A stretch of 64,000 nucleotides of DNA. It comes from an uncultured Pontibacter sp. (GTDB lineage: Bacteria > Bacteroidota > Bacteroidia > Cytophagales > Hymenobacteraceae). Position 1 is the first letter of the stretch, and each line of letters starts with the position of its first letter. Location of the stretch: positions 1 to 64,000 of the forward strand of contig NZ_CANLZM010000003.1 in assembly GCF_947495565.1 (NCBI RefSeq). Direction: 5' to 3'. This document shows positions 1 through 64,000 of this stretch, piece by piece. The position numbers and the translations under genes are program-made. The notes beneath the pieces are model-generated. The model searched no databases. It was not told the DNA's origin and saw only the letters and a program-made list of their open reading frames with translations.

Positions 1-87
1 CAGCAGAACGGGGGAGGCATAGGCCGTAGCAGGTGTACACCGCAATGGGAGCCCTGCTCGCAGCGTGCAGCTGGACCCTGTAAACAA

Positions 88-121
88 GCAAAGGCCGCAC
101 CCGATCAGGTGCGGCCTTTGC
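88..121. terminator. Intrinsic terminator, 14-bp perfect stem
   Basis: The arms at 88-101 and 108-121 are perfect complements around a 6-base loop. The hairpin lies 26 bases past the stop of the minus-strand M16-like gene and is followed on that strand by a T-rich stretch. Bases 1-87 hold no frame that I can assign to a gene. Confidence 0.8.
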
Positions 122-147
122 TGTTAGTAGAGATATGAGCTAATCTG

Positions 148-1434
148 TTACTCTTTTCTACCTGCTACAGTAGTATATAAGTCATCTGGCTGTAAATACT
201 TGTTCGCTAAATCCTGTAGCTCTGGAGCAGTTACGGTACGTACTGTTGTAACGTAATTGTTATAATGCTCTGGAGTTAATTTGTGTAGCGTGATACGCTT
301 ATACCTGTCGCATTGATCAAATATGGTAGATATATCGTTGAGGAATTTACCTAACATATAGTTCTTAACTGTTTCCAACTCCTCTTCCGGAACTTGCTCT
401 TGCTGCAGCAACTTTATCTCTTTTAGAACTTCTTCAATTGTGTTATCAGTAACAGCGTAATTAACATCAGTGCCTATATAAAAGATGCTGTCTTGTTCTT
501 TAGGAGATACCACAGAATGTATACCGTAAGTATAACCTTTGTCTTCACGGATATTGCGCATCAACCTAGAGCCAAAGTATCCACCGAAGATTTCATTTAA
601 GACAAGTAGCTTATGGTAATCTGCATGATCAATTTTAGGGAAACGCTTACCTATTCTGATAGATGATTGAAGGCTATCAGCCACCGATACCAACTTAAAC
701 TTATCTTTAGCAGAAGAAACCTCTTCTAAATTAGTAGTGGCTGATGCGGCGGATGGTTGAAGCTGTAGGCTGGAAATCTCGTTTTCGAGTTGCAACTGCA
801 GTACGTCATCAATTGCACCACAGGCAAATACTTCCAGTTCCTGTGTCACGAATCTTTTGCGATAGAATGCCTCTACTTCTTCTTTTGTGATTGCTTCTAA
901 AATTCCCTCATCAAATCCAAAAGTATAAGGATAGCTACTGCCGTACACTTGTTGGGTAAAAGCATGAGTGGCCAAATAATTGTTTTTCTGGCGCTGTACC
1001 TTTAGCGACTGAGAAGTACGCTGCTTGAGCAGGTTAAATTCTTCTTCCGGAAATGCAGGATTTTGAAGTACATCCAATACAAGCGCAAGTAAATCTGAAG
1101 TATACTTTGCCAGGCAGTAAAGCGTGAATTCTGAACGGTCATAACCGTGGTTGTTCTCCAAGGAGGCGCCATAAAATCCTACCTTATCCGCAATTTGCTT
1201 GGCTGTGTGATTTATGGATCCTTCCAGAAGCATTTTAGCTGCTAAATCTGAAGTGCCTTTTTTTTCTTCGTACCACTTACCGGCTTTAAAAACAAAATCC
1301 AGCCTGACAACAGGCTGGGTTTCGCTTTTTATTAAATGCAGTCGGGCTCCGTTGCTTAGGTGAGTTACCTCGGCTATCTGGATGCTGACGGCATCTATTT
1401 CATATGTTTCAGGAGCTTTTGATCTATCAAGCAT
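148..1434 (-). CDS. M16 family peptidase-like protein lacking the zinc site
   Basis: A 428-residue protein with the two-domain layout of an M16 (pitrilysin/insulinase) half. Active M16 enzymes carry HXXEH near residue 60. Here the aligned stretch reads DLAAK (about residues 64-68), so both histidines and the glutamate are lost. The C-terminal half keeps the family's R...GYTYG pattern (about residue 300), which in heterodimeric M16 enzymes sits on the non-catalytic partner. I infer an inactive subunit that pairs with an active M16 encoded elsewhere. No signal peptide is seen, so it is probably cytoplasmic, or a longer N-terminus is missing. It lies 16 bases downstream of porV and is probably the last gene of the porU-porV transcription unit. 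Family assignment is firm; the role is unknown. Confidence 0.85.
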   Translation of the reverse strand: MLDRSKAPETYEIDAVSIQIAEVTHLSNGARLHLIKSETQPVVRLDFVFKAGKWYEEKKGTSDLAAKMLLEGSINHTAKQIADKVGFYGASLENNHGYDRSEFTLYCLAKYTSDLLALVLDVLQNPAFPEEEFNLLKQRTSQSLKVQRQKNNYLATHAFTQQVYGSSYPYTFGFDEGILEAITKEEVEAFYRKRFVTQELEVFACGAIDDVLQLQLENEISSLQLQPSAASATTNLEEVSSAKDKFKLVSVADSLQSSIRIGKRFPKIDHADYHKLLVLNEIFGGYFGSRLMRNIREDKGYTYGIHSVVSPKEQDSIFYIGTDVNYAVTDNTIEEVLKEIKLLQQEQVPEEELETVKNYMLGKFLNDISTIFDQCDRYKRITLHKLTPEHYNNYVTTVRTVTAPELQDLANKYLQPDDLYTTVAGRKE

Positions 1435-1450
1435 TCTTTAAATGTATTTA

Positions 1451-2584
1451 TTATTCCAAGTTAAGGGCAAGCGTAAAGCGCCAAGTATCGGCTAGCGGGT
1501 TGCCCTGATCATTCGGGATGAGGTATGCGGCATCTAGGCCAAACTTTTGATAGCGAATACCCAAACCAGCTGAGAAATATTTTCTTCCGCCTTTATCAGG
1601 GTGCTCGTAGAAGTAACCTACACGTGCCGCAAACAACTCATTATACCAGTACTCTACTCCTGTCGAAAGGTTTACCTCTTTCAGCTCTTCGCTGGCACCG
1701 CCTTCGGCATCTCCGAAAGATGAAAAAATACCACCAATTACACTTTGGTCTGTGTCGCCGCCCGGAGATGGCACCAGAAGCTTGTTGGCATCCAGTAAGA
1801 AGGTAAGAGAGTTGTAGGCATCCAAGTTATACTTTAGAGCTGTACCAAGTTTCAGGTTTGTAGGCAAGAAGCTCTTGTCTTCATCCTCAGAGTAAGCAAT
1901 TTTACCCCCGATGTTAGATATGTTTGCACCTAAAGCCAAGTTTAAGTTTTGGCTTAGATCTTTGTTATAGTATACACCTACATCAACAGCAGCTGTGTTA
2001 CCCGGCTGAGACTCTGTGTTGCTGCCGCTCACGTTAACGTCGCCGGCAAGGTTGGAGTGTATGAAACGCGCAGAAATACCCACGCTGAAATTCTCGCTCA
2101 GGGCCTGACCGTAAGAAACAGCCACTGCATACTCTTTCGGGTTATAGTTTTGAAGTGGGTTTTGCTGCGCATCTATAAACTGAATCTCACCTAAATCAAA
2201 GTACATGAGGGAAACAGAGATAGCAGAAGTCTCATTTAGCTTTTTATACCCTGACAGGTAATTAAGCGACATGTCGTCAACAATGTTACTCAGCCAAGGA
2301 GAGTATGAAAAAGAAACGCTTAAATCGTTCTGTACAAAACCAAGCTTAGCAGGGTTCCAGTAAGATGCGTTGGCATCGGGCGATGCAGCCACACCAGCAT
2401 CACCTAAAGCTGCTGCGCGCGAATCCGGGCCAACAGTAAGGATCGGAACCGCAGTGGTAACTGCGTTAAGATCAGAGCCTGTAGAAGTAGCAGGCGGTGG
2501 CGTCTGTTGTGCAAAAGCAGCTGGCGCTGAAATTAAGGCGAACGCTAAGGCGGCGGCCTTCAGTATCTTACTATTTTTCTGCAT
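1451..2584 (-). CDS. porV: Type IX secretion outer-membrane protein PorV (LptO)
   Basis: A 377-residue protein with a signal peptide ending near AFAQ (residue 25), followed by a FadL-like beta-barrel. The early segment VGPDSRAAALGDAGVA and the ANASYWNPAKLG turn are hallmarks of the PorV/PorQ family. From known T9SS biology, PorV picks up cargo carrying a C-terminal sorting domain from the SprA translocon and delivers it to the sortase PorU. The gene directly follows porU, the usual arrangement in this phylum, and a TAnnTTTG box 24 bases upstream of the ATG may give it its own promoter. Length and start (good signal peptide) fit the family. Confidence 0.93.
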   Translation of the reverse strand: MQKNSKILKAAALAFALISAPAAFAQQTPPPATSTGSDLNAVTTAVPILTVGPDSRAAALGDAGVAASPDANASYWNPAKLGFVQNDLSVSFSYSPWLSNIVDDMSLNYLSGYKKLNETSAISVSLMYFDLGEIQFIDAQQNPLQNYNPKEYAVAVSYGQALSENFSVGISARFIHSNLAGDVNVSGSNTESQPGNTAAVDVGVYYNKDLSQNLNLALGANISNIGGKIAYSEDEDKSFLPTNLKLGTALKYNLDAYNSLTFLLDANKLLVPSPGGDTDQSVIGGIFSSFGDAEGGASEELKEVNLSTGVEYWYNELFAARVGYFYEHPDKGGRKYFSAGLGIRYQKFGLDAAYLIPNDQGNPLADTWRFTLALNLE

Positions 2585-2607
2585 ATGAAGGGTATTGATA
2601 GCTATAT

Positions 2608-2615
2608 CAAATATA
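2608..2615 (-). promoter_or_regulatory. TAnnTTTG -7 box upstream of porV
   Basis: Reads TATATTTG on the minus strand, 23 bases before the porV ATG, and matches the Bacteroidota sigma-A -7 consensus. No good -33 TTTG is visible, so it may be an internal promoter or chance. Confidence 0.4.
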
Positions 2616-2634
2616 GAAAATATGTACTACTATT

Positions 2635-5600
2635 CTATTTTATAATTACAAGTTTCTGAAACTTGGTGGCTTTAGCGCCATCCACCAGCGACTGCACATT
2701 TACTCTATAAAGATAAACGCCACGTGCCAGCACATCATTGTGTTCATCCCGGCCATCCCACGATATTTCTGCCACACGCGTTCTGCTTCCATAAATCATG
2801 GTTTGCAAAGTTTTTACCAGCTTACCTGATATGTCTAAGATCTGCACTTGAATCTCAAGGTCTTCGCCGGCTCTGTTATGGTCAAAAAGAAATGTGGTTT
2901 CAGTTGAGAACGGGTTTGGGAAGTTTGCTACATGCTCTAACGCAATATCGACATCATTAGATACATAAAATTCTATATATGCCTCTGCTGAGTTATTGTG
3001 TGTATCCCAGGCCTTGAGGCGGAGAGTGTGAGGCCCAGGCTCCAAATCCTTTAAAGTATACTTTACCTCGCCTTCCTGATAACTGGTTGGTGCCGATGTA
3101 TAATAATCGTTTAGTACAACTAAGCTAGTCTGTTCCTCATCCAGCAAAGCTGTAATCTCGTGGCCAATACCTATACCTGCCGAGTTAATGCCATTCTCAT
3201 CAAAAAGCTTGGCCAGCAGAGTTGTGGTCTGGCCGGTTGTTCCTCCAGACACAAAAGAGTCATCATCCATATATAATTTAACAGATGGTGGTGTATTGTC
3301 GGTAGGTGCGTTTTTGGCTGTGCCTCCAATTACAACTTCCTGATTTGCTCCCATGGCGTCTTGGGTGTTGTTGCTGGCGTAGATGCTTATTTTGCCTTGG
3401 CCAAAAGGGTAAGCGATGTCCTTGGGCACCACAAAGCTCACCTCAAACAGCCCCTGTTGTACACTGGCTCTGCCATCGTAAAGTGTGTTTTCGCGCACCT
3501 GCACTGGCTGTTTGGGACTTTTTTCGTCGCCTTGGGTATAGAGCATTGTTGGCTTTTCATAGACTTTCAGGTGCAGCTCGCCGGAGAAGTTGCTGGCAAG
3601 GTTGCCCTCGGGTGTCTGCACCTGCCCCTGCAGCTTTATCTTGCTTAGGGCGCTGATTGTATCAAAAGGAGCCTGCTTCTCATTTATACTTGTAATAACA
3701 GTTTCCAGCTTAGGGTAGGCCAGTTGCATAGAAGGGTCGGAGAGGAGGGTGAAGTTACGGTTGTTCACGCCTTTAGAGCCGCTTACGTTATCTGTAATGC
3801 TGTTATTCTTGGTTAGCATCATCACATCGCCGAGGCGTGGCATACGGCCGTTTACAGGTGTAAAGGCTGTGCTAAAGAAATTCCGGTTAAGTATGCGGTT
3901 GCCATTAGAGTAAACAGGCCGGGTTGTGGTAAGCAGGCCAACAGCGCCTCCATACGTGTGCAGTAGCGCCTGCTCCGCTCCAGATGGTTTGCCTGGGTCA
4001 TCGTAGCGGCCAAACTCGCAGGTGGCGGTAAGCAGAAACGTCAGGTTATCCTTATTTTTCCAGCTGTTGATTTGGGGCAGCGTAAGCACCTGTTCAGATG
4101 CCCAGCTTACTTCGTTTCCGTGGCCGGTGTAGTTGGTGATAAGGGAGCCCTGCTCAATGGCTTTGTCTAAAGCTGCGGAAGCAGCAGGTACGCGCTGCCC
4201 GTTTGCCACTGCCTGCTGCTGATACAGGTCTATGTATACTTTGTTAGGGTTATACTTGGGGTGATTTTCTATCAGGTAATTGCTTAGGAATTCGGCATCG
4301 TTTTGGTGCTCGTTGTAATCGGCATCATCGGCAACAAACGTTACTCTGCTGCGCCAGCTGCCAAAGTGGCTCGGGCTATCATAGTTAATGATTTTATTGA
4401 CAAGAGTGGCTGCTTCAGTTGTAGTTGCTGCCGGAAGCCTGCCGATACCAATGTCCAGCAAGTGATCTCCTTGTACGTTCTCAGCCCATTCGCCTTCTTC
4501 TTCATCCAGAAAGCCATAATAATCTTCTGAGCTGTAGCTGGTAATCGGGTGCAGAGACTCACGCGACTCATAGACAGGTACAAAATTCGTGTTGCTGCGG
4601 ATGCGGTCTTTATAATCGTAGGAGGCATCGCCGAAAAGCAGCAGGTACATCACATCGCCACTGGATTTGCTGCTACGGCTGTAGAGCATGCGCATAAAAT
4701 CACGAATGGCTGTAACGTCTTGTGCGCCAGATGAAAACTCGTTGAATACCTGTTGGGTGGTAACTACCTGTACTTCCATGTTGCTGTGCTGCGCACGGTG
4801 GTTTGCCAACCTGTTTGCCTCCTGCAGAAAGGCCGGGTGTGTCACGATAACAAAATCGAGGGAGCCGCCTTGGTTGAGGCTGTGCAGGTTCTGGTTCTCT
4901 ACATGGCCAGCCGCAATGGGTTTTTGGCTGATGCTGCCGCTCTGGAACACAACAAACTCGCGCAGCTCCGCTGTAGCCGTGGTAAAACTCCCGTTGCTGT
5001 GCTGCTGCGCCACTGGCTGTGTTGGGTTGGTTACATCCCAAACAGTAGCGCTGGCAGGAGCGCCGGCAATCGTAAAGCTGCTAATTGGCTGGTTTATACT
5101 TTGGGTAGAGCGGAAGGAGGTTTGCTCGCCATAGAGCTTTAGCTTCCGCTGATAGTGCAGCTCCAGGTAATTCAGGTAGCCCATGGCTGTGGGGCTGCCG
5201 CCGGGGTTAAAATTAAGTGTAATGTTATACTCGCTGCTGTTGCCTAGCTGCTGCTGGTTTATAGTATAAGTTTTTGTGCTGTTTACCCCCCTCAGGTGAT
5301 ATTGATAATTAGGGTCCGGGTGATAGCCGCGCCCAGGGATATCTTGAGAGCCGAGTGTCTGGTTGTTAAGCTGAACTGTGAAACTGCTGCTGGATGGAGC
5401 GTTCGCCATCAAGGCCGCCTCCAGCTTTACCTCAGATCCTGCCACTATATCTGAAACAAGGAAATTAAAGCTACGCGATGTCTGGAGCGTGCTGAACTCC
5501 TCTCCGTACCACTCCCTGCCCGAAAACACCATGTTTTTCAGGTCCTTCTCATAGTATAGCCGCTCGTTATAGCTTGTTATAATTTGTCCGGTGCCTGCTG

Positions 5601-6105
5601 CCTGACCTCGTGCAGCTACCCGGCTGCCAGGGCTATGGTTAATTCTCAGGAAGTAGTAAGCTGTGTCGGAGTAGACGTTATAGACGTGCTTAAATTGTTG
5701 TGTAGCGGCGTCATGCTGCCAGGTGTGCGGGCCTTGAGCGTAAAACAGCACATAATCGTCGTCATCAAACTTGCCGTCTTCTTCACCTATAACAGTGATG
5801 ACATTTTCCTGCAGGTCATTGGGGCGGGGGGCGCTGTTGGGCTGGGGCAGCATGCCGCCTCCGTTGCCGTAAAGCTGTATTTTTTTGGGGTCTATACTTT
5901 GGGTGCTGATGCCCAGGGACTGCAGTACGGCTTTATCAATTTTGTGTACACCGCTCTCTGTTACGGCCAGTTTATACCACTCGCCGGTGCTAAGTACAGA
6001 TTGATTGGGAAAAGAAGTGGGGGCAGTAGGCTGTGCGGTAGCGTTTGTCAGGCAGGTGAGCAGACAAAGAACGCATGCATAAACCAATCGCTTGGGCCAC
6101 ATCAT
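2635..6105 (-). CDS. porU: Type IX secretion sortase PorU (C25 gingipain-like)
   Basis: About 1156 residues. The ATG at 6105 is preferred over an in-frame TTG at 6111 because it directly precedes the signal peptide (ends near TNATAQ). The centre holds a C25 cysteine peptidase domain. Counting from 6105, the catalytic pair appears as His662 in TGHGNE and Cys696 in TATCEFG. The C-terminus has its own T9SS-type domain with FPNPF, a GKLV strand and ARGVYLYRV, as known PorU proteins do. PorU cleaves the C-terminal signal of T9SS cargo at the cell surface and attaches the cargo to a lipopolysaccharide anchor. It is followed by porV after 50 bases. No gldJ homologue lies next to it. Confidence 0.93.
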   Translation of the reverse strand: MMWPKRLVYACVLCLLTCLTNATAQPTAPTSFPNQSVLSTGEWYKLAVTESGVHKIDKAVLQSLGISTQSIDPKKIQLYGNGGGMLPQPNSAPRPNDLQENVITVIGEEDGKFDDDDYVLFYAQGPHTWQHDAATQQFKHVYNVYSDTAYYFLRINHSPGSRVAARGQAAGTGQIITSYNERLYYEKDLKNMVFSGREWYGEEFSTLQTSRSFNFLVSDIVAGSEVKLEAALMANAPSSSSFTVQLNNQTLGSQDIPGRGYHPDPNYQYHLRGVNSTKTYTINQQQLGNSSEYNITLNFNPGGSPTAMGYLNYLELHYQRKLKLYGEQTSFRSTQSINQPISSFTIAGAPASATVWDVTNPTQPVAQQHSNGSFTTATAELREFVVFQSGSISQKPIAAGHVENQNLHSLNQGGSLDFVIVTHPAFLQEANRLANHRAQHSNMEVQVVTTQQVFNEFSSGAQDVTAIRDFMRMLYSRSSKSSGDVMYLLLFGDASYDYKDRIRSNTNFVPVYESRESLHPITSYSSEDYYGFLDEEEGEWAENVQGDHLLDIGIGRLPAATTTEAATLVNKIINYDSPSHFGSWRSRVTFVADDADYNEHQNDAEFLSNYLIENHPKYNPNKVYIDLYQQQAVANGQRVPAASAALDKAIEQGSLITNYTGHGNEVSWASEQVLTLPQINSWKNKDNLTFLLTATCEFGRYDDPGKPSGAEQALLHTYGGAVGLLTTTRPVYSNGNRILNRNFFSTAFTPVNGRMPRLGDVMMLTKNNSITDNVSGSKGVNNRNFTLLSDPSMQLAYPKLETVITSINEKQAPFDTISALSKIKLQGQVQTPEGNLASNFSGELHLKVYEKPTMLYTQGDEKSPKQPVQVRENTLYDGRASVQQGLFEVSFVVPKDIAYPFGQGKISIYASNNTQDAMGANQEVVIGGTAKNAPTDNTPPSVKLYMDDDSFVSGGTTGQTTTLLAKLFDENGINSAGIGIGHEITALLDEEQTSLVVLNDYYTSAPTSYQEGEVKYTLKDLEPGPHTLRLKAWDTHNNSAEAYIEFYVSNDVDIALEHVANFPNPFSTETTFLFDHNRAGEDLEIQVQILDISGKLVKTLQTMIYGSRTRVAEISWDGRDEHNDVLARGVYLYRVNVQSLVDGAKATKFQKLVIIK

Positions 6106-6128
6106 AGGCAAGTATAAAATAATGAAAA

Positions 6129-6162
6129 GCTGCCCACCATACTACAAGTATAGGCAGGCAGC
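6129..6162 (-). terminator. Terminator of the pssA-purS unit, or attenuator before porU
   Basis: GCTGCC (6129-6134) pairs with GGCAGC (6157-6162), and an inner arm is formed by a copy of the AAGTATA motif against ACTAC/ATACT. On the minus strand the hairpin is followed by TTTTCATTATTTT. It lies 51 bases past the purS stop but also downstream of a -7 box at 6177-6184, so it could act as an attenuator for porU. Confidence 0.65.
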
Positions 6163-6176
6163 ATTTTTATGCTTAA

Positions 6177-6184
6177 CAAAGATA
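6177..6184 (-). promoter_or_regulatory. TAnnTTTG -7 box upstream of porU
   Basis: Reads TATCTTTG on the minus strand, about 70 bases before the porU start. It is identical to the box in front of maeB. The -33 region is weak. Confidence 0.45.
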
Positions 6185-6213
6185 CGGCTAAAATATTGAA
6201 ATAGAGGTAGCTT

Positions 6214-6465
6214 TTATACTTGCTTCAGCTCAAAAGTATAAGACTCCATGATCAGGTTAGCCAACAGCTTGCTACAAGCCTTCTCTACCTTCTCACGCGC
6301 TATCTCCTCCGTCTCCGCCTCCAGGTTCAGGGTAATGTGTTTTCCGATACGCACATCGTCCACTTGGTCCAGGCCAAGGTGCTCCAGACCTAATAGTACG
6401 GCTTTGCCTTGTGGGTCAAGTAACTCAGGGCGGGGCATTACGTCAATTTCAGCAACAAATTTCAT
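6214..6465 (-). CDS. purS: Phosphoribosylformylglycinamidine synthase subunit PurS
   Basis: An 83-residue protein with the PurS pattern: an N-terminal strand ending in MPRPELLDPQGKAV, then GLDQVDDVRIGKHI, and the C-terminal LANLIMESYTFEL. PurS is the small bridging subunit of the three-part FGAM synthase (PurS, PurQ, PurL) in step four of purine synthesis. PurQ is encoded at 15.6-16.3 kb and PurL is not in the window. Its ATG overlaps the pssA stop by four bases (6462-6465), so the two genes are translationally coupled. Length is normal for the family. Confidence 0.92.
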   Translation of the reverse strand: MKFVAEIDVMPRPELLDPQGKAVLLGLEHLGLDQVDDVRIGKHITLNLEAETEEIAREKVEKACSKLLANLIMESYTFELKQV

Positions 6466-7169
6466 GATGTATGGGATGTTTTTTTAACAATAGACAAAAG
6501 TACGTACAGCAGAATAATCAGCGGTATGGCTGCGAATTTAAGCATAGCTGCCAAGATAACCGATAAGCCCAGGAAAATAAAGCGGATAGAATTATCCCGC
6601 CACGTAAAGTTCTTGAACTTAAGAGCAAAAAGCGGCAGCTCGGCCACCAGCAGGAAAGACAGTAAAACCGTTAGCCCCAGCAGTACCGGCTGGTTCAGGA
6701 TGATCTCGAAAGCCACAAGGCCCTCCGTCTCCAGTATCAGCGGCAGCGAAGCCACAAAAAGGGTGCAGGCAGGTGTCGGCAAACCGATAAATGAGGTCGT
6801 CTGGCGGGTATCGATATTAAATTTAGCCAGGCGCAGCGCCGAAAATATCGTGATCAGGAAGCCGAAAAAAGGCAGCACATCAGCAGGAATACCTAAAAGC
6901 GGTGCCTCCAGGCGGTGCAGCAGCATAAACATTACCGTGCCCGGCACCACGCCAAAAGACACCATGTCGGCTAAAGAGTCCAGCTGCTTGCCAATTTCGG
7001 AGTAAGCGTGCATCAGTCGGGCCACCATCCCGTCCAAAAAATCGAACACGGCGGCAATGCCTACCAGGTAAGCGGTAATTACCAACTCTCCTTTAAAAGC
7101 AAAGTACAGGGCCAGGCAACCAGAAAACAGGTTAAGGCAGGTGATGGCGTTCGGGATATGTTTTTTCAT
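6462..7169 (-). CDS. pssA: CDP-diacylglycerol-serine O-phosphatidyltransferase
   Basis: A 235-residue multi-pass membrane protein. It carries the complete CDP-alcohol phosphotransferase signature: D43, D46-G47, A50-R51, G60, D64 and D68. It joins CDP-diacylglycerol to serine to give phosphatidylserine, the precursor of phosphatidylethanolamine, in the inner membrane. The spacing of hydrophobic segments and the FLDGMVAR region fit the bacterial type II PssA. It lies 24 bases downstream of the metallo-hydrolase gene and overlaps purS, so the three genes probably form one unit. Confidence 0.9.
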   Translation of the reverse strand: MKKHIPNAITCLNLFSGCLALYFAFKGELVITAYLVGIAAVFDFLDGMVARLMHAYSEIGKQLDSLADMVSFGVVPGTVMFMLLHRLEAPLLGIPADVLPFFGFLITIFSALRLAKFNIDTRQTTSFIGLPTPACTLFVASLPLILETEGLVAFEIILNQPVLLGLTVLLSFLLVAELPLFALKFKNFTWRDNSIRFIFLGLSVILAAMLKFAAIPLIILLYVLLSIVKKTSHTS

Positions 7170-7193
7170 GCAGGCGTGTGGCGGCAGAAATGG

Positions 7194-7829
7194 CTACCGC
7201 AGAAACGGGTTATACTTTTTCTCGTAACCGATAGTGGTCTCCGGGCCGTGGCCAGGATAAACCGTCACCTCGTCGGGCAGCGTGAAAAGCTTGTTTTTTA
7301 TACTTTGGATGAGCGTGTCGAAGTCGCCTCCGGGCAGGTCGGTGCGTCCAATGCTGCCCTGAAACAGTACATCGCCTCCTAATACGGTTTTATCAGCTTT
7401 GTTGTAAAATACCACATGGCCCGGCGCATGGCCCGGCGCAAAAATGACCTCCAGCTCCGTGTTGCCGAATTTTATACTTTCACCCTCCTTTAAATAAGAA
7501 GCCGGCAGCTGCTCCGCGTACAACGGAAAGCCATAGTTAGAGGCATAGGTTGGTACGGCACGCAAAACCTGCTCGTCTTCCTGGTGTATCTCCAGGCCTA
7601 CGTGATAAGTGTCGGCTACAAACTTATTGCCCAGCACGTGGTCTATGTGGCAGTGGGTGTTTAGCAGGCGCACTACCTTCAGGCCATTCTCCTCTATATA
7701 CTTTTTGAGCTGCTCCTGCTCCCGCCGCTCGTAGCAGCCGGGGTCTACCACCACACACTCCTTAGTATCGTCGTGCAGCAGGTACGTGTTCTCCTGAAAC
7801 GGGTTAAATGTAAGGCAGGTAACATTCAT
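7194..7829 (-). CDS. MBL-fold metallo-hydrolase, glyoxalase II-like
   Basis: A 211-residue metallo-beta-lactamase fold protein. The metal motif THCHIDH (H59, H61, D63, H64) is present, followed by a GHAPGHV histidine, a GGDVLFQGSIGRTD segment with a bridging aspartate, and YPGHGPET near the C-terminus. This pattern belongs to the YcbL-like, short glyoxalase II group that acts on thioester substrates. It is shorter than classical GloB and lacks the glutathione-binding C-terminal helix domain. The exact substrate cannot be read from the sequence. It is divergent from the FAD oxidoreductase gene and first in the unit with pssA and purS. Confidence 0.85.
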   Translation of the reverse strand: MNVTCLTFNPFQENTYLLHDDTKECVVVDPGCYERREQEQLKKYIEENGLKVVRLLNTHCHIDHVLGNKFVADTYHVGLEIHQEDEQVLRAVPTYASNYGFPLYAEQLPASYLKEGESIKFGNTELEVIFAPGHAPGHVVFYNKADKTVLGGDVLFQGSIGRTDLPGGDFDTLIQSIKNKLFTLPDEVTVYPGHGPETTIGYEKKYNPFLR

Positions 7830-7913
7830 AGCTTTCTCTTCTGATGATTGGGTAAGCGCAAAATCGTGGCTCTAAGTTACTAATTTACGCGGTACATCTC
7901 GTAACTTGCCCTT

Positions 7914-9002
7914 ATGAAATACGATTTTATAGTAGTAGGGCACGGCCTGGCTGGCGCTATTCTAAGCTATACTTTACGCAAGCAGGGCCGCCGCGTGCTG
8001 GTAATAGACGAGCCTCGGGCAAGCGCCGCCTCACGCGTGGCAGCCGGTTTACTGAACCCTGTGGCGGGCAAGCGCTTTGCCAAATCCTGGCTGGCCGATA
8101 CGTTTATACCTGCCGCCGATGCCTTTTACGATGAGTTGGAGGTGCACTTTGGGCGTCAGTTGTTCATCCATAAACCTATCTATAAGATCTTTTCTTCCAT
8201 AGAAGAGCAAAATACCTGGATGGCTAAGAGTGCCGATTCCAGCTGGGGAGACTATATTCTGGACACGCATACCCAAAGTATACACCAGCCGGATATCGAC
8301 GACCCTTACGGCGGAATCATGATTGGGCGGGGCGGGTACCTGCAGGTAGCCGAAATGCTGGACCTGCTGACGCAGGAGCTGCTGGAGCAAAAAATGATGC
8401 TGCCGGAGCGGTTTGATGTGGAGCAGCTGCAACTAACGGAGGGCGGTGTGCGCTATAAGGACGCAGAAGCTGCGCATCTTATTTTCTGCGAAGGGTTTCA
8501 GGTGGTGAATAACCCATACTTTAAGTGGTTGCCGATACAGCCCACCAAAGGCGAGGTGCTGGAAGTGCAGACGGAGAATTACGACCCGGAATGCATCTAT
8601 AACAAAGCTGTTTACGTTGTTCCGGTAGGAGATGGGCGTTTTAAGATTGGGGCTACCTATAACTGGCGCCAACCCGACGAAGAGCCTACGCCTCAGGGCC
8701 AGGAAGAACTCGCAGAGCGCTTCGGGCAGATTACCACACAGCCGTTTCATGTAACAGGGCACTGGGCAGGTATAAGGCCCGCCGTGCGTGACCGACGCCC
8801 GCTGGCTGGCACGCACCCGCAGTTTGCGCAGTTAAGCGTGTTTAATGGCATGGGTTCAAAAGGCGTTTTAATGGCTCCTTACCTGGCTCAGCGCTTTGCC
8901 GCCGCACTTGCCGGTACAGAAGAGGTAATGCCGGAGATACACATTTTAAGATATTTATCGTTATATTACGACTACATAAATCAACAAAACCAGCAACTCT
9001 AA
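7914..9002 (+). CDS. FAD-dependent oxidoreductase (DAO/glycine-oxidase type)
   Basis: A 362-residue protein starting with a Rossmann dinucleotide fold, VVGHGLAGAI (G8, G10, G13). The C-terminal GIRPAVRDRRPLAGTHP segment is typical of D-amino-acid-oxidase-like and MnmC-type FAD domains. A conserved GLLNPVAGKRF loop near residue 50 matches a Bacteroidota subgroup. It is expected to oxidise an amine or amino acid; the substrate is unknown. A TAACTTG box six bases before the ATG resembles a degenerate -7 element. Only four bases separate it from the next gene, so they are probably co-transcribed. Confidence 0.82.
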   Translation: MKYDFIVVGHGLAGAILSYTLRKQGRRVLVIDEPRASAASRVAAGLLNPVAGKRFAKSWLADTFIPAADAFYDELEVHFGRQLFIHKPIYKIFSSIEEQNTWMAKSADSSWGDYILDTHTQSIHQPDIDDPYGGIMIGRGGYLQVAEMLDLLTQELLEQKMMLPERFDVEQLQLTEGGVRYKDAEAAHLIFCEGFQVVNNPYFKWLPIQPTKGEVLEVQTENYDPECIYNKAVYVVPVGDGRFKIGATYNWRQPDEEPTPQGQEELAERFGQITTQPFHVTGHWAGIRPAVRDRRPLAGTHPQFAQLSVFNGMGSKGVLMAPYLAQRFAAALAGTEEVMPEIHILRYLSLYYDYINQQNQQL

Positions 9003-9006
9003 GCGC

Positions 9007-12000
9007 ATGCGTTTTTCCATAAGATTTTTACCACTGTTCGTCCTTTGCCTGCTGGCGGCCTCTGCCTTACAGGCGCAGCCAAACGTAGATGCGTTCGGCA
9101 AGAGCCGGATACAGTATAAGAACTTTGACTGGAAGCTTTACAGCACCCAAAATTTTAACGTATACTTCTACCAGAACGGGCAGGAGCAAGCTGTAAATGC
9201 AGCCGCATACGCAGAGCGGGAACTGAAGCGCATAACCAGCCTGATCGGCTATTATCCTTACTCCAAAATCACACTCATACTTTACAACTCACCCTCTGAC
9301 TTGCTGCAGAGCAACATCGGCCTTGACAACGACCAGTACCAGACCGGCGGCGAAACCCTCTTCATGAAGAGTAAGATTGAAGTGGCCTATGGAGGAGCTC
9401 AGACGGAGTTTAAGCATGACCTGAACTACCAGCTGACTGAGCTGCTGATGAACGACATGATGTATGGCGGCAGCTTAAAAGAAGCCCTGCAAAGCAGCTA
9501 CCTGTTGCGCCTGCCCGAGTGGTTTATTGCCGGCGTGTCGGCATATACGTCAGAAGGCTGGAGCCTGGAGATGGACAGCTTTATGCGGGATATGCTCCTG
9601 AAGCAACAAGGGAACCCACGCCCCGAAAAGGTGTTCGCCAAGAGCCCTAAACTAGCCGGACAAAGCGTTTGGAACTACATTGCAGAGCGCTACGGCTACA
9701 CCGCCATCCAAAATATCCTGAACTTGACCCGCATTACCCGCGACGTAGAGATAGGTATTACCAGCAGTCTGAACATCCCTTACAAACGTTTTCTGCAGGA
9801 TTGGTATAACTACTATATGCAGATAAACACCAGCTCCGAAAGCCCGCTGGTGCAACTGCCCGAAGGAGCGAAACTGTTTAAGAAGAACAAGGAAAGCCAC
9901 TACTACGGCAAACCGGTCCTGAACCAGGACGGCACGCTACTGGCCTACGTGAAAAACGACAACGGTATTTTCAAGGTATTTGTGCAGGATGTGCGGAGTG
10001 GCAAAGACCGTGTAGTATGGCGGGCTGGCTACAAGAACCTGGATCAGCGCGTAGACTTTGACATGCCTGTACTGGCCTGGCGAACAAACTCGCAGTTAGG
10101 TTTAATAGAATCCAGAAGAGGCAAGGTTGTGCTGCGCCAGGTAAATGCCCGCAGCAGCTACTCGTTTATACCTTTCTATGAGAACCTCGTGACGCCCGCA
10201 GCCACGCTAGAGCAGTTTGTGCACATTAACGGAATGGATTATTCTGAAGATGGGCAGTCCATAGTGGTGAGTGCTGTGCGTAACGGACAGACAGATTTGT
10301 TTTTGCTTGGAGCCAACGGACGGCTGCAGCGGCAGCTCACCAACGATATTTTTGATGATATAGACCCTGTCTACCTGCGCAACAACCAAGGGATCGCCTT
10401 CAGCTCTAACCGCTGGGATGATACAACAAGTAACGCATCGCAGCCCACTTTTAACAGCATCGTCAATAACTTCGATATCTTCTTGCTGCAGCAGCAGGGG
10501 GCGGATAACAACATTCGGCAATTAACCAGCTCCATTGCCAGCGAAACAAAGCCACGCCCTACCGCTGATGGCAACTTGGTATACTTAGGCGAGGCAAGCG
10601 GCATCCGGAGTGTGTACCGCTACGACCTTAGCACCGGCACCAGCACGCCTGTTACAAACTTTCTGCAGAATATAGAGCAGTTTGACTATGTGCCAGCTGC
10701 CAATGTGCTGGCGGTGGTAGCCCGCGACGAAGGAAATCGTTTTGTGTACCTGTTGCCGAACTATGAACCTGCCGCCTTAGAGGAGTTGCCACAGACTTCA
10801 CGCCAGATCATACTTGAAACCCGCGCCCGAACCAGCCAGGAAGCCGCCGCCGCTGCCACACGGCGCAGGCTGCTGGAGCAGGAAAAAAGAACGCAGAGCA
10901 GCAACGTACGCGAAGATGGCGAGATAAATATTGAGGATTACGAATTTAATGATGCCCAGCGGCAGGCCCAGCAGCAGAAGCGTAATTCAGCTCCTGTGCG
11001 CAGAGCCAGCAGCGGTAACAGCAGTGTAGACCTGTTAGGCCCGTTGGATTATGACCTGCGCTTTAGTGTGCAGGAAATCATTACCTCTGTGCATGCAGAT
11101 CCTTTGCTGGGCTTTGGTATAGTGGCAGGTGTAGAGATGGCCGACCTTTTCGAGAACCACCGCATACAGGGTACTGCCTTTATGCGCACCGACTTTGAGA
11201 CAAGCAACTTCTTTGCCGAGTACATGAACCTGACCAACCGTGTGGATCTGGGAGTGCAGTTTGAGCGCTCTACACTTAGAGGCAGCCTTTTAAACGCACC
11301 AGGTTCTATAGTGAACTTTAATAAAAACGAGCTTACACCGGTGCTGAAGTATCCGTTTAGCCACAGCACCAGTCTGCACCTGAAGCCAAAATTCGTGAGC
11401 ACGCGCTTTACCTACAAAAACGATTTCTCGATACCAGATACTGTAGAAACTTTCTGGGGAGGCAATGTGGAGTTGGTGTACGACAACAGCGTGATAACCG
11501 GAGTAAACCAGCGCGAAGGCACCCGTTTTAAAGTAGGCCTGCTGTCTCTGAAAGGTTTTGAAAGCTCGCGGGGCAACTTTAATAAATTTTATGCCGATTT
11601 CAGACACTACCTTAAAATACACCGCCAAATTATACTTGCCACCCACGTAAGCTACGGCCGGTTCTTCGGAAACTCAACCAAAAAGTTCCTGATCGGCGGT
11701 ATGAACAACTGGCTGCTGGCTGATGAGGACGAAGAGGCAGAACTGAACGATGTGCAGGTTAACTCTCCTGCAGACCTGTTTTACCTGGAGTACATCACAC
11801 CGCTTAGAGGCTTTAACTTTAACGTGCGCAGCGGCAGTAACCATTTGCTGGCCAACGCCGAGCTGCGCATCCCAATTGTGCAGTACCTGTACAACGGGCC
11901 AATCGGTTCTGGCTTTTTCCGGAACCTGCAGCTAACAGCCTTTGCCGATGCCGGCTCTGCCTATAGCGGCGCAAATCCTTTCTCAGGGAACAACTCCATC

Positions 12001-12216
12001 AATACCCGCATTAGTGGCGGCACTACCGGCCAGCTCAATGTAGATAAGTTTGATATTACTGTCATTAACTATCGTAATCCGTTCCTGGTAGGCTACGGTT
12101 TTGGTGCGCGCACCACATTGTTGGGCGTGTACGGCAAGCTGGATGTAGCCTGGGGAGAGGAAGAAGATAACCGTGTCGGTCCAAAGTTTTACGTAACACT
12201 GGGCTACGACTTCTAA
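9007..12216 (+). CDS. Large outer-membrane protein: peptidase-MA-like, TolB-like propeller, Omp85-like barrel
   Basis: A 1069-residue protein with a signal peptide ending at LQAQ (residue 24). Residues 40-270 resemble the peptidase-MA fold, including LPEWFIAGVSAYTSE. The expected HEXXH appears as HDLNY (about residue 138), so metal catalysis is doubtful. Residues 290-590 contain repeated blades with LLAYVKND, GIAFSSNR and NLVYLGE typical of PD40/TolB-like propellers. A charged, Gln-rich linker spans about 600-685. The last 350 residues look like an Omp85/BamA-type barrel: NAELRIP followed by AFADAGSAYSG, and the chain ends in an aromatic strand GYDF. Databases often call this family TolB-like. 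It is placed in the outer membrane; its function is unknown. Confidence 0.75.
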   Translation: MRFSIRFLPLFVLCLLAASALQAQPNVDAFGKSRIQYKNFDWKLYSTQNFNVYFYQNGQEQAVNAAAYAERELKRITSLIGYYPYSKITLILYNSPSDLLQSNIGLDNDQYQTGGETLFMKSKIEVAYGGAQTEFKHDLNYQLTELLMNDMMYGGSLKEALQSSYLLRLPEWFIAGVSAYTSEGWSLEMDSFMRDMLLKQQGNPRPEKVFAKSPKLAGQSVWNYIAERYGYTAIQNILNLTRITRDVEIGITSSLNIPYKRFLQDWYNYYMQINTSSESPLVQLPEGAKLFKKNKESHYYGKPVLNQDGTLLAYVKNDNGIFKVFVQDVRSGKDRVVWRAGYKNLDQRVDFDMPVLAWRTNSQLGLIESRRGKVVLRQVNARSSYSFIPFYENLVTPAATLEQFVHINGMDYSEDGQSIVVSAVRNGQTDLFLLGANGRLQRQLTNDIFDDIDPVYLRNNQGIAFSSNRWDDTTSNASQPTFNSIVNNFDIFLLQQQGADNNIRQLTSSIASETKPRPTADGNLVYLGEASGIRSVYRYDLSTGTSTPVTNFLQNIEQFDYVPAANVLAVVARDEGNRFVYLLPNYEPAALEELPQTSRQIILETRARTSQEAAAAATRRRLLEQEKRTQSSNVREDGEINIEDYEFNDAQRQAQQQKRNSAPVRRASSGNSSVDLLGPLDYDLRFSVQEIITSVHADPLLGFGIVAGVEMADLFENHRIQGTAFMRTDFETSNFFAEYMNLTNRVDLGVQFERSTLRGSLLNAPGSIVNFNKNELTPVLKYPFSHSTSLHLKPKFVSTRFTYKNDFSIPDTVETFWGGNVELVYDNSVITGVNQREGTRFKVGLLSLKGFESSRGNFNKFYADFRHYLKIHRQIILATHVSYGRFFGNSTKKFLIGGMNNWLLADEDEEAELNDVQVNSPADLFYLEYITPLRGFNFNVRSGSNHLLANAELRIPIVQYLYNGPIGSGFFRNLQLTAFADAGSAYSGANPFSGNNSINTRISGGTTGQLNVDKFDITVINYRNPFLVGYGFGARTTLLGVYGKLDVAWGEEEDNRVGPKFYVTLGYDF

Positions 12217-12231
12217 AAACAACCACACCGC

Positions 12232-13383
12232 ATGAACCGCAAAGCCAAACGCTTTGGTCTGGGCACTTTGCTGTTGCTGGGCCTACTGGCAGCCTGGATA
12301 CACATGGCCGACAAGAATTATGTGTACAAGGCCATTGTGTACAATTTTGCCGATATCGATGACCATACTATTTTCGAGCAGCGCGAGATAGACGCACCGG
12401 TTACAGCTCAGCCTTGGCCGCTGGCGCAGAAGTATAACCGGGTGCAGATGCCGCAGGAAATGGAACAACTGCATCAGCAACTGGAATCAGTAGCTTTTCT
12501 GGTAGTAAAAGACGACTCTATACTTTACGAGCAGTACTGGGATGGTTATTCGGATGAATCGCTGAGTAATTCTTTTTCCATGGCCAAGAGCATTGTAAGT
12601 ATGCTGATAGGTGTGGCTATAAAAGAAGGCAAGATTGAAAGTGTAGAGCAGCCGGTAGGAGATTTTCTTCCTGATTTCAAAAAGGGCGATAAGGCAAAAA
12701 TCAAGCTAAAGCACCTGCTCTGGATGAGCTCTGGCCTGAACTGGGACGAATCTTACAGCAACCCGCTCTCCATGACAACCGAAGCTTATTATGGCTCTGA
12801 CTTAAGAAAAATTATTAAAAGGCTGGATGCTGTAAAGGAGCCGGGGAAGCAGTGGACCTACAAAAGCGGAGATACGCAAGTGCTGGCCTTTGTGCTGCAA
12901 GAGGCGACAGGCCAAAGCCTGAGCAAGTATGCCGAGGAAAAACTCTGGAAGCCGATGGGAGCCGCTCAGGATGCAGAATGGAGCCTGGACCAACCCGATG
13001 GCATGGAAAAAGCTTACTGCTGCTTCTTCTCCAATGCCCGCGATTTTGCCCGGTTAGGAAAGCTATACTTGCACAACGGCATCTGGAACGGCGATACTCT
13101 GGTGCCGCCTGCTTATGTGCAAGCGTCTCTCACACCCAATGGTTTAACCAAAGCCTCTGATGGCGAGCAAGTGGACTTCTACGGATACCAATGGTGGCTG
13201 ATGCCAAAGTATAAAGGGCAGGAGATTTTTTACGCTCGAGGTATACTTGGGCAGTACATTATTGTAATACCAGAAAAGAACATCGTAATTGTGCGGCTCG
13301 GCAAGCAACGCGGCGAGCGTATTGGGGAGCACCCAAGCGAGGTGATGGCTATGATTGATGCCGTTAACAAAATGGTGAAATAG
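12232..13383 (+). CDS. Serine hydrolase, class C beta-lactamase family
   Basis: A 383-residue protein with one N-terminal membrane anchor or signal segment (residues 8-23). The catalytic SxxK is S116-M-A-K119, and a YKS motif (TYKSGDTQ) stands in for YxN. The family (COG1680) covers D-alanine peptidases, esterases and amide hydrolases; the name does not imply drug resistance. The periplasmic domain is complete, with the usual WYQWWLMP region near residue 320. It follows the outer-membrane protein gene by 15 bases and is last in that plus-strand run, before a strong terminator. Confidence 0.85.
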   Translation: MNRKAKRFGLGTLLLLGLLAAWIHMADKNYVYKAIVYNFADIDDHTIFEQREIDAPVTAQPWPLAQKYNRVQMPQEMEQLHQQLESVAFLVVKDDSILYEQYWDGYSDESLSNSFSMAKSIVSMLIGVAIKEGKIESVEQPVGDFLPDFKKGDKAKIKLKHLLWMSSGLNWDESYSNPLSMTTEAYYGSDLRKIIKRLDAVKEPGKQWTYKSGDTQVLAFVLQEATGQSLSKYAEEKLWKPMGAAQDAEWSLDQPDGMEKAYCCFFSNARDFARLGKLYLHNGIWNGDTLVPPAYVQASLTPNGLTKASDGEQVDFYGYQWWLMPKYKGQEIFYARGILGQYIIVIPEKNIVIVRLGKQRGERIGEHPSEVMAMIDAVNKMVK

Positions 13384-13418
13384 CAGGGTATTTCAAATGA
13401 AAAGCATTTCATACTTAC

Positions 13419-13478
13419 AAGTATAAAAGTTAAACCCCGCTGCCGTTCATGGTTAGAACAGCAGCGGGGTTTATACTT
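13419..13478. terminator. Bidirectional terminator extended by inverted AAGTATA/TATACTT copies
   Basis: The core stem is 13432-13443 against 13461-13472 (CCCCGCTGC/GCAGCGGGG) between the convergent serine hydrolase and sulP genes. One AAGTATAAA copy at 13419-13427 and one TTTATACTT copy at 13470-13478 flank it as an inverted pair. Confidence 0.8.
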
Positions 13479-13494
13479 TGCGCCGGAGTATACT

Positions 13495-15036
13495 TTACGA
13501 CAGCTTATCGGTTACGACAGCATAATGCGGGTCTTCCAGAATATTTACATCTATCACCTGCTCTGCGTTTTTAAGCAGTATCCTGCAGTCTTCGCTTAAG
13601 TGCTTTAGGTGGAGTTTTTTGCCCGCGTTTTGGTAGCGCTCTGTTAACTTGTTCAGCGCATCAATCCCCGACATATCAGCCACCCGGCTTTCCCGGAAAT
13701 CGACAACAACCTCTTCAGGATCATTCAGAACATCAAATTTTTCGGAGAAAGCCGTAACGGAGCCGAAAAAGAGAGGGCCGAAAATCTCATAGTGTTTCAC
13801 CCCTTTTTCGTCCAGGTGCTTTCTGGCTCTGATGCGTTTGGCACTTTCCCAGGCAAATACCAAAGCAGAAATAATGACTCCTATCAGTACCGCCAAAGCA
13901 AGGTTGTGCAGCCAGATAGTAATAGCGGCTACCAATATGCCTACAAATACATCTTGCTTCGGCATTTTGTTGATGATCCTGAAACTGATCCACTCAAACG
14001 TTCCGATAGCAACCATAATCATAACGCCTACCAGCGCCGCCATTGGCACCATTTCGATGATTGGTGCGCCGATAAGTATGATAATCAGTATGGTAAAAGC
14101 TGCCACTATACCGGCCAAACGGGCGCGGGCTCCGGCAGAAAGGTTTACCAGTGTTTGTGCAATCATCGCACAGCCTCCCATGCCAAAAAAGAATCCGTTT
14201 AGAAGGTTGGCGCTGCCTTGTGCTACGCACTCCCTGTTGCCCTGCCCTCTGGTGGCGGTAATCTCATCCACTAAATTAAGTGTAAGCAAACTTTCTGTCA
14301 GGCCTACACCAGCCATAATCAGCGCGTACGGGAAAATAACCTGCAGCATGTTCAGGGTAAGCGGTACTTCCGGTATGTGGAAAGGAGGAAGGCCACCGCT
14401 TACTGCGGCAATGTCTGCAACGGTTTTAGTATTGATGCCAAAGCCAAGCACGAGCAGGAAAACCACGATAATAGCTACCAGCGAAGGCGGCACGGCTTTG
14501 GTTAACTTAGGCAGCAGCACAATAATGGCGATGGTTAAAGCTACCAGGCCAACCATAATATATAAAGGGCTGCCGGCAAGCCAGGATACGCTGCCGTCTG
14601 TCACGGTTTTAAACTGCTCGATCTGCGACATGAAGATGATAACAGCCAAACCGTTCACAAAGCCATACATTACCGGCTGCGGCACCAAACGTATGAACTT
14701 GCCAAGCTTGAATATGCCCACCAGAATCTGCAGAATACCTGCCAGTGCCACAGCAGCAAACACATACTCCAGCCCATGAGACTGCATCAGGGCGATAAGT
14801 ACAACGGCGGTAGCACCTGCTCCGCCTGATACCATGCCTGGCCTGCCGCCAAACACAGCAGTAACCAAACCCATAATAAAAGCAGCATACAGCCCCACCA
14901 GAGGAGGGAAACCGGCAAGAATGGCAAATGAGAGCGACTCCGGAACCATTGTCATGGCCACGGTGAGGCCAGCCAGCACTTCAACTTTATAATCGACCTT
15001 TTGGCTGAAGTCGAAAAGTCTTAGATATTGTTTCAT
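13495..15036 (-). CDS. SulP family anion permease with STAS domain
   Basis: A 513-residue membrane protein. It opens with a short cytoplasmic stretch and then the SulP signature region, MTMVPESLSFAILAG and GLYAAFIMGLV. About 10-12 hydrophobic segments follow to residue 395. A STAS domain (VVVDFRESRVADMSGIDAL, about 440-460) completes the protein. SulP members move sulfate, bicarbonate or other anions, with proton or sodium coupling; which one cannot be read here. No carbonic anhydrase gene is adjacent, so bicarbonate transport has no support from context. The gene is transcribed alone, with a 556-base gap upstream. Confidence 0.92.
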   Translation of the reverse strand: MKQYLRLFDFSQKVDYKVEVLAGLTVAMTMVPESLSFAILAGFPPLVGLYAAFIMGLVTAVFGGRPGMVSGGAGATAVVLIALMQSHGLEYVFAAVALAGILQILVGIFKLGKFIRLVPQPVMYGFVNGLAVIIFMSQIEQFKTVTDGSVSWLAGSPLYIMVGLVALTIAIIVLLPKLTKAVPPSLVAIIVVFLLVLGFGINTKTVADIAAVSGGLPPFHIPEVPLTLNMLQVIFPYALIMAGVGLTESLLTLNLVDEITATRGQGNRECVAQGSANLLNGFFFGMGGCAMIAQTLVNLSAGARARLAGIVAAFTILIIILIGAPIIEMVPMAALVGVMIMVAIGTFEWISFRIINKMPKQDVFVGILVAAITIWLHNLALAVLIGVIISALVFAWESAKRIRARKHLDEKGVKHYEIFGPLFFGSVTAFSEKFDVLNDPEEVVVDFRESRVADMSGIDALNKLTERYQNAGKKLHLKHLSEDCRILLKNAEQVIDVNILEDPHYAVVTDKLS

Positions 15037-15518
15037 TTTAAAAGAAGATAAATTTTAGATAAAGCAGACACAACACTTTCATGAAAATGCATTTCTCAGC
15101 ATCAATATCCTCTCGCCCGGCTGCACCATTGACCTATGGCTGTAGCTTTGGCGGGTATAACACTTCGCCCGCTTCTGCATACATAAGCAGCGGCAGCAGA
15201 AAGGTTATATGTGTCTGCAACAAAGCGAGCGCCTGCTGTAAAAGTGGCTTTCGCTTTTGACTTAAAGTATACTAATAAGCATTGGTTCTAGCTGCGGGGC
15301 AGAAAGTATAAGTATAAACCTGCAGGGCAGGAGGCTACAATGTGGCTCAAGCCGATAGTAACTTGCCCGTTATCGGCTTCAGGGTGGAGTAAGTGACAGA
15401 AATGGTGTAGCTTTTCTCATTGCGGGTGCAAAGGTAAAGTTTTTATTTTAAAAAGAACAGCTGGCCACACTCCTGTAGCCTCTGCCGGTTTTATAAGCGG
15501 CTAGAGACGCAAAAAAAC
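15037..15518. other. Gene-free interval upstream of sulP
   Basis: No convincing coding frame. It holds three AAGTATA copies (two adjacent in 15301-15320) and one 9-bp inverted repeat, AAGCCGATA/TATCGGCTT, at 15349-15357 and 15371-15379 with no T-tract, which may be a leader or operator hairpin for sulP. A -7 box could not be recognised. Confidence 0.5.
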
Positions 15519-15557
15519 AAAGCCGGATAACGGCAGCTGTGGCCATTACCCGGCTTT
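15519..15557 (-). terminator. Terminator of purQ
   Basis: AAAGCCGG (15519-15526) pairs with CCGGCTTT (15550-15557), and the inner arms are partly complementary. On the minus strand the hairpin is followed by GTTTTTTT. It lies 36 bases after the purQ stop. Confidence 0.75.
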
Positions 15558-15593
15558 ATATCTTATTCCGGAACGCGGTCTAAATATACTTTT

Positions 15594-16286
15594 CTAAGCG
15601 TTTACTAAGTTCAGGATAGACTCGAAAATGGCGCGGCCATCGGTATTGCCAAGTTCCGGGTCTACTGCCCGCTCTGGGTGCGGCATCATCCCGAATACGT
15701 TCTTCTGCTCGTTGCTTACGCCGGCAATGTTTAGCAAACTGCCGTTAATGTTATAGATATCGTGCGTGTCGGCAATGTTGCTGCTGTACTTAAACATAAT
15801 CTGATCATTGTCTTCCAGCTTGCGCAGCGTTTCCTTATCAGCGTGGTAGCGGCCCTCGCCGTGAGCAACTGGTATTTTGTAGGCCTTGTCCGGGTCCAGG
15901 TGGCGCGTTGGCAGCAGGCTGGTAGAAACAGGCTTAATGTATACGTTGTCGCAGATAAACTTCTGGTTGGCGTTGCGTAGCAGAGCGCCGGGCAGTAAAC
16001 CTGCCTCCGTCAGTATCTGAAAACCGTTGCAGATGCCCATTACATAGCCGCCTTTGTTGGCGTGCTGCACCACTTCCTGCATAATAGGAGAGAAGCGCGC
16101 AATGGCACCGGAGCGCAGGTAGTCGCCGTAAGAGAAGCCACCTGGCAGCAAAACAAAATCAACTCCTTGCAAATCGTGGTCTTTATGCCACAGCTTTACG
16201 CATTCTTGCCCCATGCCAAGGCTTATGGCATCAACAAGGTCTTGGTCGCAGTTGGACCCCGGGAAAACGACTACACCAAATTTCAT
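15594..16286 (-). CDS. purQ: Phosphoribosylformylglycinamidine synthase glutaminase subunit PurQ
   Basis: A 230-residue class I glutamine amidotransferase. The nucleophile is C86 in MGICNGFQ, and the His-Glu pair lies in MMPHPERAVD near residue 203. It begins with the PurQ-specific FGVVVFPGSNCDQD. It releases ammonia from glutamine for PurL, with PurS (6.2 kb) as the bridge. The gene stands alone, bounded by its own terminator. A TAACTTTG box ends only five bases before the ATG, so the transcript may have almost no leader. Confidence 0.94.
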   Translation of the reverse strand: MKFGVVVFPGSNCDQDLVDAISLGMGQECVKLWHKDHDLQGVDFVLLPGGFSYGDYLRSGAIARFSPIMQEVVQHANKGGYVMGICNGFQILTEAGLLPGALLRNANQKFICDNVYIKPVSTSLLPTRHLDPDKAYKIPVAHGEGRYHADKETLRKLEDNDQIMFKYSSNIADTHDIYNINGSLLNIAGVSNEQKNVFGMMPHPERAVDPELGNTDGRAIFESILNLVNA

Positions 16287-16290
16287 GGTT

Positions 16291-16298
16291 CAAAGTTA
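16291..16298 (-). promoter_or_regulatory. TAnnTTTG -7 box abutting the purQ start codon
   Basis: Reads TAACTTTG on the minus strand and ends five bases before the ATG at 16286-16284. Transcription would start at or next to the start codon, suggesting a leaderless or near-leaderless mRNA. The -33 region is weak. Confidence 0.45.
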
Positions 16299-16417
16299 AG
16301 TAATTTATACTTGGGCTGCACACATTATCAGCGGCTTTTAAGAGCTTTAGCGGCGCTTGCTGCGCAAATTTGAATAATTATACCTAATTTGCCAAGGTAT
16401 CATTTAGTAAAGAGCTT

Positions 16418-17299
16418 ATGTTGCAGTCTATGACAGGCTTTGGCAGTGCCCGCCTCGATGCCGACCAGTATAGTATCTCCGTAGAAATCCGATCGCTTAA
16501 CTCCAAGAGCATGGACCTGAGCGTGCGCACCCCAAAAGTACTTTCTGATAAAGAGTACGAGATCCGGAACATGGTGCAAAAGGTACTGGTGCGCGGTAAA
16601 GTGAGCGTTAACGTGGAGTTCTCAAAGAACAAAACGCAGAAGGCGCGCAATACTGTGAACAAAGACCTCTTAAAGGCATACTACACGGACCTGAGCGAGG
16701 TGGCCGAACAACTGGGAGCCGACAAAGGAGAACTGTTCAGGCTGGCGCTGCACATGCCAGAGGTGTTGCAGCAGGAGGAGCAGGACGGAGAAACCGCTGA
16801 GGCAGAATGGAACCTGGTGCAGCCGCTTATGCAGGAGGCGCTACAAAGTATAAATACCTTCAGGGCCGATGAGGGCAAGGCGCTTACAGCCGAAATTATG
16901 TCGTACATAGACCGTATCCGTATCCTACTGGCCGAGATAGAAAAGCACGACCCGGTTCGGATGGAGCATATCCGTACGCGCATCCGTGGCCATTTGGCTG
17001 AAATATCAACTTCTGAGCACTTCGATAAAAACAGATTTGAGCAGGAGATGATCTACTATATGGAGAAGCTTGATATTGCGGAGGAAAAAGTACGCTTGGT
17101 AAACCACCTGCACTATTTTACAGAGACTGTGTACCTGCCTGAGCCAACAGGCAAAAAGCTCGGCTTCATATCGCAGGAGATTGGCCGCGAGATCAACACC
17201 ATCGGCTCAAAAGCCAACGATGCCACCATACAGCACCATGTGGTAGAGATGAAAGAGGAACTGGAGAAGATTAAAGAGCAGATCAATAATATTCTGTAA
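16418..17299 (+). CDS. yicC: YicC/YloC family endoribonuclease
   Basis: A 293-residue protein that starts with the family hallmark MLQSMTGFG and ends with the conserved C-terminal block, including EIGREINTIGSKAND and a final KEELEKIKEQINNIL helix. YicC-type proteins are conserved RNA endonucleases implicated in small-RNA turnover in other bacteria. The two Pfam parts (YicC_N and DUF1732) are both intact and length is normal. In many genomes the gene precedes gmk; here a strong terminator follows instead. Confidence 0.92.
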   Translation: MLQSMTGFGSARLDADQYSISVEIRSLNSKSMDLSVRTPKVLSDKEYEIRNMVQKVLVRGKVSVNVEFSKNKTQKARNTVNKDLLKAYYTDLSEVAEQLGADKGELFRLALHMPEVLQQEEQDGETAEAEWNLVQPLMQEALQSINTFRADEGKALTAEIMSYIDRIRILLAEIEKHDPVRMEHIRTRIRGHLAEISTSEHFDKNRFEQEMIYYMEKLDIAEEKVRLVNHLHYFTETVYLPEPTGKKLGFISQEIGREINTIGSKANDATIQHHVVEMKEELEKIKEQINNIL

Positions 17300-17318
17300 A
17301 TTTAAAGTATAGCACCAC

Positions 17319-17366
17319 AAAACGGCGGGCCCGCTGCAAAACTATTTGCAGCGGGCCCGCCGTTTT
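17319..17366. terminator. Bidirectional terminator, 22-bp perfect stem
   Basis: The arms 17319-17340 and 17345-17366 are perfect complements with a 4-base loop, very GC-rich in the middle and closed by AAAA/TTTT. It ends both yicC and the convergent curlin-repeat gene. Confidence 0.9.
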
Positions 17367-17382
17367 TTAGAAAGCAAACGTG

Positions 17383-18201
17383 TTATTGCTGTATGCTTAA
17401 AGCACTGTTATTAATGCCGCTTTGTGTTATAGTGGAGTTGTTTTCGTTGCCCACCTGCAACTGCCCCGCATAATTAAAGTCCCCGCTCTGAGAGACTGAA
17501 GCCACATTTAAGTCGCCATACTGCTGGTACTGCTCACTATAGTTATATAAACCATCCTGAGAGGAAGAGATTACGTTTAGAGATCCCACGCCCTGCTCCT
17601 GCAGCGCATAGTTTAACATACCTGACTGGTCGATGCTGGCAGTATTTTCATACGCATCATAATATTGCTGCTGCGATGCTTCATTAAGTATACCATCCTG
17701 TGAGATGGTGGCTTCGTTGCCAGCGCTAAAATCTGTTTGCTCCTGGCCAGCCATGTTGCTTGTGCCGCTTTGGGTAATAGTAGCTGAGTTAGAGATGCTG
17801 TACCAGCTTTGGTACTGCTGCGCATCGTTTCCGCTGCCGGTTTGTGTAATGCTGGCATAGTTATCCAATGAAATTGCATCCTGGCTTTGGTAGGCACTGT
17901 TGCTAGAGCCGGATTGCGTAATATAAGCTTGGTTGCCTATACTATAGCTTTGCTGGCTTTGCTCTGCATAGTTGTTGCTAGATGCTACCTCCTGCACAAT
18001 AACAGCAAGGTTGCCTTCAGATGTACCGTCTATACCGATAGCTTGTGTTTGGTAGGCAATATTATCGCTACCATACTGTGTAACTGCTGCTTCGTTTAAA
18101 TATCCGGACTGATGTACATCTGCAGTGTTGTTTGTGCTTTGTGCAAATGCTGAACCAGCTGCCAAAGCGAGAGCTGTAGTGAATAATAATGGTTTCTTCA
18201 T
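17383..18201 (-). CDS. Curlin-repeat functional amyloid-like secreted protein
   Basis: A 272-residue protein with a signal peptide ending at SAFAQ (residue 21). About ten imperfect repeats of roughly 22 residues follow, each built on QSG..N.A.Q.Q, for example TQSGSSNSAYQSQ, TQTGSGNDAQQYQ and SQSGDFNYAGQLQ. This is the curlin pattern of CsgA/CsgB, whose Gln and Asn ladders stack into amyloid fibres. The whole mature chain is repeat, so it is probably a fibre subunit or nucleator at the cell surface. None of csgC, csgE, csgF or csgG is in the window, so the exporter must lie elsewhere. An AT-rich 340-base region upstream probably holds its control sites. Confidence 0.85.
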   Translation of the reverse strand: MKKPLLFTTALALAAGSAFAQSTNNTADVHQSGYLNEAAVTQYGSDNIAYQTQAIGIDGTSEGNLAVIVQEVASSNNYAEQSQQSYSIGNQAYITQSGSSNSAYQSQDAISLDNYASITQTGSGNDAQQYQSWYSISNSATITQSGTSNMAGQEQTDFSAGNEATISQDGILNEASQQQYYDAYENTASIDQSGMLNYALQEQGVGSLNVISSSQDGLYNYSEQYQQYGDLNVASVSQSGDFNYAGQLQVGNENNSTITQSGINNSALSIQQ

Positions 18202-18542
18202 TTTTACTTGGATATTAGTGAGAGGTTTAAAATGATTTACAAACGCAATATACTAATATTAATTGTAATAGTTACATATCTTAATAGTTTATTATAAATA
18301 AATCATTAAGTAATTGACTTTAATACATACATATATAAGATCACTAGTAAAACATTTTATATATTAGGATTTAATATATATTTATTTGAATAATTGTTAA
18401 AAAAAATCTAATCATTTTTTTTAAGCCTCCGTAAAACACCCAATAATTTAAATTTATTTATAGCTTATATGCTAAAATATAGCAATAGCATCAGCTGCTC
18501 TTCCTGTTTTTAAACTATTTCTAACCATAAACCTTAAACACC
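18202..18542. promoter_or_regulatory. AT-rich divergent intergenic region
   Basis: It separates the leftward curlin-repeat gene from the rightward metalloprotease gene and must hold both promoters. It is strikingly AT-rich (long TATATA and TTTTTT runs between 18240 and 18430), unlike its neighbours. I could not find a clean TAnnTTTG box in either direction, so the exact sites are unresolved. Confidence 0.5.
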
Positions 18543-19340
18543 ATGATTACAAAACGCTTACTACTATTTTCAGCATTGGCAGTTACTCTAGGCCTGACCT
18601 CTTGCCAAAGCGAAGAAGAAGTGATGGCTGATGACCAAGTTTCAGAACAGGTTCTGAAACAAGTTTCCGACTTAGGTTTCAGCAACCATAACGTTATGCG
18701 CGTGGACGGCGGCTATCTGGTAGAAGGAGACATCCTGCTATCGGAAAAGGAGCTGAACTCATTTGCCGAAAGAAAACTGCTGCGCGTAGGGGAGGAAGAG
18801 CAGTACCACACTACTAATCTGGTTGCCGGCCTGCCGCGCGTTATAACCATCTCTATGGATTATGGCTTGCCAAAAACTTATACTGCGGCGCTGGATGAAG
18901 CCATTACCCGTTACAATGCAGAAGGGCTAAAAATAACCTTCAAGCGTGTATCCAGAAATGCCGATATTACTATCCGTAAAGCCTACGGCACTGCACCATA
19001 CCTTGCATCAGCTGGTTTCCCTGTCAACGGCAACCCCCATAACCAGATATTGGTAAATTCCCGTTACATGGGCGTAAGGCCTGATCAAGCATACTTGGCA
19101 ACTATTCTGGCCCATGAGATTGGTCACTGCATCGGCTTTCGCCACACCGATTTTATGAGCAGACAGTACAGCTGCGGTGGAGTTCCGGTAAATGAGGGAG
19201 CCAGTTCAATTGGTGCTGTTCAGGTGCCAGGTACTCCGTCTAACCCAGATCCGAATTCTTGGATGCTGGCCTGCATCGGCACCGGCGACGATCGTCCGTT
19301 TAACGAGAATGACAAGATAGCACTAGACTATTTATATTAA
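18543..19340 (+). CDS. M57-type (HEIGH) metalloprotease lipoprotein, copy 1
   Basis: A 265-residue protein with a lipoprotein signal, LGLTSC (lipid Cys21). An N-terminal segment of about 80 residues ends in GGYLVEGDILL. The catalytic domain holds the full metzincin-like zinc site HEIGHCIGFRH at 191-201, and a possible Met-turn, SWMLACIGTG, at 239-248. This matches the 'dual-action HEIGH metallo-peptidase' (Peptidase_M57) family of Bacteroidota. It is probably an envelope-anchored protease whose N-terminal part may be a propeptide; substrates are unknown. The neighbour at 19843 is a close paralogue, evidence of tandem duplication. Confidence 0.85.
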   Translation: MITKRLLLFSALAVTLGLTSCQSEEEVMADDQVSEQVLKQVSDLGFSNHNVMRVDGGYLVEGDILLSEKELNSFAERKLLRVGEEEQYHTTNLVAGLPRVITISMDYGLPKTYTAALDEAITRYNAEGLKITFKRVSRNADITIRKAYGTAPYLASAGFPVNGNPHNQILVNSRYMGVRPDQAYLATILAHEIGHCIGFRHTDFMSRQYSCGGVPVNEGASSIGAVQVPGTPSNPDPNSWMLACIGTGDDRPFNENDKIALDYLY

Positions 19341-19372
19341 AGAGCCAGGCCTTGTAGACTAAGCTAAGGTGT

Positions 19373-19422
19373 AAAACCAGAGCGGCCCCTGTAGCAACAG
19401 TTACAGGGGCCGCTCTGGTTTT
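19373..19422 (+). terminator. Terminator after metalloprotease copy 1
   Basis: The arms 19373-19393 and 19402-19422 are perfect complements (21 bp) ending in TTTT. The core CGGCCCCTG/CAGGGGCCG is shared with the terminator after copy 2. Confidence 0.85.
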
Positions 19423-19842
19423 ATAAGTAACTAAAGTATAATCTAAAGCTTTGCAAGGCCCATAAAGTGCAGGTACGGAGCATTTGTTCTAAAAATTTAA
19501 TTCCTGTAAATGTTACTTTTAGGATGTTTTACAATGTGTAATTATAGTAAAATATAGTTTTTTGGCACATTTAAGAGTTATAGCCGGATTTATTTTGATG
19601 TTACTTTTATGTTATGTTATTCCTGTTTTAACTAATAAATATGTTTTACTATTGTTAGGCAAGTAGCTGTTCTGAAGTATGATAGGTTTTATTGTATGCC
19701 TGTTTGAGTGTCAGAGGTTATTGTATCCTTGAAAGATTTGGGTTGCTGTTTAAACAACAACCTGCTGTAGGTTACTTCTTGCACTGTTTTGACACCTTAT
19801 ACTTTACTATTCCTATATGTCTAACTTTAAATTATTGAAAAA
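19423..19842. other. AT-rich gap between the tandem metalloproteases
   Basis: No coding frame is seen. The sequence is AT-rich with two AAGTATA/TATACTT copies (near 19435 and 19798). TAACTTTA at 19822-19829, 13 bases before the copy 2 ATG, is one base off a TAnnTTTG -7 box and may be its promoter. Confidence 0.4.
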
Positions 19843-20643
19843 ATGAAAATCAAATACATGTTTATGTGCACAGCCATCGCAGCAGTGCTAGGTTTTTCGT
19901 CTTGCCAGCAAGACGAAGAGATTTCTACTAAAGACGAAGTTTCTGCTCAAACCCTGGAGCAGATTTCTGCTATGGGCTTTAACAACCAGAATGTGCAGCG
20001 TGTAGAGGGTGGTTACCTTGTAGAAGGCGATATTATACTTACAGACAAGCAACTAACCAGCCACTATGACCAAAAGGCGCTGCGTGTTGGTGAGTCGGAG
20101 CAATACCGCACAAACAACCTGGTAAGCGTTGGCACAAGCCGCACAATTGATATTGCGGTTTCTACCAGCTTGCCATCGGCTTATGTAACTGCCGTAGATG
20201 AGATGATACGCCGTTACAATGCCGAAAACCTTAAATTAAAATTCCGTCGTGTGTCTTCCGGGTATGATGTGCTTTTCACAAAAGCGCCAGGCGGAGCTAG
20301 CTACTTGGCTTCTGCAGGTTTCCCATCTGGCGGTAATCCATACAACAAAGTACAGGTAAACTCTAGCTACCTTGGTTCTAACCCAGGAACAAATTACCTG
20401 GCTACCATCCTTGCGCATGAGCTGGGCCATTGCATCGGCTTCCGCCACACAGATTATATGGACAGAAGCTATAGCTGCGGCGGCGCTTACTACAACGAAG
20501 GTGCCAGCTCAGTTGGCGCTGTACATGTACCAGGCACGCCAACCGGTCCAGATGCAACTTCTTGGATGCTGGCTTGTATCGGAACAGGTGTAAACCGTCC
20601 GTTCAACTCAAACGACAGAACAGCATTGAGCTACCTTTACTAA
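19843..20643 (+). CDS. M57-type (HELGH) metalloprotease lipoprotein, copy 2
   Basis: A 266-residue paralogue of the gene at 18543, with the same layout: lipobox LGFSSC (Cys21), propeptide-like segment ending GGYLVEGDIIL, and zinc site HELGHCIGFRH at 192-202. The C-terminus NEGASSVGAVHVPGTP and SWMLACIGTG repeats that of copy 1. Differences are spread along the chain, so the duplication is not recent. A 500-base gap and a terminator separate the copies, so each is expressed alone. This suggests two related surface proteases with separate control. Confidence 0.85.
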   Translation: MKIKYMFMCTAIAAVLGFSSCQQDEEISTKDEVSAQTLEQISAMGFNNQNVQRVEGGYLVEGDIILTDKQLTSHYDQKALRVGESEQYRTNNLVSVGTSRTIDIAVSTSLPSAYVTAVDEMIRRYNAENLKLKFRRVSSGYDVLFTKAPGGASYLASAGFPSGGNPYNKVQVNSSYLGSNPGTNYLATILAHELGHCIGFRHTDYMDRSYSCGGAYYNEGASSVGAVHVPGTPTGPDATSWMLACIGTGVNRPFNSNDRTALSYLY

Positions 20644-20680
20644 GCAATTTTCTCCTTAAAACCTGGTAAAGTATAAGTTA

Positions 20681-20710
20681 CGGCCCCTGCAGCACGCGCT
20701 GCAGGGGCCG
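20681..20710. terminator. Bidirectional terminator, 13-bp stem
   Basis: CGGCCCCTGCAGC (20681-20693) pairs perfectly with 20698-20710 around a 4-base loop. It ends metalloprotease copy 2 and the convergent subtilase gene. AAGTATA copies flank it at about 20669 and 20735. Confidence 0.85.
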
Positions 20711-20730
20711 TTTGCTTTTGCTGCTCTAGG

Positions 20731-23388
20731 TTAAAGTATAAGCAGGCGCGTACTCAGCTTTTCTCCCTTTTCGGTGTAAAGGCGCAGAATATACACGCCA
20801 GCCGACAAGCCGGCGGTAGATAAGGTTTTGATGGTGCCGCTATCAGATGAAGTATAAACAAGCTGGCCCATCAGGTTATAGAGTTGTAACTGAGCTGTGC
20901 CGTTGCCATAGGCTACCACCTGCACGTCCTGGCCGGCAACAACCGGGTTAGGAGCTGCTTGTATAAAATTTTGTGTGGTATACAGCACATCCTCTTCCTG
21001 GCTATAGTATAACTGCGACTGCGTGGTGACACGGGCACGGTAGCGGTTAAGGCCGGGTTTAGGATTTGGATCATGAAATACAAATACCTCCTGATTTGCT
21101 GCGGTTTCGGTGTGCACTGTTTTAAAAGCGCCTTGCTCCCAGCGCTCCAGCGCCACTTCCTGAACTTTATAGTTGGTGCTGATCGAAAGGTCCAGCAAAA
21201 CGGAATCCATGGCTAGCTGCCTCGGTAAAAAATTGCTGATGTAGCATAGCTCCGAATCAGGGTTAAATGTCACTGCCTGGCTTCGTGCGGCGGGTACTTG
21301 CGTTAGTACCGGTGATACTGCAAAGTATGAGGCAACTTCCTGATTACTGGCAAGCACAGCTACGGTGTCAGGGGTGGTAAGCAGTGGCTGCAGGTAATTG
21401 CCTTGTAAAGCATAAAGCTGATAGCTGCTGGCTCCTGCTATGGCAGGCCACTGCAGAAGCAGTTCATTGCCACAGTTCAGCGTGATGGCAGGCTGAGCTT
21501 CAAAAGCAAGTATAAATTCGGGTGAGAGCAGCGTCTGCTTTTCTGTTGTAAGCCTTACCTGTGCTAGTGCAAACGTGTCAGGAGTTACCCAATCGAAGTA
21601 TGGCTGGGCGAGTTCCACCGCGTTAGAAATCAATATCCATTCTTTACTGCCGCTCAATTTATACTCTAGCCTGGCCTTACCCACACCCAGCCCGCTCCAG
21701 CGAAGGCGGTTGCTGCTGCCAGCATGTAAACTACTATATTGATTAGGGTAGGTCCAGGAAATCCCGGAGGTATATTCGTAAGCTATACTGTATGCCTGCG
21801 GTCCATCCGACATGTTATGTCCAGTTATCTGCAGCTCATAAGTTCCTGCTGCAGGAGACTGTAGCGTAACCTGCTCTACATTATTTAAGTGATCAGCCTG
21901 GCGCTTTGCGTATTGGTTCAGGGAATCAGGGTGAGGATGAGGGTTAAGCACCCAGGGTAGCCAGGCATGGCCGGAAGACGTGTGCACCAGGCGCAGGTCC
22001 AGGTCGTTCACCAGTGCAGTTGGTGCATCGGGAGAGGCGGCTGCATCATGCCACACCAGCGTTACTTTCAACTCGTCTGTCTGTACAGGTATTTGCAGGG
22101 TAAATTTGTTTGAGGCGCCGGCAGCTATACTTCCAGAAAAATACCGCTGCTCCTGCGCCGTCTGCACAGCCCCTAGCGCATCTACATTTCCATAGCCGCT
22201 CTTAAAATCCGGGTGCGGGTTTTCTACGTCATCGGCACTGTTTATCAGAATAGCTTTAACAAGAGCCGCAGGAGGAAGCTTATTTTGGTGTTGGGCAGCA
22301 TATACCTGCTGCACCAGCACGCCTACCCCCGATACCACAGCCGCAGCCTCAGAGGTGCCCCCCGTGCCATGTGCCACTAGCTCGGGCTTTATACGTCCGT
22401 CATGAGCGGGGCCAACCGAACTGAGTGCGCCTACGGTTCTATCGCTGTCTAAAGCACCAACACTCAGTGTGTTTTTAGAAGTTTTGAACTGACCTGTTAA
22501 GTTTGCCGCACCGGCTATACCTGCATAGGTGCCGGTTTCTGGAGTTGCGCTGCCGCTGTTCCCCGACGAGAATACGTGTAGCAGTTGCGGGTAAGCCAAC
22601 GCCTGTTCATCATAAGCCATACTTTCGAGGCCATAATAATTCTCCACGCCTACGCCATACGAGTGATTCTGCACGCTTACACCTTGTGCTGTTAGCGCGG
22701 CTGCATCGTCGGGCATCAGGTTTGCAAAGCTGGAGGAAGTAACGGAAACAGCCCGTGCAACACCTGTCGCGTTAGGTGAAGAATTGCCTGCGCCTGCGAT
22801 GACAGTGGCCATGGTAGTAGCGTGTATAGATGTTTCCTCTTCCGGCTCAAGAGCGGGAAGCACACGCCCTTTGAGGTCAATATCAGTTGTGTCGAAATAA
22901 TTCTCCTTGATGGAAACTGCCAGGCCAGCGCCGTTAAGCTCCGTGTAAAGTGCATGCACCGCAGAGATGTTGTTGGCGCTTAAGTCGCTGTCTTTCAACT
23001 CCAGTTCTTCCTGAGCCTGGCGGTTGCCGCGGTCGATATACTTCAGCCAGGGGCACTGCTGCAATTTGGTAAGATCACCTGGCTGCAGGTTGCTTAGCGT
23101 TATACTTTGCGCCACACTTTGCTGATAGTTTGCGTGCGGCAGATGCACTTGCAACCAGCCCTTCAACTTATGTTCATCGGTTGGCAATACGCGCACCTCT
23201 TGTATTTTAGAGGCAGACACCTGTTGCAAAGCGGCGGCGGTTTTACGGAGCGGCGCAGTATTTTGCTGGGCAACTGCCGACGCCGTAATACCGGTTAGTA
23301 GAAGCAATAAGCTAAACCTGGTGGCCCAAAAGCCTTTTTTAAGTATGTTTAAATTAACACACAAAGTATAACGCGCCATAAAATGCAT
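20731..23388 (-). CDS. Subtilisin-like (S8) protease with T9SS sorting domain
   Basis: An 885-residue secreted protein with a signal segment ending near SAVAQ (residue 41), a pro-region, an S8 domain (about 150-400), a P-domain-like or beta-sandwich region and fibronectin-like parts. Catalytic His189 (HATTMAT), Asn277 (SSGNSG) and Ser346 (GTSEAAA) are in place. The usual DTG aspartate is replaced: the aligned stretch is KENYFD, giving Glu162 at that position. The C-terminus (APNPV, LYNLMGQLV, SAGVYILRLYTEKG) is a type A T9SS domain, so it should leave the cell through SprA and be processed by PorU. A start at the fourth codon (23379) is possible. Transcribed alone. Confidence 0.88.
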   Translation of the reverse strand: MHFMARYTLCVNLNILKKGFWATRFSLLLLLTGITASAVAQQNTAPLRKTAAALQQVSASKIQEVRVLPTDEHKLKGWLQVHLPHANYQQSVAQSITLSNLQPGDLTKLQQCPWLKYIDRGNRQAQEELELKDSDLSANNISAVHALYTELNGAGLAVSIKENYFDTTDIDLKGRVLPALEPEEETSIHATTMATVIAGAGNSSPNATGVARAVSVTSSSFANLMPDDAAALTAQGVSVQNHSYGVGVENYYGLESMAYDEQALAYPQLLHVFSSGNSGSATPETGTYAGIAGAANLTGQFKTSKNTLSVGALDSDRTVGALSSVGPAHDGRIKPELVAHGTGGTSEAAAVVSGVGVLVQQVYAAQHQNKLPPAALVKAILINSADDVENPHPDFKSGYGNVDALGAVQTAQEQRYFSGSIAAGASNKFTLQIPVQTDELKVTLVWHDAAASPDAPTALVNDLDLRLVHTSSGHAWLPWVLNPHPHPDSLNQYAKRQADHLNNVEQVTLQSPAAGTYELQITGHNMSDGPQAYSIAYEYTSGISWTYPNQYSSLHAGSSNRLRWSGLGVGKARLEYKLSGSKEWILISNAVELAQPYFDWVTPDTFALAQVRLTTEKQTLLSPEFILAFEAQPAITLNCGNELLLQWPAIAGASSYQLYALQGNYLQPLLTTPDTVAVLASNQEVASYFAVSPVLTQVPAARSQAVTFNPDSELCYISNFLPRQLAMDSVLLDLSISTNYKVQEVALERWEQGAFKTVHTETAANQEVFVFHDPNPKPGLNRYRARVTTQSQLYYSQEEDVLYTTQNFIQAAPNPVVAGQDVQVVAYGNGTAQLQLYNLMGQLVYTSSDSGTIKTLSTAGLSAGVYILRLYTEKGEKLSTRLLIL

Positions 23389-23539
23389 GGTGAGATAAAA
23401 TTGTACGGAAGCTACACAATATGGGCTTAAGAAGCAATAGGTTAGCAGGTAACATTAAATGGAGTATCTAGAAAATTGAGATACTTTTGAGCTCTTATTA
23501 TTCTCCGAAAATTGATAAAAGAAAAAGTCAAGAGACAGG

Positions 23540-24823
23540 TTATTCCATCGTCATCAACGCTTCGGTAAAATCAGTTATCAGATTAAAAACTTCTGAGAAT
23601 TTTGTGAGCGGGAGTTGCCCAGCGTGATCCTGTGGGTTGTGGTAAGCGGCAGTACCGCCCAAAGTATAGAGGAAAAAGGCCGGAACGCCAGCTTCGGAGA
23701 AAGGATAGTGGTCGGAATTGGCGGCTTTACCACGGCTTTTAATCTGGGGCAGGTACTGCTGTTGCTCATTTAGGCGCTGCAGCAGCTGAAACTCCTGCTC
23801 GTGTACTTTGCCGTTCACTACCATTAAGCCCTCGTCGCCGGTGCCCAGCAGATCCAGGTTTAGCAGAAAAGGAATTTGCCTAAGCGGGAAAAGCGGGTTG
23901 CGCACATAATGAGAAGAACCAAGCAGACCAGCCTCTTCGGCAGCAAAGGCAATAAAAGCCATACTATACTTTGGCCGGTTAGTGGGTTGGCTGTAATGTT
24001 GCGCCAATTCCAGCAGCATGGCTGTACCGCTGGCGTTGTCGTTGGCCCCCGGAAAATACAGGCCTTTGCCCTGGCTGCCCAAGTGGTCGTAGTGCGCTGA
24101 AAATACCAGCACAGAATCCGGTTGCTGGCTACCCGGAATATAACCGATCACGTTCTGCGTCTGGTGCTGTGGGTTCAGGTCGGCCTCCACTTTAAAGTAT
24201 ACTTGCTGTGGCTGCTGGGACCATGCGCTTTGTAGTACCTCCAGCACCGGCACCGCCTCCTGCTGTTTTGCTACAGTGGTAAGCAGGTTTTTAGGCTGAA
24301 GTATAATGTGCAGCTTTGTCTGTTGCAGCTGTTGCTGAAAGTGTGCCGGTAACTGCGCCAACCGCTTCTGCTCCTGCTGCGAGTAGACCAGTGCTTTGTT
24401 TGTGAGCTTCTTCTGAAAGAATTTCTGGGCTGCTTCGGCATCTGTAAAAATGAGCGTATCAAGCGGTAGTACTTCGGCATTTCCTGCCCCTGATGCGGAA
24501 GAAGATCTGGCTACGAAATCCTGCCCTGGCACAAGTGTTTTGCCGTTTACCTGCAGCTGCGGTGTTTCCATGATGCGGTTAACAGAGAAGTTGAACTCCT
24601 GGAAGTATGCATCTCCTGCCAAAGGCTGCAGTCCCATCTCCTTAAATCTGTTTTTGATATACTCCGCAGCCTTAAGGTCACCACTAAAAGTGTAGCCGCG
24701 GCCATACATGCTTTCAGAGGTAAGAGTGTCAATAGTTTGGCGTACGCGCGCCATATCCTGTGCCTGCAGCACGACAGGAGTAGCCAGGCACAGGGCAAAG
24801 AATAAAGTATAAAGCTTGTTCAT
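23540..24823 (-). CDS. M28 family zinc aminopeptidase, secreted
   Basis: A 427-residue protein with a signal peptide ending at VVLQAQ (residue 22). It has the full two-zinc M28 set: SAHYDHLG (His), GANDNASG (bridging Asp), AAEEAGLLGS (catalytic and ligand Glu), DLLGTG (Asp) and SDHYPF (His). A PA-like insert lies between residues 100 and 220. M28 enzymes remove N-terminal residues from peptides in the periplasm or outside. It has no T9SS tail. A TATTTTAG box six bases before the ATG is one base off the -7 consensus. Transcribed alone; the substrate is unknown. Confidence 0.88.
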   Translation of the reverse strand: MNKLYTLFFALCLATPVVLQAQDMARVRQTIDTLTSESMYGRGYTFSGDLKAAEYIKNRFKEMGLQPLAGDAYFQEFNFSVNRIMETPQLQVNGKTLVPGQDFVARSSSASGAGNAEVLPLDTLIFTDAEAAQKFFQKKLTNKALVYSQQEQKRLAQLPAHFQQQLQQTKLHIILQPKNLLTTVAKQQEAVPVLEVLQSAWSQQPQQVYFKVEADLNPQHQTQNVIGYIPGSQQPDSVLVFSAHYDHLGSQGKGLYFPGANDNASGTAMLLELAQHYSQPTNRPKYSMAFIAFAAEEAGLLGSSHYVRNPLFPLRQIPFLLNLDLLGTGDEGLMVVNGKVHEQEFQLLQRLNEQQQYLPQIKSRGKAANSDHYPFSEAGVPAFFLYTLGGTAAYHNPQDHAGQLPLTKFSEVFNLITDFTEALMTME

Positions 24824-24849
24824 GTTGCTAAAATAGGAATACGAAGTAT

Positions 24850-25440
24850 AGGTAGTGCAACCACTCGCTCCTCCTTCGCTAAGGAGGGAAGCTTGTTATT
24901 GCCACACCAGAAGCATAAGTTCCATAGTTGCAGTAGTTATCAGCAGAAGTATAAACCCACCCCAGCCCCTCCCTAGAGGGGAATTGCTCGTGAACGATTT
25001 CATTTTCCTGACCATCAGGAGGGGGACTTATAAAAAGCTCCGTTAGCTGCATCATCCAACCACCCCTAACCCCTCCTTGTCTAAGGCGGGGAACTTTCCT
25101 TCACCCCGTCTCGGCCTGGCTTTTTTATCGAGGGCCCTTACCCCAAACAGGGGAGGGAGTTCGGTTCAAGCTCCGTCAGCAGTGGCTATTGAAAACTGAT
25201 CCCAGTCATTCCGTTGAGCGCCTTTGGAGTTTTTCCGGTGACGAGCGACAGCGAGGCATTGCGACGCAGGAGCAAAGGAAAAGGTCCCAGCGCGATGCTG
25301 GAAGACGAGGCCTCCCGGCCTTGAGGGAGCCAAAGCCAGAAATGAAGCAAGCAGGATATAAAGCCTAGGATCAGCAGCAGAAAACAAGTATAGTTTAAGT
25401 CAAAATACAGAAGCAGCGGCTAAGCAAGTAAAAAAAAGAA
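24850..25440. repeat. Mosaic of short palindromic intergenic repeats
   Basis: A 640-base gap with no credible gene. It contains several short palindromes: CTCCTTcgctAAGGAG (24870-24887 region), CCCCTccctagAGGGG (24966-24981), TCCTGaccaTCAGGA (25006-25020) and CCCCTCCTTgtctAAGGcGGGG (25070-25091), plus GGCCTCCC/GGGAGCC near 25310-25330. The phrase AAGCTCCGT[TC]AGC occurs twice (25036 and 25169). This is the look of REP- or MITE-type noncoding repeats. Four AAGTATA copies lie in or near it. Confidence 0.5.
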
Positions 25441-25466
25441 GCAGCCAAGTATAAAACTACCTTCTG

Positions 25467-25844
25467 CTACCAAATATAAATCAGCTTAAACAGCACAATG
25501 CCAAGGAGACAGCCGGATGTGTTAGCCACTACATCAATAATGTCACCTTGGCGGCCATAAATAAAGAAATGCTGCATCAGCTCGATACCTATACCAAAAA
25601 GGGTGCTCGCAAAAAGGCTGAACCGGATAGCGTAGTGGTGCAGTCGGGGAAAGGTAAACTGCTTGGACATTCCCACAATCATCAGGAAGCAAAGCACACA
25701 AAACATGAACACGTGCGCAAAGGAATCGAAAGAGATCAGCTCCCAGATGGAAAGGGAAGAAGGAAGGGAGGTAGAGGGCAGCAGTGTCGTCAGTAGGATC
25801 ACTGCTGCCCAAATAAAAGTGAATAGATTGTAACGTAGTATCAA
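25467..25844 (-). CDS. VanZ-like family membrane protein
   Basis: A 125-residue protein with four hydrophobic segments and the VanZ-like core: DSFAHVFMFCVLCFLM and a GIELMQHF...RQGDIIDVVANTSGCLLG ending. The family name comes from a teicoplanin-resistance accessory gene, but small solo members are widespread and of unknown role; no resistance is implied. The only plausible start is TTG at 25844, since the gene otherwise has no early ATG. It lies 18 bases after gcvH, in the usual gcvH-vanZ order next to sprA in this phylum. Confidence 0.8.
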   Translation of the reverse strand: MILRYNLFTFIWAAVILLTTLLPSTSLPSSLSIWELISFDSFAHVFMFCVLCFLMIVGMSKQFTFPRLHHYAIRFSLFASTLFGIGIELMQHFFIYGRQGDIIDVVANTSGCLLGIVLFKLIYIW

Positions 25845-25862
25845 ACCTATTCTATACTTTAC

Positions 25863-26243
25863 TTATTGGCCGATTACTTCGCGGTAACCCTCAACAGTAA
25901 GCAGTTCTTCAACCTGGCTCGCGTCGTCTATAGACATTTTGATGATCCAGCCATCGCCGTATGGGTCAGAGTTTACCAGCTCCGGGTTGTTCTCCAGCTT
26001 ATCGTTAAACTCCTGCACAGTGCCGCTCAGTGGGCTGAACAGGTCAGAAACAGTCTTTACGGCCTCTACTGTACCGAAAACGTCGTTCTGGCTGATCTGC
26101 TTGTCTACAGTATCAATGTCAACATAAACGATATCGCCAAGCTCGCTTTGAGCAAAGTCAGTGATGCCAACGTAAGCTACATCGCCTTCTACGCGCACCC
26201 ACTCGTGGTCTTTTGTATACTTTAGGTTTTCAGGTAGGTTCAT
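25863..26243 (-). CDS. gcvH: Glycine cleavage system H protein
   Basis: A 126-residue lipoyl carrier protein. The lipoylated lysine is K63 in [16 protein letters not shown], preceded by [17 protein letters not shown], both family hallmarks. It shuttles the aminomethyl group between the P and T proteins of the glycine cleavage system, which are not encoded here, and may also take part in lipoate transfer. It has its own TAnnTTTG box and lies between sprA and the vanZ-like gene. Length is normal. Confidence 0.95.
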
Positions 26244-26269
26244 GTGATATGTGTTTTTTAATTACTTTT

Positions 26270-26277
26270 CAAAAATA
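26270..26277 (-). promoter_or_regulatory. TAnnTTTG -7 box upstream of gcvH
   Basis: Reads TATTTTTG on the minus strand, 26 bases before the gcvH ATG in the 59-base gap after sprA. No clear -33 box. Confidence 0.4.
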
Positions 26278-26302
26278 CGGCCTTTTTCCGAATGCTAAAA
26301 CT

Positions 26303-29300
26303 TTATTGCAGGCTTACCCGCAGCTGAACGCCTCCCTCGGTTACGCTGTTGCGGAACGAAGTAGAGATTTTAGGGTCTGAAACTGTACGTAATACATAGA
26401 ACTGCAGGTTCAGGCGCTGGCTCAGTACGTAATCTACAGTTGGGCGCAGCTGCAGCTGGCGTGTACCGTTGGTGATCTGGTTCTGGCTGCGCTCTACACC
26501 CGCGTCGTCTGTAAATATGGCGCGTTGCACGGTTTGGTTGTCCCGCACCTGCAGGTCCAGGCGCATGGTCAGTTCATTGTCCAGCGTCGTGTTTGTAAAC
26601 GGCACTTTAAAGCTGGTGGTGCTGTAGCCGAAGCCTACTACATAATCCTTCACATTCGTTTCGGTAATCTGCGCATTCGTCAGGTTCAGCGACAGGTTGC
26701 GCTCCAATTTATACTCCAGACGGCCGGTAAGGTTAGTTTTTGTTCTGAAGTTAACCCCCAGCAGCGGAGCCAGGCGCTCTACCACAGTTAGTTGGTTTAC
26801 GATGTAGTATGGCTCTATCCGCCCGAATTCATTTAGCTGCGTCGGGAAACCGTTTGGCTCCTGCTGGTAAGCCAGCGAGGTAGAGTAGCTGGTAATATTG
26901 TAGCTTGAGTTGTAGGCATGCAGAATGCTGATCTGGCTAAACCATTTCTGGAAGATCGGCAGGCGCTCTAGGCCGTTATACGTTACGCTCCAGTTCGGAA
27001 TAGGCAGGCGGCTGAACGGGTTCTCCGCGTTCGCTTCATATCCGTTTATTTCCCTACCCTGGTAAGCATACAGGAATGACTTCAGCAACACCTCTTGCGA
27101 GTTAAGGCTATACCCTGAGTCTCCGGCGGCGGCATTAGCGTCTGTCAGCTTGTCGCGCACCACATGGCGGTTCCGTACAAACTGATCAAAGGCGTCTGAT
27201 AAACCATCATCCGTAGACTCAAACAAGGTGCCCAGTGCCATAAACGAAGTGCTGAAAGCGCCGGAGGTAAAAGGATTCTGGCGTTGGTCTGCTGTGCCTA
27301 CGTTGCCAAAATCGTCAAACTCTTTGCGGTAAAACACCTCCTCAATCTCAGACTTTGCCCGACGCACATCCACTGTCACGTTAAAGTTACGGAAAGGCTC
27401 CAGATTGGCACGGCCTGTAAATGTTTCGCTGTAAATGCCGCTGAAAGGTGTGTTTAAGTATTGGCTGCTATCAGTATACCAGCCGTTGCGGTTGGCGCGG
27501 CTATACAATTCGTGCAGGTCGTACTGCTTACCAAGTATAAACGGCACACCTGGTGCTTCAAAGCGATCATCAAAACCGAATATCTCTGTATCCGGCAGGT
27601 AGCCCGGCAGCATGGAGCCACGGTTCTGTAAGTATGTTACGTTCAGAGAGCGTGTCATCATCAGTACCCGTGCCAGGCCTTTCAGGAACTTCAGGTCAGC
27701 TGGAGCCTTAGCAGCGGCTGTGTCTGTAGCGGCAGCCGGAACCGGTTTGGCAGGCGTTGGCGAGTTTACGTTTTTCAGGAATTTTACCTTGTTGTACAGC
27801 TTTACCAAATCTACTCTACCGTTCACGCTAAACTCCACGTTATTTTCAGCCGTGTTGCCAAGCCTGAAAGTGGTGTCCTGGTTCAGAGCTGTGGAGCCAG
27901 CCGTCCAGATATAGGTGGTGGCGTAGCGGGTGTCGGCGCTCAACCAGTCTGTCAGCGGAAACTTCTCGAAAGGCAGTTTATAGTTTAAGGCGATGAGCTG
28001 GTTAAAGTTTGTGTTACGCCCTCCGCTCAGCAGGTTTTCTCTGATCGTTTCGTTTTTGTATTGCAAGGAATCTATATCGCTGTTTACACGGCCATCCGGC
28101 TCATCCACCACAGAGCGGTTCGTGGCAGTATAGTCCAGCGAGAGGCTCTTGGTCAGGTCCCAGCGCATGTCGTAAATGCGGTTAAAGAAGAAGGACTTCT
28201 GGAACACCGGCTCGATGCCTCTGGTTGTAACAAAACGAGTTTCCGGGTCAGGGCGCTGCAAGTATGTTTCGTTGTAGAAACGGTTCAGGTCAGCCCGGAA
28301 CGAGAAGCGGCTCGGCAACAGCGAAAAGTTAAAGTCTTTGATCAGGCGCAGGTACGGTGAGTTCAGTTTCTCGCTGTTGGCAAACGGCTGATAGCTTCTC
28401 GGTGCGTTATCATAAGTATAAGCCAGGCCGCCAGTATAGGTTTTCGTATAATCGCGGTCGGTTTCGATGTCAGAGAACAGGCGTTCGGAGTAAGAGTAGG
28501 AGAGGGCAAAATTCTCAATGTCATAAACACGAACTTTATCCTCAGGGTTTGTCCGCTCCTTGCGTACGTTTAGCAAACTTATACTTCTGCGCGTCTCCTG
28601 TGTAATTACTTCTTTTTTGTAGGCATCGCGCGCCTCGTCATCATCAAACTTGGTCAGCGACTGCTCCAGCGGCATGTCTTTGTCCAGCGGGTCGTACTGG
28701 GGCTGAGCGGTGGTTACGCCATACTGCACCGTCATAGGCACTTTTACGCCCCACTGCTCTGGCAAAAATTTGTCCAGCACCATGTTGGCACTCACATCAA
28801 ACTGAGCAATGTCATCTCTGGAGCGCAGCGACAGGGGCTGCTGTAGCCCGCCAAAACCTACCGTAGTATAAGCACCAGTGGCCGTTACGTTGGCAAAGTC
28901 AGCCAGTTTAGCATTCAGGCGGGCGTTGGAGGCCCAACCAGTTCGGTTCACAAAGTCAGCCACGCGCAGCTCGTTTACCCAGATACAGGCCGAGTGCTGG
29001 CGAGCATCCGTGTTAACATCAGATGGGTTCCGGATACCGATCATGATACCCTCTACTTCGCTAAAATCCGGGTTGCCCACTATGCGTATTATCTTGCCAT
29101 CGGCAGTATTTACGGAGTAGGGTGCAAAGATACTGCCCGGTGCCTTTTTGTTCCTTTCCGCTTTGGCATCCACCAGCTCCTGCAGCGGAATGTTTACCTC
29201 GTTTTCGGTTGGCCAGATAGCTGTTGCCGTGTTGCTGCCGGGCGGTGTGAACTTCAGCGGCACTACATACTCGTAATAATTTTGCGTAAAGTCTGTGCCG

Positions 29301-32300
29301 ATACGGATAAATGCCTGCATCTCGCCATCCTGTATGCCCGGCTCATCCGACTGTGCATGTATAAACATCTTCAGCTCTTTATAAGCAAGCAGGTCCAGGT
29401 TAATGTTTTTGAACACCGCTTTAGAGAAAGAGTCTTTTAGGTCTTCCACGCATAGTTGCAGCGACTGCTCATTCTGGCGGCGGTCGTTGGTAGAGGCGTA
29501 GTCGCGGAGGCGGTCAATGCCCGGAGGAACCACGTATGGGATGCTGTTTTCTGATACTTGGTTCTGCGGTCCGTTTTCTTCGATGTTAACTGTTGATACC
29601 GTAAAGCTGCGGGCATCGTCGGTACAGGTAAGGCAAGGCGTGCCCTCCGTCAGTGGCTGCTCAAACTTGCGCCATTGGTTGGCTATAAACTGAAACTGGG
29701 CCATACGCAGCACCACAGGGTCGGAGAAGCCGGTCATGTACAGGCGCATGAAGCGAATAGACTTAAAGCCGTTGATGTTGCCCACAGAACCTGTTGGCTG
29801 GCGCACTGGCACCCGGAACTGATACCAGGTTGCCCCGGCATTGCTTTCCACTTTATCCACTATGTAGTTTTGCCCAATATTCAGTTGGCCCGGCGTCAGG
29901 TTGATTTTATACTCGTAATACTGCTCCAGGTCTGTGATAACGTTATCCCCGTTCAGGTCTTCTTTATCCGGAAAGGCGTAGTTGGCAAAGCGGCTGTTCT
30001 CCGGGGAGTTGTTCTCCATGCCATTGAAGTTCTTGTAGCGCTGCAGGATGCCTGCGTTTTGCTGATCATAAACCGGGTCAAGGTGATGGAAGAAGTTATC
30101 AGCCGATGGGTCGTCTATTACCGATTGCGGCGGTGTACCTGGTATGCGATCCAGAAATGTATTCCGGAAGAAAGTAGCCTCATCCGCATCATTTAAGCCA
30201 TCAAGTCCGATATCCTGCCGCTGCCTGCCGCCCGGTATGCCTGTAAACGCGTCTGTCAGGAACTGCTGCTGTGTTATACGTCCCCAGATTGTTTCCTCCA
30301 GGTTCTGAACATCAGTGGCATCGGCGGGCAAACCGTTTTCAAAAGCATATTCGTTGTCCTTCAGGATATCCTCGGATACATTACCTAAGTTAAGCACCAG
30401 CTGGCCCGGATCCTGGCTATTGATGTTTCCTTCAAATGCACCGTCCCTGCCCTTTGCACCTGACATAAACGGGTCCATCATCCAGAACTCCACATACTCA
30501 ATGTTGGCATTGTCGAAATCTGTATCAAAGGATATCTCACGGCTGATGCCGCCCCAATTATTACGCGGGTCGCCTGTCAGCAGGCCCTGCGGTGTTAAGT
30601 TAGGGTTGTAGTTATACTGGCCACGCTCACGAGGGTAGTAAGCCAAGTCAAAAGTATACTCAAAGCTGTTGGATACCTCTGCATCACGTCCCGGGAAAAT
30701 TTCAGTTCTCCTAACTGGGCGCACATAATGGTTCTCAAGCTCCTGATCCGTAATATTGTCCGGCTTGAGGTTATTGTTGTCGCGGTAGAAAATCTGATCT
30801 ACCGTATACCAGGCAAGCTTGGCGCGGTTGTAAGAATATTCTAAACCTTGCCCAGGTATAAGCGGGGCAGGAGTGGCCGCCACGCGCCAGGTGCTGTTGT
30901 TAAAGCCACCCAGGCTGTACGGTGTTTCGGCTCCTTCAAAATCATCCAGGTAAGAGGCTCCGTCTTCGTTGGCGTTGGATTTGGACTTGGCCGGAACCAG
31001 CTGCGCAAACTCACTGCTAAAAGTAATCAGCGAAGGTGCTTTTGTCTGGATCAGCGGAATGGCGTCCACAAAGCGCGTCAGCATCCTGGACTCCTTCTGC
31101 ATATTTACATCGAAGCCGTAGATGGTGTTGTTGGTTGGCTCGTCGCCTATACTTACGCGGTTAATAAAAGTCTGTTCGTTTAGGTGCAGCACCGTGGCTC
31201 CTAAGTTAACGTCATCGTTCAGGCGGTAGTCGAAACGGGCGCCCAGCATGGTGCGTGGCTGTATGTTCAGCAGCTCAGCCTTTTCATAGGTCACGCGCAG
31301 GTCGTTGGCCGAGTTAAGGTAGCTTGGGTTCAAAATTTTGATGCGGCCAAGGTCGTAGAACACCTGGTAATCGGTGCCTTCCTGCAGGCGTGTGCCGCCA
31401 GAGTACACGGCCACTGACCCTTCTGCAATCTGGAAGCCCGGCAGCATGATTTCGTCTGTGGCAGTAGAACGTACCCTGCCTTTGATGTAAAATTTCGCCT
31501 TTACATTGTTCTGCTGCACATCGGTCTGCGTCTGCTCATAAAGCTCCTGAAACACGTACTGCTCAATAAGATTAGGGTAGCCTTCCAGCCTGCTGGCCAG
31601 GTAGTCGCCAAATGGCTCTACCTGCGGGAAGTATATGCGGCCGCTCTCAGTGTCTATTGTAATACCTGGTAGAAAGTCAAAGTTGCCGTCGCTTGGCTTA
31701 TCGTTGTTTGAGTTAACGTTATCCAGGTTAAGCACCTCCACCAGCGGAATGTTCTGGATCGGGCTCGGCTCTTTTATACTTGTCAGGTCTACGCCTGTCT
31801 CGTCATCCTTGTAAACGATCTGCAGTTTAAAGTCTTCACGGTTTATTTGTGTAGCATCCAGAGCATACACGTTTTTCATCATCAGGTCCCAGGTTGGGTA
31901 GTCCAAAGATGGGTTAGTGGCGCGCAGCAACTTCATGTGTATTACCTGATCAGACTCCAGGTTCTGGTAGCTATCCATCAACTCGCCAACCTGATAGGTT
32001 TTGCCGTTGTAGGTATACTCAAAGGCTATACCCAGCACCTGGTCGGGCAGCAGGGCGGAGTTAAGGGAGATATACCCTAGCTGCGGATTAAATTTATACT
32101 CATTGGGCTCCAGTTTACGCGCGCGCACATGCTCAAAGTCTATTCCTTTTTCCAGCCCCAGCGACTGCAGGTAGCCATCCACACGGGAGTTGCTGCGGGC
32201 AGCGCTGTTCTGCGGTGAAACACGACTGTAAAGCGAGTTGGCCTGGTTATCGGCAGGGGCAGTGGCAGGTCTGCCATTATCGAAGGTCTCACGGAAAGGG

Positions 32301-33475
32301 TTAGCTTCGCCGAGGTCCATATAAGCCACCATGTTGCGGAGATTCTCTGTAGAGCGGCTGTTGTTGGTTACATAAAGTTCCACGCGCCGTATCACGATAC
32401 CTGAATTTACGAGCGGCAGGTTTTTAAGCGCATCATTGTAACGGCTTCTGAAGAACTGCGACAGGTAGAAGTGGCGATCGCGGTCATAGCCATCTACCCT
32501 AATCTCGAAAGGCTTATTCTGGCCACCATTCTGGATGACAACCTCATCGTTAGTGCCACGCACACTGGAGGCAATGGTGGTAACACCGAGGCGGCCAAAC
32601 TGCAGCTGCGCCTTCACGCCAAACAGGTTCTGTGCACCTGTTATAAGCGAGTTGTTGAGCGGCAGGCTTACGTTACCGGCCTCCACCTTACGTATAATTT
32701 CCTCTTCGTAGCCGGTATAATCCAGCTTCATGTTGTTCTCGAAGTCGAAGTTGGCGTTGTTGTCCCAGTTAAAGTTCAGGCGCATTTTCTCGCCTATCTT
32801 ACCTACCAGATTCAAGGAGATATTTTGCTCAAAGTCAAAGTCGCCGGTGCGTTGCTGGCTGAGCGGTATGGTTGGGTTCTCGTTACGGTTAAAGCGGGCG
32901 CCAAACTTCAACGATACGTTACCATTTGGCTGAATATCCACATAATTACCCCCGAAGATCCGATCAAACACCGGACTGATGTATAGTTTAGGTATCAGGC
33001 GGTTGCTGCTTACCACACTCTCGCCATCCAGGCCAGCAGATTTAGCGCGCCAATAGTTACGGATAGCCTCACGCTGCTGCCACTCCGAGTACTCCCGCAT
33101 CGACATAGAAGATGGCGGACGGTACATGATACTATCGCCAATGGTTTCAGTAATGTTGTACTGCTGCAGGCTATCATCCAACTCCACGTTCAGCTGCAGG
33201 TTACTGGGTTGGCCCAGCAACAAAGGAGAGTTGCTGCTGCGGGCGCCGAAAGGGTTGCCGTAGCGGTCGGAGGGGGTAAAAGTTGGTTTGCGGCTCGGAA
33301 TATACTTGGCCGTATCCTGACGAACGGTGTCTTGCCAGTGCAAGAAGCTTTGAAGTATACCGGCATTATACTGATCTGGCACGCGCAGCCCTTCCGCCCG
33401 AGACCACCAGGCCAACAAAGAAACAGTAGCAACCGTGGCAAGCAGCAGGTTGTGCTTTTTACTTTTCCAGATCAA
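26303..33475 (-). CDS. sprA: T9SS outer-membrane translocon SprA
   Basis: A giant 2390-residue outer-membrane protein that matches SprA (Sov in Porphyromonas) in size and texture. It begins with a membrane segment (MIWKSKKHNLLLATVATVSL), continues through repeated SprA blocks such as NVSLKFGARFNRNENPTIPLSQQ and GYEEEIIRKVEAGNVSLPL, and ends in amphipathic barrel strands (GGVQLRVSLQ). Known SprA forms a single-chain 36-strand pore through which T9SS cargo crosses, with PorV capping it. Start is TTG at 33475, because no early ATG exists and the signal follows directly. It lies 16 bases downstream of ruvA, as in many Bacteroidota. Confidence 0.95.
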   Translation of the reverse strand: MIWKSKKHNLLLATVATVSLLAWWSRAEGLRVPDQYNAGILQSFLHWQDTVRQDTAKYIPSRKPTFTPSDRYGNPFGARSSNSPLLLGQPSNLQLNVELDDSLQQYNITETIGDSIMYRPPSSMSMREYSEWQQREAIRNYWRAKSAGLDGESVVSSNRLIPKLYISPVFDRIFGGNYVDIQPNGNVSLKFGARFNRNENPTIPLSQQRTGDFDFEQNISLNLVGKIGEKMRLNFNWDNNANFDFENNMKLDYTGYEEEIIRKVEAGNVSLPLNNSLITGAQNLFGVKAQLQFGRLGVTTIASSVRGTNDEVVIQNGGQNKPFEIRVDGYDRDRHFYLSQFFRSRYNDALKNLPLVNSGIVIRRVELYVTNNSRSTENLRNMVAYMDLGEANPFRETFDNGRPATAPADNQANSLYSRVSPQNSAARSNSRVDGYLQSLGLEKGIDFEHVRARKLEPNEYKFNPQLGYISLNSALLPDQVLGIAFEYTYNGKTYQVGELMDSYQNLESDQVIHMKLLRATNPSLDYPTWDLMMKNVYALDATQINREDFKLQIVYKDDETGVDLTSIKEPSPIQNIPLVEVLNLDNVNSNNDKPSDGNFDFLPGITIDTESGRIYFPQVEPFGDYLASRLEGYPNLIEQYVFQELYEQTQTDVQQNNVKAKFYIKGRVRSTATDEIMLPGFQIAEGSVAVYSGGTRLQEGTDYQVFYDLGRIKILNPSYLNSANDLRVTYEKAELLNIQPRTMLGARFDYRLNDDVNLGATVLHLNEQTFINRVSIGDEPTNNTIYGFDVNMQKESRMLTRFVDAIPLIQTKAPSLITFSSEFAQLVPAKSKSNANEDGASYLDDFEGAETPYSLGGFNNSTWRVAATPAPLIPGQGLEYSYNRAKLAWYTVDQIFYRDNNNLKPDNITDQELENHYVRPVRRTEIFPGRDAEVSNSFEYTFDLAYYPRERGQYNYNPNLTPQGLLTGDPRNNWGGISREISFDTDFDNANIEYVEFWMMDPFMSGAKGRDGAFEGNINSQDPGQLVLNLGNVSEDILKDNEYAFENGLPADATDVQNLEETIWGRITQQQFLTDAFTGIPGGRQRQDIGLDGLNDADEATFFRNTFLDRIPGTPPQSVIDDPSADNFFHHLDPVYDQQNAGILQRYKNFNGMENNSPENSRFANYAFPDKEDLNGDNVITDLEQYYEYKINLTPGQLNIGQNYIVDKVESNAGATWYQFRVPVRQPTGSVGNINGFKSIRFMRLYMTGFSDPVVLRMAQFQFIANQWRKFEQPLTEGTPCLTCTDDARSFTVSTVNIEENGPQNQVSENSIPYVVPPGIDRLRDYASTNDRRQNEQSLQLCVEDLKDSFSKAVFKNINLDLLAYKELKMFIHAQSDEPGIQDGEMQAFIRIGTDFTQNYYEYVVPLKFTPPGSNTATAIWPTENEVNIPLQELVDAKAERNKKAPGSIFAPYSVNTADGKIIRIVGNPDFSEVEGIMIGIRNPSDVNTDARQHSACIWVNELRVADFVNRTGWASNARLNAKLADFANVTATGAYTTVGFGGLQQPLSLRSRDDIAQFDVSANMVLDKFLPEQWGVKVPMTVQYGVTTAQPQYDPLDKDMPLEQSLTKFDDDEARDAYKKEVITQETRRSISLLNVRKERTNPEDKVRVYDIENFALSYSYSERLFSDIETDRDYTKTYTGGLAYTYDNAPRSYQPFANSEKLNSPYLRLIKDFNFSLLPSRFSFRADLNRFYNETYLQRPDPETRFVTTRGIEPVFQKSFFFNRIYDMRWDLTKSLSLDYTATNRSVVDEPDGRVNSDIDSLQYKNETIRENLLSGGRNTNFNQLIALNYKLPFEKFPLTDWLSADTRYATTYIWTAGSTALNQDTTFRLGNTAENNVEFSVNGRVDLVKLYNKVKFLKNVNSPTPAKPVPAAATDTAAAKAPADLKFLKGLARVLMMTRSLNVTYLQNRGSMLPGYLPDTEIFGFDDRFEAPGVPFILGKQYDLHELYSRANRNGWYTDSSQYLNTPFSGIYSETFTGRANLEPFRNFNVTVDVRRAKSEIEEVFYRKEFDDFGNVGTADQRQNPFTSGAFSTSFMALGTLFESTDDGLSDAFDQFVRNRHVVRDKLTDANAAAGDSGYSLNSQEVLLKSFLYAYQGREINGYEANAENPFSRLPIPNWSVTYNGLERLPIFQKWFSQISILHAYNSSYNITSYSTSLAYQQEPNGFPTQLNEFGRIEPYYIVNQLTVVERLAPLLGVNFRTKTNLTGRLEYKLERNLSLNLTNAQITETNVKDYVVGFGYSTTSFKVPFTNTTLDNELTMRLDLQVRDNQTVQRAIFTDDAGVERSQNQITNGTRQLQLRPTVDYVLSQRLNLQFYVLRTVSDPKISTSFRNSVTEGGVQLRVSLQ

Positions 33476-33491
33476 AATAGGATATTCTCTC

Positions 33492-34082
33492 TTATGAAGA
33501 TTTCAACGCAAACTTAATCAACTCCTCAACACTCAGATTTCCTCCCTCGCGTTTGATAATGGCATCCAACGTTTTCTCGGCAACGTTCTTGGCAAAGCCC
33601 AAAGTTACTAATGCTGATAACGCCTCGGCACGGTTCGTATTGTGTGCAGCAGCAGAGGCAGGAGCGTCCGATAGCAGTACCTCTTTTTTTATTTTATCCT
33701 TCAGCTCCAGAATGATACGTTGGGCTGTTTTGGCTCCTATACCTTTCACGTGCTGTATAGTGCGCACATCCTCCCGAACGATAGCCTGTTGTATTTCCTC
33801 CACAGAGAGCGAAGAAAGGATCATCAGACCTGTATTCGGGCCAACGCCGGAAATGGAGATAAGATGCAAAAAAGCCTCTTTCTCTGCCACTGTAGTAAAG
33901 CCATACAAAGTATGGGCATCCTCTTTTATGTGCAGGTAAGTATGCAATTTGCAGCGCTCGCCTGCCGGTAACGAAGAGTAGGTGCTAAGCGAAATCTTGA
34001 TCTGATAACCTACGCCATTAGTTTCAATAATGACGTAGGTTGGATCTTTGTGCGTCAGCTTGCCATCGATATAGGCTATCAT
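33492..34082 (-). CDS. ruvA: Holliday junction branch-migration subunit RuvA
   Basis: A 196-residue protein with the N-terminal OB fold (MIAYIDGKLTHKDPTYVIIETNG), tandem helix-hairpin-helix motifs (SISGVGPNTGLMIL and HVKGIGAKTAQRIILELKDK), and a C-terminal UBA-like domain III (EALSALVTLGFAKNVAEKTL). It binds four-way DNA junctions and loads the RuvB motor. Its start codon abuts the maeB stop without a gap, so translation is coupled. ruvB is not in the window. Confidence 0.95.
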   Translation of the reverse strand: MIAYIDGKLTHKDPTYVIIETNGVGYQIKISLSTYSSLPAGERCKLHTYLHIKEDAHTLYGFTTVAEKEAFLHLISISGVGPNTGLMILSSLSVEEIQQAIVREDVRTIQHVKGIGAKTAQRIILELKDKIKKEVLLSDAPASAAAHNTNRAEALSALVTLGFAKNVAEKTLDAIIKREGGNLSVEELIKFALKSS

Positions 34083-36356
34083 CTATATATGTTGATTATT
34101 ATAGTTCTGAGCATCTACGACAGCAATGGCCACCATGTTCACGATATCGCGGATGGAAGAGCCAAGCTGAAGAATATGTACTGGTTTGCGCATGCCCATC
34201 AGCACGGGGCCGATCACCTCAACGCCACCTATTTCCTGCAGCACCTTATAGGCAATGTTGCCTGATGTAAGGGTAGGGAAGATTAATGTGTTAGCGCCTT
34301 TCTCAGCTAACTCGCTAAACGGATAATGCTCGCGCAACAGGCTTTTGTTCAAAGCAGTATTGGCTTGCATCTCGCCATCTATCAGCAACTCCGGGTAACG
34401 CTTTTTAGCCTTCTGCACCGCCTCTGCGGCCTTGTTCGGAATATCGCCCCGCACAGAGCCAAAGTTAGAGTAGGAGAGCATGGCTACGCGCGGCTCGGTA
34501 TCGAAGAAGCGAACCGTACGGGCTGTAAGGCCAATAATATCTACCAGTTCGTCTGCAGTTGGGTTTACGTTTACCGTAGTATCTGAGAAGAAGTATGGCT
34601 CTTTAGGGCCAAGTATAATATACATGCCGGCCACCTTATTTATACCTTCTTCCACGCCTACCACTTGCAGGGCCGGAGTTATGGTTTTAGAGTAGTCGCG
34701 GGTAAGGCCAGAGATAAGTGCGTCTGCCTCTCCTGTATTCAGCATCATGCTGCCAAAGTAGTTGCGGTCGCGCATCAGTCGTTGCGCATCGAAAAGGGTC
34801 AGGCCTTTGCGCTGGCGCATCTGGTACAACTGCTGCGCATACTCTTCTTTTTTAGCCTCTTCGGTTATTGGGTTAATGATTTGCACACCCTCCAGGTCCA
34901 TGTTGTTTTCTGCAATAATGGCTTGGATGCGCTCTGGGTTACCTAAAAGTATAGGATTGGCAATGCGCTGCTCCTTCACGATCTGGGCAGCCTTCAGTAT
35001 TTTATAATGGTCTGCCTCGGCAAACACCACTGTTTTAGGGTCTTTCTTCGCCTGTGTGGTAATGCGCGACATCAGCTTCTGGTCGATGCCGATGCGCTCC
35101 TTAAGCTCCTGCTCGTAAGCCTCCCAGTCGGTGATCGGCTTGCGGGCCACACCGCTTTCCATGGCGGCCTTTGCCACTGCCGGAGATACGGTGGTGATCA
35201 GACGTGGGTCCAGTGGTTTTGGTATAAGATAAAAGCGTCCGAAACTGATTGTATTATCGCCATAGGCTTTGTTCACAATCTCCGGTATGGGTTCTTTCGC
35301 CAGTTCGGCCAGCGCGCGCACAGCGGCCAGTTTCATTTCCTCGTTTATCTCGGTAGCACGCACATCCAAGGCACCTCTGAAAATGTATGGAAAACCAAGT
35401 ACGTTGTTTACCTGGTTAGGATGATCTGAGCGACCAGTGGCCATAATCAGATCCTCACGCGTAGCCATTGCTGCCTCGTAAGGTATTTCCGGGTCCGGGT
35501 TGGCCAGTGCGAAAATGATCGGGTCGTTTGCCATCAGTTGCACGTACTGAGGCGGCAGCACATTGCCTGCTGAAAGGCCTACAAACACATCCGCATCTTG
35601 CATAGCCTCCTGCAGCGTATTGATTTTACGTGTGGTCACAAACTGCGCTCTGTAGATATCCAGGTCATTGCGTTCTGGGCGTATAATTCCGTCCTTATCA
35701 AACATGACGATGTTATCGAGCTGCACACCCAGAGATACGTAAAGTTTGGCACAGGCAATGGCAGCGGCTCCGGCGCCGTTTATCACCATTTTAATCTCAT
35801 CGATTTTCTTAGCTACCAGCTCCAGCGCATTCAGGAGGGCAGCAGATGAGATAATAGCAGTGCCGTGCTGATCATCGTGCATCAGCGGGATATTCATTTG
35901 CGTTTTCAGTGCATTTTCTATCTTGAAGCTCTCCGGCGCCTTTATATCCTCCAGGTTGATACCACCAAATGTCGGCTCCAGCGATTTTACAATACGGATG
36001 AACTCCTCCGGATCTGTGCTGTCAATTTCAATGTCAAATACATCAATACCGGCAAACTTTTTGAAAAGCACGCCTTTCCCTTCCATTACTGGCTTAGACG
36101 CGTCGGGGCCTATGTTGCCAAGACCCAATACGGCCGTACCGTTAGAGATTACACCTACCAGGTTGCCCTTAGCGGTATACTTATATACATTATCTTTATC
36201 AGCGTAAATTTCCTTGCAAGGTTCTGCAACACCCGGAGAGTATGCCAGTGCTAAATCGTGCTGCGTACTCACCATTTTGGTTGGTACTACCTCAATCTTG
36301 CCGGGCTTGCCGTCCATGTGATAATTAAGGGCGTCCTCTTTGTTTACTTTAATCAT
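34083..36356 (-). CDS. maeB: NADP-dependent malic enzyme with phosphotransacetylase-like domain
   Basis: A 757-residue two-part protein. Residues 1-430 are a malic enzyme, with [36 protein letters not shown] and the NAD(P)-binding [16 protein letters not shown]. Residues 430-757 resemble phosphate acetyltransferase ([46 protein letters not shown]). It turns malate into pyruvate and CO2 and makes NADPH. In MaeB the second domain is regulatory and binds acetyl-CoA. First gene of the maeB-ruvA-sprA run, with a TATCTTTG promoter box about 120 bases upstream. Confidence 0.94.
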
Positions 36357-36478
36357 TTGTTGTGTTGTTGTAAGTAATGTACTCTCTCAGCCGGGTTACA
36401 CGTCTTTAACTTTTCCCCAAGTATATCTGGTTAAAGACCAATTTTATAAGAATTTACCGTTAATCCAAAGCTGACCTT

Positions 36479-36486
36479 CAAAGATA
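36479..36486 (-). promoter_or_regulatory. TAnnTTTG -7 box upstream of maeB
   Basis: Reads TATCTTTG on the minus strand about 120 bases before the maeB ATG, with a TTTCTG near the -33 position. It is the likely promoter of maeB-ruvA-sprA. Confidence 0.45.
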
Positions 36487-36563
36487 AGTGGTGCAATAGT
36501 TATGAGTGCAGAAATTATTATTTTTTTAACATCGCTGCATATTTGTAACACATTATAAACAAA

Positions 36564-36589
36564 GAGCACCTCCTGTAAAGAAGGTGCTC
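36564..36589 (-). terminator. Terminator after mltD
   Basis: GAGCACCT (36564-36571) pairs with AGGTGCTC (36582-36589). On the minus strand it is followed by TTTGTTT. It lies 26 bases past the mltD stop. Confidence 0.75.
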
Positions 36590-36614
36590 CTGGCGTAGCA
36601 AATGCTACTGTTGC

Positions 36615-38138
36615 CTAACTCAGGATCAGTTTCTGACCCGGCTTTAGGTTATTAGACTTTAACTTGTTAAGTTTTTTAATCTGATCTATACTTATTCCGT
36701 CATACTTGCGGGATATTTGCCAAAGCGTATCGCCTGGCTGTACGTGGTAGATCATCTCTTTTTTCTCCACAACAAACTTTGCATTAAGTTTACTGTCGGT
36801 GGCAGCTGGTGCAGTGCTTGCTAAAGCCTGCCCTTGCTGCATAACCTGAAGCTTCTGAGCCGGTTTTATATTGGTGTTACTCAGATCATTCCACTCCTTT
36901 AGCTGCTCTACTGTAACATCGTGCTTTCTGGCAATGCTGGTAAGGTTGTCTCCTGTTTGCACCGTATAAACAACCTTTGTCAGGCTTTCAGTGGTTTTAT
37001 TATCTGATGGGGTTGCCTCCGTTTTAGCAGATGCCAGCATAACAGGTGTTTGCTCTTGCGCCTTCGGCTGATGAGCGGCAGGGGCTGCGGCTAAAAGTAT
37101 ACAGCTTTGGTCTTCGGCAGTGGCCAGTAAAGCGGTTCTGCTTGACGGCACACGCAGCTTATACTTGTTGCCAGGAATGGTGTTTTGCTTCAGCTCTGGG
37201 TTCAGAGCCAGTAGTTCTTTAGGAGTTAGGTGCAGTTCCTTTGCCAGTTTATCCAGCTCCAGTTCCTGTTTTATTTCCAAGTAAGCTACCTCCGGCTGAT
37301 AAAGTATAGAATCAGAGAAGATGTTGTGTTCGCCGGCGTAGTGCATGGCATAACGCACAGCGGTCATACTTGGCACATAACCTCTGGTTTCACGCGGCAG
37401 GTACGGGAAAATATCCCAGAAAGATTTTTTGCCTCCTGCTCTGCGAATGGCTTTGTTCACGTTGCCCTGGCCGCAGTTGTAAGCCGCCAGCGCCAGTTCC
37501 CAATCGCCGTAATACTTGTGCAGGCGGCGCAGAAAGAGCATGGCAGCCTCCGTGGATTTCTCAGGGTCCAGGCGCTCATCTATGTACTGTGTCTGGTGCA
37601 GCCCGTATTCCCTGCCGGTAGGTTTCATGAACTGCCACAGTCCAGCTGCGCCTACAGGGCTCTGCGCCAACGGGTTTAAGCCGGATTCTACAATAGCCAG
37701 ATACTTAAGCTCTTCCGGCATGTTGTGTTTCTTGAGGTATTTCTCAAAAAGAGGGAAGTATACATTCTCGCGCGTGAGCATGGTGCGTGTATACTTGCGG
37801 TTACGGATGGTAAAGTAATCGATGAAATTCCTTACAAAATCATTGTATACCAGTGGAATATCTGCTTCCAGGCAGCTAAGCCTATCGGCAATTACCTCGT
37901 GCGGCTCGTTAGGCACGATTTCTACCATCAAAGCCAGTTCCTCAGGTGTCAGTATAAACACCGTAGTGTCGGTGGCAGTAGCTGGTTTTAATTTGAGAGA
38001 ATCTGTGGCGATGGAAGCAGGCTCGCCGGAAATAGTTGGTGTTTCAGCTAAACGGCTATGGCCGATAGCACTGGCACTTAATGCGCAGATGCTGCCAGCC
38101 ATAGCCGTTAGCAATGTAAAGAATTTGCTGTAAGTCAT
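36615..38138 (-). CDS. mltD: Membrane-bound lytic transglycosylase MltD-like, two LysM domains
   Basis: A 507-residue protein with an N-terminal signal or anchor. The SLT domain (about 110-260) has the catalytic glutamate in LAIVESGLNPLAQSPVGAAG, plus GLWQFMKPTGREYGL and ALAAYNCGQGNVNKAI. Two C-terminal LysM repeats bind glycan chains (YTVQTGDNLTSIARKHDVT and YHVQPGDTLWQISRKYDG). A third, weaker LysM-like stretch lies near 275-315. It cuts peptidoglycan strands, leaving 1,6-anhydroMurNAc. Ten bases separate it from gatA, so it is last in the tatA-gatA-mltD unit. Confidence 0.9.
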   Translation of the reverse strand: MTYSKFFTLLTAMAGSICALSASAIGHSRLAETPTISGEPASIATDSLKLKPATATDTTVFILTPEELALMVEIVPNEPHEVIADRLSCLEADIPLVYNDFVRNFIDYFTIRNRKYTRTMLTRENVYFPLFEKYLKKHNMPEELKYLAIVESGLNPLAQSPVGAAGLWQFMKPTGREYGLHQTQYIDERLDPEKSTEAAMLFLRRLHKYYGDWELALAAYNCGQGNVNKAIRRAGGKKSFWDIFPYLPRETRGYVPSMTAVRYAMHYAGEHNIFSDSILYQPEVAYLEIKQELELDKLAKELHLTPKELLALNPELKQNTIPGNKYKLRVPSSRTALLATAEDQSCILLAAAPAAHQPKAQEQTPVMLASAKTEATPSDNKTTESLTKVVYTVQTGDNLTSIARKHDVTVEQLKEWNDLSNTNIKPAQKLQVMQQGQALASTAPAATDSKLNAKFVVEKKEMIYHVQPGDTLWQISRKYDGISIDQIKKLNKLKSNNLKPGQKLILS

Positions 38139-38146
38139 GTCAAGGT

Positions 38147-39583
38147 TTAGGCTTCAACGGTTATCTTGTCCAGGATGTAATTTGAGAAAGCAAGCAATTG
38201 CGGCTCCTCAAATGAGCGGGTCATTAACTGCAACCCGATGGACAGGCCGTTGGCATCGCGCCCCACCGGAATAGAGATGGCTGGCACGCCTGCAAGTGAG
38301 GCCTGGACTGTAAAGATATCAGCCAGGTACATGGCTAACGGGTTCGCTGTGTTTTCTCCTATTTTAAAAGCAGTAGTAGGAGCCGTAGGCAATATAAGGA
38401 AATCATATTGCTGCAGCAACTCGTCGGTCTTCTCTTTTATAAGGCGTCTCACCTTCTGTGCCTTGGTGTAATAGGCGTCATAGTAATCGGCGCTGAGAAC
38501 AAAGGTGCCTAACACAATACGGCGCTGTACTTCCTGGCCAAAACCTTCGGCTCTTGTCTTCTTGTACAACGATGTAAGGTCCGTTACATTGTTTGAGCGA
38601 TAGCCATACTTTACGCCATCGTAGCGGCCCAGGTTAGAACTGGCTTCTGCGGTAGTCAGGATATAGTAGGTTGGCACCATGAAATCCAGGTATGGGAAGT
38701 CCACAGCCTCTACTTCATGGCCTGCATCGCGCAGCATATCCTTTACACCAAGTATGGCGTCTTTTACTTCTGTTTCGAGACCTTCGCGCTCAAAGCAGTC
38801 GCGGATATATCCGATCTTATACTTCTTATCCGTTTGCAGCAGCTGGCTATAGGCTGGTACCTCGCGCTGGCTGGCAGTGCTATCCATGCCGTCTTGGCCG
38901 GCCATAACCTCTAGCAGCAGGGCCGCATCTTCTACGCTTTTTGTAATCAAGCCAATCTGGTCAAAAGAAGAGGCATAGGCAATAAGCCCGTAGCGGGAAA
39001 TGCGGGAATAAGTAGGCTTTAGGCCAATAACGCCGCAGAACGAAGCTGGCTGACGCACCGAGCCGCCTGTATCGGAACCGATAGAGGCCAGGCAAAGGTC
39101 AGCTTGAACGGCTACGGCAGAGCCACCCGAAGAGCCGCCTGGCACTCGGGTATGATCATCAGCATTCAGCACATTCCCGAAGGATGAGTTTTCGTTAGAG
39201 GCACCCATTGCAAACTCGTCACAGTTCTGGCGGCCAATTATAACAGCATCCTCGGCCAGCAGGCGTTGTACCGCAGAAGCAGTATAAAGCGACTTAAAGC
39301 CGTTCAGGATCTGGCTGGAGGCTTGCAGGCTGTGACCTTCATAGGCTAGCACATCCTTTATACCTATCACCATACCTGCCAGCTTACCAGCCGCACCGTC
39401 TGCTAATTTTTTATCTACAACATCAGCCTGAGCCAATGCTTCTTTTTCAAAAACTTCCAGAAAGGCATTTAACTCGGCTCTCTCCTTAATATTCTGGAGG
39501 TATTGCTCTACTAATTGCCTGCACGAGACCTGGCCACCGGCAATGTCTGTGCGTATTTCGTGTAGCGAATTATACTGTCTCAA
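38147..39583 (-). CDS. gatA: Aspartyl/glutamyl-tRNA amidotransferase subunit A
   Basis: A 478-residue amidase-signature enzyme. The catalytic Ser-Ser-Lys set is visible: K76 in IGIKDVLAY, S151/S152 in GGSSGGS and the nucleophile S175 in TGGSVRQPA. It frees ammonia from glutamine, which GatB uses to amidate mischarged Glu-tRNA(Gln) or Asp-tRNA(Asn). gatB and gatC are not in the window. The start is TTG at 39583, overlapping the tatA stop as TTGA; no early ATG exists and the first residues fit the family. Confidence 0.93.
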   Translation of the reverse strand: MRQYNSLHEIRTDIAGGQVSCRQLVEQYLQNIKERAELNAFLEVFEKEALAQADVVDKKLADGAAGKLAGMVIGIKDVLAYEGHSLQASSQILNGFKSLYTASAVQRLLAEDAVIIGRQNCDEFAMGASNENSSFGNVLNADDHTRVPGGSSGGSAVAVQADLCLASIGSDTGGSVRQPASFCGVIGLKPTYSRISRYGLIAYASSFDQIGLITKSVEDAALLLEVMAGQDGMDSTASQREVPAYSQLLQTDKKYKIGYIRDCFEREGLETEVKDAILGVKDMLRDAGHEVEAVDFPYLDFMVPTYYILTTAEASSNLGRYDGVKYGYRSNNVTDLTSLYKKTRAEGFGQEVQRRIVLGTFVLSADYYDAYYTKAQKVRRLIKEKTDELLQQYDFLILPTAPTTAFKIGENTANPLAMYLADIFTVQASLAGVPAISIPVGRDANGLSIGLQLMTRSFEEPQLLAFSNYILDKITVEA

Positions 39584-39798
39584 TCTTCTTTGGACTTAAG
39601 ATCGTCTTTAATGGATTGCTCTAGTTCGTGTCTAATGTTGTTTGTGGCGTCCTTAAACTCCCGCATACCTCGCCCTAAAGAGCGAGCCATGTTAGGAATC
39701 CTGTCTGCACCAAACAACAAAAGGATGGCGGTTAAGATAACCATCATCTCACCTCCTCCCAGGTCCCCCAGGAAGAGGAATATGATATTAAGGCACAC
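39580..39798 (-). CDS. tatA: Twin-arginine translocase TatA/E subunit, copy 1
   Basis: A 72-residue protein. One N-terminal membrane helix ends at a hinge (LLLFGADRIPNMA), followed by the amphipathic helix RSLGRGMREFKDATNNI, the diagnostic TatA/E pattern. A GTG start at 39798 gives the right N-terminus. The acidic and lysine-rich tail is short. It forms the protein-conducting part of the Tat pathway with TatC, not encoded here. It is translationally coupled to gatA. Confidence 0.88.
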   Translation of the reverse strand: MCLNIIFLFLGDLGGGEMMVILTAILLLFGADRIPNMARSLGRGMREFKDATNNIRHELEQSIKDDLKSKED

Positions 39799-39838
39799 GT
39801 GCTGCTACCTTAAAAACTATACTTCTGTGGGAAAGAAA

Positions 39839-40054
39839 TTACTTTGTAGTGTTATTGTCGTCTTTTACCGAGCTCTCAATATCACTTTTGATCTCTTTGG
39901 TAGCGTCCTTAAATTCACGGATGCCGCGGCCAAGACCTTTAGCCAGCTCAGGAATACGTTTAGCGCCGAACAGTAACAGAATAGCGAATAAAATCAGAAC
40001 TACTTCTGTACCGCCTAGGCCTCCAATAAATAAGAAAATGTTGGTGATACCCAT
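39839..40054 (-). CDS. tatA: Twin-arginine translocase TatA/E subunit, copy 2
   Basis: A 71-residue paralogue of copy 1 with the same helix-hinge-amphipathic pattern ([30 protein letters not shown]). An ATG start and a TAATTTTG promoter box 25 bases upstream make it the first gene of the unit. Two divergent copies side by side may supply TatA and TatB-like roles, since Bacteroidota usually lack a separate TatB; that is inference. No tatC is nearby. Confidence 0.9.
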
Positions 40055-40079
40055 GTCATTAATCTTTAAAAGTGTGTTA

Positions 40080-40087
40080 CAAAATTA
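40080..40087 (-). promoter_or_regulatory. TAnnTTTG -7 box upstream of the tatA unit
   Basis: Reads TAATTTTG on the minus strand, 25 bases before the copy 2 ATG. No clear -33 box. Confidence 0.45.
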
Positions 40088-40683
40088 GGGTTAATATTTT
40101 AAATAAACCCATCTAAGATACGATAAGTTTAAAACCCCAGATTTAAGTACAAGTATAAATGCTTTACTTTTTTGGCTTAGCCCCAAAAAGCTGCCTCGTT
40201 TATAGCTTAAATTCAATACTAATCTTCTCTATGCTTTTACCATTTTCCATAATCAGGAAATAAGTCAAAAAATTTGTCCCATTAATGGAATACCCAAGGT
40301 GTAGATAGGTTTTGAGGTGTCTGATTATTAGTAGATTATGAAATTTATTTGTTTTGGCACACGACTTGTAATGTCAGATATCAAAGAAGGGAATAAAATA
40401 GTTTCATTCCTGTCTTTTTAATTAATAGAGCAGCTGTTAATTTTTAACCTTCAATGCAACTTTATTGCATTTGTTACTGTTTCAGAAATAAGAGCTAAAT
40501 TCTGAAACTTTACTTTAAAATAGCAGTATAGCTATACAAAGATGCTTCAGTAAATAGCAATTAGTTTTTGCCTCAGTGTTGCATTTCTACAAAGGAGGTT
40601 GTAATTTAGTGATACGAAGTCTCAGCAGCCGGTAAGGCTTGCTTATAGATATAAATATTAAGTTTGTTTTCATAGCTTGGAAA
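40088..40683. other. Gene-free AT-rich interval
   Basis: About 600 bases without a credible coding frame; the longest ATG frame seen near 40160 is about 34 codons and has no support. Its end carries TAAGTTTG (40659-40666, plus strand), a -7 box match just before the hairpin at 40684. A plus-strand small RNA is possible but not shown. Confidence 0.35.
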
Positions 40684-40712
40684 GGCACCCTACACTGTGG
40701 GGTGTTTTTTTA
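40684..40712 (+). terminator. Orphan plus-strand terminator-like hairpin
   Basis: GCACCC pairs with GGGGTG across a short loop and is followed by TTTTTTTATTTTT. No annotated plus-strand gene precedes it. Confidence 0.6.
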
Positions 40713-40766
40713 TTTTTACCCGGTGCTGTTCTGGATTATATCACAAACAGACCTTTAGTTATCAAG

Positions 40767-40830
40767 TTGGCTTGCCTGGGGGAGGCAAGCCAAATGAAGA
40801 AAGCCACAGCATTTGCTGTGGCTTTCTTCA
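40767..40830 (-). terminator. Two consecutive hairpins downstream of the envC-like gene
   Basis: The first is TTGGCTTGCC/GGCAAGCCAA (40767-40776 with 40784-40793). The second is a 15-bp stem, 40797-40811 with 40816-40830 (GAAAGCCACAGC/GCTGTGGCTTTC). The second lies about 20 bases past the stop of the envC-like gene and is the likelier terminator. Confidence 0.75.
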
Positions 40831-40851
40831 TTTACAGCAAGATATCTTTTG

Positions 40852-42087
40852 TTACGGTTTGGCAATCCAGCTTTCCGGGTTCATGTTTGAGCTGTTCTTC
40901 CAGATCTGGAACTGCAGTTCTGTTGTGCCGTCGCTGTCAGTGTAAACTGTGCCGATGGTGTCTTTCAGCTTTATACTTTGGCCAGGCTTCACTGTTACGG
41001 TTTTCAGCTTTGCGTAGACTGTAAAGTATTCGCCGTGCTGTACCATCACAATGTTGTTCATGCCTGGCACAGTTGCTACTGTTAGTACCTTACCCTCAAA
41101 AATGGCACGGGCTGTAGCGCCTTGCGCCGTTTGAATGTCTACACCACGGTTTTCTACTACCACGCCCTTTAAAACCGGGTGATTGTGGCGACCAAACTTT
41201 TGTGAAACAAAGCCGCGCTCTACTGGCCATGCAAGCCTGCCTTTGTTACCTGCAAAAGAGGATGAAATAAGTGCGGCTTCTGGTGTTAGTGTTACCTTGT
41301 TAGGGCTGCCGCTGGTTGCTTTGCCTGCCTCACGTGCTGCGCGCGCTGCACGGGCAATTTCTTCCCGCACTATGTCTGCAATCAGGTTGTCCAGTTTTTT
41401 TACCGCTTGCTGCCGCTCTGCCACTTCCTTCTTCAGGCCGCTTTCCTGCTGGCTTAGGCGCGATATCATCGTATCCTGCTGCTGCTTTAGGCCTTGCAGG
41501 TTTTGGCTTTCGTCCAACTGTTTGCCTAACAGCTTTTTCTTCTGATCCTTTTTAGACTCCAGCACAGCCAACTGGCCGTTTAGGGCAGCCTGTACTTTAC
41601 TTATCTGCTCAACCTGCTTTTTGCGCGCCTCTGAGTACTGCTGCAGGTAGCGCAGGCGCATCACAAATTGGTTAAATGAGTCGGATGCGAACAGGAACAT
41701 AAGCTTATTGTAACTGTTCGCTGTTTTAGATGCTGCGTACACCATGGTGGCATACTCTTCCTTTAGCTTCTGAAGGTCGTTTTGCAGTGCTCCTACAATA
41801 CCTTCTGTCTCCTGTACATCAGACTCCAGTAAGTATATTTCGCGGGAGATGTTTTCTATAACGCCCTGCTGTACCGTTATTTTTTCTTTAATGGCGTTTA
41901 GCTGGCCAATAGAAGCTTGCTTCTGCTTCTTGGTTTGCTGCAGAATTCGGTTAGCTTCTTTTATTCGGTTGAGGTTTTCCTTTTTCTCCTTCTCTAGCTG
42001 CGCTTTAGACTTTGCTTTTTGGGCTACGGTAACAAACGGCAGGCTTAGCAGAAGCAAGAAAAAGGCTAATCTGTAAAGGGCCTTCAT
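40852..42087 (-). CDS. EnvC-like murein hydrolase activator (degenerate LytM)
   Basis: About 411 residues. The ATG at 42087 is preferred over a TTG one codon upstream. A signal peptide ends near VTVAQK (residue 25), then a long coiled coil (about 28-255, rich in Lys, Gln and Glu) precedes a C-terminal LytM domain. In active M23 enzymes the zinc ligands are HxxxD and HxH. Here they read NRGVDI, YAKLK and LQFQIW, so the histidines are gone. This loss is the rule in EnvC, which does not cut murein itself but switches on amidases at the division site. Partners are not encoded here. Transcribed alone. Confidence 0.85.
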   Translation of the reverse strand: MKALYRLAFFLLLLSLPFVTVAQKAKSKAQLEKEKKENLNRIKEANRILQQTKKQKQASIGQLNAIKEKITVQQGVIENISREIYLLESDVQETEGIVGALQNDLQKLKEEYATMVYAASKTANSYNKLMFLFASDSFNQFVMRLRYLQQYSEARKKQVEQISKVQAALNGQLAVLESKKDQKKKLLGKQLDESQNLQGLKQQQDTMISRLSQQESGLKKEVAERQQAVKKLDNLIADIVREEIARAARAAREAGKATSGSPNKVTLTPEAALISSSFAGNKGRLAWPVERGFVSQKFGRHNHPVLKGVVVENRGVDIQTAQGATARAIFEGKVLTVATVPGMNNIVMVQHGEYFTVYAKLKTVTVKPGQSIKLKDTIGTVYTDSDGTTELQFQIWKNSSNMNPESWIAKP

Positions 42088-42163
42088 CAAAACGTATGGT
42101 TCTTCTTCTCTCAGTCTACAAATATGGTGAATCTAAAACGGAAGAACCAACAGGCCCTGAGAT

Positions 42164-42916
42164 TTAATTAAATGTGAGGTGTTTATAGTCGCTTGGAACG
42201 CCAAACGGAAAGGAGAGAGGCTCCTCAGAAACGTTAACGCGGCTATGTTTTAGGGTAAAGTCTGAGACTTCGCCCTTTTGCAGTACCTGGGCCACCAACT
42301 CATAAGCAAAAGGCACTTGCCCAATGGCCTCAAAGCTATTATACTTTACAGTGATGGTATTGCCTGTGTTAATATCTTTAGCGTTTAGTTGCTCCAGTTT
42401 ATTATTCAGGTTGCTGATGAAGTAGTCGAAGGTAAGGTTCTGGCGTTGCTGCTGTACATGGTGCTGCTGGTCCTGGCTCATGACTTTTTCTGAACCTATC
42501 GCCTGATAATTGCCTAACAGTATAGCCTGCAGTACCTCAAAATCAATATCTACCTGCAGTTTATTGCGCAGAAAACGGTAATCTGTGGCTGCATATTCTC
42601 TCTTAAGGCGGTTCATAAAGTATACCGAGTCTTGCGTCAGCATCATACGGGCAGCTTCAATGCCAAGCCCTGGAAGCACCGAAATCCAAATCACACTGTC
42701 TTTCTGCATGCGGATACTTACACCGGAGGACAGGTTGTCGTTTTTATCATTCAGGGTTACTTGGCCTTTGCTGGTGAGGTACTCGAAATCCAGGTTATCT
42801 ACTTTTACAGCACCAATGGCAGTGGTGGCGGCAGTGGCGGAGGTAGGTACATTATCTTTCTTGCAGCTTGCCAAAAGCAGCAAGCCGAAAACTAAAAGCA
42901 ATAGATGCTTACTCAT
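42164..42916 (-). CDS. DUF4292 family lipoprotein
   Basis: A 250-residue protein with a lipobox LLLASC (Cys18). The rest is a LolA/LppX-like half-barrel pattern of alternating strands (LDFEYLTSKGQVTL, VSIRMQKDSVIWISV, GIEAARMMLTQDSVYFMNRLKREY), which is DUF4292. A role in moving lipids or lipoproteins is plausible by fold but unproven. The start overlaps the TPR gene stop by eight bases (42909-42916), so the two are co-translated, an arrangement often seen in this phylum. Confidence 0.85.
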   Translation of the reverse strand: MSKHLLLLVFGLLLLASCKKDNVPTSATAATTAIGAVKVDNLDFEYLTSKGQVTLNDKNDNLSSGVSIRMQKDSVIWISVLPGLGIEAARMMLTQDSVYFMNRLKREYAATDYRFLRNKLQVDIDFEVLQAILLGNYQAIGSEKVMSQDQQHHVQQQRQNLTFDYFISNLNNKLEQLNAKDINTGNTITVKYNSFEAIGQVPFAYELVAQVLQKGEVSDFTLKHSRVNVSEEPLSFPFGVPSDYKHLTFN

Positions 42917-44669
42917 AAAGTTTTTTCTCTTTTATCTTTCTGTCGATAAAGGCGGAGGCTTCGCCTTTAAGTTTGGCTTTTTGCCACTGGCTTACGGCTT
43001 CTTCTTTTTTGCCCAGTTTATACAGCACATCGCCGTAATGCTCTACAATAGTAGCGTCATCAGAAATAGCAACAGCCTGCTCCAGGTACTTGCGTGCATC
43101 TGTAAAGTTGCCCATTTTGTAGAGCACCCAAGCATAGGTGTCCAGGTAGGTAGGGTTTGTGGGGTGATTTTTTACCAGCCGCTCAGCCATTTGCTTGGCA
43201 CGGTCCAGGTGCTCACCTCTCAGCGACAGGAAATAGCTGTAGTTGTTAAGCACGTGCTCGTTGTTAGCATCCTGAGCCAATACGGCATCATAAGCGGCAT
43301 CAGATTTTTTAAAGTCATTTAGTGAGTTGTAGCCATCCCCCAACTGCATGTTAAATTGCATGGCTAACTCAGGTTCGTTTATGGATAGGCGTTTTCCGTA
43401 CTCAAGTGCCTTTACGGCTTTCTCAAAATTCTTTTCTATCAGGTGACCTGTGCCGCTGTAAAACCAGAAAACAGCCTGGTTTGGGAACAACTCCAGCGCC
43501 TGCTCCGCATGCTTCACCATTTCAGAAGGTTGCTCTAACTCAGCATCCAGCAAAACAATCTGCTGCCAAATCTTAAAGTGTGAGTCATCCAGTTTTACCG
43601 CTTTGAGGTAATTATTGCGGGCTACCTCTTTTCTGCCGACAATTGTTTGCAGGTCTGCGGCTACGGCGTAGGCTTTGGCTTCCTCAGGGTGTGTTTCTAT
43701 CGTTAAATCTACCAGATCTAAGGCTACAGGCTCAATCTGCGGGTTAGGCAGCTGCCGAATAAAATCTACAAGTATACGCACCTTGGTGTCAATGTCAAGG
43801 TCAGAGCTGGCAAAGGCTAATTTTACCTGCCGCTCCGACTCCCCCAGATCACCTTTCTGGCGCTTAAGGTCCGAAAGCATCAGGTGGGCAAACGGGTTGC
43901 CGGGCTCCAGGCGCAGTGCTTTATTTAAAGTATTGATGGCTTCATCAGGTCGGCGGGAGGCATTGTATAGCTCAGCCTGCGATAAAAAGTAGCGAACATC
44001 CGAAGGATTTGATTTCAGGAGTTTTTCGCCCTCGGCAATGGCTTTGTCAACATTCTTCTGGCGCAAGTATATTTGCTGGCGGTTAACCAGTAATTGCTCC
44101 ATTTCGCCAAATTCCTTCTCTATGCGGTCGTAGGTGCGCAGGGCATCATCGTAGCGCGACTGAGACAAGTATAAATCGGCAAGGTTGAATAAATATTCGT
44201 TGGAGTTTGGAACGTTGCGTAACAGGTCATTGAATGCCTGTGCGGCAGCGTCGTACTGCTTTTGCTCTGTATGCAGTTGAGCCAGCAGCAGGTAATAGTA
44301 GGCGTTTTTCTTCTCCAGGTTTACAGCCGCCAGGGCAAAAGGCATAGCCGATTTTGACTCCTTCAGGTGCAGGTAGGTTTCGCCGATCTTATAGTTAAGT
44401 GCAGCATTGCCCGGAGTTACGGTATACGCCTTTTGAAAAAGCTGGAGGGCTTGTTGATAGTCCTCCAGCATAAAGTATTTCATCCCATCCAGAAACATCG
44501 CCTCACTTATCTGCCTGTCGCGCTCGTTTAGGGCCTGCACCTGCGGTGCTGGTGCCTCCTGTGCGGCTTTGGCTTTTTTCTTTTTTGAGGATTGTGCCGT
44601 GCTTTCTGCTGGGGCTATAAAAGCCAGGCAGCAGGTGGCAAGTATAATGTTTCTGAATGTAGTAGTCAT
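42909..44669 (-). CDS. Tetratricopeptide-repeat protein, secreted
   Basis: A 586-residue protein with a signal peptide (residues 1-25), a short Lys/Ala-rich stretch and then about 12-14 TPR units from residue 50 to 570, for example ALQLFQKAYTVTPGNAALNY, YDDALRTYDRIEKEFGEME and ARKYLEQAVAISDDATI. TPR superhelices hold protein complexes together; the binding partner is not evident. It probably works in the periplasm beside the DUF4292 lipoprotein, which it precedes. Three bases separate it from the nucleotidyltransferase gene. Confidence 0.88.
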   Translation of the reverse strand: MTTTFRNIILATCCLAFIAPAESTAQSSKKKKAKAAQEAPAPQVQALNERDRQISEAMFLDGMKYFMLEDYQQALQLFQKAYTVTPGNAALNYKIGETYLHLKESKSAMPFALAAVNLEKKNAYYYLLLAQLHTEQKQYDAAAQAFNDLLRNVPNSNEYLFNLADLYLSQSRYDDALRTYDRIEKEFGEMEQLLVNRQQIYLRQKNVDKAIAEGEKLLKSNPSDVRYFLSQAELYNASRRPDEAINTLNKALRLEPGNPFAHLMLSDLKRQKGDLGESERQVKLAFASSDLDIDTKVRILVDFIRQLPNPQIEPVALDLVDLTIETHPEEAKAYAVAADLQTIVGRKEVARNNYLKAVKLDDSHFKIWQQIVLLDAELEQPSEMVKHAEQALELFPNQAVFWFYSGTGHLIEKNFEKAVKALEYGKRLSINEPELAMQFNMQLGDGYNSLNDFKKSDAAYDAVLAQDANNEHVLNNYSYFLSLRGEHLDRAKQMAERLVKNHPTNPTYLDTYAWVLYKMGNFTDARKYLEQAVAISDDATIVEHYGDVLYKLGKKEEAVSQWQKAKLKGEASAFIDRKIKEKKLYE

Positions 44670-44672
44670 GGT

Positions 44673-45680
44673 TTACTCCGCAAGTGTATTGTAGTCGCCA
44701 AGGCTGAGGTCAGACTGGCGCCCCTCATACACAACAAAGTTGCCGAGCATTGAGTTTGCAACGTTGCCGTTTTTAAGGGTGGTGTTCTCCTGAATAATGG
44801 AGTTGCTCACCACGGAGTTGGTTACGTTTGTGCCGTTGCCTATAGAAACATGCGGGCCAACCACCGAGTTGGTGATCTGTGCATTTTCGCCAATGTACAC
44901 AGGCGGGATAATCACTGCGTTCTCCAGCTTCGCTGACGAGGCCACCAGGCCTTCCTCATCCTTTATATACTCTAAATAGCGTTGGTTAGTATAAACAGTT
45001 GCGTTTTTATTTCCGCAATCTAACCATTCAGAGATAACGGCAGGTATAAACTTAGTGCCTTTGTTCTTCATGTTCTCCAGGGCATTGGTCAGTTGGTACT
45101 CACCTTTATCCTTGATGTCGTTATCGAGCAGGTACTGCAGTTCGTCGCGCAGGTAAGCGCCATCGCGGAAGTAGTAGATACCGATAATGGCCAAATCAGA
45201 GATAAACTCCTGTGGTTTTTCTACAAAATCGGTAATCTCGTTGTTCTCGTTCAGCTTGATAACGCCAAACGGACGCGGATCCTCCACGCGCTGCACCCAA
45301 ATAGTGCCGTCAGCATTGGTGTCGAGCTGGAAATCAGCCTTGAAAAGCGTGTCGGCAAAAGCCACAACTACTTTTCCTTCTAAAGACTCCTTGGCGCAAA
45401 GTATGGCATGAGCTGTTCCCAGCGCTTCCTCCTGGTACACAATTGTTCCTTTAGCGCCAATTTTAGTGGCGATTTCTCTTAGGTCGTTCTCCACTTCCTC
45501 ACCGAAATGGCCGATGATGAATGCCACTTCCTCAATCGGCTCATGGCATACTTTAGCGATATCCTCCACCAGGCGCTGCACAATAGGCTTGCCCGCGATA
45601 GGTATAAGTGGTTTTGGAACTGTAAGAGTATGGGGGCGCATGCGCTTACCCATGCCGGCCATCGGTATGATAATCCTCAT
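44673..45680 (-). CDS. Sugar-phosphate nucleotidyltransferase
   Basis: A 335-residue enzyme. The nucleotide-binding signature is at the very N-terminus: IIPMAGMGKRMRPHTLTVPKP, followed by GTAHAILCAKE and VAFADTLF. The C-terminal third (about 245-325) has hexapeptide-like turns (ENAVIIPPVYIGENAQITNS), a left-handed beta-helix. It resembles the GlmU and RmlA-type group. It makes an NDP-sugar, probably for surface glycan, from NTP and a sugar-1-phosphate; the sugar is unknown. First in the run with the TPR and DUF4292 genes. Confidence 0.87.
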   Translation of the reverse strand: MRIIIPMAGMGKRMRPHTLTVPKPLIPIAGKPIVQRLVEDIAKVCHEPIEEVAFIIGHFGEEVENDLREIATKIGAKGTIVYQEEALGTAHAILCAKESLEGKVVVAFADTLFKADFQLDTNADGTIWVQRVEDPRPFGVIKLNENNEITDFVEKPQEFISDLAIIGIYYFRDGAYLRDELQYLLDNDIKDKGEYQLTNALENMKNKGTKFIPAVISEWLDCGNKNATVYTNQRYLEYIKDEEGLVASSAKLENAVIIPPVYIGENAQITNSVVGPHVSIGNGTNVTNSVVSNSIIQENTTLKNGNVANSMLGNFVVYEGRQSDLSLGDYNTLAE

Positions 45681-45772
45681 AGCTTTTTTATGGTTTCAAG
45701 TTTTATTTAAACTACAGCGCCTGCTGCAGCTATACTTTATTTAACAATAGATTTTTCTCTATAAGATGCTTT

Positions 45773-45793
45773 GTAAGTATAAGTTATACTTAC
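45773..45793. repeat. Perfect inverted pair of the AAGTATA motif
   Basis: GTAAGTATAA (45773-45782) and TTATACTTAC (45784-45793) are exact complements around one central base. The pair overlaps the dut stop codon. Confidence 0.85.
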
Positions 45794-46242
45794 TTGGTGC
45801 CGGTGCTGCCGTAGCCGCCCGCGCCGCGGTCGGTATCTTGCAGGCTGGTTGCCTCCTGCCACGCCACGCGCTCATACTTGGCCACTACCATCTGGGCAAT
45901 ACGCTCGCCGTCTTCCACCACAAAATCCTGATCCGACAGGTTAACCAGCAGCACTTTTATCTCGCCACGGTAATCAGCATCTATGGTGCCCGGGCTGTTT
46001 ACAATAGAGATTCCGTGCTTATACGCCAGGCCGCTTCTCGGGCGAATCTGCGCCTCGTGCCCCTCTGGCAGCTCAATAAAAAGGCCTGTCGGGATGAGGG
46101 CGCGTTGCAGTGGCTTCAACGTAACGGCTGTCTCCAGGTTTGCCCGCAGGTCCATGCCCGCAGCGTGTATGGTTTGGTAACTCGGTAAATCGTGCTTAGA
46201 TTGGTTAATGACGTTAACCGAAAGGATCTTGTTGTTCATCAT
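45790..46242 (-). CDS. dut: dUTP diphosphatase
   Basis: A 150-residue trimeric dUTPase with all five motifs: GMDLRANL (1), [11 protein letters not shown] (2), [13 protein letters not shown] (3), GERIAQMVV (4) and [10 protein letters not shown] at the C-terminus (5). It breaks dUTP into dUMP and pyrophosphate, keeping uracil out of DNA. A second ATG directly follows the first; either may be used. It lies 15 bases downstream of the flippase gene. Its stop codon sits inside an inverted AAGTATA pair. Confidence 0.95.
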
Positions 46243-46257
46243 CTTTAAATATATGCA

Positions 46258-47748
46258 TTAAAGTTTAAGGAAGCCAGGGCGCTCCCGCAACCACACAATC
46301 GCCAGAAAGGCCCCGCATAATGCCAAGTGATAAGCATGGCGGAGCCAAAAGCCCTCAATGTCAATACCTAAGGCCAGCCACACCAGCCCAATTGCCAGCA
46401 ACACATAGGCAAGTATACTTTTGGCCGGGTAAGGGATAGGATAGTGGCGCTGGCCCAAAATATAGCTCACCAATGCCATGCTAAAATAGCAGACAAGTGT
46501 GGCAATAGCTGAGCCCATATAGCCAAGTATAGGAATGAGCAGCAGGTTGAAAAGTACAGTGATGGCCGCGCCGCCGAAGCTGATGTAGGTGCCAAAGTGT
46601 GTTTTATCTGTCAGCTTAAACCATACCGAAAGGTTGTAGTACACACCCAGAAATAGATTGGCCAGCAGCAGCACAGGCACGATCATAAGGCCGTCCCAGT
46701 ATTCAGGCCCGATAAAGTAAGCAAAATCTTCCAGGTTGGCAGAGATGAACAGAAATATGAAGGCGCAGAAAATCACAAACCACTTCATGACTGTGGCAAA
46801 GGTTTTCGGCGAGTCTTTATCTTTTGATTGTGAGAAGAAGAACGGCTCAGCCGCATACCGAAACGCCTGTATGGTAAGCGTCATGAAAATAGCGAGTTTA
46901 TAGCAGGCACTGTAGATGCCGACAGCCGCCATATTGCTCATGCCTGGGTAAAAGTTCTCAGGCAGCCGCTGCTCCAGCAACAGCCTGTCCAGCACCTCGT
47001 TCACCATGCCAGCTAGCCCCATAAACAGCAGGGGGTAAGCATACTGCAGCATAGGCTTCAGTTGCTCCACATCCAGCTTAAACCGGAAAATGCGAAGTTC
47101 TTTCCATAGCATAGGCAACAGCAGTGCGTTGGCTACCAGGTTGATAAGGAAAATATAGCCTACCCCGAAATCAGGATCATAGACATAACTTACCAGCGGC
47201 CTTAGCTCCTGCAGGTACTTACCCTCATAGATATGACGGAAAAACACCAGGAAAAGCAGGTTGGCAGCTACTGTTATCAGGATGTTGGAAAGCTTAATGG
47301 AGGCAAACTTAATGGCCTTGTTCTGATGCCGAAGCCAGGCAAATGGTATCGCAACGATAGCGTCGATAGCCAGTACCAGTGCCAACCAAACAATATACTC
47401 CTTTTGGTCTGGGTAGCCGATGTAGCGTGCAATAGCACCAGAAGCCAGCAGCAGCACTGCCGTTAAAATTGCACTGCTGACGAGTATGGCGCTTAATACG
47501 CGGTTATATACTGCCTTTGCATCCGACTCGGGCCTATTGGCAAACCGGAAAAAGGCCGTTTCCATCCCATAAGTATACAGGATGTTAAAGAAGGCCACAA
47601 AGGCGTAGAGATAGGATACAATACCATACTCCTCAGGCAGAAAAACCCGGGTATAAACTGGTACTAGCAGGTAATTAAGCGCTCTGCCGACGATACTGCT
47701 TAAACCATAGGCAGCAGTTTGCCCGACCAATTTCTTGGCTATACTCAT
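46258..47748 (-). CDS. Polysaccharide flippase-like (Wzx/MATE) membrane protein
   Basis: A 496-residue protein with 12-14 membrane segments. The opening KKLVGQTAAYGLSSIVGRALNYLLVPVYTRVFLPEEYGIVSY is typical of Wzx-type O-unit flippases of the MVF/MATE superfamily (shown here only in part as TRVFLPEEYG). It is expected to flip lipid-linked oligosaccharides across the inner membrane. No glycosyltransferase cluster is adjacent, but the sugar nucleotidyltransferase is two genes downstream. Probably co-transcribed with dut. Confidence 0.87.
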   Translation of the reverse strand: MSIAKKLVGQTAAYGLSSIVGRALNYLLVPVYTRVFLPEEYGIVSYLYAFVAFFNILYTYGMETAFFRFANRPESDAKAVYNRVLSAILVSSAILTAVLLLASGAIARYIGYPDQKEYIVWLALVLAIDAIVAIPFAWLRHQNKAIKFASIKLSNILITVAANLLFLVFFRHIYEGKYLQELRPLVSYVYDPDFGVGYIFLINLVANALLLPMLWKELRIFRFKLDVEQLKPMLQYAYPLLFMGLAGMVNEVLDRLLLEQRLPENFYPGMSNMAAVGIYSACYKLAIFMTLTIQAFRYAAEPFFFSQSKDKDSPKTFATVMKWFVIFCAFIFLFISANLEDFAYFIGPEYWDGLMIVPVLLLANLFLGVYYNLSVWFKLTDKTHFGTYISFGGAAITVLFNLLLIPILGYMGSAIATLVCYFSMALVSYILGQRHYPIPYPAKSILAYVLLAIGLVWLALGIDIEGFWLRHAYHLALCGAFLAIVWLRERPGFLKL

Positions 47749-47781
47749 GTAATTTAGTTCAGGGTCGGGAGAGGCTTATAC

Positions 47782-48564
47782 TTAGTTTCCTGCAAAGTTG
47801 GCCTTACGCTTCTCTATAAATGCGCTGGTTCCTTCTACAAAATCTTCGGAGGTGCAGCAGCGGGCAAACGCGTTGGCTTCTGTTTGGTAACCGTTTTCGT
47901 CGTTGTTGAATACAGCGTTCACACACTCAATTACTAACCCAATGGCCAGCGGCGCCTTGCTCATGATCTTCCCCATAATCTCCACGCACTTATCCATCAA
48001 CTGCTCTTGCGGCACCACATGGTTCGCTAAGCCAAGCTGCAGGGCCTCTTGTGCATTTATCATGTCGGCGGTCATCATCAACTCTACGGCCTTACCTTTC
48101 CCGATAAGCTGTGTCAGGCGCTGAGTGCCGCCGTAACCTGGTATGATGCCTAAATTTACTTCCGGCTGACCGAATTTCGCATTCTCAGCGGCCACCCGAA
48201 TGTGGCAGGCCATTGCTAACTCGCAGCCTCCGCCAAGGGCAAAACCGTTTACTGCGGCAATAACTGGCTTGTTGCTACGCTCAATCATAGCAAATACGTC
48301 CTGGCCACGCTCGGCAAAGCTACGGGCCGTTACCTCGCTCAGTTCAGCAATCTCGGAAATATCGGCGCCGGCCACAAATGCCTTCGGACCTGCTCCCGTA
48401 ATAATAGCTCCTTTTATACTGGCGTCGTCATACACCTGCTGCATCGCATTTCTTATTTCCTTTACAGTATCTATGCTTAAGGCGTTAAGTTTGTCAGCGC
48501 GATTGATGGTGATGAATAGGATGCCGTTTTGCTGGTCTAGCAGCAGGTTTTCGTATATTGCCAT
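47782..48564 (-). CDS. Enoyl-CoA hydratase/isomerase family protein
   Basis: About 260 residues. The ATG at 48564 is preferred over a TTG five codons upstream because it starts the conserved fold (MAIYENLLLDQQNGILFITI). Crotonase hallmarks are present: AFVAGADISEI and FALGGGCELAMACHIRVA for the oxyanion hole, and FGQPEVNLGIIPGYGGTQRL with the catalytic Glu. It probably adds water to short enoyl-CoAs in beta-oxidation or butyrate-type pathways; the exact substrate is unclear. A TATATTTG promoter box lies 43 bases upstream. Confidence 0.9.
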   Translation of the reverse strand: MAIYENLLLDQQNGILFITINRADKLNALSIDTVKEIRNAMQQVYDDASIKGAIITGAGPKAFVAGADISEIAELSEVTARSFAERGQDVFAMIERSNKPVIAAVNGFALGGGCELAMACHIRVAAENAKFGQPEVNLGIIPGYGGTQRLTQLIGKGKAVELMMTADMINAQEALQLGLANHVVPQEQLMDKCVEIMGKIMSKAPLAIGLVIECVNAVFNNDENGYQTEANAFARCCTSEDFVEGTSAFIEKRKANFAGN

Positions 48565-48607
48565 ATTGTTCAGTGTCAATTCTTGTGAGAATCTGTTTTC
48601 TTTGTCA

Positions 48608-48615
48608 CAAATATA
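48608..48615 (-). promoter_or_regulatory. TAnnTTTG -7 box upstream of the enoyl-CoA hydratase
   Basis: Reads TATATTTG on the minus strand, 43 bases before the ATG at 48564. No clear -33 box. Confidence 0.45.
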
Positions 48616-48743
48616 AGGATTTAGTTCAATTCGGAACAGCGGTTATAAATGCAGCACTTTTGTGGGGTAGGTTGAGAATACGGCGGGTGCATTGTTTTGG
48701 CTGCAGCTTCAGATGATTTTTTAACCCTAAGCATTTTATAGGA

Positions 48744-49193
48744 ATGAGTTTCTTGTCTGAGTTTAAAAAGTTTGCTGTTAAAGGTAATGTAATTGATTTG
48801 GCTGTGGGCGTTGTAATTGGCGCAGCCTTTGGGGCCATTACCAAATCATTAGTAGACGATGTTATTATGCCGCCACTCGGCTTGCTAGTTAGTGGCATTG
48901 ATTTTACAGCCATGCAACTGGTGCTGAAAGAGGCGGTGGTAGAGAACGGAGAGGTAGTTACAAAAGCAGTAGCCATACGCTACGGTAATTTCATGCAGGT
49001 TGTGCTTAACTTTCTGATCATTGCGTTCGCTATTTTTCTGCTTGTGCGCACTATAAACCGCATGCGCGAGCAAGAGGCCGCCAAGCCAGCCCCTGCAGTT
49101 AACAAGCAGGAGGTGCTTTTAGGCGAAATCCGCGACTTACTTAAAGGGCAGCAACCTGATGCCGCCGCAGAGCCTCATAACAAAATTGTATAA
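48744..49193 (+). CDS. mscL: Large-conductance mechanosensitive channel MscL
   Basis: A 149-residue protein with the MscL start [20 protein letters not shown] and the first pore helix [23 protein letters not shown] second helix lies near 90-112 ([17 protein letters not shown]), then a cytoplasmic helix. It is a homopentamer that opens on membrane tension to release solutes on osmotic downshock. It is divergent from the enoyl-CoA hydratase and followed after 14 bases by the DUF3078 gene. Confidence 0.95.
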
Positions 49194-49207
49194 GTATAGT
49201 ATTGATC

Positions 49208-50155
49208 ATGTTTTTTGCTTTTTGCCGTTTTTTCTCACTCTTCTTCACATTTATACTTCTCTGCCTCACAGGCGCTATGGCCCAGTCTCCCGCTGATACA
49301 GTTAACATCTGGGACTTCGGCGGAATAGGTACCCTCAACTTTAGCCAGGTTAGCTTGTCTAACTGGGCAGCTGGCGGCCAAAATACTGTATCGGTGCTGG
49401 GCAACGCCAATTTGCACGCCAACTATGAGCAGGGCAAAAATACCTGGAACAACTCCCTGGACCTGACTTACGGGCTTGTGAAACTGGAGGGAAGGCGTGT
49501 TCAGAAAAGTGACGATAAGCTTGAGCTTAATTTGAAGTATGGTTACAGAGCTTCAAAAAGATGGTTTTACACCAGCCAGCTGAACGTTAAAACACAGCTA
49601 ACGCCAACCTATACTATCACCCGCGATACGCTGCGGTCCAACTTCTTCGCGCCGGCTTTTATACTTGCCTCCCTTGGTATGGATTTTAAGCCGAATAACA
49701 AGCTGTCTGTTTTCATTTCGCCTTTTACAGGTAAGTATACCATTGTCTCGAGCCAGGTGCTGGCAGATAAAGGCGCTTTCGGAGTAGAGCCTGCCCAAAA
49801 AGATGTGGAAGGTAACATTGTTCCGGGCACAGGCAAGCACTTACGCAAGGAGTTTGGCGGGTACGTGAACGTGCGCTATAAAAATGAGGTTCTGAAGAAT
49901 ATCACCCTACAGTCTAAGCTGGACCTGTTCTCGAATTACCTGCGCAAGCCTGAGAATGTGGACCTGAACTGGGAGAACCTGATAAATTTCAAAGTTAATA
50001 AAGTAGTGTCGGCTAGTTTCTTTGCGCACATGATCTATGACGACAATGTGAAGGTAGATGTAGACCGCAATAACGACGATAAAGTAGATGGGAGAGGGCC
50101 ACGCCTGCAACTGAAGCAGACACTCGGAATCGGAGTTTCGTACAAATTTAAATAG
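49208..50155 (+). CDS. DUF3078 family outer-membrane protein
   Basis: About 315 residues. The ATG at 49208 is chosen over a TTG two codons earlier. A signal peptide ends at GAMAQS (about residue 24). The motif NFSQVSLSNWAAGGQNTVSV followed by amphipathic strands is DUF3078, a small outer-membrane beta-barrel family restricted to Bacteroidota. No function is known. It probably forms a unit with mscL. Strand spacing and the terminal GIGVSYKFK fit a barrel that ends at the last residue. Confidence 0.83.
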   Translation: MFFAFCRFFSLFFTFILLCLTGAMAQSPADTVNIWDFGGIGTLNFSQVSLSNWAAGGQNTVSVLGNANLHANYEQGKNTWNNSLDLTYGLVKLEGRRVQKSDDKLELNLKYGYRASKRWFYTSQLNVKTQLTPTYTITRDTLRSNFFAPAFILASLGMDFKPNNKLSVFISPFTGKYTIVSSQVLADKGAFGVEPAQKDVEGNIVPGTGKHLRKEFGGYVNVRYKNEVLKNITLQSKLDLFSNYLRKPENVDLNWENLINFKVNKVVSASFFAHMIYDDNVKVDVDRNNDDKVDGRGPRLQLKQTLGIGVSYKFK

Positions 50156-50247
50156 CAGGAATTTTCTGTTGCAGCTTTGCGTTTAATAAAAAATGTATAC
50201 TTTTAGATAGTGCTTACGTTGTATACACTAAACATTAGCAAGCTGTT

Positions 50248-50598
50248 ATGAAAAAACTAACCCTTTTGCTGTTTTCTCTTGGAATTGTACTTTTCTTGTC
50301 AGAGGCCAAAGCCCAGTCATCTTTAAGCAGCGAAAGTGGCAAGGATGAATTTTGGGGCACAGCCAAGGCTGAAACTAAAGGTACAGCTGTAGATGCGGTA
50401 GACCGCCGCGCCGCCGGATTGGACACACGTTACAATACCTACGAAGGCCAGTCTCGATCTAACTTCGCTAAAAGATCAATTGCCAATAGCAAACGCATGA
50501 AAGAGATCCTAAAGAAAGAAGATAAGATGATGAAGAAGCGAAAGCGCGACCGAAGCAGGCTTAAGCGTATGGGGCTTCTTCAAGGTCCTAGCAATTAA
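50248..50598 (+). CDS. Small secreted basic protein, unknown
   Basis: A 116-residue protein with a signal peptide (residues 1-24, ending EAKAQ). The mature part is very polar: a Ser/Gly-rich start, then DAVDRRAAGLDTRYNTYEGQ and a strongly basic tail of Lys/Arg runs (KKEDKMMKKRKRDRSRLKRM). I do not recognise the family. The basic tail could bind nucleic acid, murein or LPS, but that is guesswork. Coding is supported by the signal peptide and a strong terminator right after the stop. It stands alone, 92 bases after the DUF3078 gene. Confidence 0.65.
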   Translation: MKKLTLLLFSLGIVLFLSEAKAQSSLSSESGKDEFWGTAKAETKGTAVDAVDRRAAGLDTRYNTYEGQSRSNFAKRSIANSKRMKEILKKEDKMMKKRKRDRSRLKRMGLLQGPSN

Positions 50599-50613
50599 TG
50601 TATCAAGAGAACC

Positions 50614-50667
50614 ACGTTTAAAACAGAAAGGGCTGCCTGTATGGGCAGCCCTTTCTGTTTTAAACGT
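50614..50667 (+). terminator. Terminator, 24-bp perfect stem
   Basis: The arms 50614-50637 and 50644-50667 are exact complements (core AAAGGGCTGCC/GGCAGCCCTTT) with a TGTATG loop. It ends the small secreted protein gene. Confidence 0.85.
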
Positions 50668-50900
50668 TCACTTATACTTTAGTTATACTTGTGTTAGCAG
50701 CTTCTTCCTTATCCCAACGTACCGTGAAGCTTTGTAAAAGTTAACAAGATTGTGATGAAGTGCAGCTGAAGTATAGTCTGTTTTGAACAGGTTCGTTCAG
50801 CTTAGCCATTTATACTTTAGCTGATGTTTGTACTTGTTAGCAGGTGCTAAGTTTACACAGCTTAAGCTGAAACAGTTGGCAAGCCACTTCACTTCATTAT
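50668..50900. other. Gene-free gap with four AAGTATA/TATACTT copies
   Basis: No coding frame is seen between two strong terminators. The heptamer occurs at 50673, 50684, 50769 and 50811, one of its densest clusters here. Confidence 0.7.
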
Positions 50901-50950
50901 AACAAAAAATCCCCCTGCGGCTTTTAAGAGCTACAGGGGGATTTTTTGTT
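50901..50950 (-). terminator. Terminator after infB
   Basis: AACAAAAAATCCCCCTG (50901-50917) pairs with 50934-50950. The A/T closing run gives a T-tract on either strand. It ends the rimP-nusA-infB unit. Confidence 0.85.
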
Positions 50951-50967
50951 ATATGCTACGCTTTATA

Positions 50968-53900
50968 CTACAGCGTACGCTTCACTTCTTTCTCTACATA
51001 AGCTTCGATCACGTCACCTTCCTGGATATCATTGTATCCTCTCAAGCTGATACCGCACTCGTAGCCTTGTCTTACTTCCGCTACATCGTCTTTGAAGCGC
51101 TTCAGGGCAAGTATCTCGCCGTCATGCACTACGATGCCGTCGCGTACTAAGCGTACTTTAGAGTTACGCTGTATCGTGCCATCTGTCACCATACAGCCGG
51201 CTATGGTACCCACCTTTGTGATCTTGAACACCTCACGTACTTCTACGTTACCGGTAATCTCCTCTTTCAGGGTAGGGGCAAGCATGCCTTCCATGGCGTC
51301 TTTCACCTCATTAATGGCGTCGTAGATGATAGAGTACAGGCGCACATCAATTTGCTCCTGCTCTGCCAGCCTTCGTGCGTTTACAGACGGACGAACCTGG
51401 AAGCCGATGATAATGGCATCAGATGCTGAGGCAAGCAACACGTCAGACTCTGAGATTGCGCCCACGCCTTTGTTGATGATGCTCACCTGAACCTCAGGAG
51501 TAGACAGCTTCAATAGGGAGTCGGAAAGTGCCTCTACGGAACCGTCCACGTCACCTTTTACAATCACGTTCAGCTCCTTAAATGTACCGATTGCCAAACG
51601 ACGACCGATCTCATCAAGTGTGATATGCTTACGTGTGCGCAGGCTTTGCTCACGCTGCAGTTGCGATCTGTTAGAAGCAATTTCTCTGGCCTCACGCTCA
51701 GAATCCATTACCAGGAACTTATCACCTGCCTGTGGCGCTCCATCCAGACCTAGTAACTGTACCGGTGTAGAAGGGCCAGCCTCTTTCATTTTCTTGCCAC
51801 GGTGATCTGTCATGGCTTTTACTCTACCGTAGTGAGAGCCTGCCAATACAACATCACCTATTTTAAGGTTACCGGTCTGTACAAGTACAGTGGCAACATA
51901 TCCGCGCCCTTTATCTAGGGAAGCTTCGATTACAGTACCGATAGCCTGGCGCTCTGGGTTAGCTTTCAGCTCAAGAAGTTCTGCCTCAAGCAATACTTTC
52001 TCCAATAGGTCAGGTATACCTTGTCCTGTTTTGGCTGATACTTCCTGGGCTTGGTATTTACCACCCCATTCCTCAACCAGAACGTTCATTTGGGCAAGCT
52101 CCTCACGAACTTTGTCCGGGTTAGCACCTGGCTTGTCAACTTTGTTCAGAGCAATGATGATTGGAGCGCCCGCAGCCTGTGCGTGGTTGATGGCCTCTTT
52201 CGTCTGTGGCATCACAGAGTCGTCAGCGGCTACCACAATAATAACAACGTCTGTTACCTTGGCACCACGGGCACGCATTGCCGTAAAGGCTTCGTGACCA
52301 GGTGTATCCAGGAAGGTAATGGTACGGCCGCTCTCCGTCTGTACCTTATAGGCACCGATGTGCTGCGTAATACCACCGGCCTCACCGGCTGTAACGTTGG
52401 CGCTACGGATGTAGTCAAGTAGGGAAGTTTTACCGTGGTCAACGTGGCCCATGATTGTTACAACCGGGGCACGCTCTTTCAGGTCTTCCTCGTTCTCCTC
52501 TACAATATCCTCTAAGCCTTGTTCTTCCTCTGTCGTGATGAACTCTACATTATAACCAAATTCATCAGCAATGATGGTGATAGCTTCGGCGTCGAGACGC
52601 TGGTTGATGGATACGAACATACCAAGCTGCATGCAGACCTTGATTACGTCGTTCACGCTTACATCCATAAGAGCAGCCAAGTCGTTAGCCGAAACGAATT
52701 CGGTTACGCGCAGGGTCTTAGACTCTGCCTGCTCCTGCATGCGGCGCTCTTCGGTTGCATCGGCAATAGCCGAACGCTTCTCACGGCGATACTTGGCACG
52801 GTTACCTCCGCCTCCTTTGCCTCCGCTAAGCTTAGCAAGGGTAGCTTTAATCTGCTCCTGAATTTCCTTATCCGTAACCTCCGTTTTCTCAGCTCTGGCT
52901 GGTCTGCCTTTGCCGCCGGTTGGTTTTGGAGGGCGCTGCTGGCCACCGCCTGGGCGTCCGCCATGCTGTTGGGCAGGCTGTATCGGGCGCTGGTTGCCTT
53001 GGCCTGGACCTTGTCCGGCACCCTGCTGCTGGCCACCTTCGGTAGCCACCATAATGCGCTTGCGTTTTTTCTTCTTGCCTTTGCGATCATCGGATGAGGC
53101 AACAGGCTTTGCGCCTTTTCTGCGCGACTCTACTGGCAGTTCAATTTTGCCAAGTACAGTAAGACCTTTTAGCTGGTCTGCTTTTGCTGTAATCTTTTCT
53201 ATGTCTTCTTTTGTTTCTGTGCTTTTGTTTGCCTCTGCAGGTGCGGCCGGTTGCTGTGGCTCCTTCTCTGCTGCGGGCTCTTTTGGTGCTTGTTCAGTTG
53301 GCTTCTCAGCGGCTGGTTTAGCAGGGGCCTCCGGCTGCTGCTTTGGCGCTTCCGGCTTCTGAGGCGTGGCAGGCGCTTCAGGGGCTTTAGCGACAGGTGC
53401 TGCTGCAGGCGTTTCCGGCTGTTTAGCTGGTTCCTCGGCTTTTGGTGCTTCCGGAGCTGGCTTCGCTGGTTCTTCGGCTTTAGGGGGCTCCGGAGCAGGT
53501 GCAGGAGCTGGTTTTGCTTCTACTTTTGGTGCTTCCGGCTGTTTAGCTGGTTCCTCGGCTTTTGGTGCTTCAGCTGGCTTTACTGGCTCTGGCTCTTCGG
53601 CTTTAGGGGCCTCTGGAGCAGGTGCCGGGGCTGGTGTTGGTTGCTTAGCAACAGGTCTGCCTTTTGCATCCAGCTCTATTTTGCCTAGCACTTTAATGCC
53701 TGGCAGCTTAGATGCAGGTTCTGCAGCAGGCTCCTCTTTCTTAGGCGCGGGCGCTTCAGGCTTTTTAGCGTTCTTAATAAGAATCTCTTCCTCGGGCTCA
53801 CTCGCTTTTTTCGGCTCGTGTGCAGGCTCCGACTCAATTACCTGGTTGCTCTGCGGCTTCTTACCAATGTTAATTTCATCTGCCTCCTGCTTTTCTTGCA

Positions 53901-54072
53901 TAGACGCAGCGAATTCTTTAGCCAGCATACCGAACTGCTCTGCCGTGATTTTGGTGGTTGGTTTATTTTCCACCTCAAACCCTTTAGCAGAGAGGTAATC
54001 CACAATAGTAGATGTACCAATGTTTAAAGTAGTCGCAACCTGTTTAAGCCTCCTTGTTTTTTCTTCTGCCAT
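50968..54072 (-). CDS. infB: Translation initiation factor IF-2
   Basis: A 1034-residue GTPase. The N-terminal helix domain ([20 protein letters not shown]) is followed by a long Pro/Ala/Glu/Lys-rich linker (about 100-320) with near-identical [11 protein letters not shown] units, then a Gly/Gln-rich patch. The GTPase core has GHVDHGKTS (about residue 540), DTPGHE and NKVD, then domains II-IV. It places initiator tRNA on the small ribosomal subunit. The AAGTATA motif is absent from the coding region, unlike most neighbours. A good -33/-7 promoter lies in the 123-base gap behind nusA. Confidence 0.96.
53413..53571 (-). repeat. Imperfect direct repeat inside the infB linker
   Basis: The 39-base unit at 53413-53451 recurs at 53533-53571, a 120-base (40-codon) step that keeps frame and codes for the EEPAKQPE segments. 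It is length-variable linker DNA, prone to slippage. Confidence 0.7.
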
Positions 54073-54164
54073 TTTTGTTCTAATATGCTGTCTTATTTGT
54101 TCTGTATTAAAGTATAGCTGCCTTACCTAGAAGGTATAAGTTGTGCCCCACGTCTAAGTTTTCT

Positions 54165-54195
54165 CAAAATTAGCGCAATGGAGCACAACTCACAA
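54165..54195 (-). promoter_or_regulatory. Promoter upstream of infB (TTG -33, TAATTTTG -7)
   Basis: On the minus strand TTG (54195-54193) is followed after 20 bases by TAATTTTG (54172-54165), a near-ideal Bacteroidota sigma-A spacing. The leader to the ATG is about 85 bases. Confidence 0.55.
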
Positions 54196-55449
54196 CTATT
54201 GATTATCTTCTTCTTCCAACTCTTCGCGGAGGATCGAGAGCACATCATCTATGGTCTCTTCCTCTAGCTCTGTGCGGCGAAGCAGATCTTCTTTGCTAAT
54301 GGCCAGCACACTTTTAGCAGTGTCCAAACCAATACGGCGAAGTTCTGCAATTACCCAGTCTTCGATCTCATCTGTAAACTCTTCCAGGCTGATATCTTCC
54401 TCGTAGCTTTCAGACTCACGGAACACATCAATCTCCATATCTACCAAACGGCTGGCCAATTTAATGTTCTGGCCTCCTTTACCGATAGCAAGAGATACCT
54501 GGTCGGGCTTCAGGAACACTGATACGCGACCTGCCTCCTCGTCTATCTTCATGCTGCTGATCTTAGCCGGGCTAAGCGCACGCTGAATGTATAGCTCCAG
54601 GTTTTCTGTATAATTGATCACGTCAATGTTCTCGTTCTCCAGCTCGCGCACGATGCTGTGTATACGGGAACCTTTCATACCTACGCAGGCACCCACCGGG
54701 TCGATACGGTCATCGAAAGACTCTACGGCTACTTTTGCACGTTCGCCTGGCTCGCGCACAATTTTTTTGATAGCGATCAGTCCGTCAAAAATTTCCGGAA
54801 CCTCATTCTCAAACAAACGCTCCAGAAAGGTAGGAGAGGTGCGCGAAAGTATAATTTTCGGGTTACCGTTTACAATCTCCACACGCTGCACTACCGCTCT
54901 TACTACGTCACCTTTACGATAACGATCTTTCGGGATCTGCTCCGCCTTCGGGATAAGCAGTTCGTTTTCCTCCTGGTCTAACAGTAACACTTCGCGGTTC
55001 CATACCTGGTATACTTCACCAGAAATGATCTCGCCAACAAGGTCTTTATACTTCTGGAACAGTAATTCCTTCTCCATGTCCTTGATGCGCTGAATCAGCG
55101 TCTGGCGTGCAGTAAGTACAGCTCGGCGGCCAAAATCCTCCAGCTTCACCTCCTCTGATACTTCCTCACCAACCTCAAAGTCCGGCTCAATCTTGCGGGC
55201 GTCAGACAACGCTATTTTATCGTGGTCCCAGATGTCCTCAGAGTTGTCGTCCACAATCTCGCGGTTACGCCAAATCTCCAGGTCTCCCTTCTCCACATTC
55301 AGGATGATGTCGAAGTTCTCATCGGTGCTCCACTTCTTGCGGATCATGGTGCGGAACACATCCTCCAGGATGCGCATCATGGTCGGGCGGTCTATGTTCT
55401 TGAATTTCGCAAATTCAGCGAACGACTCGATCAGGACTGAACTGTTCAT
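54196..55449 (-). CDS. nusA: Transcription termination/antitermination factor NusA
   Basis: A 417-residue protein. The N-terminal domain (about 1-120) binds RNA polymerase. An S1 domain follows (about 135-200, GEIISGEVYQVWNREVLLL), then two KH domains (VGACVGMKGSRIHSIVREL and VSLAIGKGGQNIKLASRLVDMEIDV). The acidic C-terminal repeat (GLDTAKSVLAISKEDLLRRT) is a single unit, shorter than in E. coli. It promotes pausing and termination and takes part in rRNA antitermination. It lies seven bases after rimP, the usual order. Confidence 0.95.
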   Translation of the reverse strand: MNSSVLIESFAEFAKFKNIDRPTMMRILEDVFRTMIRKKWSTDENFDIILNVEKGDLEIWRNREIVDDNSEDIWDHDKIALSDARKIEPDFEVGEEVSEEVKLEDFGRRAVLTARQTLIQRIKDMEKELLFQKYKDLVGEIISGEVYQVWNREVLLLDQEENELLIPKAEQIPKDRYRKGDVVRAVVQRVEIVNGNPKIILSRTSPTFLERLFENEVPEIFDGLIAIKKIVREPGERAKVAVESFDDRIDPVGACVGMKGSRIHSIVRELENENIDVINYTENLELYIQRALSPAKISSMKIDEEAGRVSVFLKPDQVSLAIGKGGQNIKLASRLVDMEIDVFRESESYEEDISLEEFTDEIEDWVIAELRRIGLDTAKSVLAISKEDLLRRTELEEETIDDVLSILREELEEEDNQ

Positions 55450-55456
55450 TATCTTA

Positions 55457-55930
55457 TCATTTAAATGAGATTACAACATTTGCTTTTACAATGTCCCCGA
55501 AGGGTATCTGCACAGGCACATACGTTGCCTTTTTTCCTTTTTGTTTTACTTCCTCCATCAGGTTAAGCCCTGTTTCGGTTACTTCTTCCAGCTTGCCTGT
55601 TTTCTCGGAGCCATCCTGCAGTTTTACCTTCAGGCTGCGGCCCGTGTGGCGCTTAAACTGCTGCGGCTGTGTAAGCGGGAAGTCTACCCCCGGAGAGCTC
55701 ACCTCCAGCACATAGGCCATGTCCGGGCCAAACTGCTCTTCAATCTGCTTATTGATGCGGCGGCTGATGGTGGCGCACTGGTCTATTGTAATGCCTTGCT
55801 CGCCATCGGCCAGCACAGTTATTTTAGGCCTGGCCGTAGAGTCCGACACGGCAACATCTACAATAAACAGTTCGTTATCCGGCAGGCTCGCCACCGCCAT
55901 CTCTCTTATATTCTTTGCGGTAAGTGCCAT
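55457..55930 (-). CDS. rimP: Ribosome maturation factor RimP
   Basis: A 157-residue protein with the two-domain RimP pattern: an alpha/beta domain with DGEQGITIDQCATISRRINKQI and YVLEVSSPGVDFPL, then an SH3-like domain with GRSLKVKLQDG. It is needed for small ribosomal subunit maturation. First gene of the rimP-nusA-infB unit, a highly conserved arrangement. A short hairpin and at least one promoter box lie in the leader. Confidence 0.93.
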   Translation of the reverse strand: MALTAKNIREMAVASLPDNELFIVDVAVSDSTARPKITVLADGEQGITIDQCATISRRINKQIEEQFGPDMAYVLEVSSPGVDFPLTQPQQFKRHTGRSLKVKLQDGSEKTGKLEEVTETGLNLMEEVKQKGKKATYVPVQIPFGDIVKANVVISFK

Positions 55931-55953
55931 ATCAAATGGTTAAGAAATAAAGA

Positions 55954-55973
55954 AGGGGACTTTAGTGTCCCCT
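55954..55973 (-). promoter_or_regulatory. Leader hairpin in the rimP 5' region
   Basis: AGGGGAC (55954-55960) pairs with GTCCCCT (55967-55973) around six bases, between the promoter box and the start codon. There is no T-tract, so it may be a leader structure or mRNA stabiliser. Confidence 0.4.
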
Positions 55974-55996
55974 CAGCTCCTTGGAAATATTTACTG

Positions 55997-56031
55997 CAAA
56001 TTTACTACAAATTCATAATATACACAACAAA
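55997..56031 (-). promoter_or_regulatory. Promoter upstream of rimP (TTTG -33, TAAATTTG -7)
   Basis: On the minus strand TTTG (56031-56028) is followed after 23 bases by TAAATTTG (56004-55997), 66 bases before the rimP ATG. A second TAAATTTG lies at 56087-56080. Confidence 0.5.
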
Positions 56032-56261
56032 TTGTGCAGCGTTGCTCTGTATTAAATATTTACCAGCATACTTGTAAAACAAATTTATGGGTAGAAGTAT
56101 GTTTATACCGGAGGTGAGTGAGCCCGAGACTTGTAGCTTAACACCCGGAGCTATATTTTAGTTCGCCTATAATCTGAATTATAGTTTAGCGCGGCAGAAC
56201 CATAAAGCACCGCGCAAATATAATATCTGAGGCTGCTTGAAATAGATAGGTGCAGAATTCG

Positions 56262-56269
56262 TAAGTTTG
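56262..56269 (+). promoter_or_regulatory. TAnnTTTG -7 box abutting the EEP gene start
   Basis: Reads TAAGTTTG and ends five bases before the GTG at 56275. Either the mRNA is nearly leaderless or translation starts further in. A TTG at 56237-56239 may be the -33 box (22-base spacer). Confidence 0.45.
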
Positions 56270-56274
56270 CTTTC

Positions 56275-57414
56275 GTGTCGGGAACATTCAAAAATATACG
56301 CAGGCGAGTATGGCTTATTCTGAACACCCTGGTGGTGCTTTGGATGCTGGTGGCAGTGCTTTGCCTACAGGTGCCGCCCAGCAGCTTTTGGCTGGCGGGC
56401 TTTGTGGCTTTTTCGCTGCCTGGGGCGCTGGTGCTTAACTTTTTGTTCCTGTTTTACTGGGTGCTGCGCCGCTCTTGGCTCCTGGTGTTGCCCCTCTCCG
56501 CGTTTATTCTTGCCTGGAGTTATTACGCCCGCTTAGTAACCCTCAACTTTGAAAAGGTGATTCCGGCAGAGGCGAAAACGCTGCAGGTGATGAGCTTTAA
56601 CACGCATGTGTTTAACGCCTACGATAAGATAGTGGAGGGTGTGCCGCAGGTATCCACCGATATGATTGACTGGGTAGCCACACACCCGGCCGATGTGTTC
56701 TGCCTGCAGGAGTTCTACAGCCGCGTTAACTCTGTGGAGTACAACAATTTTAAGCGCATCGGCACCCGCTACGGCAAGTATAAATTTTCTTCTACTTCTG
56801 TAGGAGATCGTATCAAAGCGGATTTAGGGATCGTTATTTTTTCCAGGTACCCGATTGTGGAGGGTGGTACCATTCGTTTTTCCAACACACCGGAGCGTAG
56901 CGCCAACCGTGCTGCCTGGGCGGATATAGACGTGAACGGCGATATGGTGCGCGTGTACGCGGTGCACCTGCAGTCGATGAGTATAAAGTCGGAGGATATC
57001 GAGAATACGTACTCGGCCATTGGCGATGAGACAAGCTTTGAGAAAGAAAGCCGAAACCTGGCGCGCCGCCTGAGAAGTGGTTTTATATCGCGCGCCGCAC
57101 AGGTGCAGCAACTGTTAGACCATGTAAAGGCATCGCCTTACCCAATTATAATCTGCGGCGACTTTAACGATATACCGTTCAGTTATACTTACAACGAGCT
57201 GGCAAAGGAGCTGAAAAACGCGCACGAAGAGGCCGGAAGCGGTGTGGGGGCCACATACAATGGGCTGCTCCCGTTTCTGCGCATCGATAACCAGTTTTAC
57301 AGCGAAGGCCTGGAAGCCTATCACTTTGAGACACATTACGAAATGGGCCTTTCAGACCATTTTCCGATATCGGCTACGTATGTGCTACAGCCAAAGGACG
57401 CGGAACAGCGTTAG
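56275..57414 (+). CDS. Membrane-bound endonuclease/exonuclease/phosphatase (EEP) family protein
   Basis: A 379-residue protein. Three membrane segments (about 12-90) precede the catalytic domain. EEP hallmarks: MSFNTHVF (Asn), CLQEFY (metal Glu), ICGDFNDIPFSY (Asp and Asn) and LSDHFPISATYVL (Asp-His). The family cuts phosphodiesters in DNA, RNA, inositol phosphates or lipids; the substrate is not clear, and the membrane anchor suggests a lipid or envelope target. The start is GTG at 56275; the next Met, at residue 24, would cut the first membrane helix. Confidence 0.85.
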   Translation: MSGTFKNIRRRVWLILNTLVVLWMLVAVLCLQVPPSSFWLAGFVAFSLPGALVLNFLFLFYWVLRRSWLLVLPLSAFILAWSYYARLVTLNFEKVIPAEAKTLQVMSFNTHVFNAYDKIVEGVPQVSTDMIDWVATHPADVFCLQEFYSRVNSVEYNNFKRIGTRYGKYKFSSTSVGDRIKADLGIVIFSRYPIVEGGTIRFSNTPERSANRAAWADIDVNGDMVRVYAVHLQSMSIKSEDIENTYSAIGDETSFEKESRNLARRLRSGFISRAAQVQQLLDHVKASPYPIIICGDFNDIPFSYTYNELAKELKNAHEEAGSGVGATYNGLLPFLRIDNQFYSEGLEAYHFETHYEMGLSDHFPISATYVLQPKDAEQR

Positions 57415-57434
57415 GAGAAAGAAGGCAATATTTA

Positions 57435-57442
57435 TAGTTTTG
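57435..57442 (+). promoter_or_regulatory. TAnnTTTG -7 box upstream of cysS
   Basis: Reads TAGTTTTG, about 70 bases before the cysS ATG. No clear -33 box. Confidence 0.4.
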
Positions 57443-57511
57443 AACCACAACCGGCCTTAGGGCAGAGATCATATAGAGTACGGCGCCAGGGGTGCTTATA
57501 CTTCGTAAACT

Positions 57512-59008
57512 ATGCAACAGAAACTAAACCTGTATAATACGCTAACGCGAAAGAAAGAAGAGTTTGAGCCGCTGCATGCCCCTTTTGTAGGGATGTATGT
57601 CTGCGGGCCAACCGTATACGGTGAGCCGCACCTGGGCCATGCCCGCAGCGCAGTTACTTTTGATGTGCTGTACCGCTACCTGAAGTACCAGGGCTACAAA
57701 GTGCGCTATGTGCGCAACATTACCGACGTGGGCCACCTGGAGAACGATGCGGATGAAGGCGAGGACAAGATCCAGAAAAAGGCCAAGCTGGAGCATCTGG
57801 AGCCGATGGAGGTAGTAAACCACTATACCAACATCTACCACCAGGAAATGGACAAGCTGAATGTGCGGCAACCGGATATTGAGCCACGCGCATCAGGGCA
57901 TATAATGGAGCAGGTGCAGATGATACAGGAGATACTGGACAACGGTTTTGCCTACGAGGTAAACGGCTCGGTATACTTTGATGTGCAGACCTACAACAAG
58001 CAGCATAAGTACGGCAAGCTCTCCGGCCGCATTATAGACGATCTCCTGAACAACACCCGTACTTTAGACGGGCAGGAGGAGAAGCGCTCGCCGCTGGATT
58101 TCGCCCTCTGGAAAAAAGCCTCCCCGACACATATCATGCGCTGGCCATCGCCGTGGAGCGAAGGTTTTCCGGGTTGGCACCTGGAGTGCTCGGCCATGAG
58201 CCGCAAGTACTTAGGCACAACTTTTGATATTCATGGAGGCGGGTTGGATCTGATGTTTCCGCACCACGAATGTGAGATTGCGCAGAGCCAAGCCAGTTGC
58301 AACCATACCGATGCTGCCAAGTACTGGGTTCACAACAACATGATCACAGTGAATGGGCAGAAGATGGGGAAATCCTTAGGTAACTTTATAAACCTTAGCG
58401 AGCTTTTCAGCGGAAACCACGAGATGCTGGAGCAGGCTTATACCCCAATGACCATCCGCTTTTTTATACTGCAGGCGCACTACCGCAGCACCCTGGATTT
58501 TAGCAACGAAGCACTGCAAGCTGCCCGAAAAGGGTATACTAAGCTGATGAACGGCATGCGTGTGCTGAAGAAGCTGAAGTATACTGAAGAAGCCGTAGAG
58601 AACGCACCGGATACAAAGCTGAACGAGGAGTTGCAGAAGCTTACGCAAGATTGCTTCCGTGGCCTGAACGATGACCTGAACACAGCCAAAACCATAGCTT
58701 CACTGTTTAACCTGCTCAAGAAGATCAACAGTTTATACTTGGGGCAGATTAAGATGGAGGAGTTATCGAGAGGTACATTTGACCTGATGCGCGATACTTA
58801 CCAAGAACTGGTAGGAGATGTGCTGGGGCTGAAAGAAGAGACGGTCGGCAACATGCAAGACGTGCTGGACCTGGTACTCACCTTTTATAAAGAGGCCAAG
58901 GAGCAGAAAGCCTACGATAAGGTAGACGCCATACGGGTAGAGCTGAAGCGGCAGGGGATCGTTATCAAAGACATGAAAACCGGAATAGACTGGGCTTATG
59001 AAGAATAA
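57512..59008 (+). CDS. cysS: Cysteinyl-tRNA synthetase
   Basis: A 498-residue class I synthetase. It has [18 protein letters not shown], with the zinc Cys and the HIGH-type PHLGH, then WHLECSAMS and [11 protein letters not shown] for the other zinc ligands. The KMSKS loop reads KMGKSLGN, a common variant. The C-terminal half is helical for tRNA recognition. It charges tRNA-Cys. Length is normal. The stop overlaps the next gene by 11 bases, so the two are co-transcribed and translationally linked. Confidence 0.96.
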
Positions 59009-60011
59009 AATGAACATACTGGCGCTGCTGCTTTGTGGATCTCTTTTCTTTGCCAGCTGCGACTCAGCTGAGAAAAGCGGCGGCAACCAGGTGGCTGAAG
59101 TGGAAGAGCCAGGCAATACTGTGGAGGCACCTGCTTTTAACCCAGACTCTGCTTACGCCTTTGTGGAAAAGCAGGTGGCTTTCGGGCCGCGCGTACCTAA
59201 TACGGCCGCGCATTTCCAGACCGGCGAGTGGATTGTGGCTAAGCTGAAGGAGTATGGCGCGCAGGTGCAGGAGCAGGAGTTTCAGGCGAAGGCTTATGAC
59301 GGCACCATGCTGAACCTGCGCAACGTGATTGCCTCGTACAACCCTGGCGCTGCCAACCGTGTGCTGCTGGCGGCCCACTGGGACACACGCCCGCTCGCGG
59401 ATAAGGATGAGGAGAATCCTAAAGAAGCCATAGACGGAGCCAACGACGGAGCTAGTGGCGTAGGAGTGCTGCTGGAAATAGCCCGAGCCATACATGAGGC
59501 GCAGCAGAAACCGGATGTTGGCGTGGATCTTATCTTTTTTGACGGAGAGGATTACGGCCAGCCGGACGATAGCCCTCTGCCGCAGGTGCAGGATTCCTGG
59601 TGCTTAGGCTCCCAGTACTGGAGCAACAACAAGCATACACCTAACTATCGCGCCAATTACGGTATACTGCTGGACATGGTGGGAGCCGAGAACGCCCGCT
59701 TTGCCCGCGAAGGTTACTCCAGGCAATACGCCAAAGAAGTTGTAGACAAAGTATGGAAGGCCGGCAACAGCATTGGCTACTCGGATTACTTTAAGTATAA
59801 AAACGCACCTGCCATCACTGACGACCATTATTACGTCAACACCCAGGGCAATATCCGGATGATTGACATTATAGAGCTGGATACCAACGCTGGCAGCGGC
59901 GATATTTTTGGGCCTTACCACCACCGCCACACCGACAACATGGACATTATCAGCAAAAACACGCTGAAGGCTGTAGGGCAAACGGTGCTGCATGTGATCT
60001 ATAACGAATAG
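58998..60011 (+). CDS. M28 family lipoprotein, glutaminyl-peptide cyclotransferase-like
   Basis: A 337-residue protein with a lipobox FFASC (about Cys19). The M28 fold motifs are [25 protein letters not shown] (Asp), FFDGEDYGQ (Glu) and ITDDHYYVN (His), the three-ligand pattern of bacterial glutaminyl cyclases. These turn an N-terminal glutamine into pyroglutamate, known to protect many periplasmic and T9SS-exported proteins in Bacteroidota. The role is inferred from the motif pattern. An in-frame ATG at 59010 is an alternative start. It overlaps cysS by 11 bases. Confidence 0.85.
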
Positions 60012-60030
60012 ATAAAAATTGCCTTAACTC

Positions 60031-60072
60031 AAAAAAGCCTGGCCTCAATAATAGCTGAAGCCAGGCTTTTTT
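60031..60072. terminator. Bidirectional terminator, 13-bp stem
   Basis: AAAAAAGCCTGGC (60031-60043) pairs perfectly with 60060-60072, closed by AAAAAA/TTTTTT. It separates the convergent M28 and lipoprotein genes. Confidence 0.85.
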
Positions 60073-60116
60073 ATGGTGAACAAGTATAAATTAACTATCC
60101 GAAGGCATTTTAATAC

Positions 60117-60788
60117 TTACCGGATTAAGTTTTCCTGCGCCATTTCGTTTACCGTTAGCTCTGCAAGATTTACCGAAGCTTTGCGAAGGCTGGCCGGACT
60201 ATGCGACTGAGTTTGAGCAGACCACAGCAGGTTTTCTGAACCAACATCATACAGGTTTGTTTCCAGGAAGTATACTTTCTCTTCTGTGTAATAACCTGGG
60301 TCGTACAGGGTAGGGTGCCAATAAGAATAATATCCCCTGAACCTGCCATACCAGCCATAGCGCGCCATAGGGGCGTAGCCGTAGTTACCGGGCACGTAAC
60401 GGGTCTCGGTTTCCTCATCAATAAGCGCCACCGTCATAATGGCGTCAAAGTTCTGCTCCTTTACTTTAGCCAGCAGTTCGTTTACATCCGGCCCGCCCTT
60501 GCTGGATACCCTAGGCGGAAACATATCTATACTTCTGGAGGCTTCTATGCCATGCTGCTTTAACTGCGCCTGCATGTCTGTTTCCACAGTCTCCCTGGCC
60601 CGAACATTATCTGTAAGGGCGGCTACCACAATTTTCTGATAAGTCTGAGCACTCGCCTCTGGGTTTTTCCAGGTGCCGGTAATGCGTGTGGAGGCAGCGC
60701 AGCCCCAAAGAAGCAAACCTGCTAAAACAGTGAGCAGGAACGGCAGGGGCCTTTGTAAGTTGCGTAAGCTGTTTGTTCTCGTATGCAT
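60117..60788 (-). CDS. DUF4136-like lipoprotein
   Basis: A 223-residue protein with a lipobox LLLWGC (about Cys30). The remainder has an alternating strand/helix pattern (YQKIVVAALTDNVRARETVE, NFDAIMTVALIDEETET) and a Tyr/Gly-rich stretch (about 135-170, many YGYAP, GYYSYW). It resembles the DUF4136-type lipoproteins of Bacteroidota, but I am not certain of the family. Function is unknown. It ends at the bidirectional terminator and is divergent from the amidohydrolase pair. Confidence 0.7.
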   Translation of the reverse strand: MHTRTNSLRNLQRPLPFLLTVLAGLLLWGCAASTRITGTWKNPEASAQTYQKIVVAALTDNVRARETVETDMQAQLKQHGIEASRSIDMFPPRVSSKGGPDVNELLAKVKEQNFDAIMTVALIDEETETRYVPGNYGYAPMARYGWYGRFRGYYSYWHPTLYDPGYYTEEKVYFLETNLYDVGSENLLWSAQTQSHSPASLRKASVNLAELTVNEMAQENLIR

Positions 60789-60948
60789 CGGTTTTAGTAT
60801 GTTATTGTAATTAATTTCTAACGGATTCTAATTTGTTTTGATACTTTATAAGAAGATGCCCCAGTGGCAGGGCAATAAGTTTTATATATAGTATAAAATA
60901 GGTAAGTTGTAGAGCTAAACTTTTCTAACCTTATTACTTACAACTTTT

Positions 60949-62247
60949 ATGATCACCAAAAGGCAACTATTAGCCTCACTGGGGATGACCTTGCTGCTAA
61001 GCGCTTCGGCGGTTGCACAGGAGCAGCCGCATGTTTTTAAAGGGGCTAAAATTATACCCGCAGTAGGGACGCCAATCGAGAACGGCGTACTGGTGGTGCA
61101 GCACGGAAAAATCACCGCTGTAGGCACTGCCGACAAAGTACGGATCCCGAAAAACGCAACTGAATTTGATGTGACAGGCAAAGTGCTGATGCCAGGCCTT
61201 GTGGATACGCACTCTCACCTGGGCGAAGGCTCCGGCGGCGACAGTTCTGCACCGCTACACCCCGATGTGCGTATCATCGACGCCATCAACCCTCTAAGCG
61301 ATACTTTTAAAAGAGCCTTAGCCGGAGGTATTACCACTGTAAACGTAATGCCAGGTTCGGGCCACCTGATGAGCGGGCAGACTGTGTACCTGAAAATGCG
61401 CGATGGCAAGACCATAGGTGACCTTACCTTTTGCGAGGATGTGACCAACGGCATTTGCGGCGGCATGAAGATGGCCAATGGCACCAACCCTATGAAAGCG
61501 GCACCGTTTCCGGGCACTCGGTCTAAATCTGCGGCGATGGCGCGGCAACTGTTCCTGGATGCGCAGGCTTACAACAAGAAAGTAAAAGCAGCCAAAGGCA
61601 AAACCGACAAAATGCCGGAGCGTAAACTAAACCTGGAGCCACTGGTGGAGATTCTGGATGGCAAGCGCATCGTGCACTTCCACACCCACCGCTACGACGA
61701 CATACTAACGGCCCTTCGCCTGCAAAAAGAGTTTGGCTTTAAGATGGTGCTGCACCACGTAAGTGAAGCCTGGAAAGCCGCCGACGAGATTGCCAAAGCC
61801 GGAGTGCCGGCATCTATCATCACCCTCGACTCACCGGGAGGAAAAACAGAAGCGGTAGAGTTGAGTAATGCCAACGGCGCAGCCCTAGAAAAAGCAGGAG
61901 TACTGACGGCCTTCCACACCGATGACGGCATCACCGATTCTCGCCTGTTTTTGCGCAACGTGTCGCTGGCGGTACGTGCGGGTATGAGTCAGGAGAAAGC
62001 AATAGAAGGCCTCACCATTGCCGGAGCTAAAATGCTGGAGCTGGACAACCGTGTGGGTTCGCTGGAGAAAGGCAAAGACGCTGATTTTATTGTGCTAAGC
62101 GGGGAGCCTTTTAGCGTGCAGACAAAGATAGAGCAGACTTGGGTAGAAGGGCAGAAGCGTTTTGACCTGAGCAACCCTGAAGATAAAAAGTATGCCACCG
62201 GTGGTTTCAGGGCTTATGACGGTATGCTTCATTACCACGCACATTAA
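60949..62247 (+). CDS. Amidohydrolase, active-site intact (copy 1)
   Basis: A 432-residue exported enzyme with a signal peptide ending at AVAQE (residue 25). The metal site is complete: HxH at H88-S-H90 (VDTHSHLGEG), FHTHRYDD (His), LHHVSEAW (His) and FHTDDGITDS (Asp). It belongs to the imidazolonepropionase-like amidohydrolase group that opens cyclic amides or peptides in the periplasm. The substrate is unknown. A paralogue that has lost these residues follows after 100 bases, suggesting the two proteins act together. Confidence 0.85.
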   Translation: MITKRQLLASLGMTLLLSASAVAQEQPHVFKGAKIIPAVGTPIENGVLVVQHGKITAVGTADKVRIPKNATEFDVTGKVLMPGLVDTHSHLGEGSGGDSSAPLHPDVRIIDAINPLSDTFKRALAGGITTVNVMPGSGHLMSGQTVYLKMRDGKTIGDLTFCEDVTNGICGGMKMANGTNPMKAAPFPGTRSKSAAMARQLFLDAQAYNKKVKAAKGKTDKMPERKLNLEPLVEILDGKRIVHFHTHRYDDILTALRLQKEFGFKMVLHHVSEAWKAADEIAKAGVPASIITLDSPGGKTEAVELSNANGAALEKAGVLTAFHTDDGITDSRLFLRNVSLAVRAGMSQEKAIEGLTIAGAKMLELDNRVGSLEKGKDADFIVLSGEPFSVQTKIEQTWVEGQKRFDLSNPEDKKYATGGFRAYDGMLHYHAH

Positions 62248-62347
62248 GCCAGCTAAGAGTTGAGAGTGATGAGTTGAGAAGTTGGCAGGAGCCAAAATAT
62301 ACTTTCAGCTCATACTTATACTTGCATTTACTTTCAGAGAAATCAAC

Positions 62348-63562
62348 ATGAAAAAAAATATACAACTGGCTGCGGCCATACTTGGCGGAGTAGCCCTACT
62401 TAGTGTGCAGCAGGCTGTGGCGCAGATTGCCGTAAAAGGCGAAACCGTTTATACCATGGCGGGCACACCCATTAAAAACGGAGTGGTGCTGCTAAAAGAT
62501 GGCAAAATAGAAGCCGTAGGAGCTAACCTGCAGGTGCCGCAGAACTATAAAGTATACACAGCCAAAGTGGTAACACCGGGGCTGGTGGATGCCCACACTT
62601 CGGTGGGCCTTGCCGGGATCTACAACATCCCGGCAGACCAGCAGCAACTGGAGAAAACCGCGCCCATACAACCGGAGCTTCGCGCCATAGACTCTTATAA
62701 CCCAAAAGAGGAGCTGATAGAGTGGGTGCGCAGCTATGGCGTTACCACCATTAACACCGGCCACGGCCCCGGCGCGCTCATCAGCGGGCAAACCATGACG
62801 ATCAAGACCTCACCGGATGGATTTTCCTCGCTGATCGATACGACAAATATGATTGCTTTTACCCTGGGCAGCAGCGTAGGCGAAAACTACAACTCACCTA
62901 AAACATCAGCCAAGGGGATGGCCATGCTGCGTACCGAGCTGCAGGCGGCGCAGGCTTACAACAAAAAGATGGGCAACTCGGATGCCAGCAAGCGCCCCGA
63001 CCGCAACCTGAAAATGGATTACCTCTCGGACCTGCTGAACCGCAAGCATAAAACGCTGATCACGGCCAACCAGTCGCAGGACATTATGGCGGCGCTGCGC
63101 CTGGCCAAGGAGTTTAACCTAGATCTGGTACTGGATGGGGGCGCTGAAGCTTACCTGCTGATAGATGAGTTGAAGGCTGCCAAGGTGCCGGTTATACTTC
63201 ACCCCACCATGGCGCGCTCTTTCGGCGATAGCAAGAACATGTCGTTTGAGACAGCCGGAATGCTGGCTAAGGCTGGCGTGCCGGTGGCAATCCAAAGCGG
63301 GTTTGAGCAGTACGTGCCGCGTGCCCGCGTTATACTTTTTGAGGCGAGCGTTGCCGTGGCCAACGGCATGAGCACTGATCAGGCGCTGGCCTCCATCACC
63401 TCCACACCGGCAAGTATACTTGGTTTAGAGGATCGTGTAGGTTCCCTGGAAAAAGGTAAGGATGCTGACCTGGTGCTGTTTGACGGCGACCCGTTTGAGT
63501 ATACTTCCCATGTATGTACGGTGATGATAAACGGTAAAGTGGTTAGCGAAGAATGTAAATAG
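62348..63562 (+). CDS. Amidohydrolase-like protein lacking metal ligands (copy 2)
   Basis: About 404 residues from the ATG at 62348. A TTG further up (62282) would add 22 residues but spoil the signal peptide MKKNIQLAAAILGG...VAQ. It aligns with copy 1 throughout, but each metal ligand is replaced: HSH becomes HTS (H83, S85), FHTHRYDD becomes TANQSQDI, LHHVSEAW becomes LDGGAEAY and FHTDDG becomes IQSGFE. It is a pseudoenzyme by this test, perhaps a partner subunit for copy 1. The fold is otherwise whole, so it is not a decayed gene. Confidence 0.85.
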   Translation: MKKNIQLAAAILGGVALLSVQQAVAQIAVKGETVYTMAGTPIKNGVVLLKDGKIEAVGANLQVPQNYKVYTAKVVTPGLVDAHTSVGLAGIYNIPADQQQLEKTAPIQPELRAIDSYNPKEELIEWVRSYGVTTINTGHGPGALISGQTMTIKTSPDGFSSLIDTTNMIAFTLGSSVGENYNSPKTSAKGMAMLRTELQAAQAYNKKMGNSDASKRPDRNLKMDYLSDLLNRKHKTLITANQSQDIMAALRLAKEFNLDLVLDGGAEAYLLIDELKAAKVPVILHPTMARSFGDSKNMSFETAGMLAKAGVPVAIQSGFEQYVPRARVILFEASVAVANGMSTDQALASITSTPASILGLEDRVGSLEKGKDADLVLFDGDPFEYTSHVCTVMINGKVVSEECK

Positions 63563-63736
63563 AAAACTGCCGGTATTTTATACTTCCTTGGAGGTGTGAA
63601 ATACCGGCAAACTTTGGAGGAAAACCTTTTGTAGCTGCTGCAGGCACAACTTTTTGAGCTAATTAAAGTATAGTTCTGGGCAAGCCTACGAGCTTGCTCC
63701 ACCAACAATGGTGCCTGCCATGCTATAGAAAACACC

Positions 63737-63764
63737 GCGGTAAAGCCTGAAAAGGCTTTGCCGC
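63737..63764 (+). terminator. Weak terminator after the amidohydrolase pair
   Basis: GCGG.AAAGCC (63737-63747) pairs with GGCTTT.CCGC (63754-63764) with one mismatch; followed by TTTGG. It lies about 175 bases past the stop of copy 2. Confidence 0.5.
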
Positions 63765-63849
63765 TTTGGTAGATTATACTAATCTGGATTTAGACAGTAT
63801 TTATACTTAGTTACTTCATTTTACCTTCTACCCAAAACTATCAAAACAA

Positions 63850-64000
63850 ATGAGCTACGATAACATCGTTTCGCTACTTGGTTCTGATGCTGAAAGCCTC
63901 CTGCAGCACAAAAGCCAGACTATCCCTAAAGAACAACTGCATGTACCCGGTCCTGATTTCGTGGACAGAATCTTTGCCCAGTCTAACCGTTCGCCGCAGG
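63850..64000 (+). CDS. fbaB: Class I fructose-bisphosphate aldolase, N-terminus only
   Basis: The first 50 residues, cut by the window end. The translation opens MSYDNIVSLLGSDAESLL and continues QTIPKEQLHVPGPDFVDRIF, the typical N-terminus of class I (DhnA/FbaB-type) aldolases in Bacteroidota. The full enzyme splits fructose-1,6-bisphosphate into two triose phosphates through a Schiff-base lysine, which lies outside the window. The ATG at 63850 follows CAAAACAA. Upstream is a 287-base gap with two AAGTATA copies (63666, 63800 region). Confidence 0.75.
   Translation, partial: MSYDNIVSLLGSDAESLLQHKSQTIPKEQLHVPGPDFVDRIFAQSNRSPQ

Follow-up and report, generated by a model that had tools for sequence, protein, structure and literature searches.

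Clade-wise heptamer dialects in Pontibacter genomes: a possible DNA-uptake sequence

The AAGTATA/TATACTT heptamer of Pontibacter is a real and very strong phenomenon. The 4.52 Mb genome from which the window was taken (the window being the whole 64,000-nucleotide stretch analysed) contained 8,095 sites vs 436 for the reversed word; a comparable excess was absent from 30 genomes outside the genus, drawn from 21 other families and 29 other genera of the same order. Judging from the pattern of its occurrence, we consider the prospect evenly balanced that the heptamer serves as recognition word for a DNA-binding protein favouring chromosomal DNA of its own species, most likely the DNA-uptake sequence (DUS) of a natural-transformation system operating without type IV pili.

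The heptamer was recounted within the window. The total of 137 sites (66 AAGTATA and 71 TATACTT) agreed with the figure of about 130 loci obtained by eye in the first-pass annotation, and the five sites quoted there (7968-, 12519-, 16846+, 9161- and 13207+) were real to within one base. The number expected was 8.8 from a zero-order model, 12.8 from a second-order model and 11.05 from a third-order Markov model with the motif masked. The 38 window ORFs held 96 sites compared to 13.4 +/- 3.4 (maximum 20) following 200 synonymous-codon shuffles, which upholds the earlier claim that codon choice is insufficient to explain the heptamer; all six frame/strand combinations were occupied, as had been claimed for every frame within genes, though unevenly (sense 21/5/17, antisense 14/14/25). 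Within the stretches tested the count held, and the enrichment stood over both the codon-preserving shuffle (window) and the third-order Markov model (window, 224 kb of its genome, and stretches of relatives). The sites (start positions; + = AAGTATA, - = TATACTT) and examples of their settings were:

1-10 kb: 528+ 921+ 1098+ 1101- 1828- 3054+ 3057- 3685- 4235- 4251- 5095- 5893- 6110+ 6146+ 6215- 6234+ 7211- 7299- 7473- 7697- 7968- 8276+ 9161-
10-20 kb: 10580- 11631- 12430+ 12519- 13064- 13207+ 13242- 13419+ 13472- 13489- 15265+ 15304+ 15310+ 15585- 16306- 16846+ 17305+ 17686+ 19434+ 19798-
20-30 kb: 20034- 20669+ 20734+ 20850+ 21508+ 22126- 23037- 23101- 23364+ 23662+ 23965- 24195+ 24198- 24299+ 24805+ 24844+ 24947+ 25386+ 25447+ 25853- 26216- 27533+ 28414+ 28580-
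30-40 kb: 30652+ 31148- 31629+ 31775- 33301- 33353+ 34611+ 34947+ 36176- 36419+ 36687- 37095+ 37160- 37302+ 37756+ 37790- 38818- 39818-
40-50 kb: 40151+ 40972- 41831+ 42340- 42618+ 43770+ 44065+ 44167+ 44640+ 45731- 45775+ 45785- 46411+ 46414- 46525+ 47571+ 47777- 49192+ 49252- 49660- 49733+
50-60 kb: 50196- 50673- 50684- 50769+ 50811- 54110+ 54847+ 55010- 55047- 56776+ 57184- 57497- 57972- 58577+ 58734- 59793+
60-64 kb: 60082+ 60268+ 60271- 60528- 62298- 62317- 62550+ 63193- 63331- 63412+ 63415- 63500- 63579- 63666+ 63802-
7968..7974, - strand: intragenic site within the FAD-dependent oxidoreductase gene 7914-9002
12519..12525, - strand: intragenic site within the beta-lactamase-fold protein gene 12232-13383
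16846..16852, + strand: site within ORF 16418-17299
15304..15316, + strand: tandem overlapping site pair AAGTATAAGTATA, intergenic (between ORFs)
1098..1107, unstranded: palindromic overlapping site pair AAGTATACTT, with the same arrangement at 3054, 24195, 46411, 60268 and 63412
50818..54109, unstranded: longest stretch without sites, spanning the IF-2 gene (50968-54072)

A same-orientation spacing of 6 was among the commonest spacings for AAGTATA and AGGTATA, and opposed sites 3 bases apart were the commonest close pair for AAGTATA and AACTATA. Since AAGTATG occurred at 5.5-6.5 times expectation and T was rare (5%) as the base after the seventh position, the unit is approximately AAGTATR followed by not-T.

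A dialect of the word was read in 41/50 Pontibacter species, two of these weak, and 9/50 were word-free. Three of the dialects are firm and another two are possible; the main words lie one or two base changes from each other, the TAT core is common to the dialects, and the dialects fall in clades on a one-locus tree. By whole-genome counts, AGGTATA was carried by 12 sister species at 5,748-9,303 copies per genome, and AACTATA by seven species at 6,094-13,168 copies, three of which also bear AAGTATA; two species had weaker, divergent words. The mixed-dialect genomes (G027, G033, G046) may be stuck between dialects. Site density was 1-3 per kb, representing an approximately 10- to 15-fold excess. 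Genomes of non-carriers were larger (5.80 vs 4.63 Mb on average, p=1.9e-5, without phylogenetic correction) and showed a weak excess of GGTAGAG, in part a tandem repeat in G028. Strong 7-8-mers were also seen in other bacteroidote loci, with the top scores at L033 and L069.

A check of relatives, as proposed in the first-pass annotation, revealed dense dialect words whose positions were conserved between species above the level for permuted heptamers (132/192 vs 612/1,682, p=1.1e-17; reverse rows, 95/142 vs 483/1,296). When AGGTATA sites from 10/12 species were aligned to six AAGTATA genomes, AAGTATA stood opposite in 152 of 769 cases, AGGTATA in 50, and ACGTATA in 19; the reverse alignment, AAGTATA to AGGTATA, gave 152/674. 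At the AGGTATA switch, in-place recoding had affected about one fifth of the sites aligned. Such recoding was weak for AACTATA (23/579).

Intergenic sites were 3-5 times denser than genic sites, with densities for the three dialects of 4.0-6.2/kb in non-coding vs 1.1-1.9/kb in coding DNA, the non-coding DNA being also more A+T-rich. The leading strand held 346/648 sites in G021 and 256/492 in G031, which is not a significant bias (pooled p=0.062), and a sense-orientation bias in reading frames was significant only for the AACTATA dialect (229 vs 154). No excess toward the termini within genes was seen in three dialects; AGGTATA sites were if anything rarer at gene ends (p=0.034). The second contigs (213.8 kb) showed little excess, with 50 sites vs 31 expected, and the G021 chromosome sample contained 648 sites vs 38-55 expected. 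Possibly the second contigs were just acquired recently. The word occurred on both strands and was present in every chromosome stretch sampled (20/20 in G021, 9/9 in G031), and this, together with the little second-contig excess and the conserved orthologous positions, would also be consistent with a site kept by selection for a DNA-binding protein inside the cell, such as one that organises the chromosome (nucleoid, segregation, or defence self-marking). We regard such a role as rather doubtful; no candidate protein was identified, and two dialects per genome, along with loss in nine species, are odd for an essential organiser.

Mutational bias, a Vsr-like bias in the repair of single bases, or codon use has nothing in its favour beyond the enrichment itself and certain depleted near-misses of the AGGTATA clade, where 8/21 were under expectation, down to 0.28. 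Conversion of a single near-miss base could not yield the excess; the near-misses of AAGTATA mostly exceeded expectation, the lowest being 0.65; the second contigs largely escape the putative bias, and the codon-preserving shuffles fell far below the observed count, making this explanation scarcely credible.

The first-pass annotation named two parallels, DNA-uptake sequences and HIP1, and these fared differently. The former was strengthened because of the clade dialects, two dialects per genome, partial recoding and a non-palindromic word, and also because of the non-coding excess, the lack of significant strand bias, the enriched near-misses and the little second-contig excess. The HIP1 parallel was weakened, since HIPs are palindromic and tied to methyltransferases, and since three carriers (G022, G033, G079) share no strong match to the methyltransferase families covered. 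The word is a better fit to published DNA-uptake sequences than to palindromic HIP sites.

According to PMC3630211, the DUS dialects of Neisseriaceae have a conserved core and a phylogenetic distribution, with one genome containing two near-equal dialects and some genomes having none; the Pontibacter word is alike in its thousands of short non-palindromic copies, shared-core phylogenetic dialects, two-dialect genomes and word-free genomes. It is unlike DUS in being 7-8 bp rather than a 10-mer, in attaining as many as 13,168 copies in one genome, and in belonging to a different phylum, without a full type IV pilus ATPase match. Uptake sequences, as set out in PMC1939737, are non-palindromic, in excess in non-coding DNA, without orientation bias round the chromosome, and accompanied by enriched single mismatches; the last three features of the Pasteurellaceae USS are matched in Pontibacter. 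Pasteurellaceae sites are also biased toward gene termini (PMC2346458); unlike these, the Pontibacter word showed no terminal bias within genes. Riemerella, another bacteroidote, undergoes natural transformation with ComEC and DprA, and no pilus homologues were detected there, according to PMC8459023.

Creation or upkeep of the word by a DNA methyltransferase with methyl-directed repair has its precedent in cyanobacteria, where HIP1 and alternate HIPs in some species occur genome-wide at about one site per kb, a density similar to that in Pontibacter, with matching methyltransferases (PMC4390886). HIPs are methyltransferase-linked palindromes, unlike AAGTATA, AGGTATA and AACTATA, which are not palindromes and lie one or two bases apart, and no strongly depleted donor was present among the AAGTATA near-misses. 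We assessed three methyltransferase families (PF01555, PF02384 and PF07669). PF02384 had matches in 20/20 genomes tested, some of them weak; PF01555 was present in 31/50 genomes and missing from 14 carriers. Among PF01555-lacking carriers, G079 had an Eco57I-type match (1162 aa) plus weak matches, G022 one PF02384 match only (548 aa), and G033 one strong PF02384 match only (811 aa); by family and frame length, not alignment, no strong match in the three families was common to these carriers. Such an origin is highly improbable.

A Chi-like role was also considered, in which an AddAB helicase-nuclease would read the word and switch from degradation to recombination, with the dialect following AddB. 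Chi sites are short, non-palindromic and lineage-specific, as is the Pontibacter word, and an AddB-like protein (PF12705) was found in 50/50 genomes (~910 aa for the majority of the 40 copies inspected); it scored below the curated NCBIfam AddB cut-off, the search for AddAB covering AddB. Between four AACTATA genomes and 13 AAGTATA genomes, AddB showed 34 fixed differences, the AACTATA group having a long stem, and the AddB of G043 (mostly AAGTATA) was nearest to that of G006 (0.079), its linked control proteins being nearest to AACTATA species. Most known Chi sites have a strong leading-strand orientation, and their density and excess are far lower; the Pontibacter word is without significant strand bias, is much denser and more in excess, and is missing where AddB is normal. 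Non-carriers had a normal AddB, that of G024 being 11.2% from the AddB of the window species; of the AddB positions without variation among the 32 carriers read, R28 alone was changed in as many as 3/8 non-carriers read; and the AGGTATA switch was accompanied by just 4 fixed AddB differences. AddB as dialect determinant was disfavoured on account of the normal AddB in non-carriers and the few fixed differences at that switch. A Protein Data Bank search with the AddB-like protein returned no meaningful match (best E 0.66). We judge the Chi-like role, thus weakened, to be unlikely; if the word does belong to AddAB, its density would exceed that of any Chi-like site known to us. No figure for Chi orientation appears in the available part of PMC5443536.

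Returning to DNA uptake, ComEC (PF03772) was present in 50/50 genomes, with two copies, both in word-bearing species, containing an internal stop; its presence was rejected as the switch, since it does not track the word. No gene following the word was seen by eye in the ComEC neighbourhood of 14 genomes (8 carriers, 6 non-carriers). Type IV pilus uptake was rejected: among the matches listed, PF00437 gave only partial matches (~40-70 of 370 positions), with 3/50 genomes over cut-off in a search that scored at most 31 candidates per genome and covered the ATPase. Given the lack of a full match to the type IV pilus ATPase, a ComP-type receptor is not to be expected. DUF5689, present in 22/50 genomes in two settings, does not track the word and was rejected as a Riemerella-type receptor; its short form was in 12 genomes, all carriers, and lay in SusCD loci with phosphoesterases in two annotated loci, and its long form was in 10 genomes (5 carriers, 5 non-carriers), two annotated copies having lamin-tail and exonuclease-phosphatase domains. 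No receptor for the word was found among the candidates examined (ComEC neighbourhood, DUF5689).

We propose tentatively, with confidence a little short of even, that Pontibacter, where no type IV pilus ATPase is detectable, possesses a sequence-specific system of its own for DNA uptake, in which a drifting putative receptor would rewrite the sites and set gene-exchange barriers between species. We infer that the word is read by a single protein whose function is uptake, and that upkeep is by drive, not selection. Word-bearing free DNA would be preferentially bound and taken in by the putative receptor, and the incoming DNA would be recombined into the homologous chromosomal region via ComEC and recombination proteins; as a result of this preference, molecular drive would spread point mutations creating or preserving the word, within the limits set by protein coding. 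A shift in receptor specificity would lead to gradual in-place recoding of old sites to the new dialect, and in species losing the system the word would decay.

Among the matches listed in the open-access literature, there was no description of the word or of uptake sequences in Bacteroidota. The marking of self DNA by a sequence is firmly established for two families of proteobacteria, each of which takes up DNA by means of pili. If the proposal is true, Pontibacter would represent a third, independent case of self-DNA marking, in Bacteroidota, and would offer a system for watching dialect switching, for testing drive vs selection, and for seeking a pilus-free DNA receptor.

The heptamer AAGTATA and its reverse complement TATACTT occurred 66 and 71 times in the window on recount, in agreement with the roughly 130 sites of the first-pass annotation, whereas base composition predicts 8.8, second-order Markov statistics 12.8, and third-order statistics, after masking of the motif, 11.05; the claimed excess over chance held against all of these. 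The five coordinates quoted for it were correct within one base. Codon choice was insufficient to explain the motif, as had been argued: the 38 window ORFs contained 96 sites, versus 13.4 +/- 3.4 (maximum 20) in 200 shuffles preserving each protein and its codons. The whole genome held 3,975 + 4,120 = 8,095 sites, versus 436 for the word read backwards. Neither tRNA genes nor Rfam families were matched in the window. Two of its genes, at 2635-6111 and 26303-33475, probably belong to type IX secretion: those for a C25 peptidase (presumably PorU-like) and SprA.

The best named matches of the cysteinyl-tRNA synthetase were Pontibacter oryzae, flavimaris, aydingkolensis, virosus and fetidus, and among genomes G023 matched best across 9.8 kb of the window (83% identity; G numbers denote compared genomes). 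AAGTATA was counted in 79 genomes. Outside the genus, 30 genomes (29 other genera, 21 other families of the order) showed no comparable excess of AAGTATA, the one word counted there (ratio to the reversed control 0.44-1.81); 8-mers at 25 versus 0.7 and 17 versus 0.1 expected in two Bacteroidales loci (L033, L069) are possibly local repeats. Within the genus the range was wide, 770 to 11,818 copies per genome, because many low genomes have a related word instead: when the orthologous 18-20 kb of 49 relatives were examined, a different but related word topped the list of many AAGTATA-poor genomes.

Dialects among 50 Pontibacter species (whole-genome copies unless a length is given)
AGGTATA, 5,748-9,303 copies in 12 species (720-3,132 in the other 38): G003, G005, G009, G010, G011, G015, G016, G017, G029, G040, G047, G048
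AACTATA, 12,524-13,168 copies (532-1,969 in the 42 genomes remaining after this line and the next): G018, G031, G038, G044
AACTATA, further genomes: G046 11,674; G027 8,118; G033 6,094; G043 3,531
AAGTATA beside AACTATA, mixed genomes: G027 7,552; G033 9,116; G046 5,110
ATATATA/CTATATA, weaker (from 40 kb): G042
GGGTATG/GGTATAG, weaker (from 40 kb): G037
No clear word seen (19-40 kb each): G002, G007, G024, G025, G026, G028, G034, G041, G045

By our reading a dialect was present in 41 of the 50 species (carriers), with G079 counted from 20 kb only. Some of the nine non-carriers had mild leftovers: AACTATA in G002, G034 and G007 pooled (50 versus 15 expected, 3.3-fold; loci L115, L205, L147, L208, L120, L286), perhaps a relic of a lost dialect, and AAGTATA in G007 (2,905 versus 723 reversed). 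In one no-motif species there was an 8-base tandem repeat, GAGGTAGA (locus L204:1549-1660), with lone copies of the same word scattered nearby.

In a DNA tree from IF-2, NusA and CysS (one locus) all 12 AGGTATA species formed a single clade, the AACTATA species lay near one another and near G043, and the nine non-carriers fell into three groups; AAGTATA was scattered across the remaining species, which suggests that it may be the ancestral word for most of Pontibacter. The protein tree from four genes of the same locus (40 genomes) likewise united the AACTATA species and the nine AGGTATA species included, but placed the AGGTATA clade elsewhere and broke up the largest group of non-carriers, so that the deep branching is uncertain.

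Conservation was assessed in 22 comparisons, with permuted heptamers as controls, minus those sharing a five-base piece with a dialect. Motif sites were identical in the partner in 132 of 192 cases versus 612 of 1,682 for the controls (Fisher p=1.1e-17; eight rows below 90% identity, first direction listed), and in 95 of 142 versus 483 of 1,296 in six reverse rows (p=1.7e-11). The pools omit the eight comparisons with identity above 90%, some of which differed little (G013 to G039, 0.84 versus 0.79; G038 to G031, 0.74 versus 0.72). The mixed pair G033/G046 kept both words (17/20 and 15/27). Ten AGGTATA species were aligned with six AAGTATA species (G004, G006, G008, G019, G032, G079), the counts being species pairs and not independent: of 769 aligned cases of AGGTATA, 152 had AAGTATA opposite, 50 had AGGTATA and 19 had ACGTATA; in the reverse direction, AAGTATA faced AGGTATA in 152 of 674 and itself in 57. 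Recoding of AACTATA was weak (AAGTATA opposite in 23/579), and in six no-motif species AAGTATA was most often faced by AAGTACA (41/321). By the counts, the word exists in dialects and is partly recoded in place. Bases 4-6 were TAT across dialects and base 7 was mostly A; T followed the heptamer at only 4-5% in the three main dialects. AAGTATG was 5.5-6.5 times over expectation and the other single mismatches of AAGTATA 0.65-3.5 times, most above 1; for the AGGTATA clade the value dropped below 1 in 8 of 21, to as low as 0.28. Among close pairs, palindromic overlap was favoured (AACTATAGTT, 53 cases/642 sites; AAGTATACTT, 26/1,603), as was tandem overlap at spacing 6 in AAGTATA and AGGTATA.

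Sites for AAGTATA, AGGTATA and AACTATA were denser in non-coding (3.99, 5.59 and 6.15 per kb) than in coding DNA (1.25, 1.10 and 1.88), as split by simple ORF prediction and with G+C lower in non-coding DNA; the window alone gave 4.27 versus 1.73. Sense/antisense counts were 324/300, 119/98 and 229/154, only the last, for AACTATA, being significant. No gene-end excess was seen in the three dialect samples, AGGTATA being slightly low at ends (p=0.034). Second contigs, probably plasmids (G021 whole, G020 80/204 kb, G001 60/116 kb), held 50 sites versus 31 expected in 213.8 kb, whereas the G021 chromosome sample held 648 versus 38-55 expected; in 20 kb of chromosome each, G020 and G001 had 20 and 28 versus about 1 to 2.

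With the leading strand assigned by GC skew, 346 of 648 sites in G021 (20 stretches) were on that strand and, across 9 stretches of which two were nearly without skew, 256 of 492 in G031, a bias that was not significant when pooled (602/1,140, p=0.062). This, and the high density of the word, argue against a Chi-like word read by AddAB, which we consider improbable. An AddB-like protein occurred in 50/50 genomes, with matches below the curated cut-off of NCBIfam AddB. Its tree (40 genomes) does conflict with linked control proteins, in that AddB of G043 was nearest G006 (0.079) while G027 and G044 were nearest to G043 by the controls; the stem of the AACTATA group was long. Such conflict may not be peculiar to addB; in a comparison of three species with 13 others, ComEC was still more divergent than AddB. 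However, AddB was normal in the eight non-carriers read, with R28 alone standing out, and that of non-carrier G024 was 11.2% from the window species' copy. The G043 gene (L265, G043:C6) differs by 7.9% from that of G006 (L261, G006:C2), although linked housekeeping proteins do not put G006 among the six genomes nearest G043, which all lie within 17.6%; this is probably a gene replacement between species.

That a methyltransferase makes or keeps the word is also unlikely, judging by the three families searched. PF01555 was found in 31/50 genomes and was missing from 14 carriers; PF02384 had matches in 20/20 genomes searched (14 carriers), weak and partial in G079, and PF07669 in 14 of 16 carriers searched. 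Carriers G079, G022 and G033 had no common strong match in these families, by family and frame length.

The first-pass annotation had named DNA-uptake sequences as a parallel. Excerpts of PMC1939737 describe these as non-palindromic, over-represented in non-coding DNA, unbiased in orientation round the chromosome, increasing via point mutation and enriched in mismatched forms; the Pontibacter word shares all of these traits, the last less so in the AGGTATA clade. The parallel did not extend to gene ends, where the word has no bias, unlike the Pasteurellaceae uptake sequences of PMC2346458, nor to a pilus, the type IV pilus ATPase family giving only partial matches in the Pontibacter genomes searched. 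The Neisseriaceae, in excerpts of PMC3630211, have eight uptake dialects with a conserved core, two at near-equal numbers in one genome, other genomes without, and a maximum of 5,918 copies in 2.4 Mb. Uptake without a pilus would not be out of place in this phylum: ComEC, DprA, ComF, RecA and unknown surface proteins serve transformation in Riemerella anatipestifer, pilus homologues being undetected (PMC8459023, in excerpt). ComEC was present in all 50 species, the nine non-carriers included, with one internal stop codon in the carriers G009 (G009:C76:160505) and G022 (G022:C1:2771217; word count fairly low at 5,476), which could be decay or assembly error. No gene tracking the word was found among the candidates examined; DUF5689 failed as a receptor lead. 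Among the matches listed from the open-access literature (subscription papers and bioRxiv preprints mostly lie outside it) there was no description of the word, of Bacteroidota uptake sequences, or of Pontibacter competence.

Non-carrier genomes were larger (mean 5.80 versus 4.63 Mb, p=1.9e-5, a statistic that ignores phylogeny), which would fit loss of transformation, and other causes too. The word is dense, orthologously kept, partly recoded at single positions where a lineage switches dialect, absent from some lineages and rare on second contigs. This points to a sequence-specific reader that would act on chromosomal DNA, and we infer one reader protein. The pattern fits DNA-uptake sequences best, and uptake is the best-supported guess for the role of the word, with about an even chance of being right.
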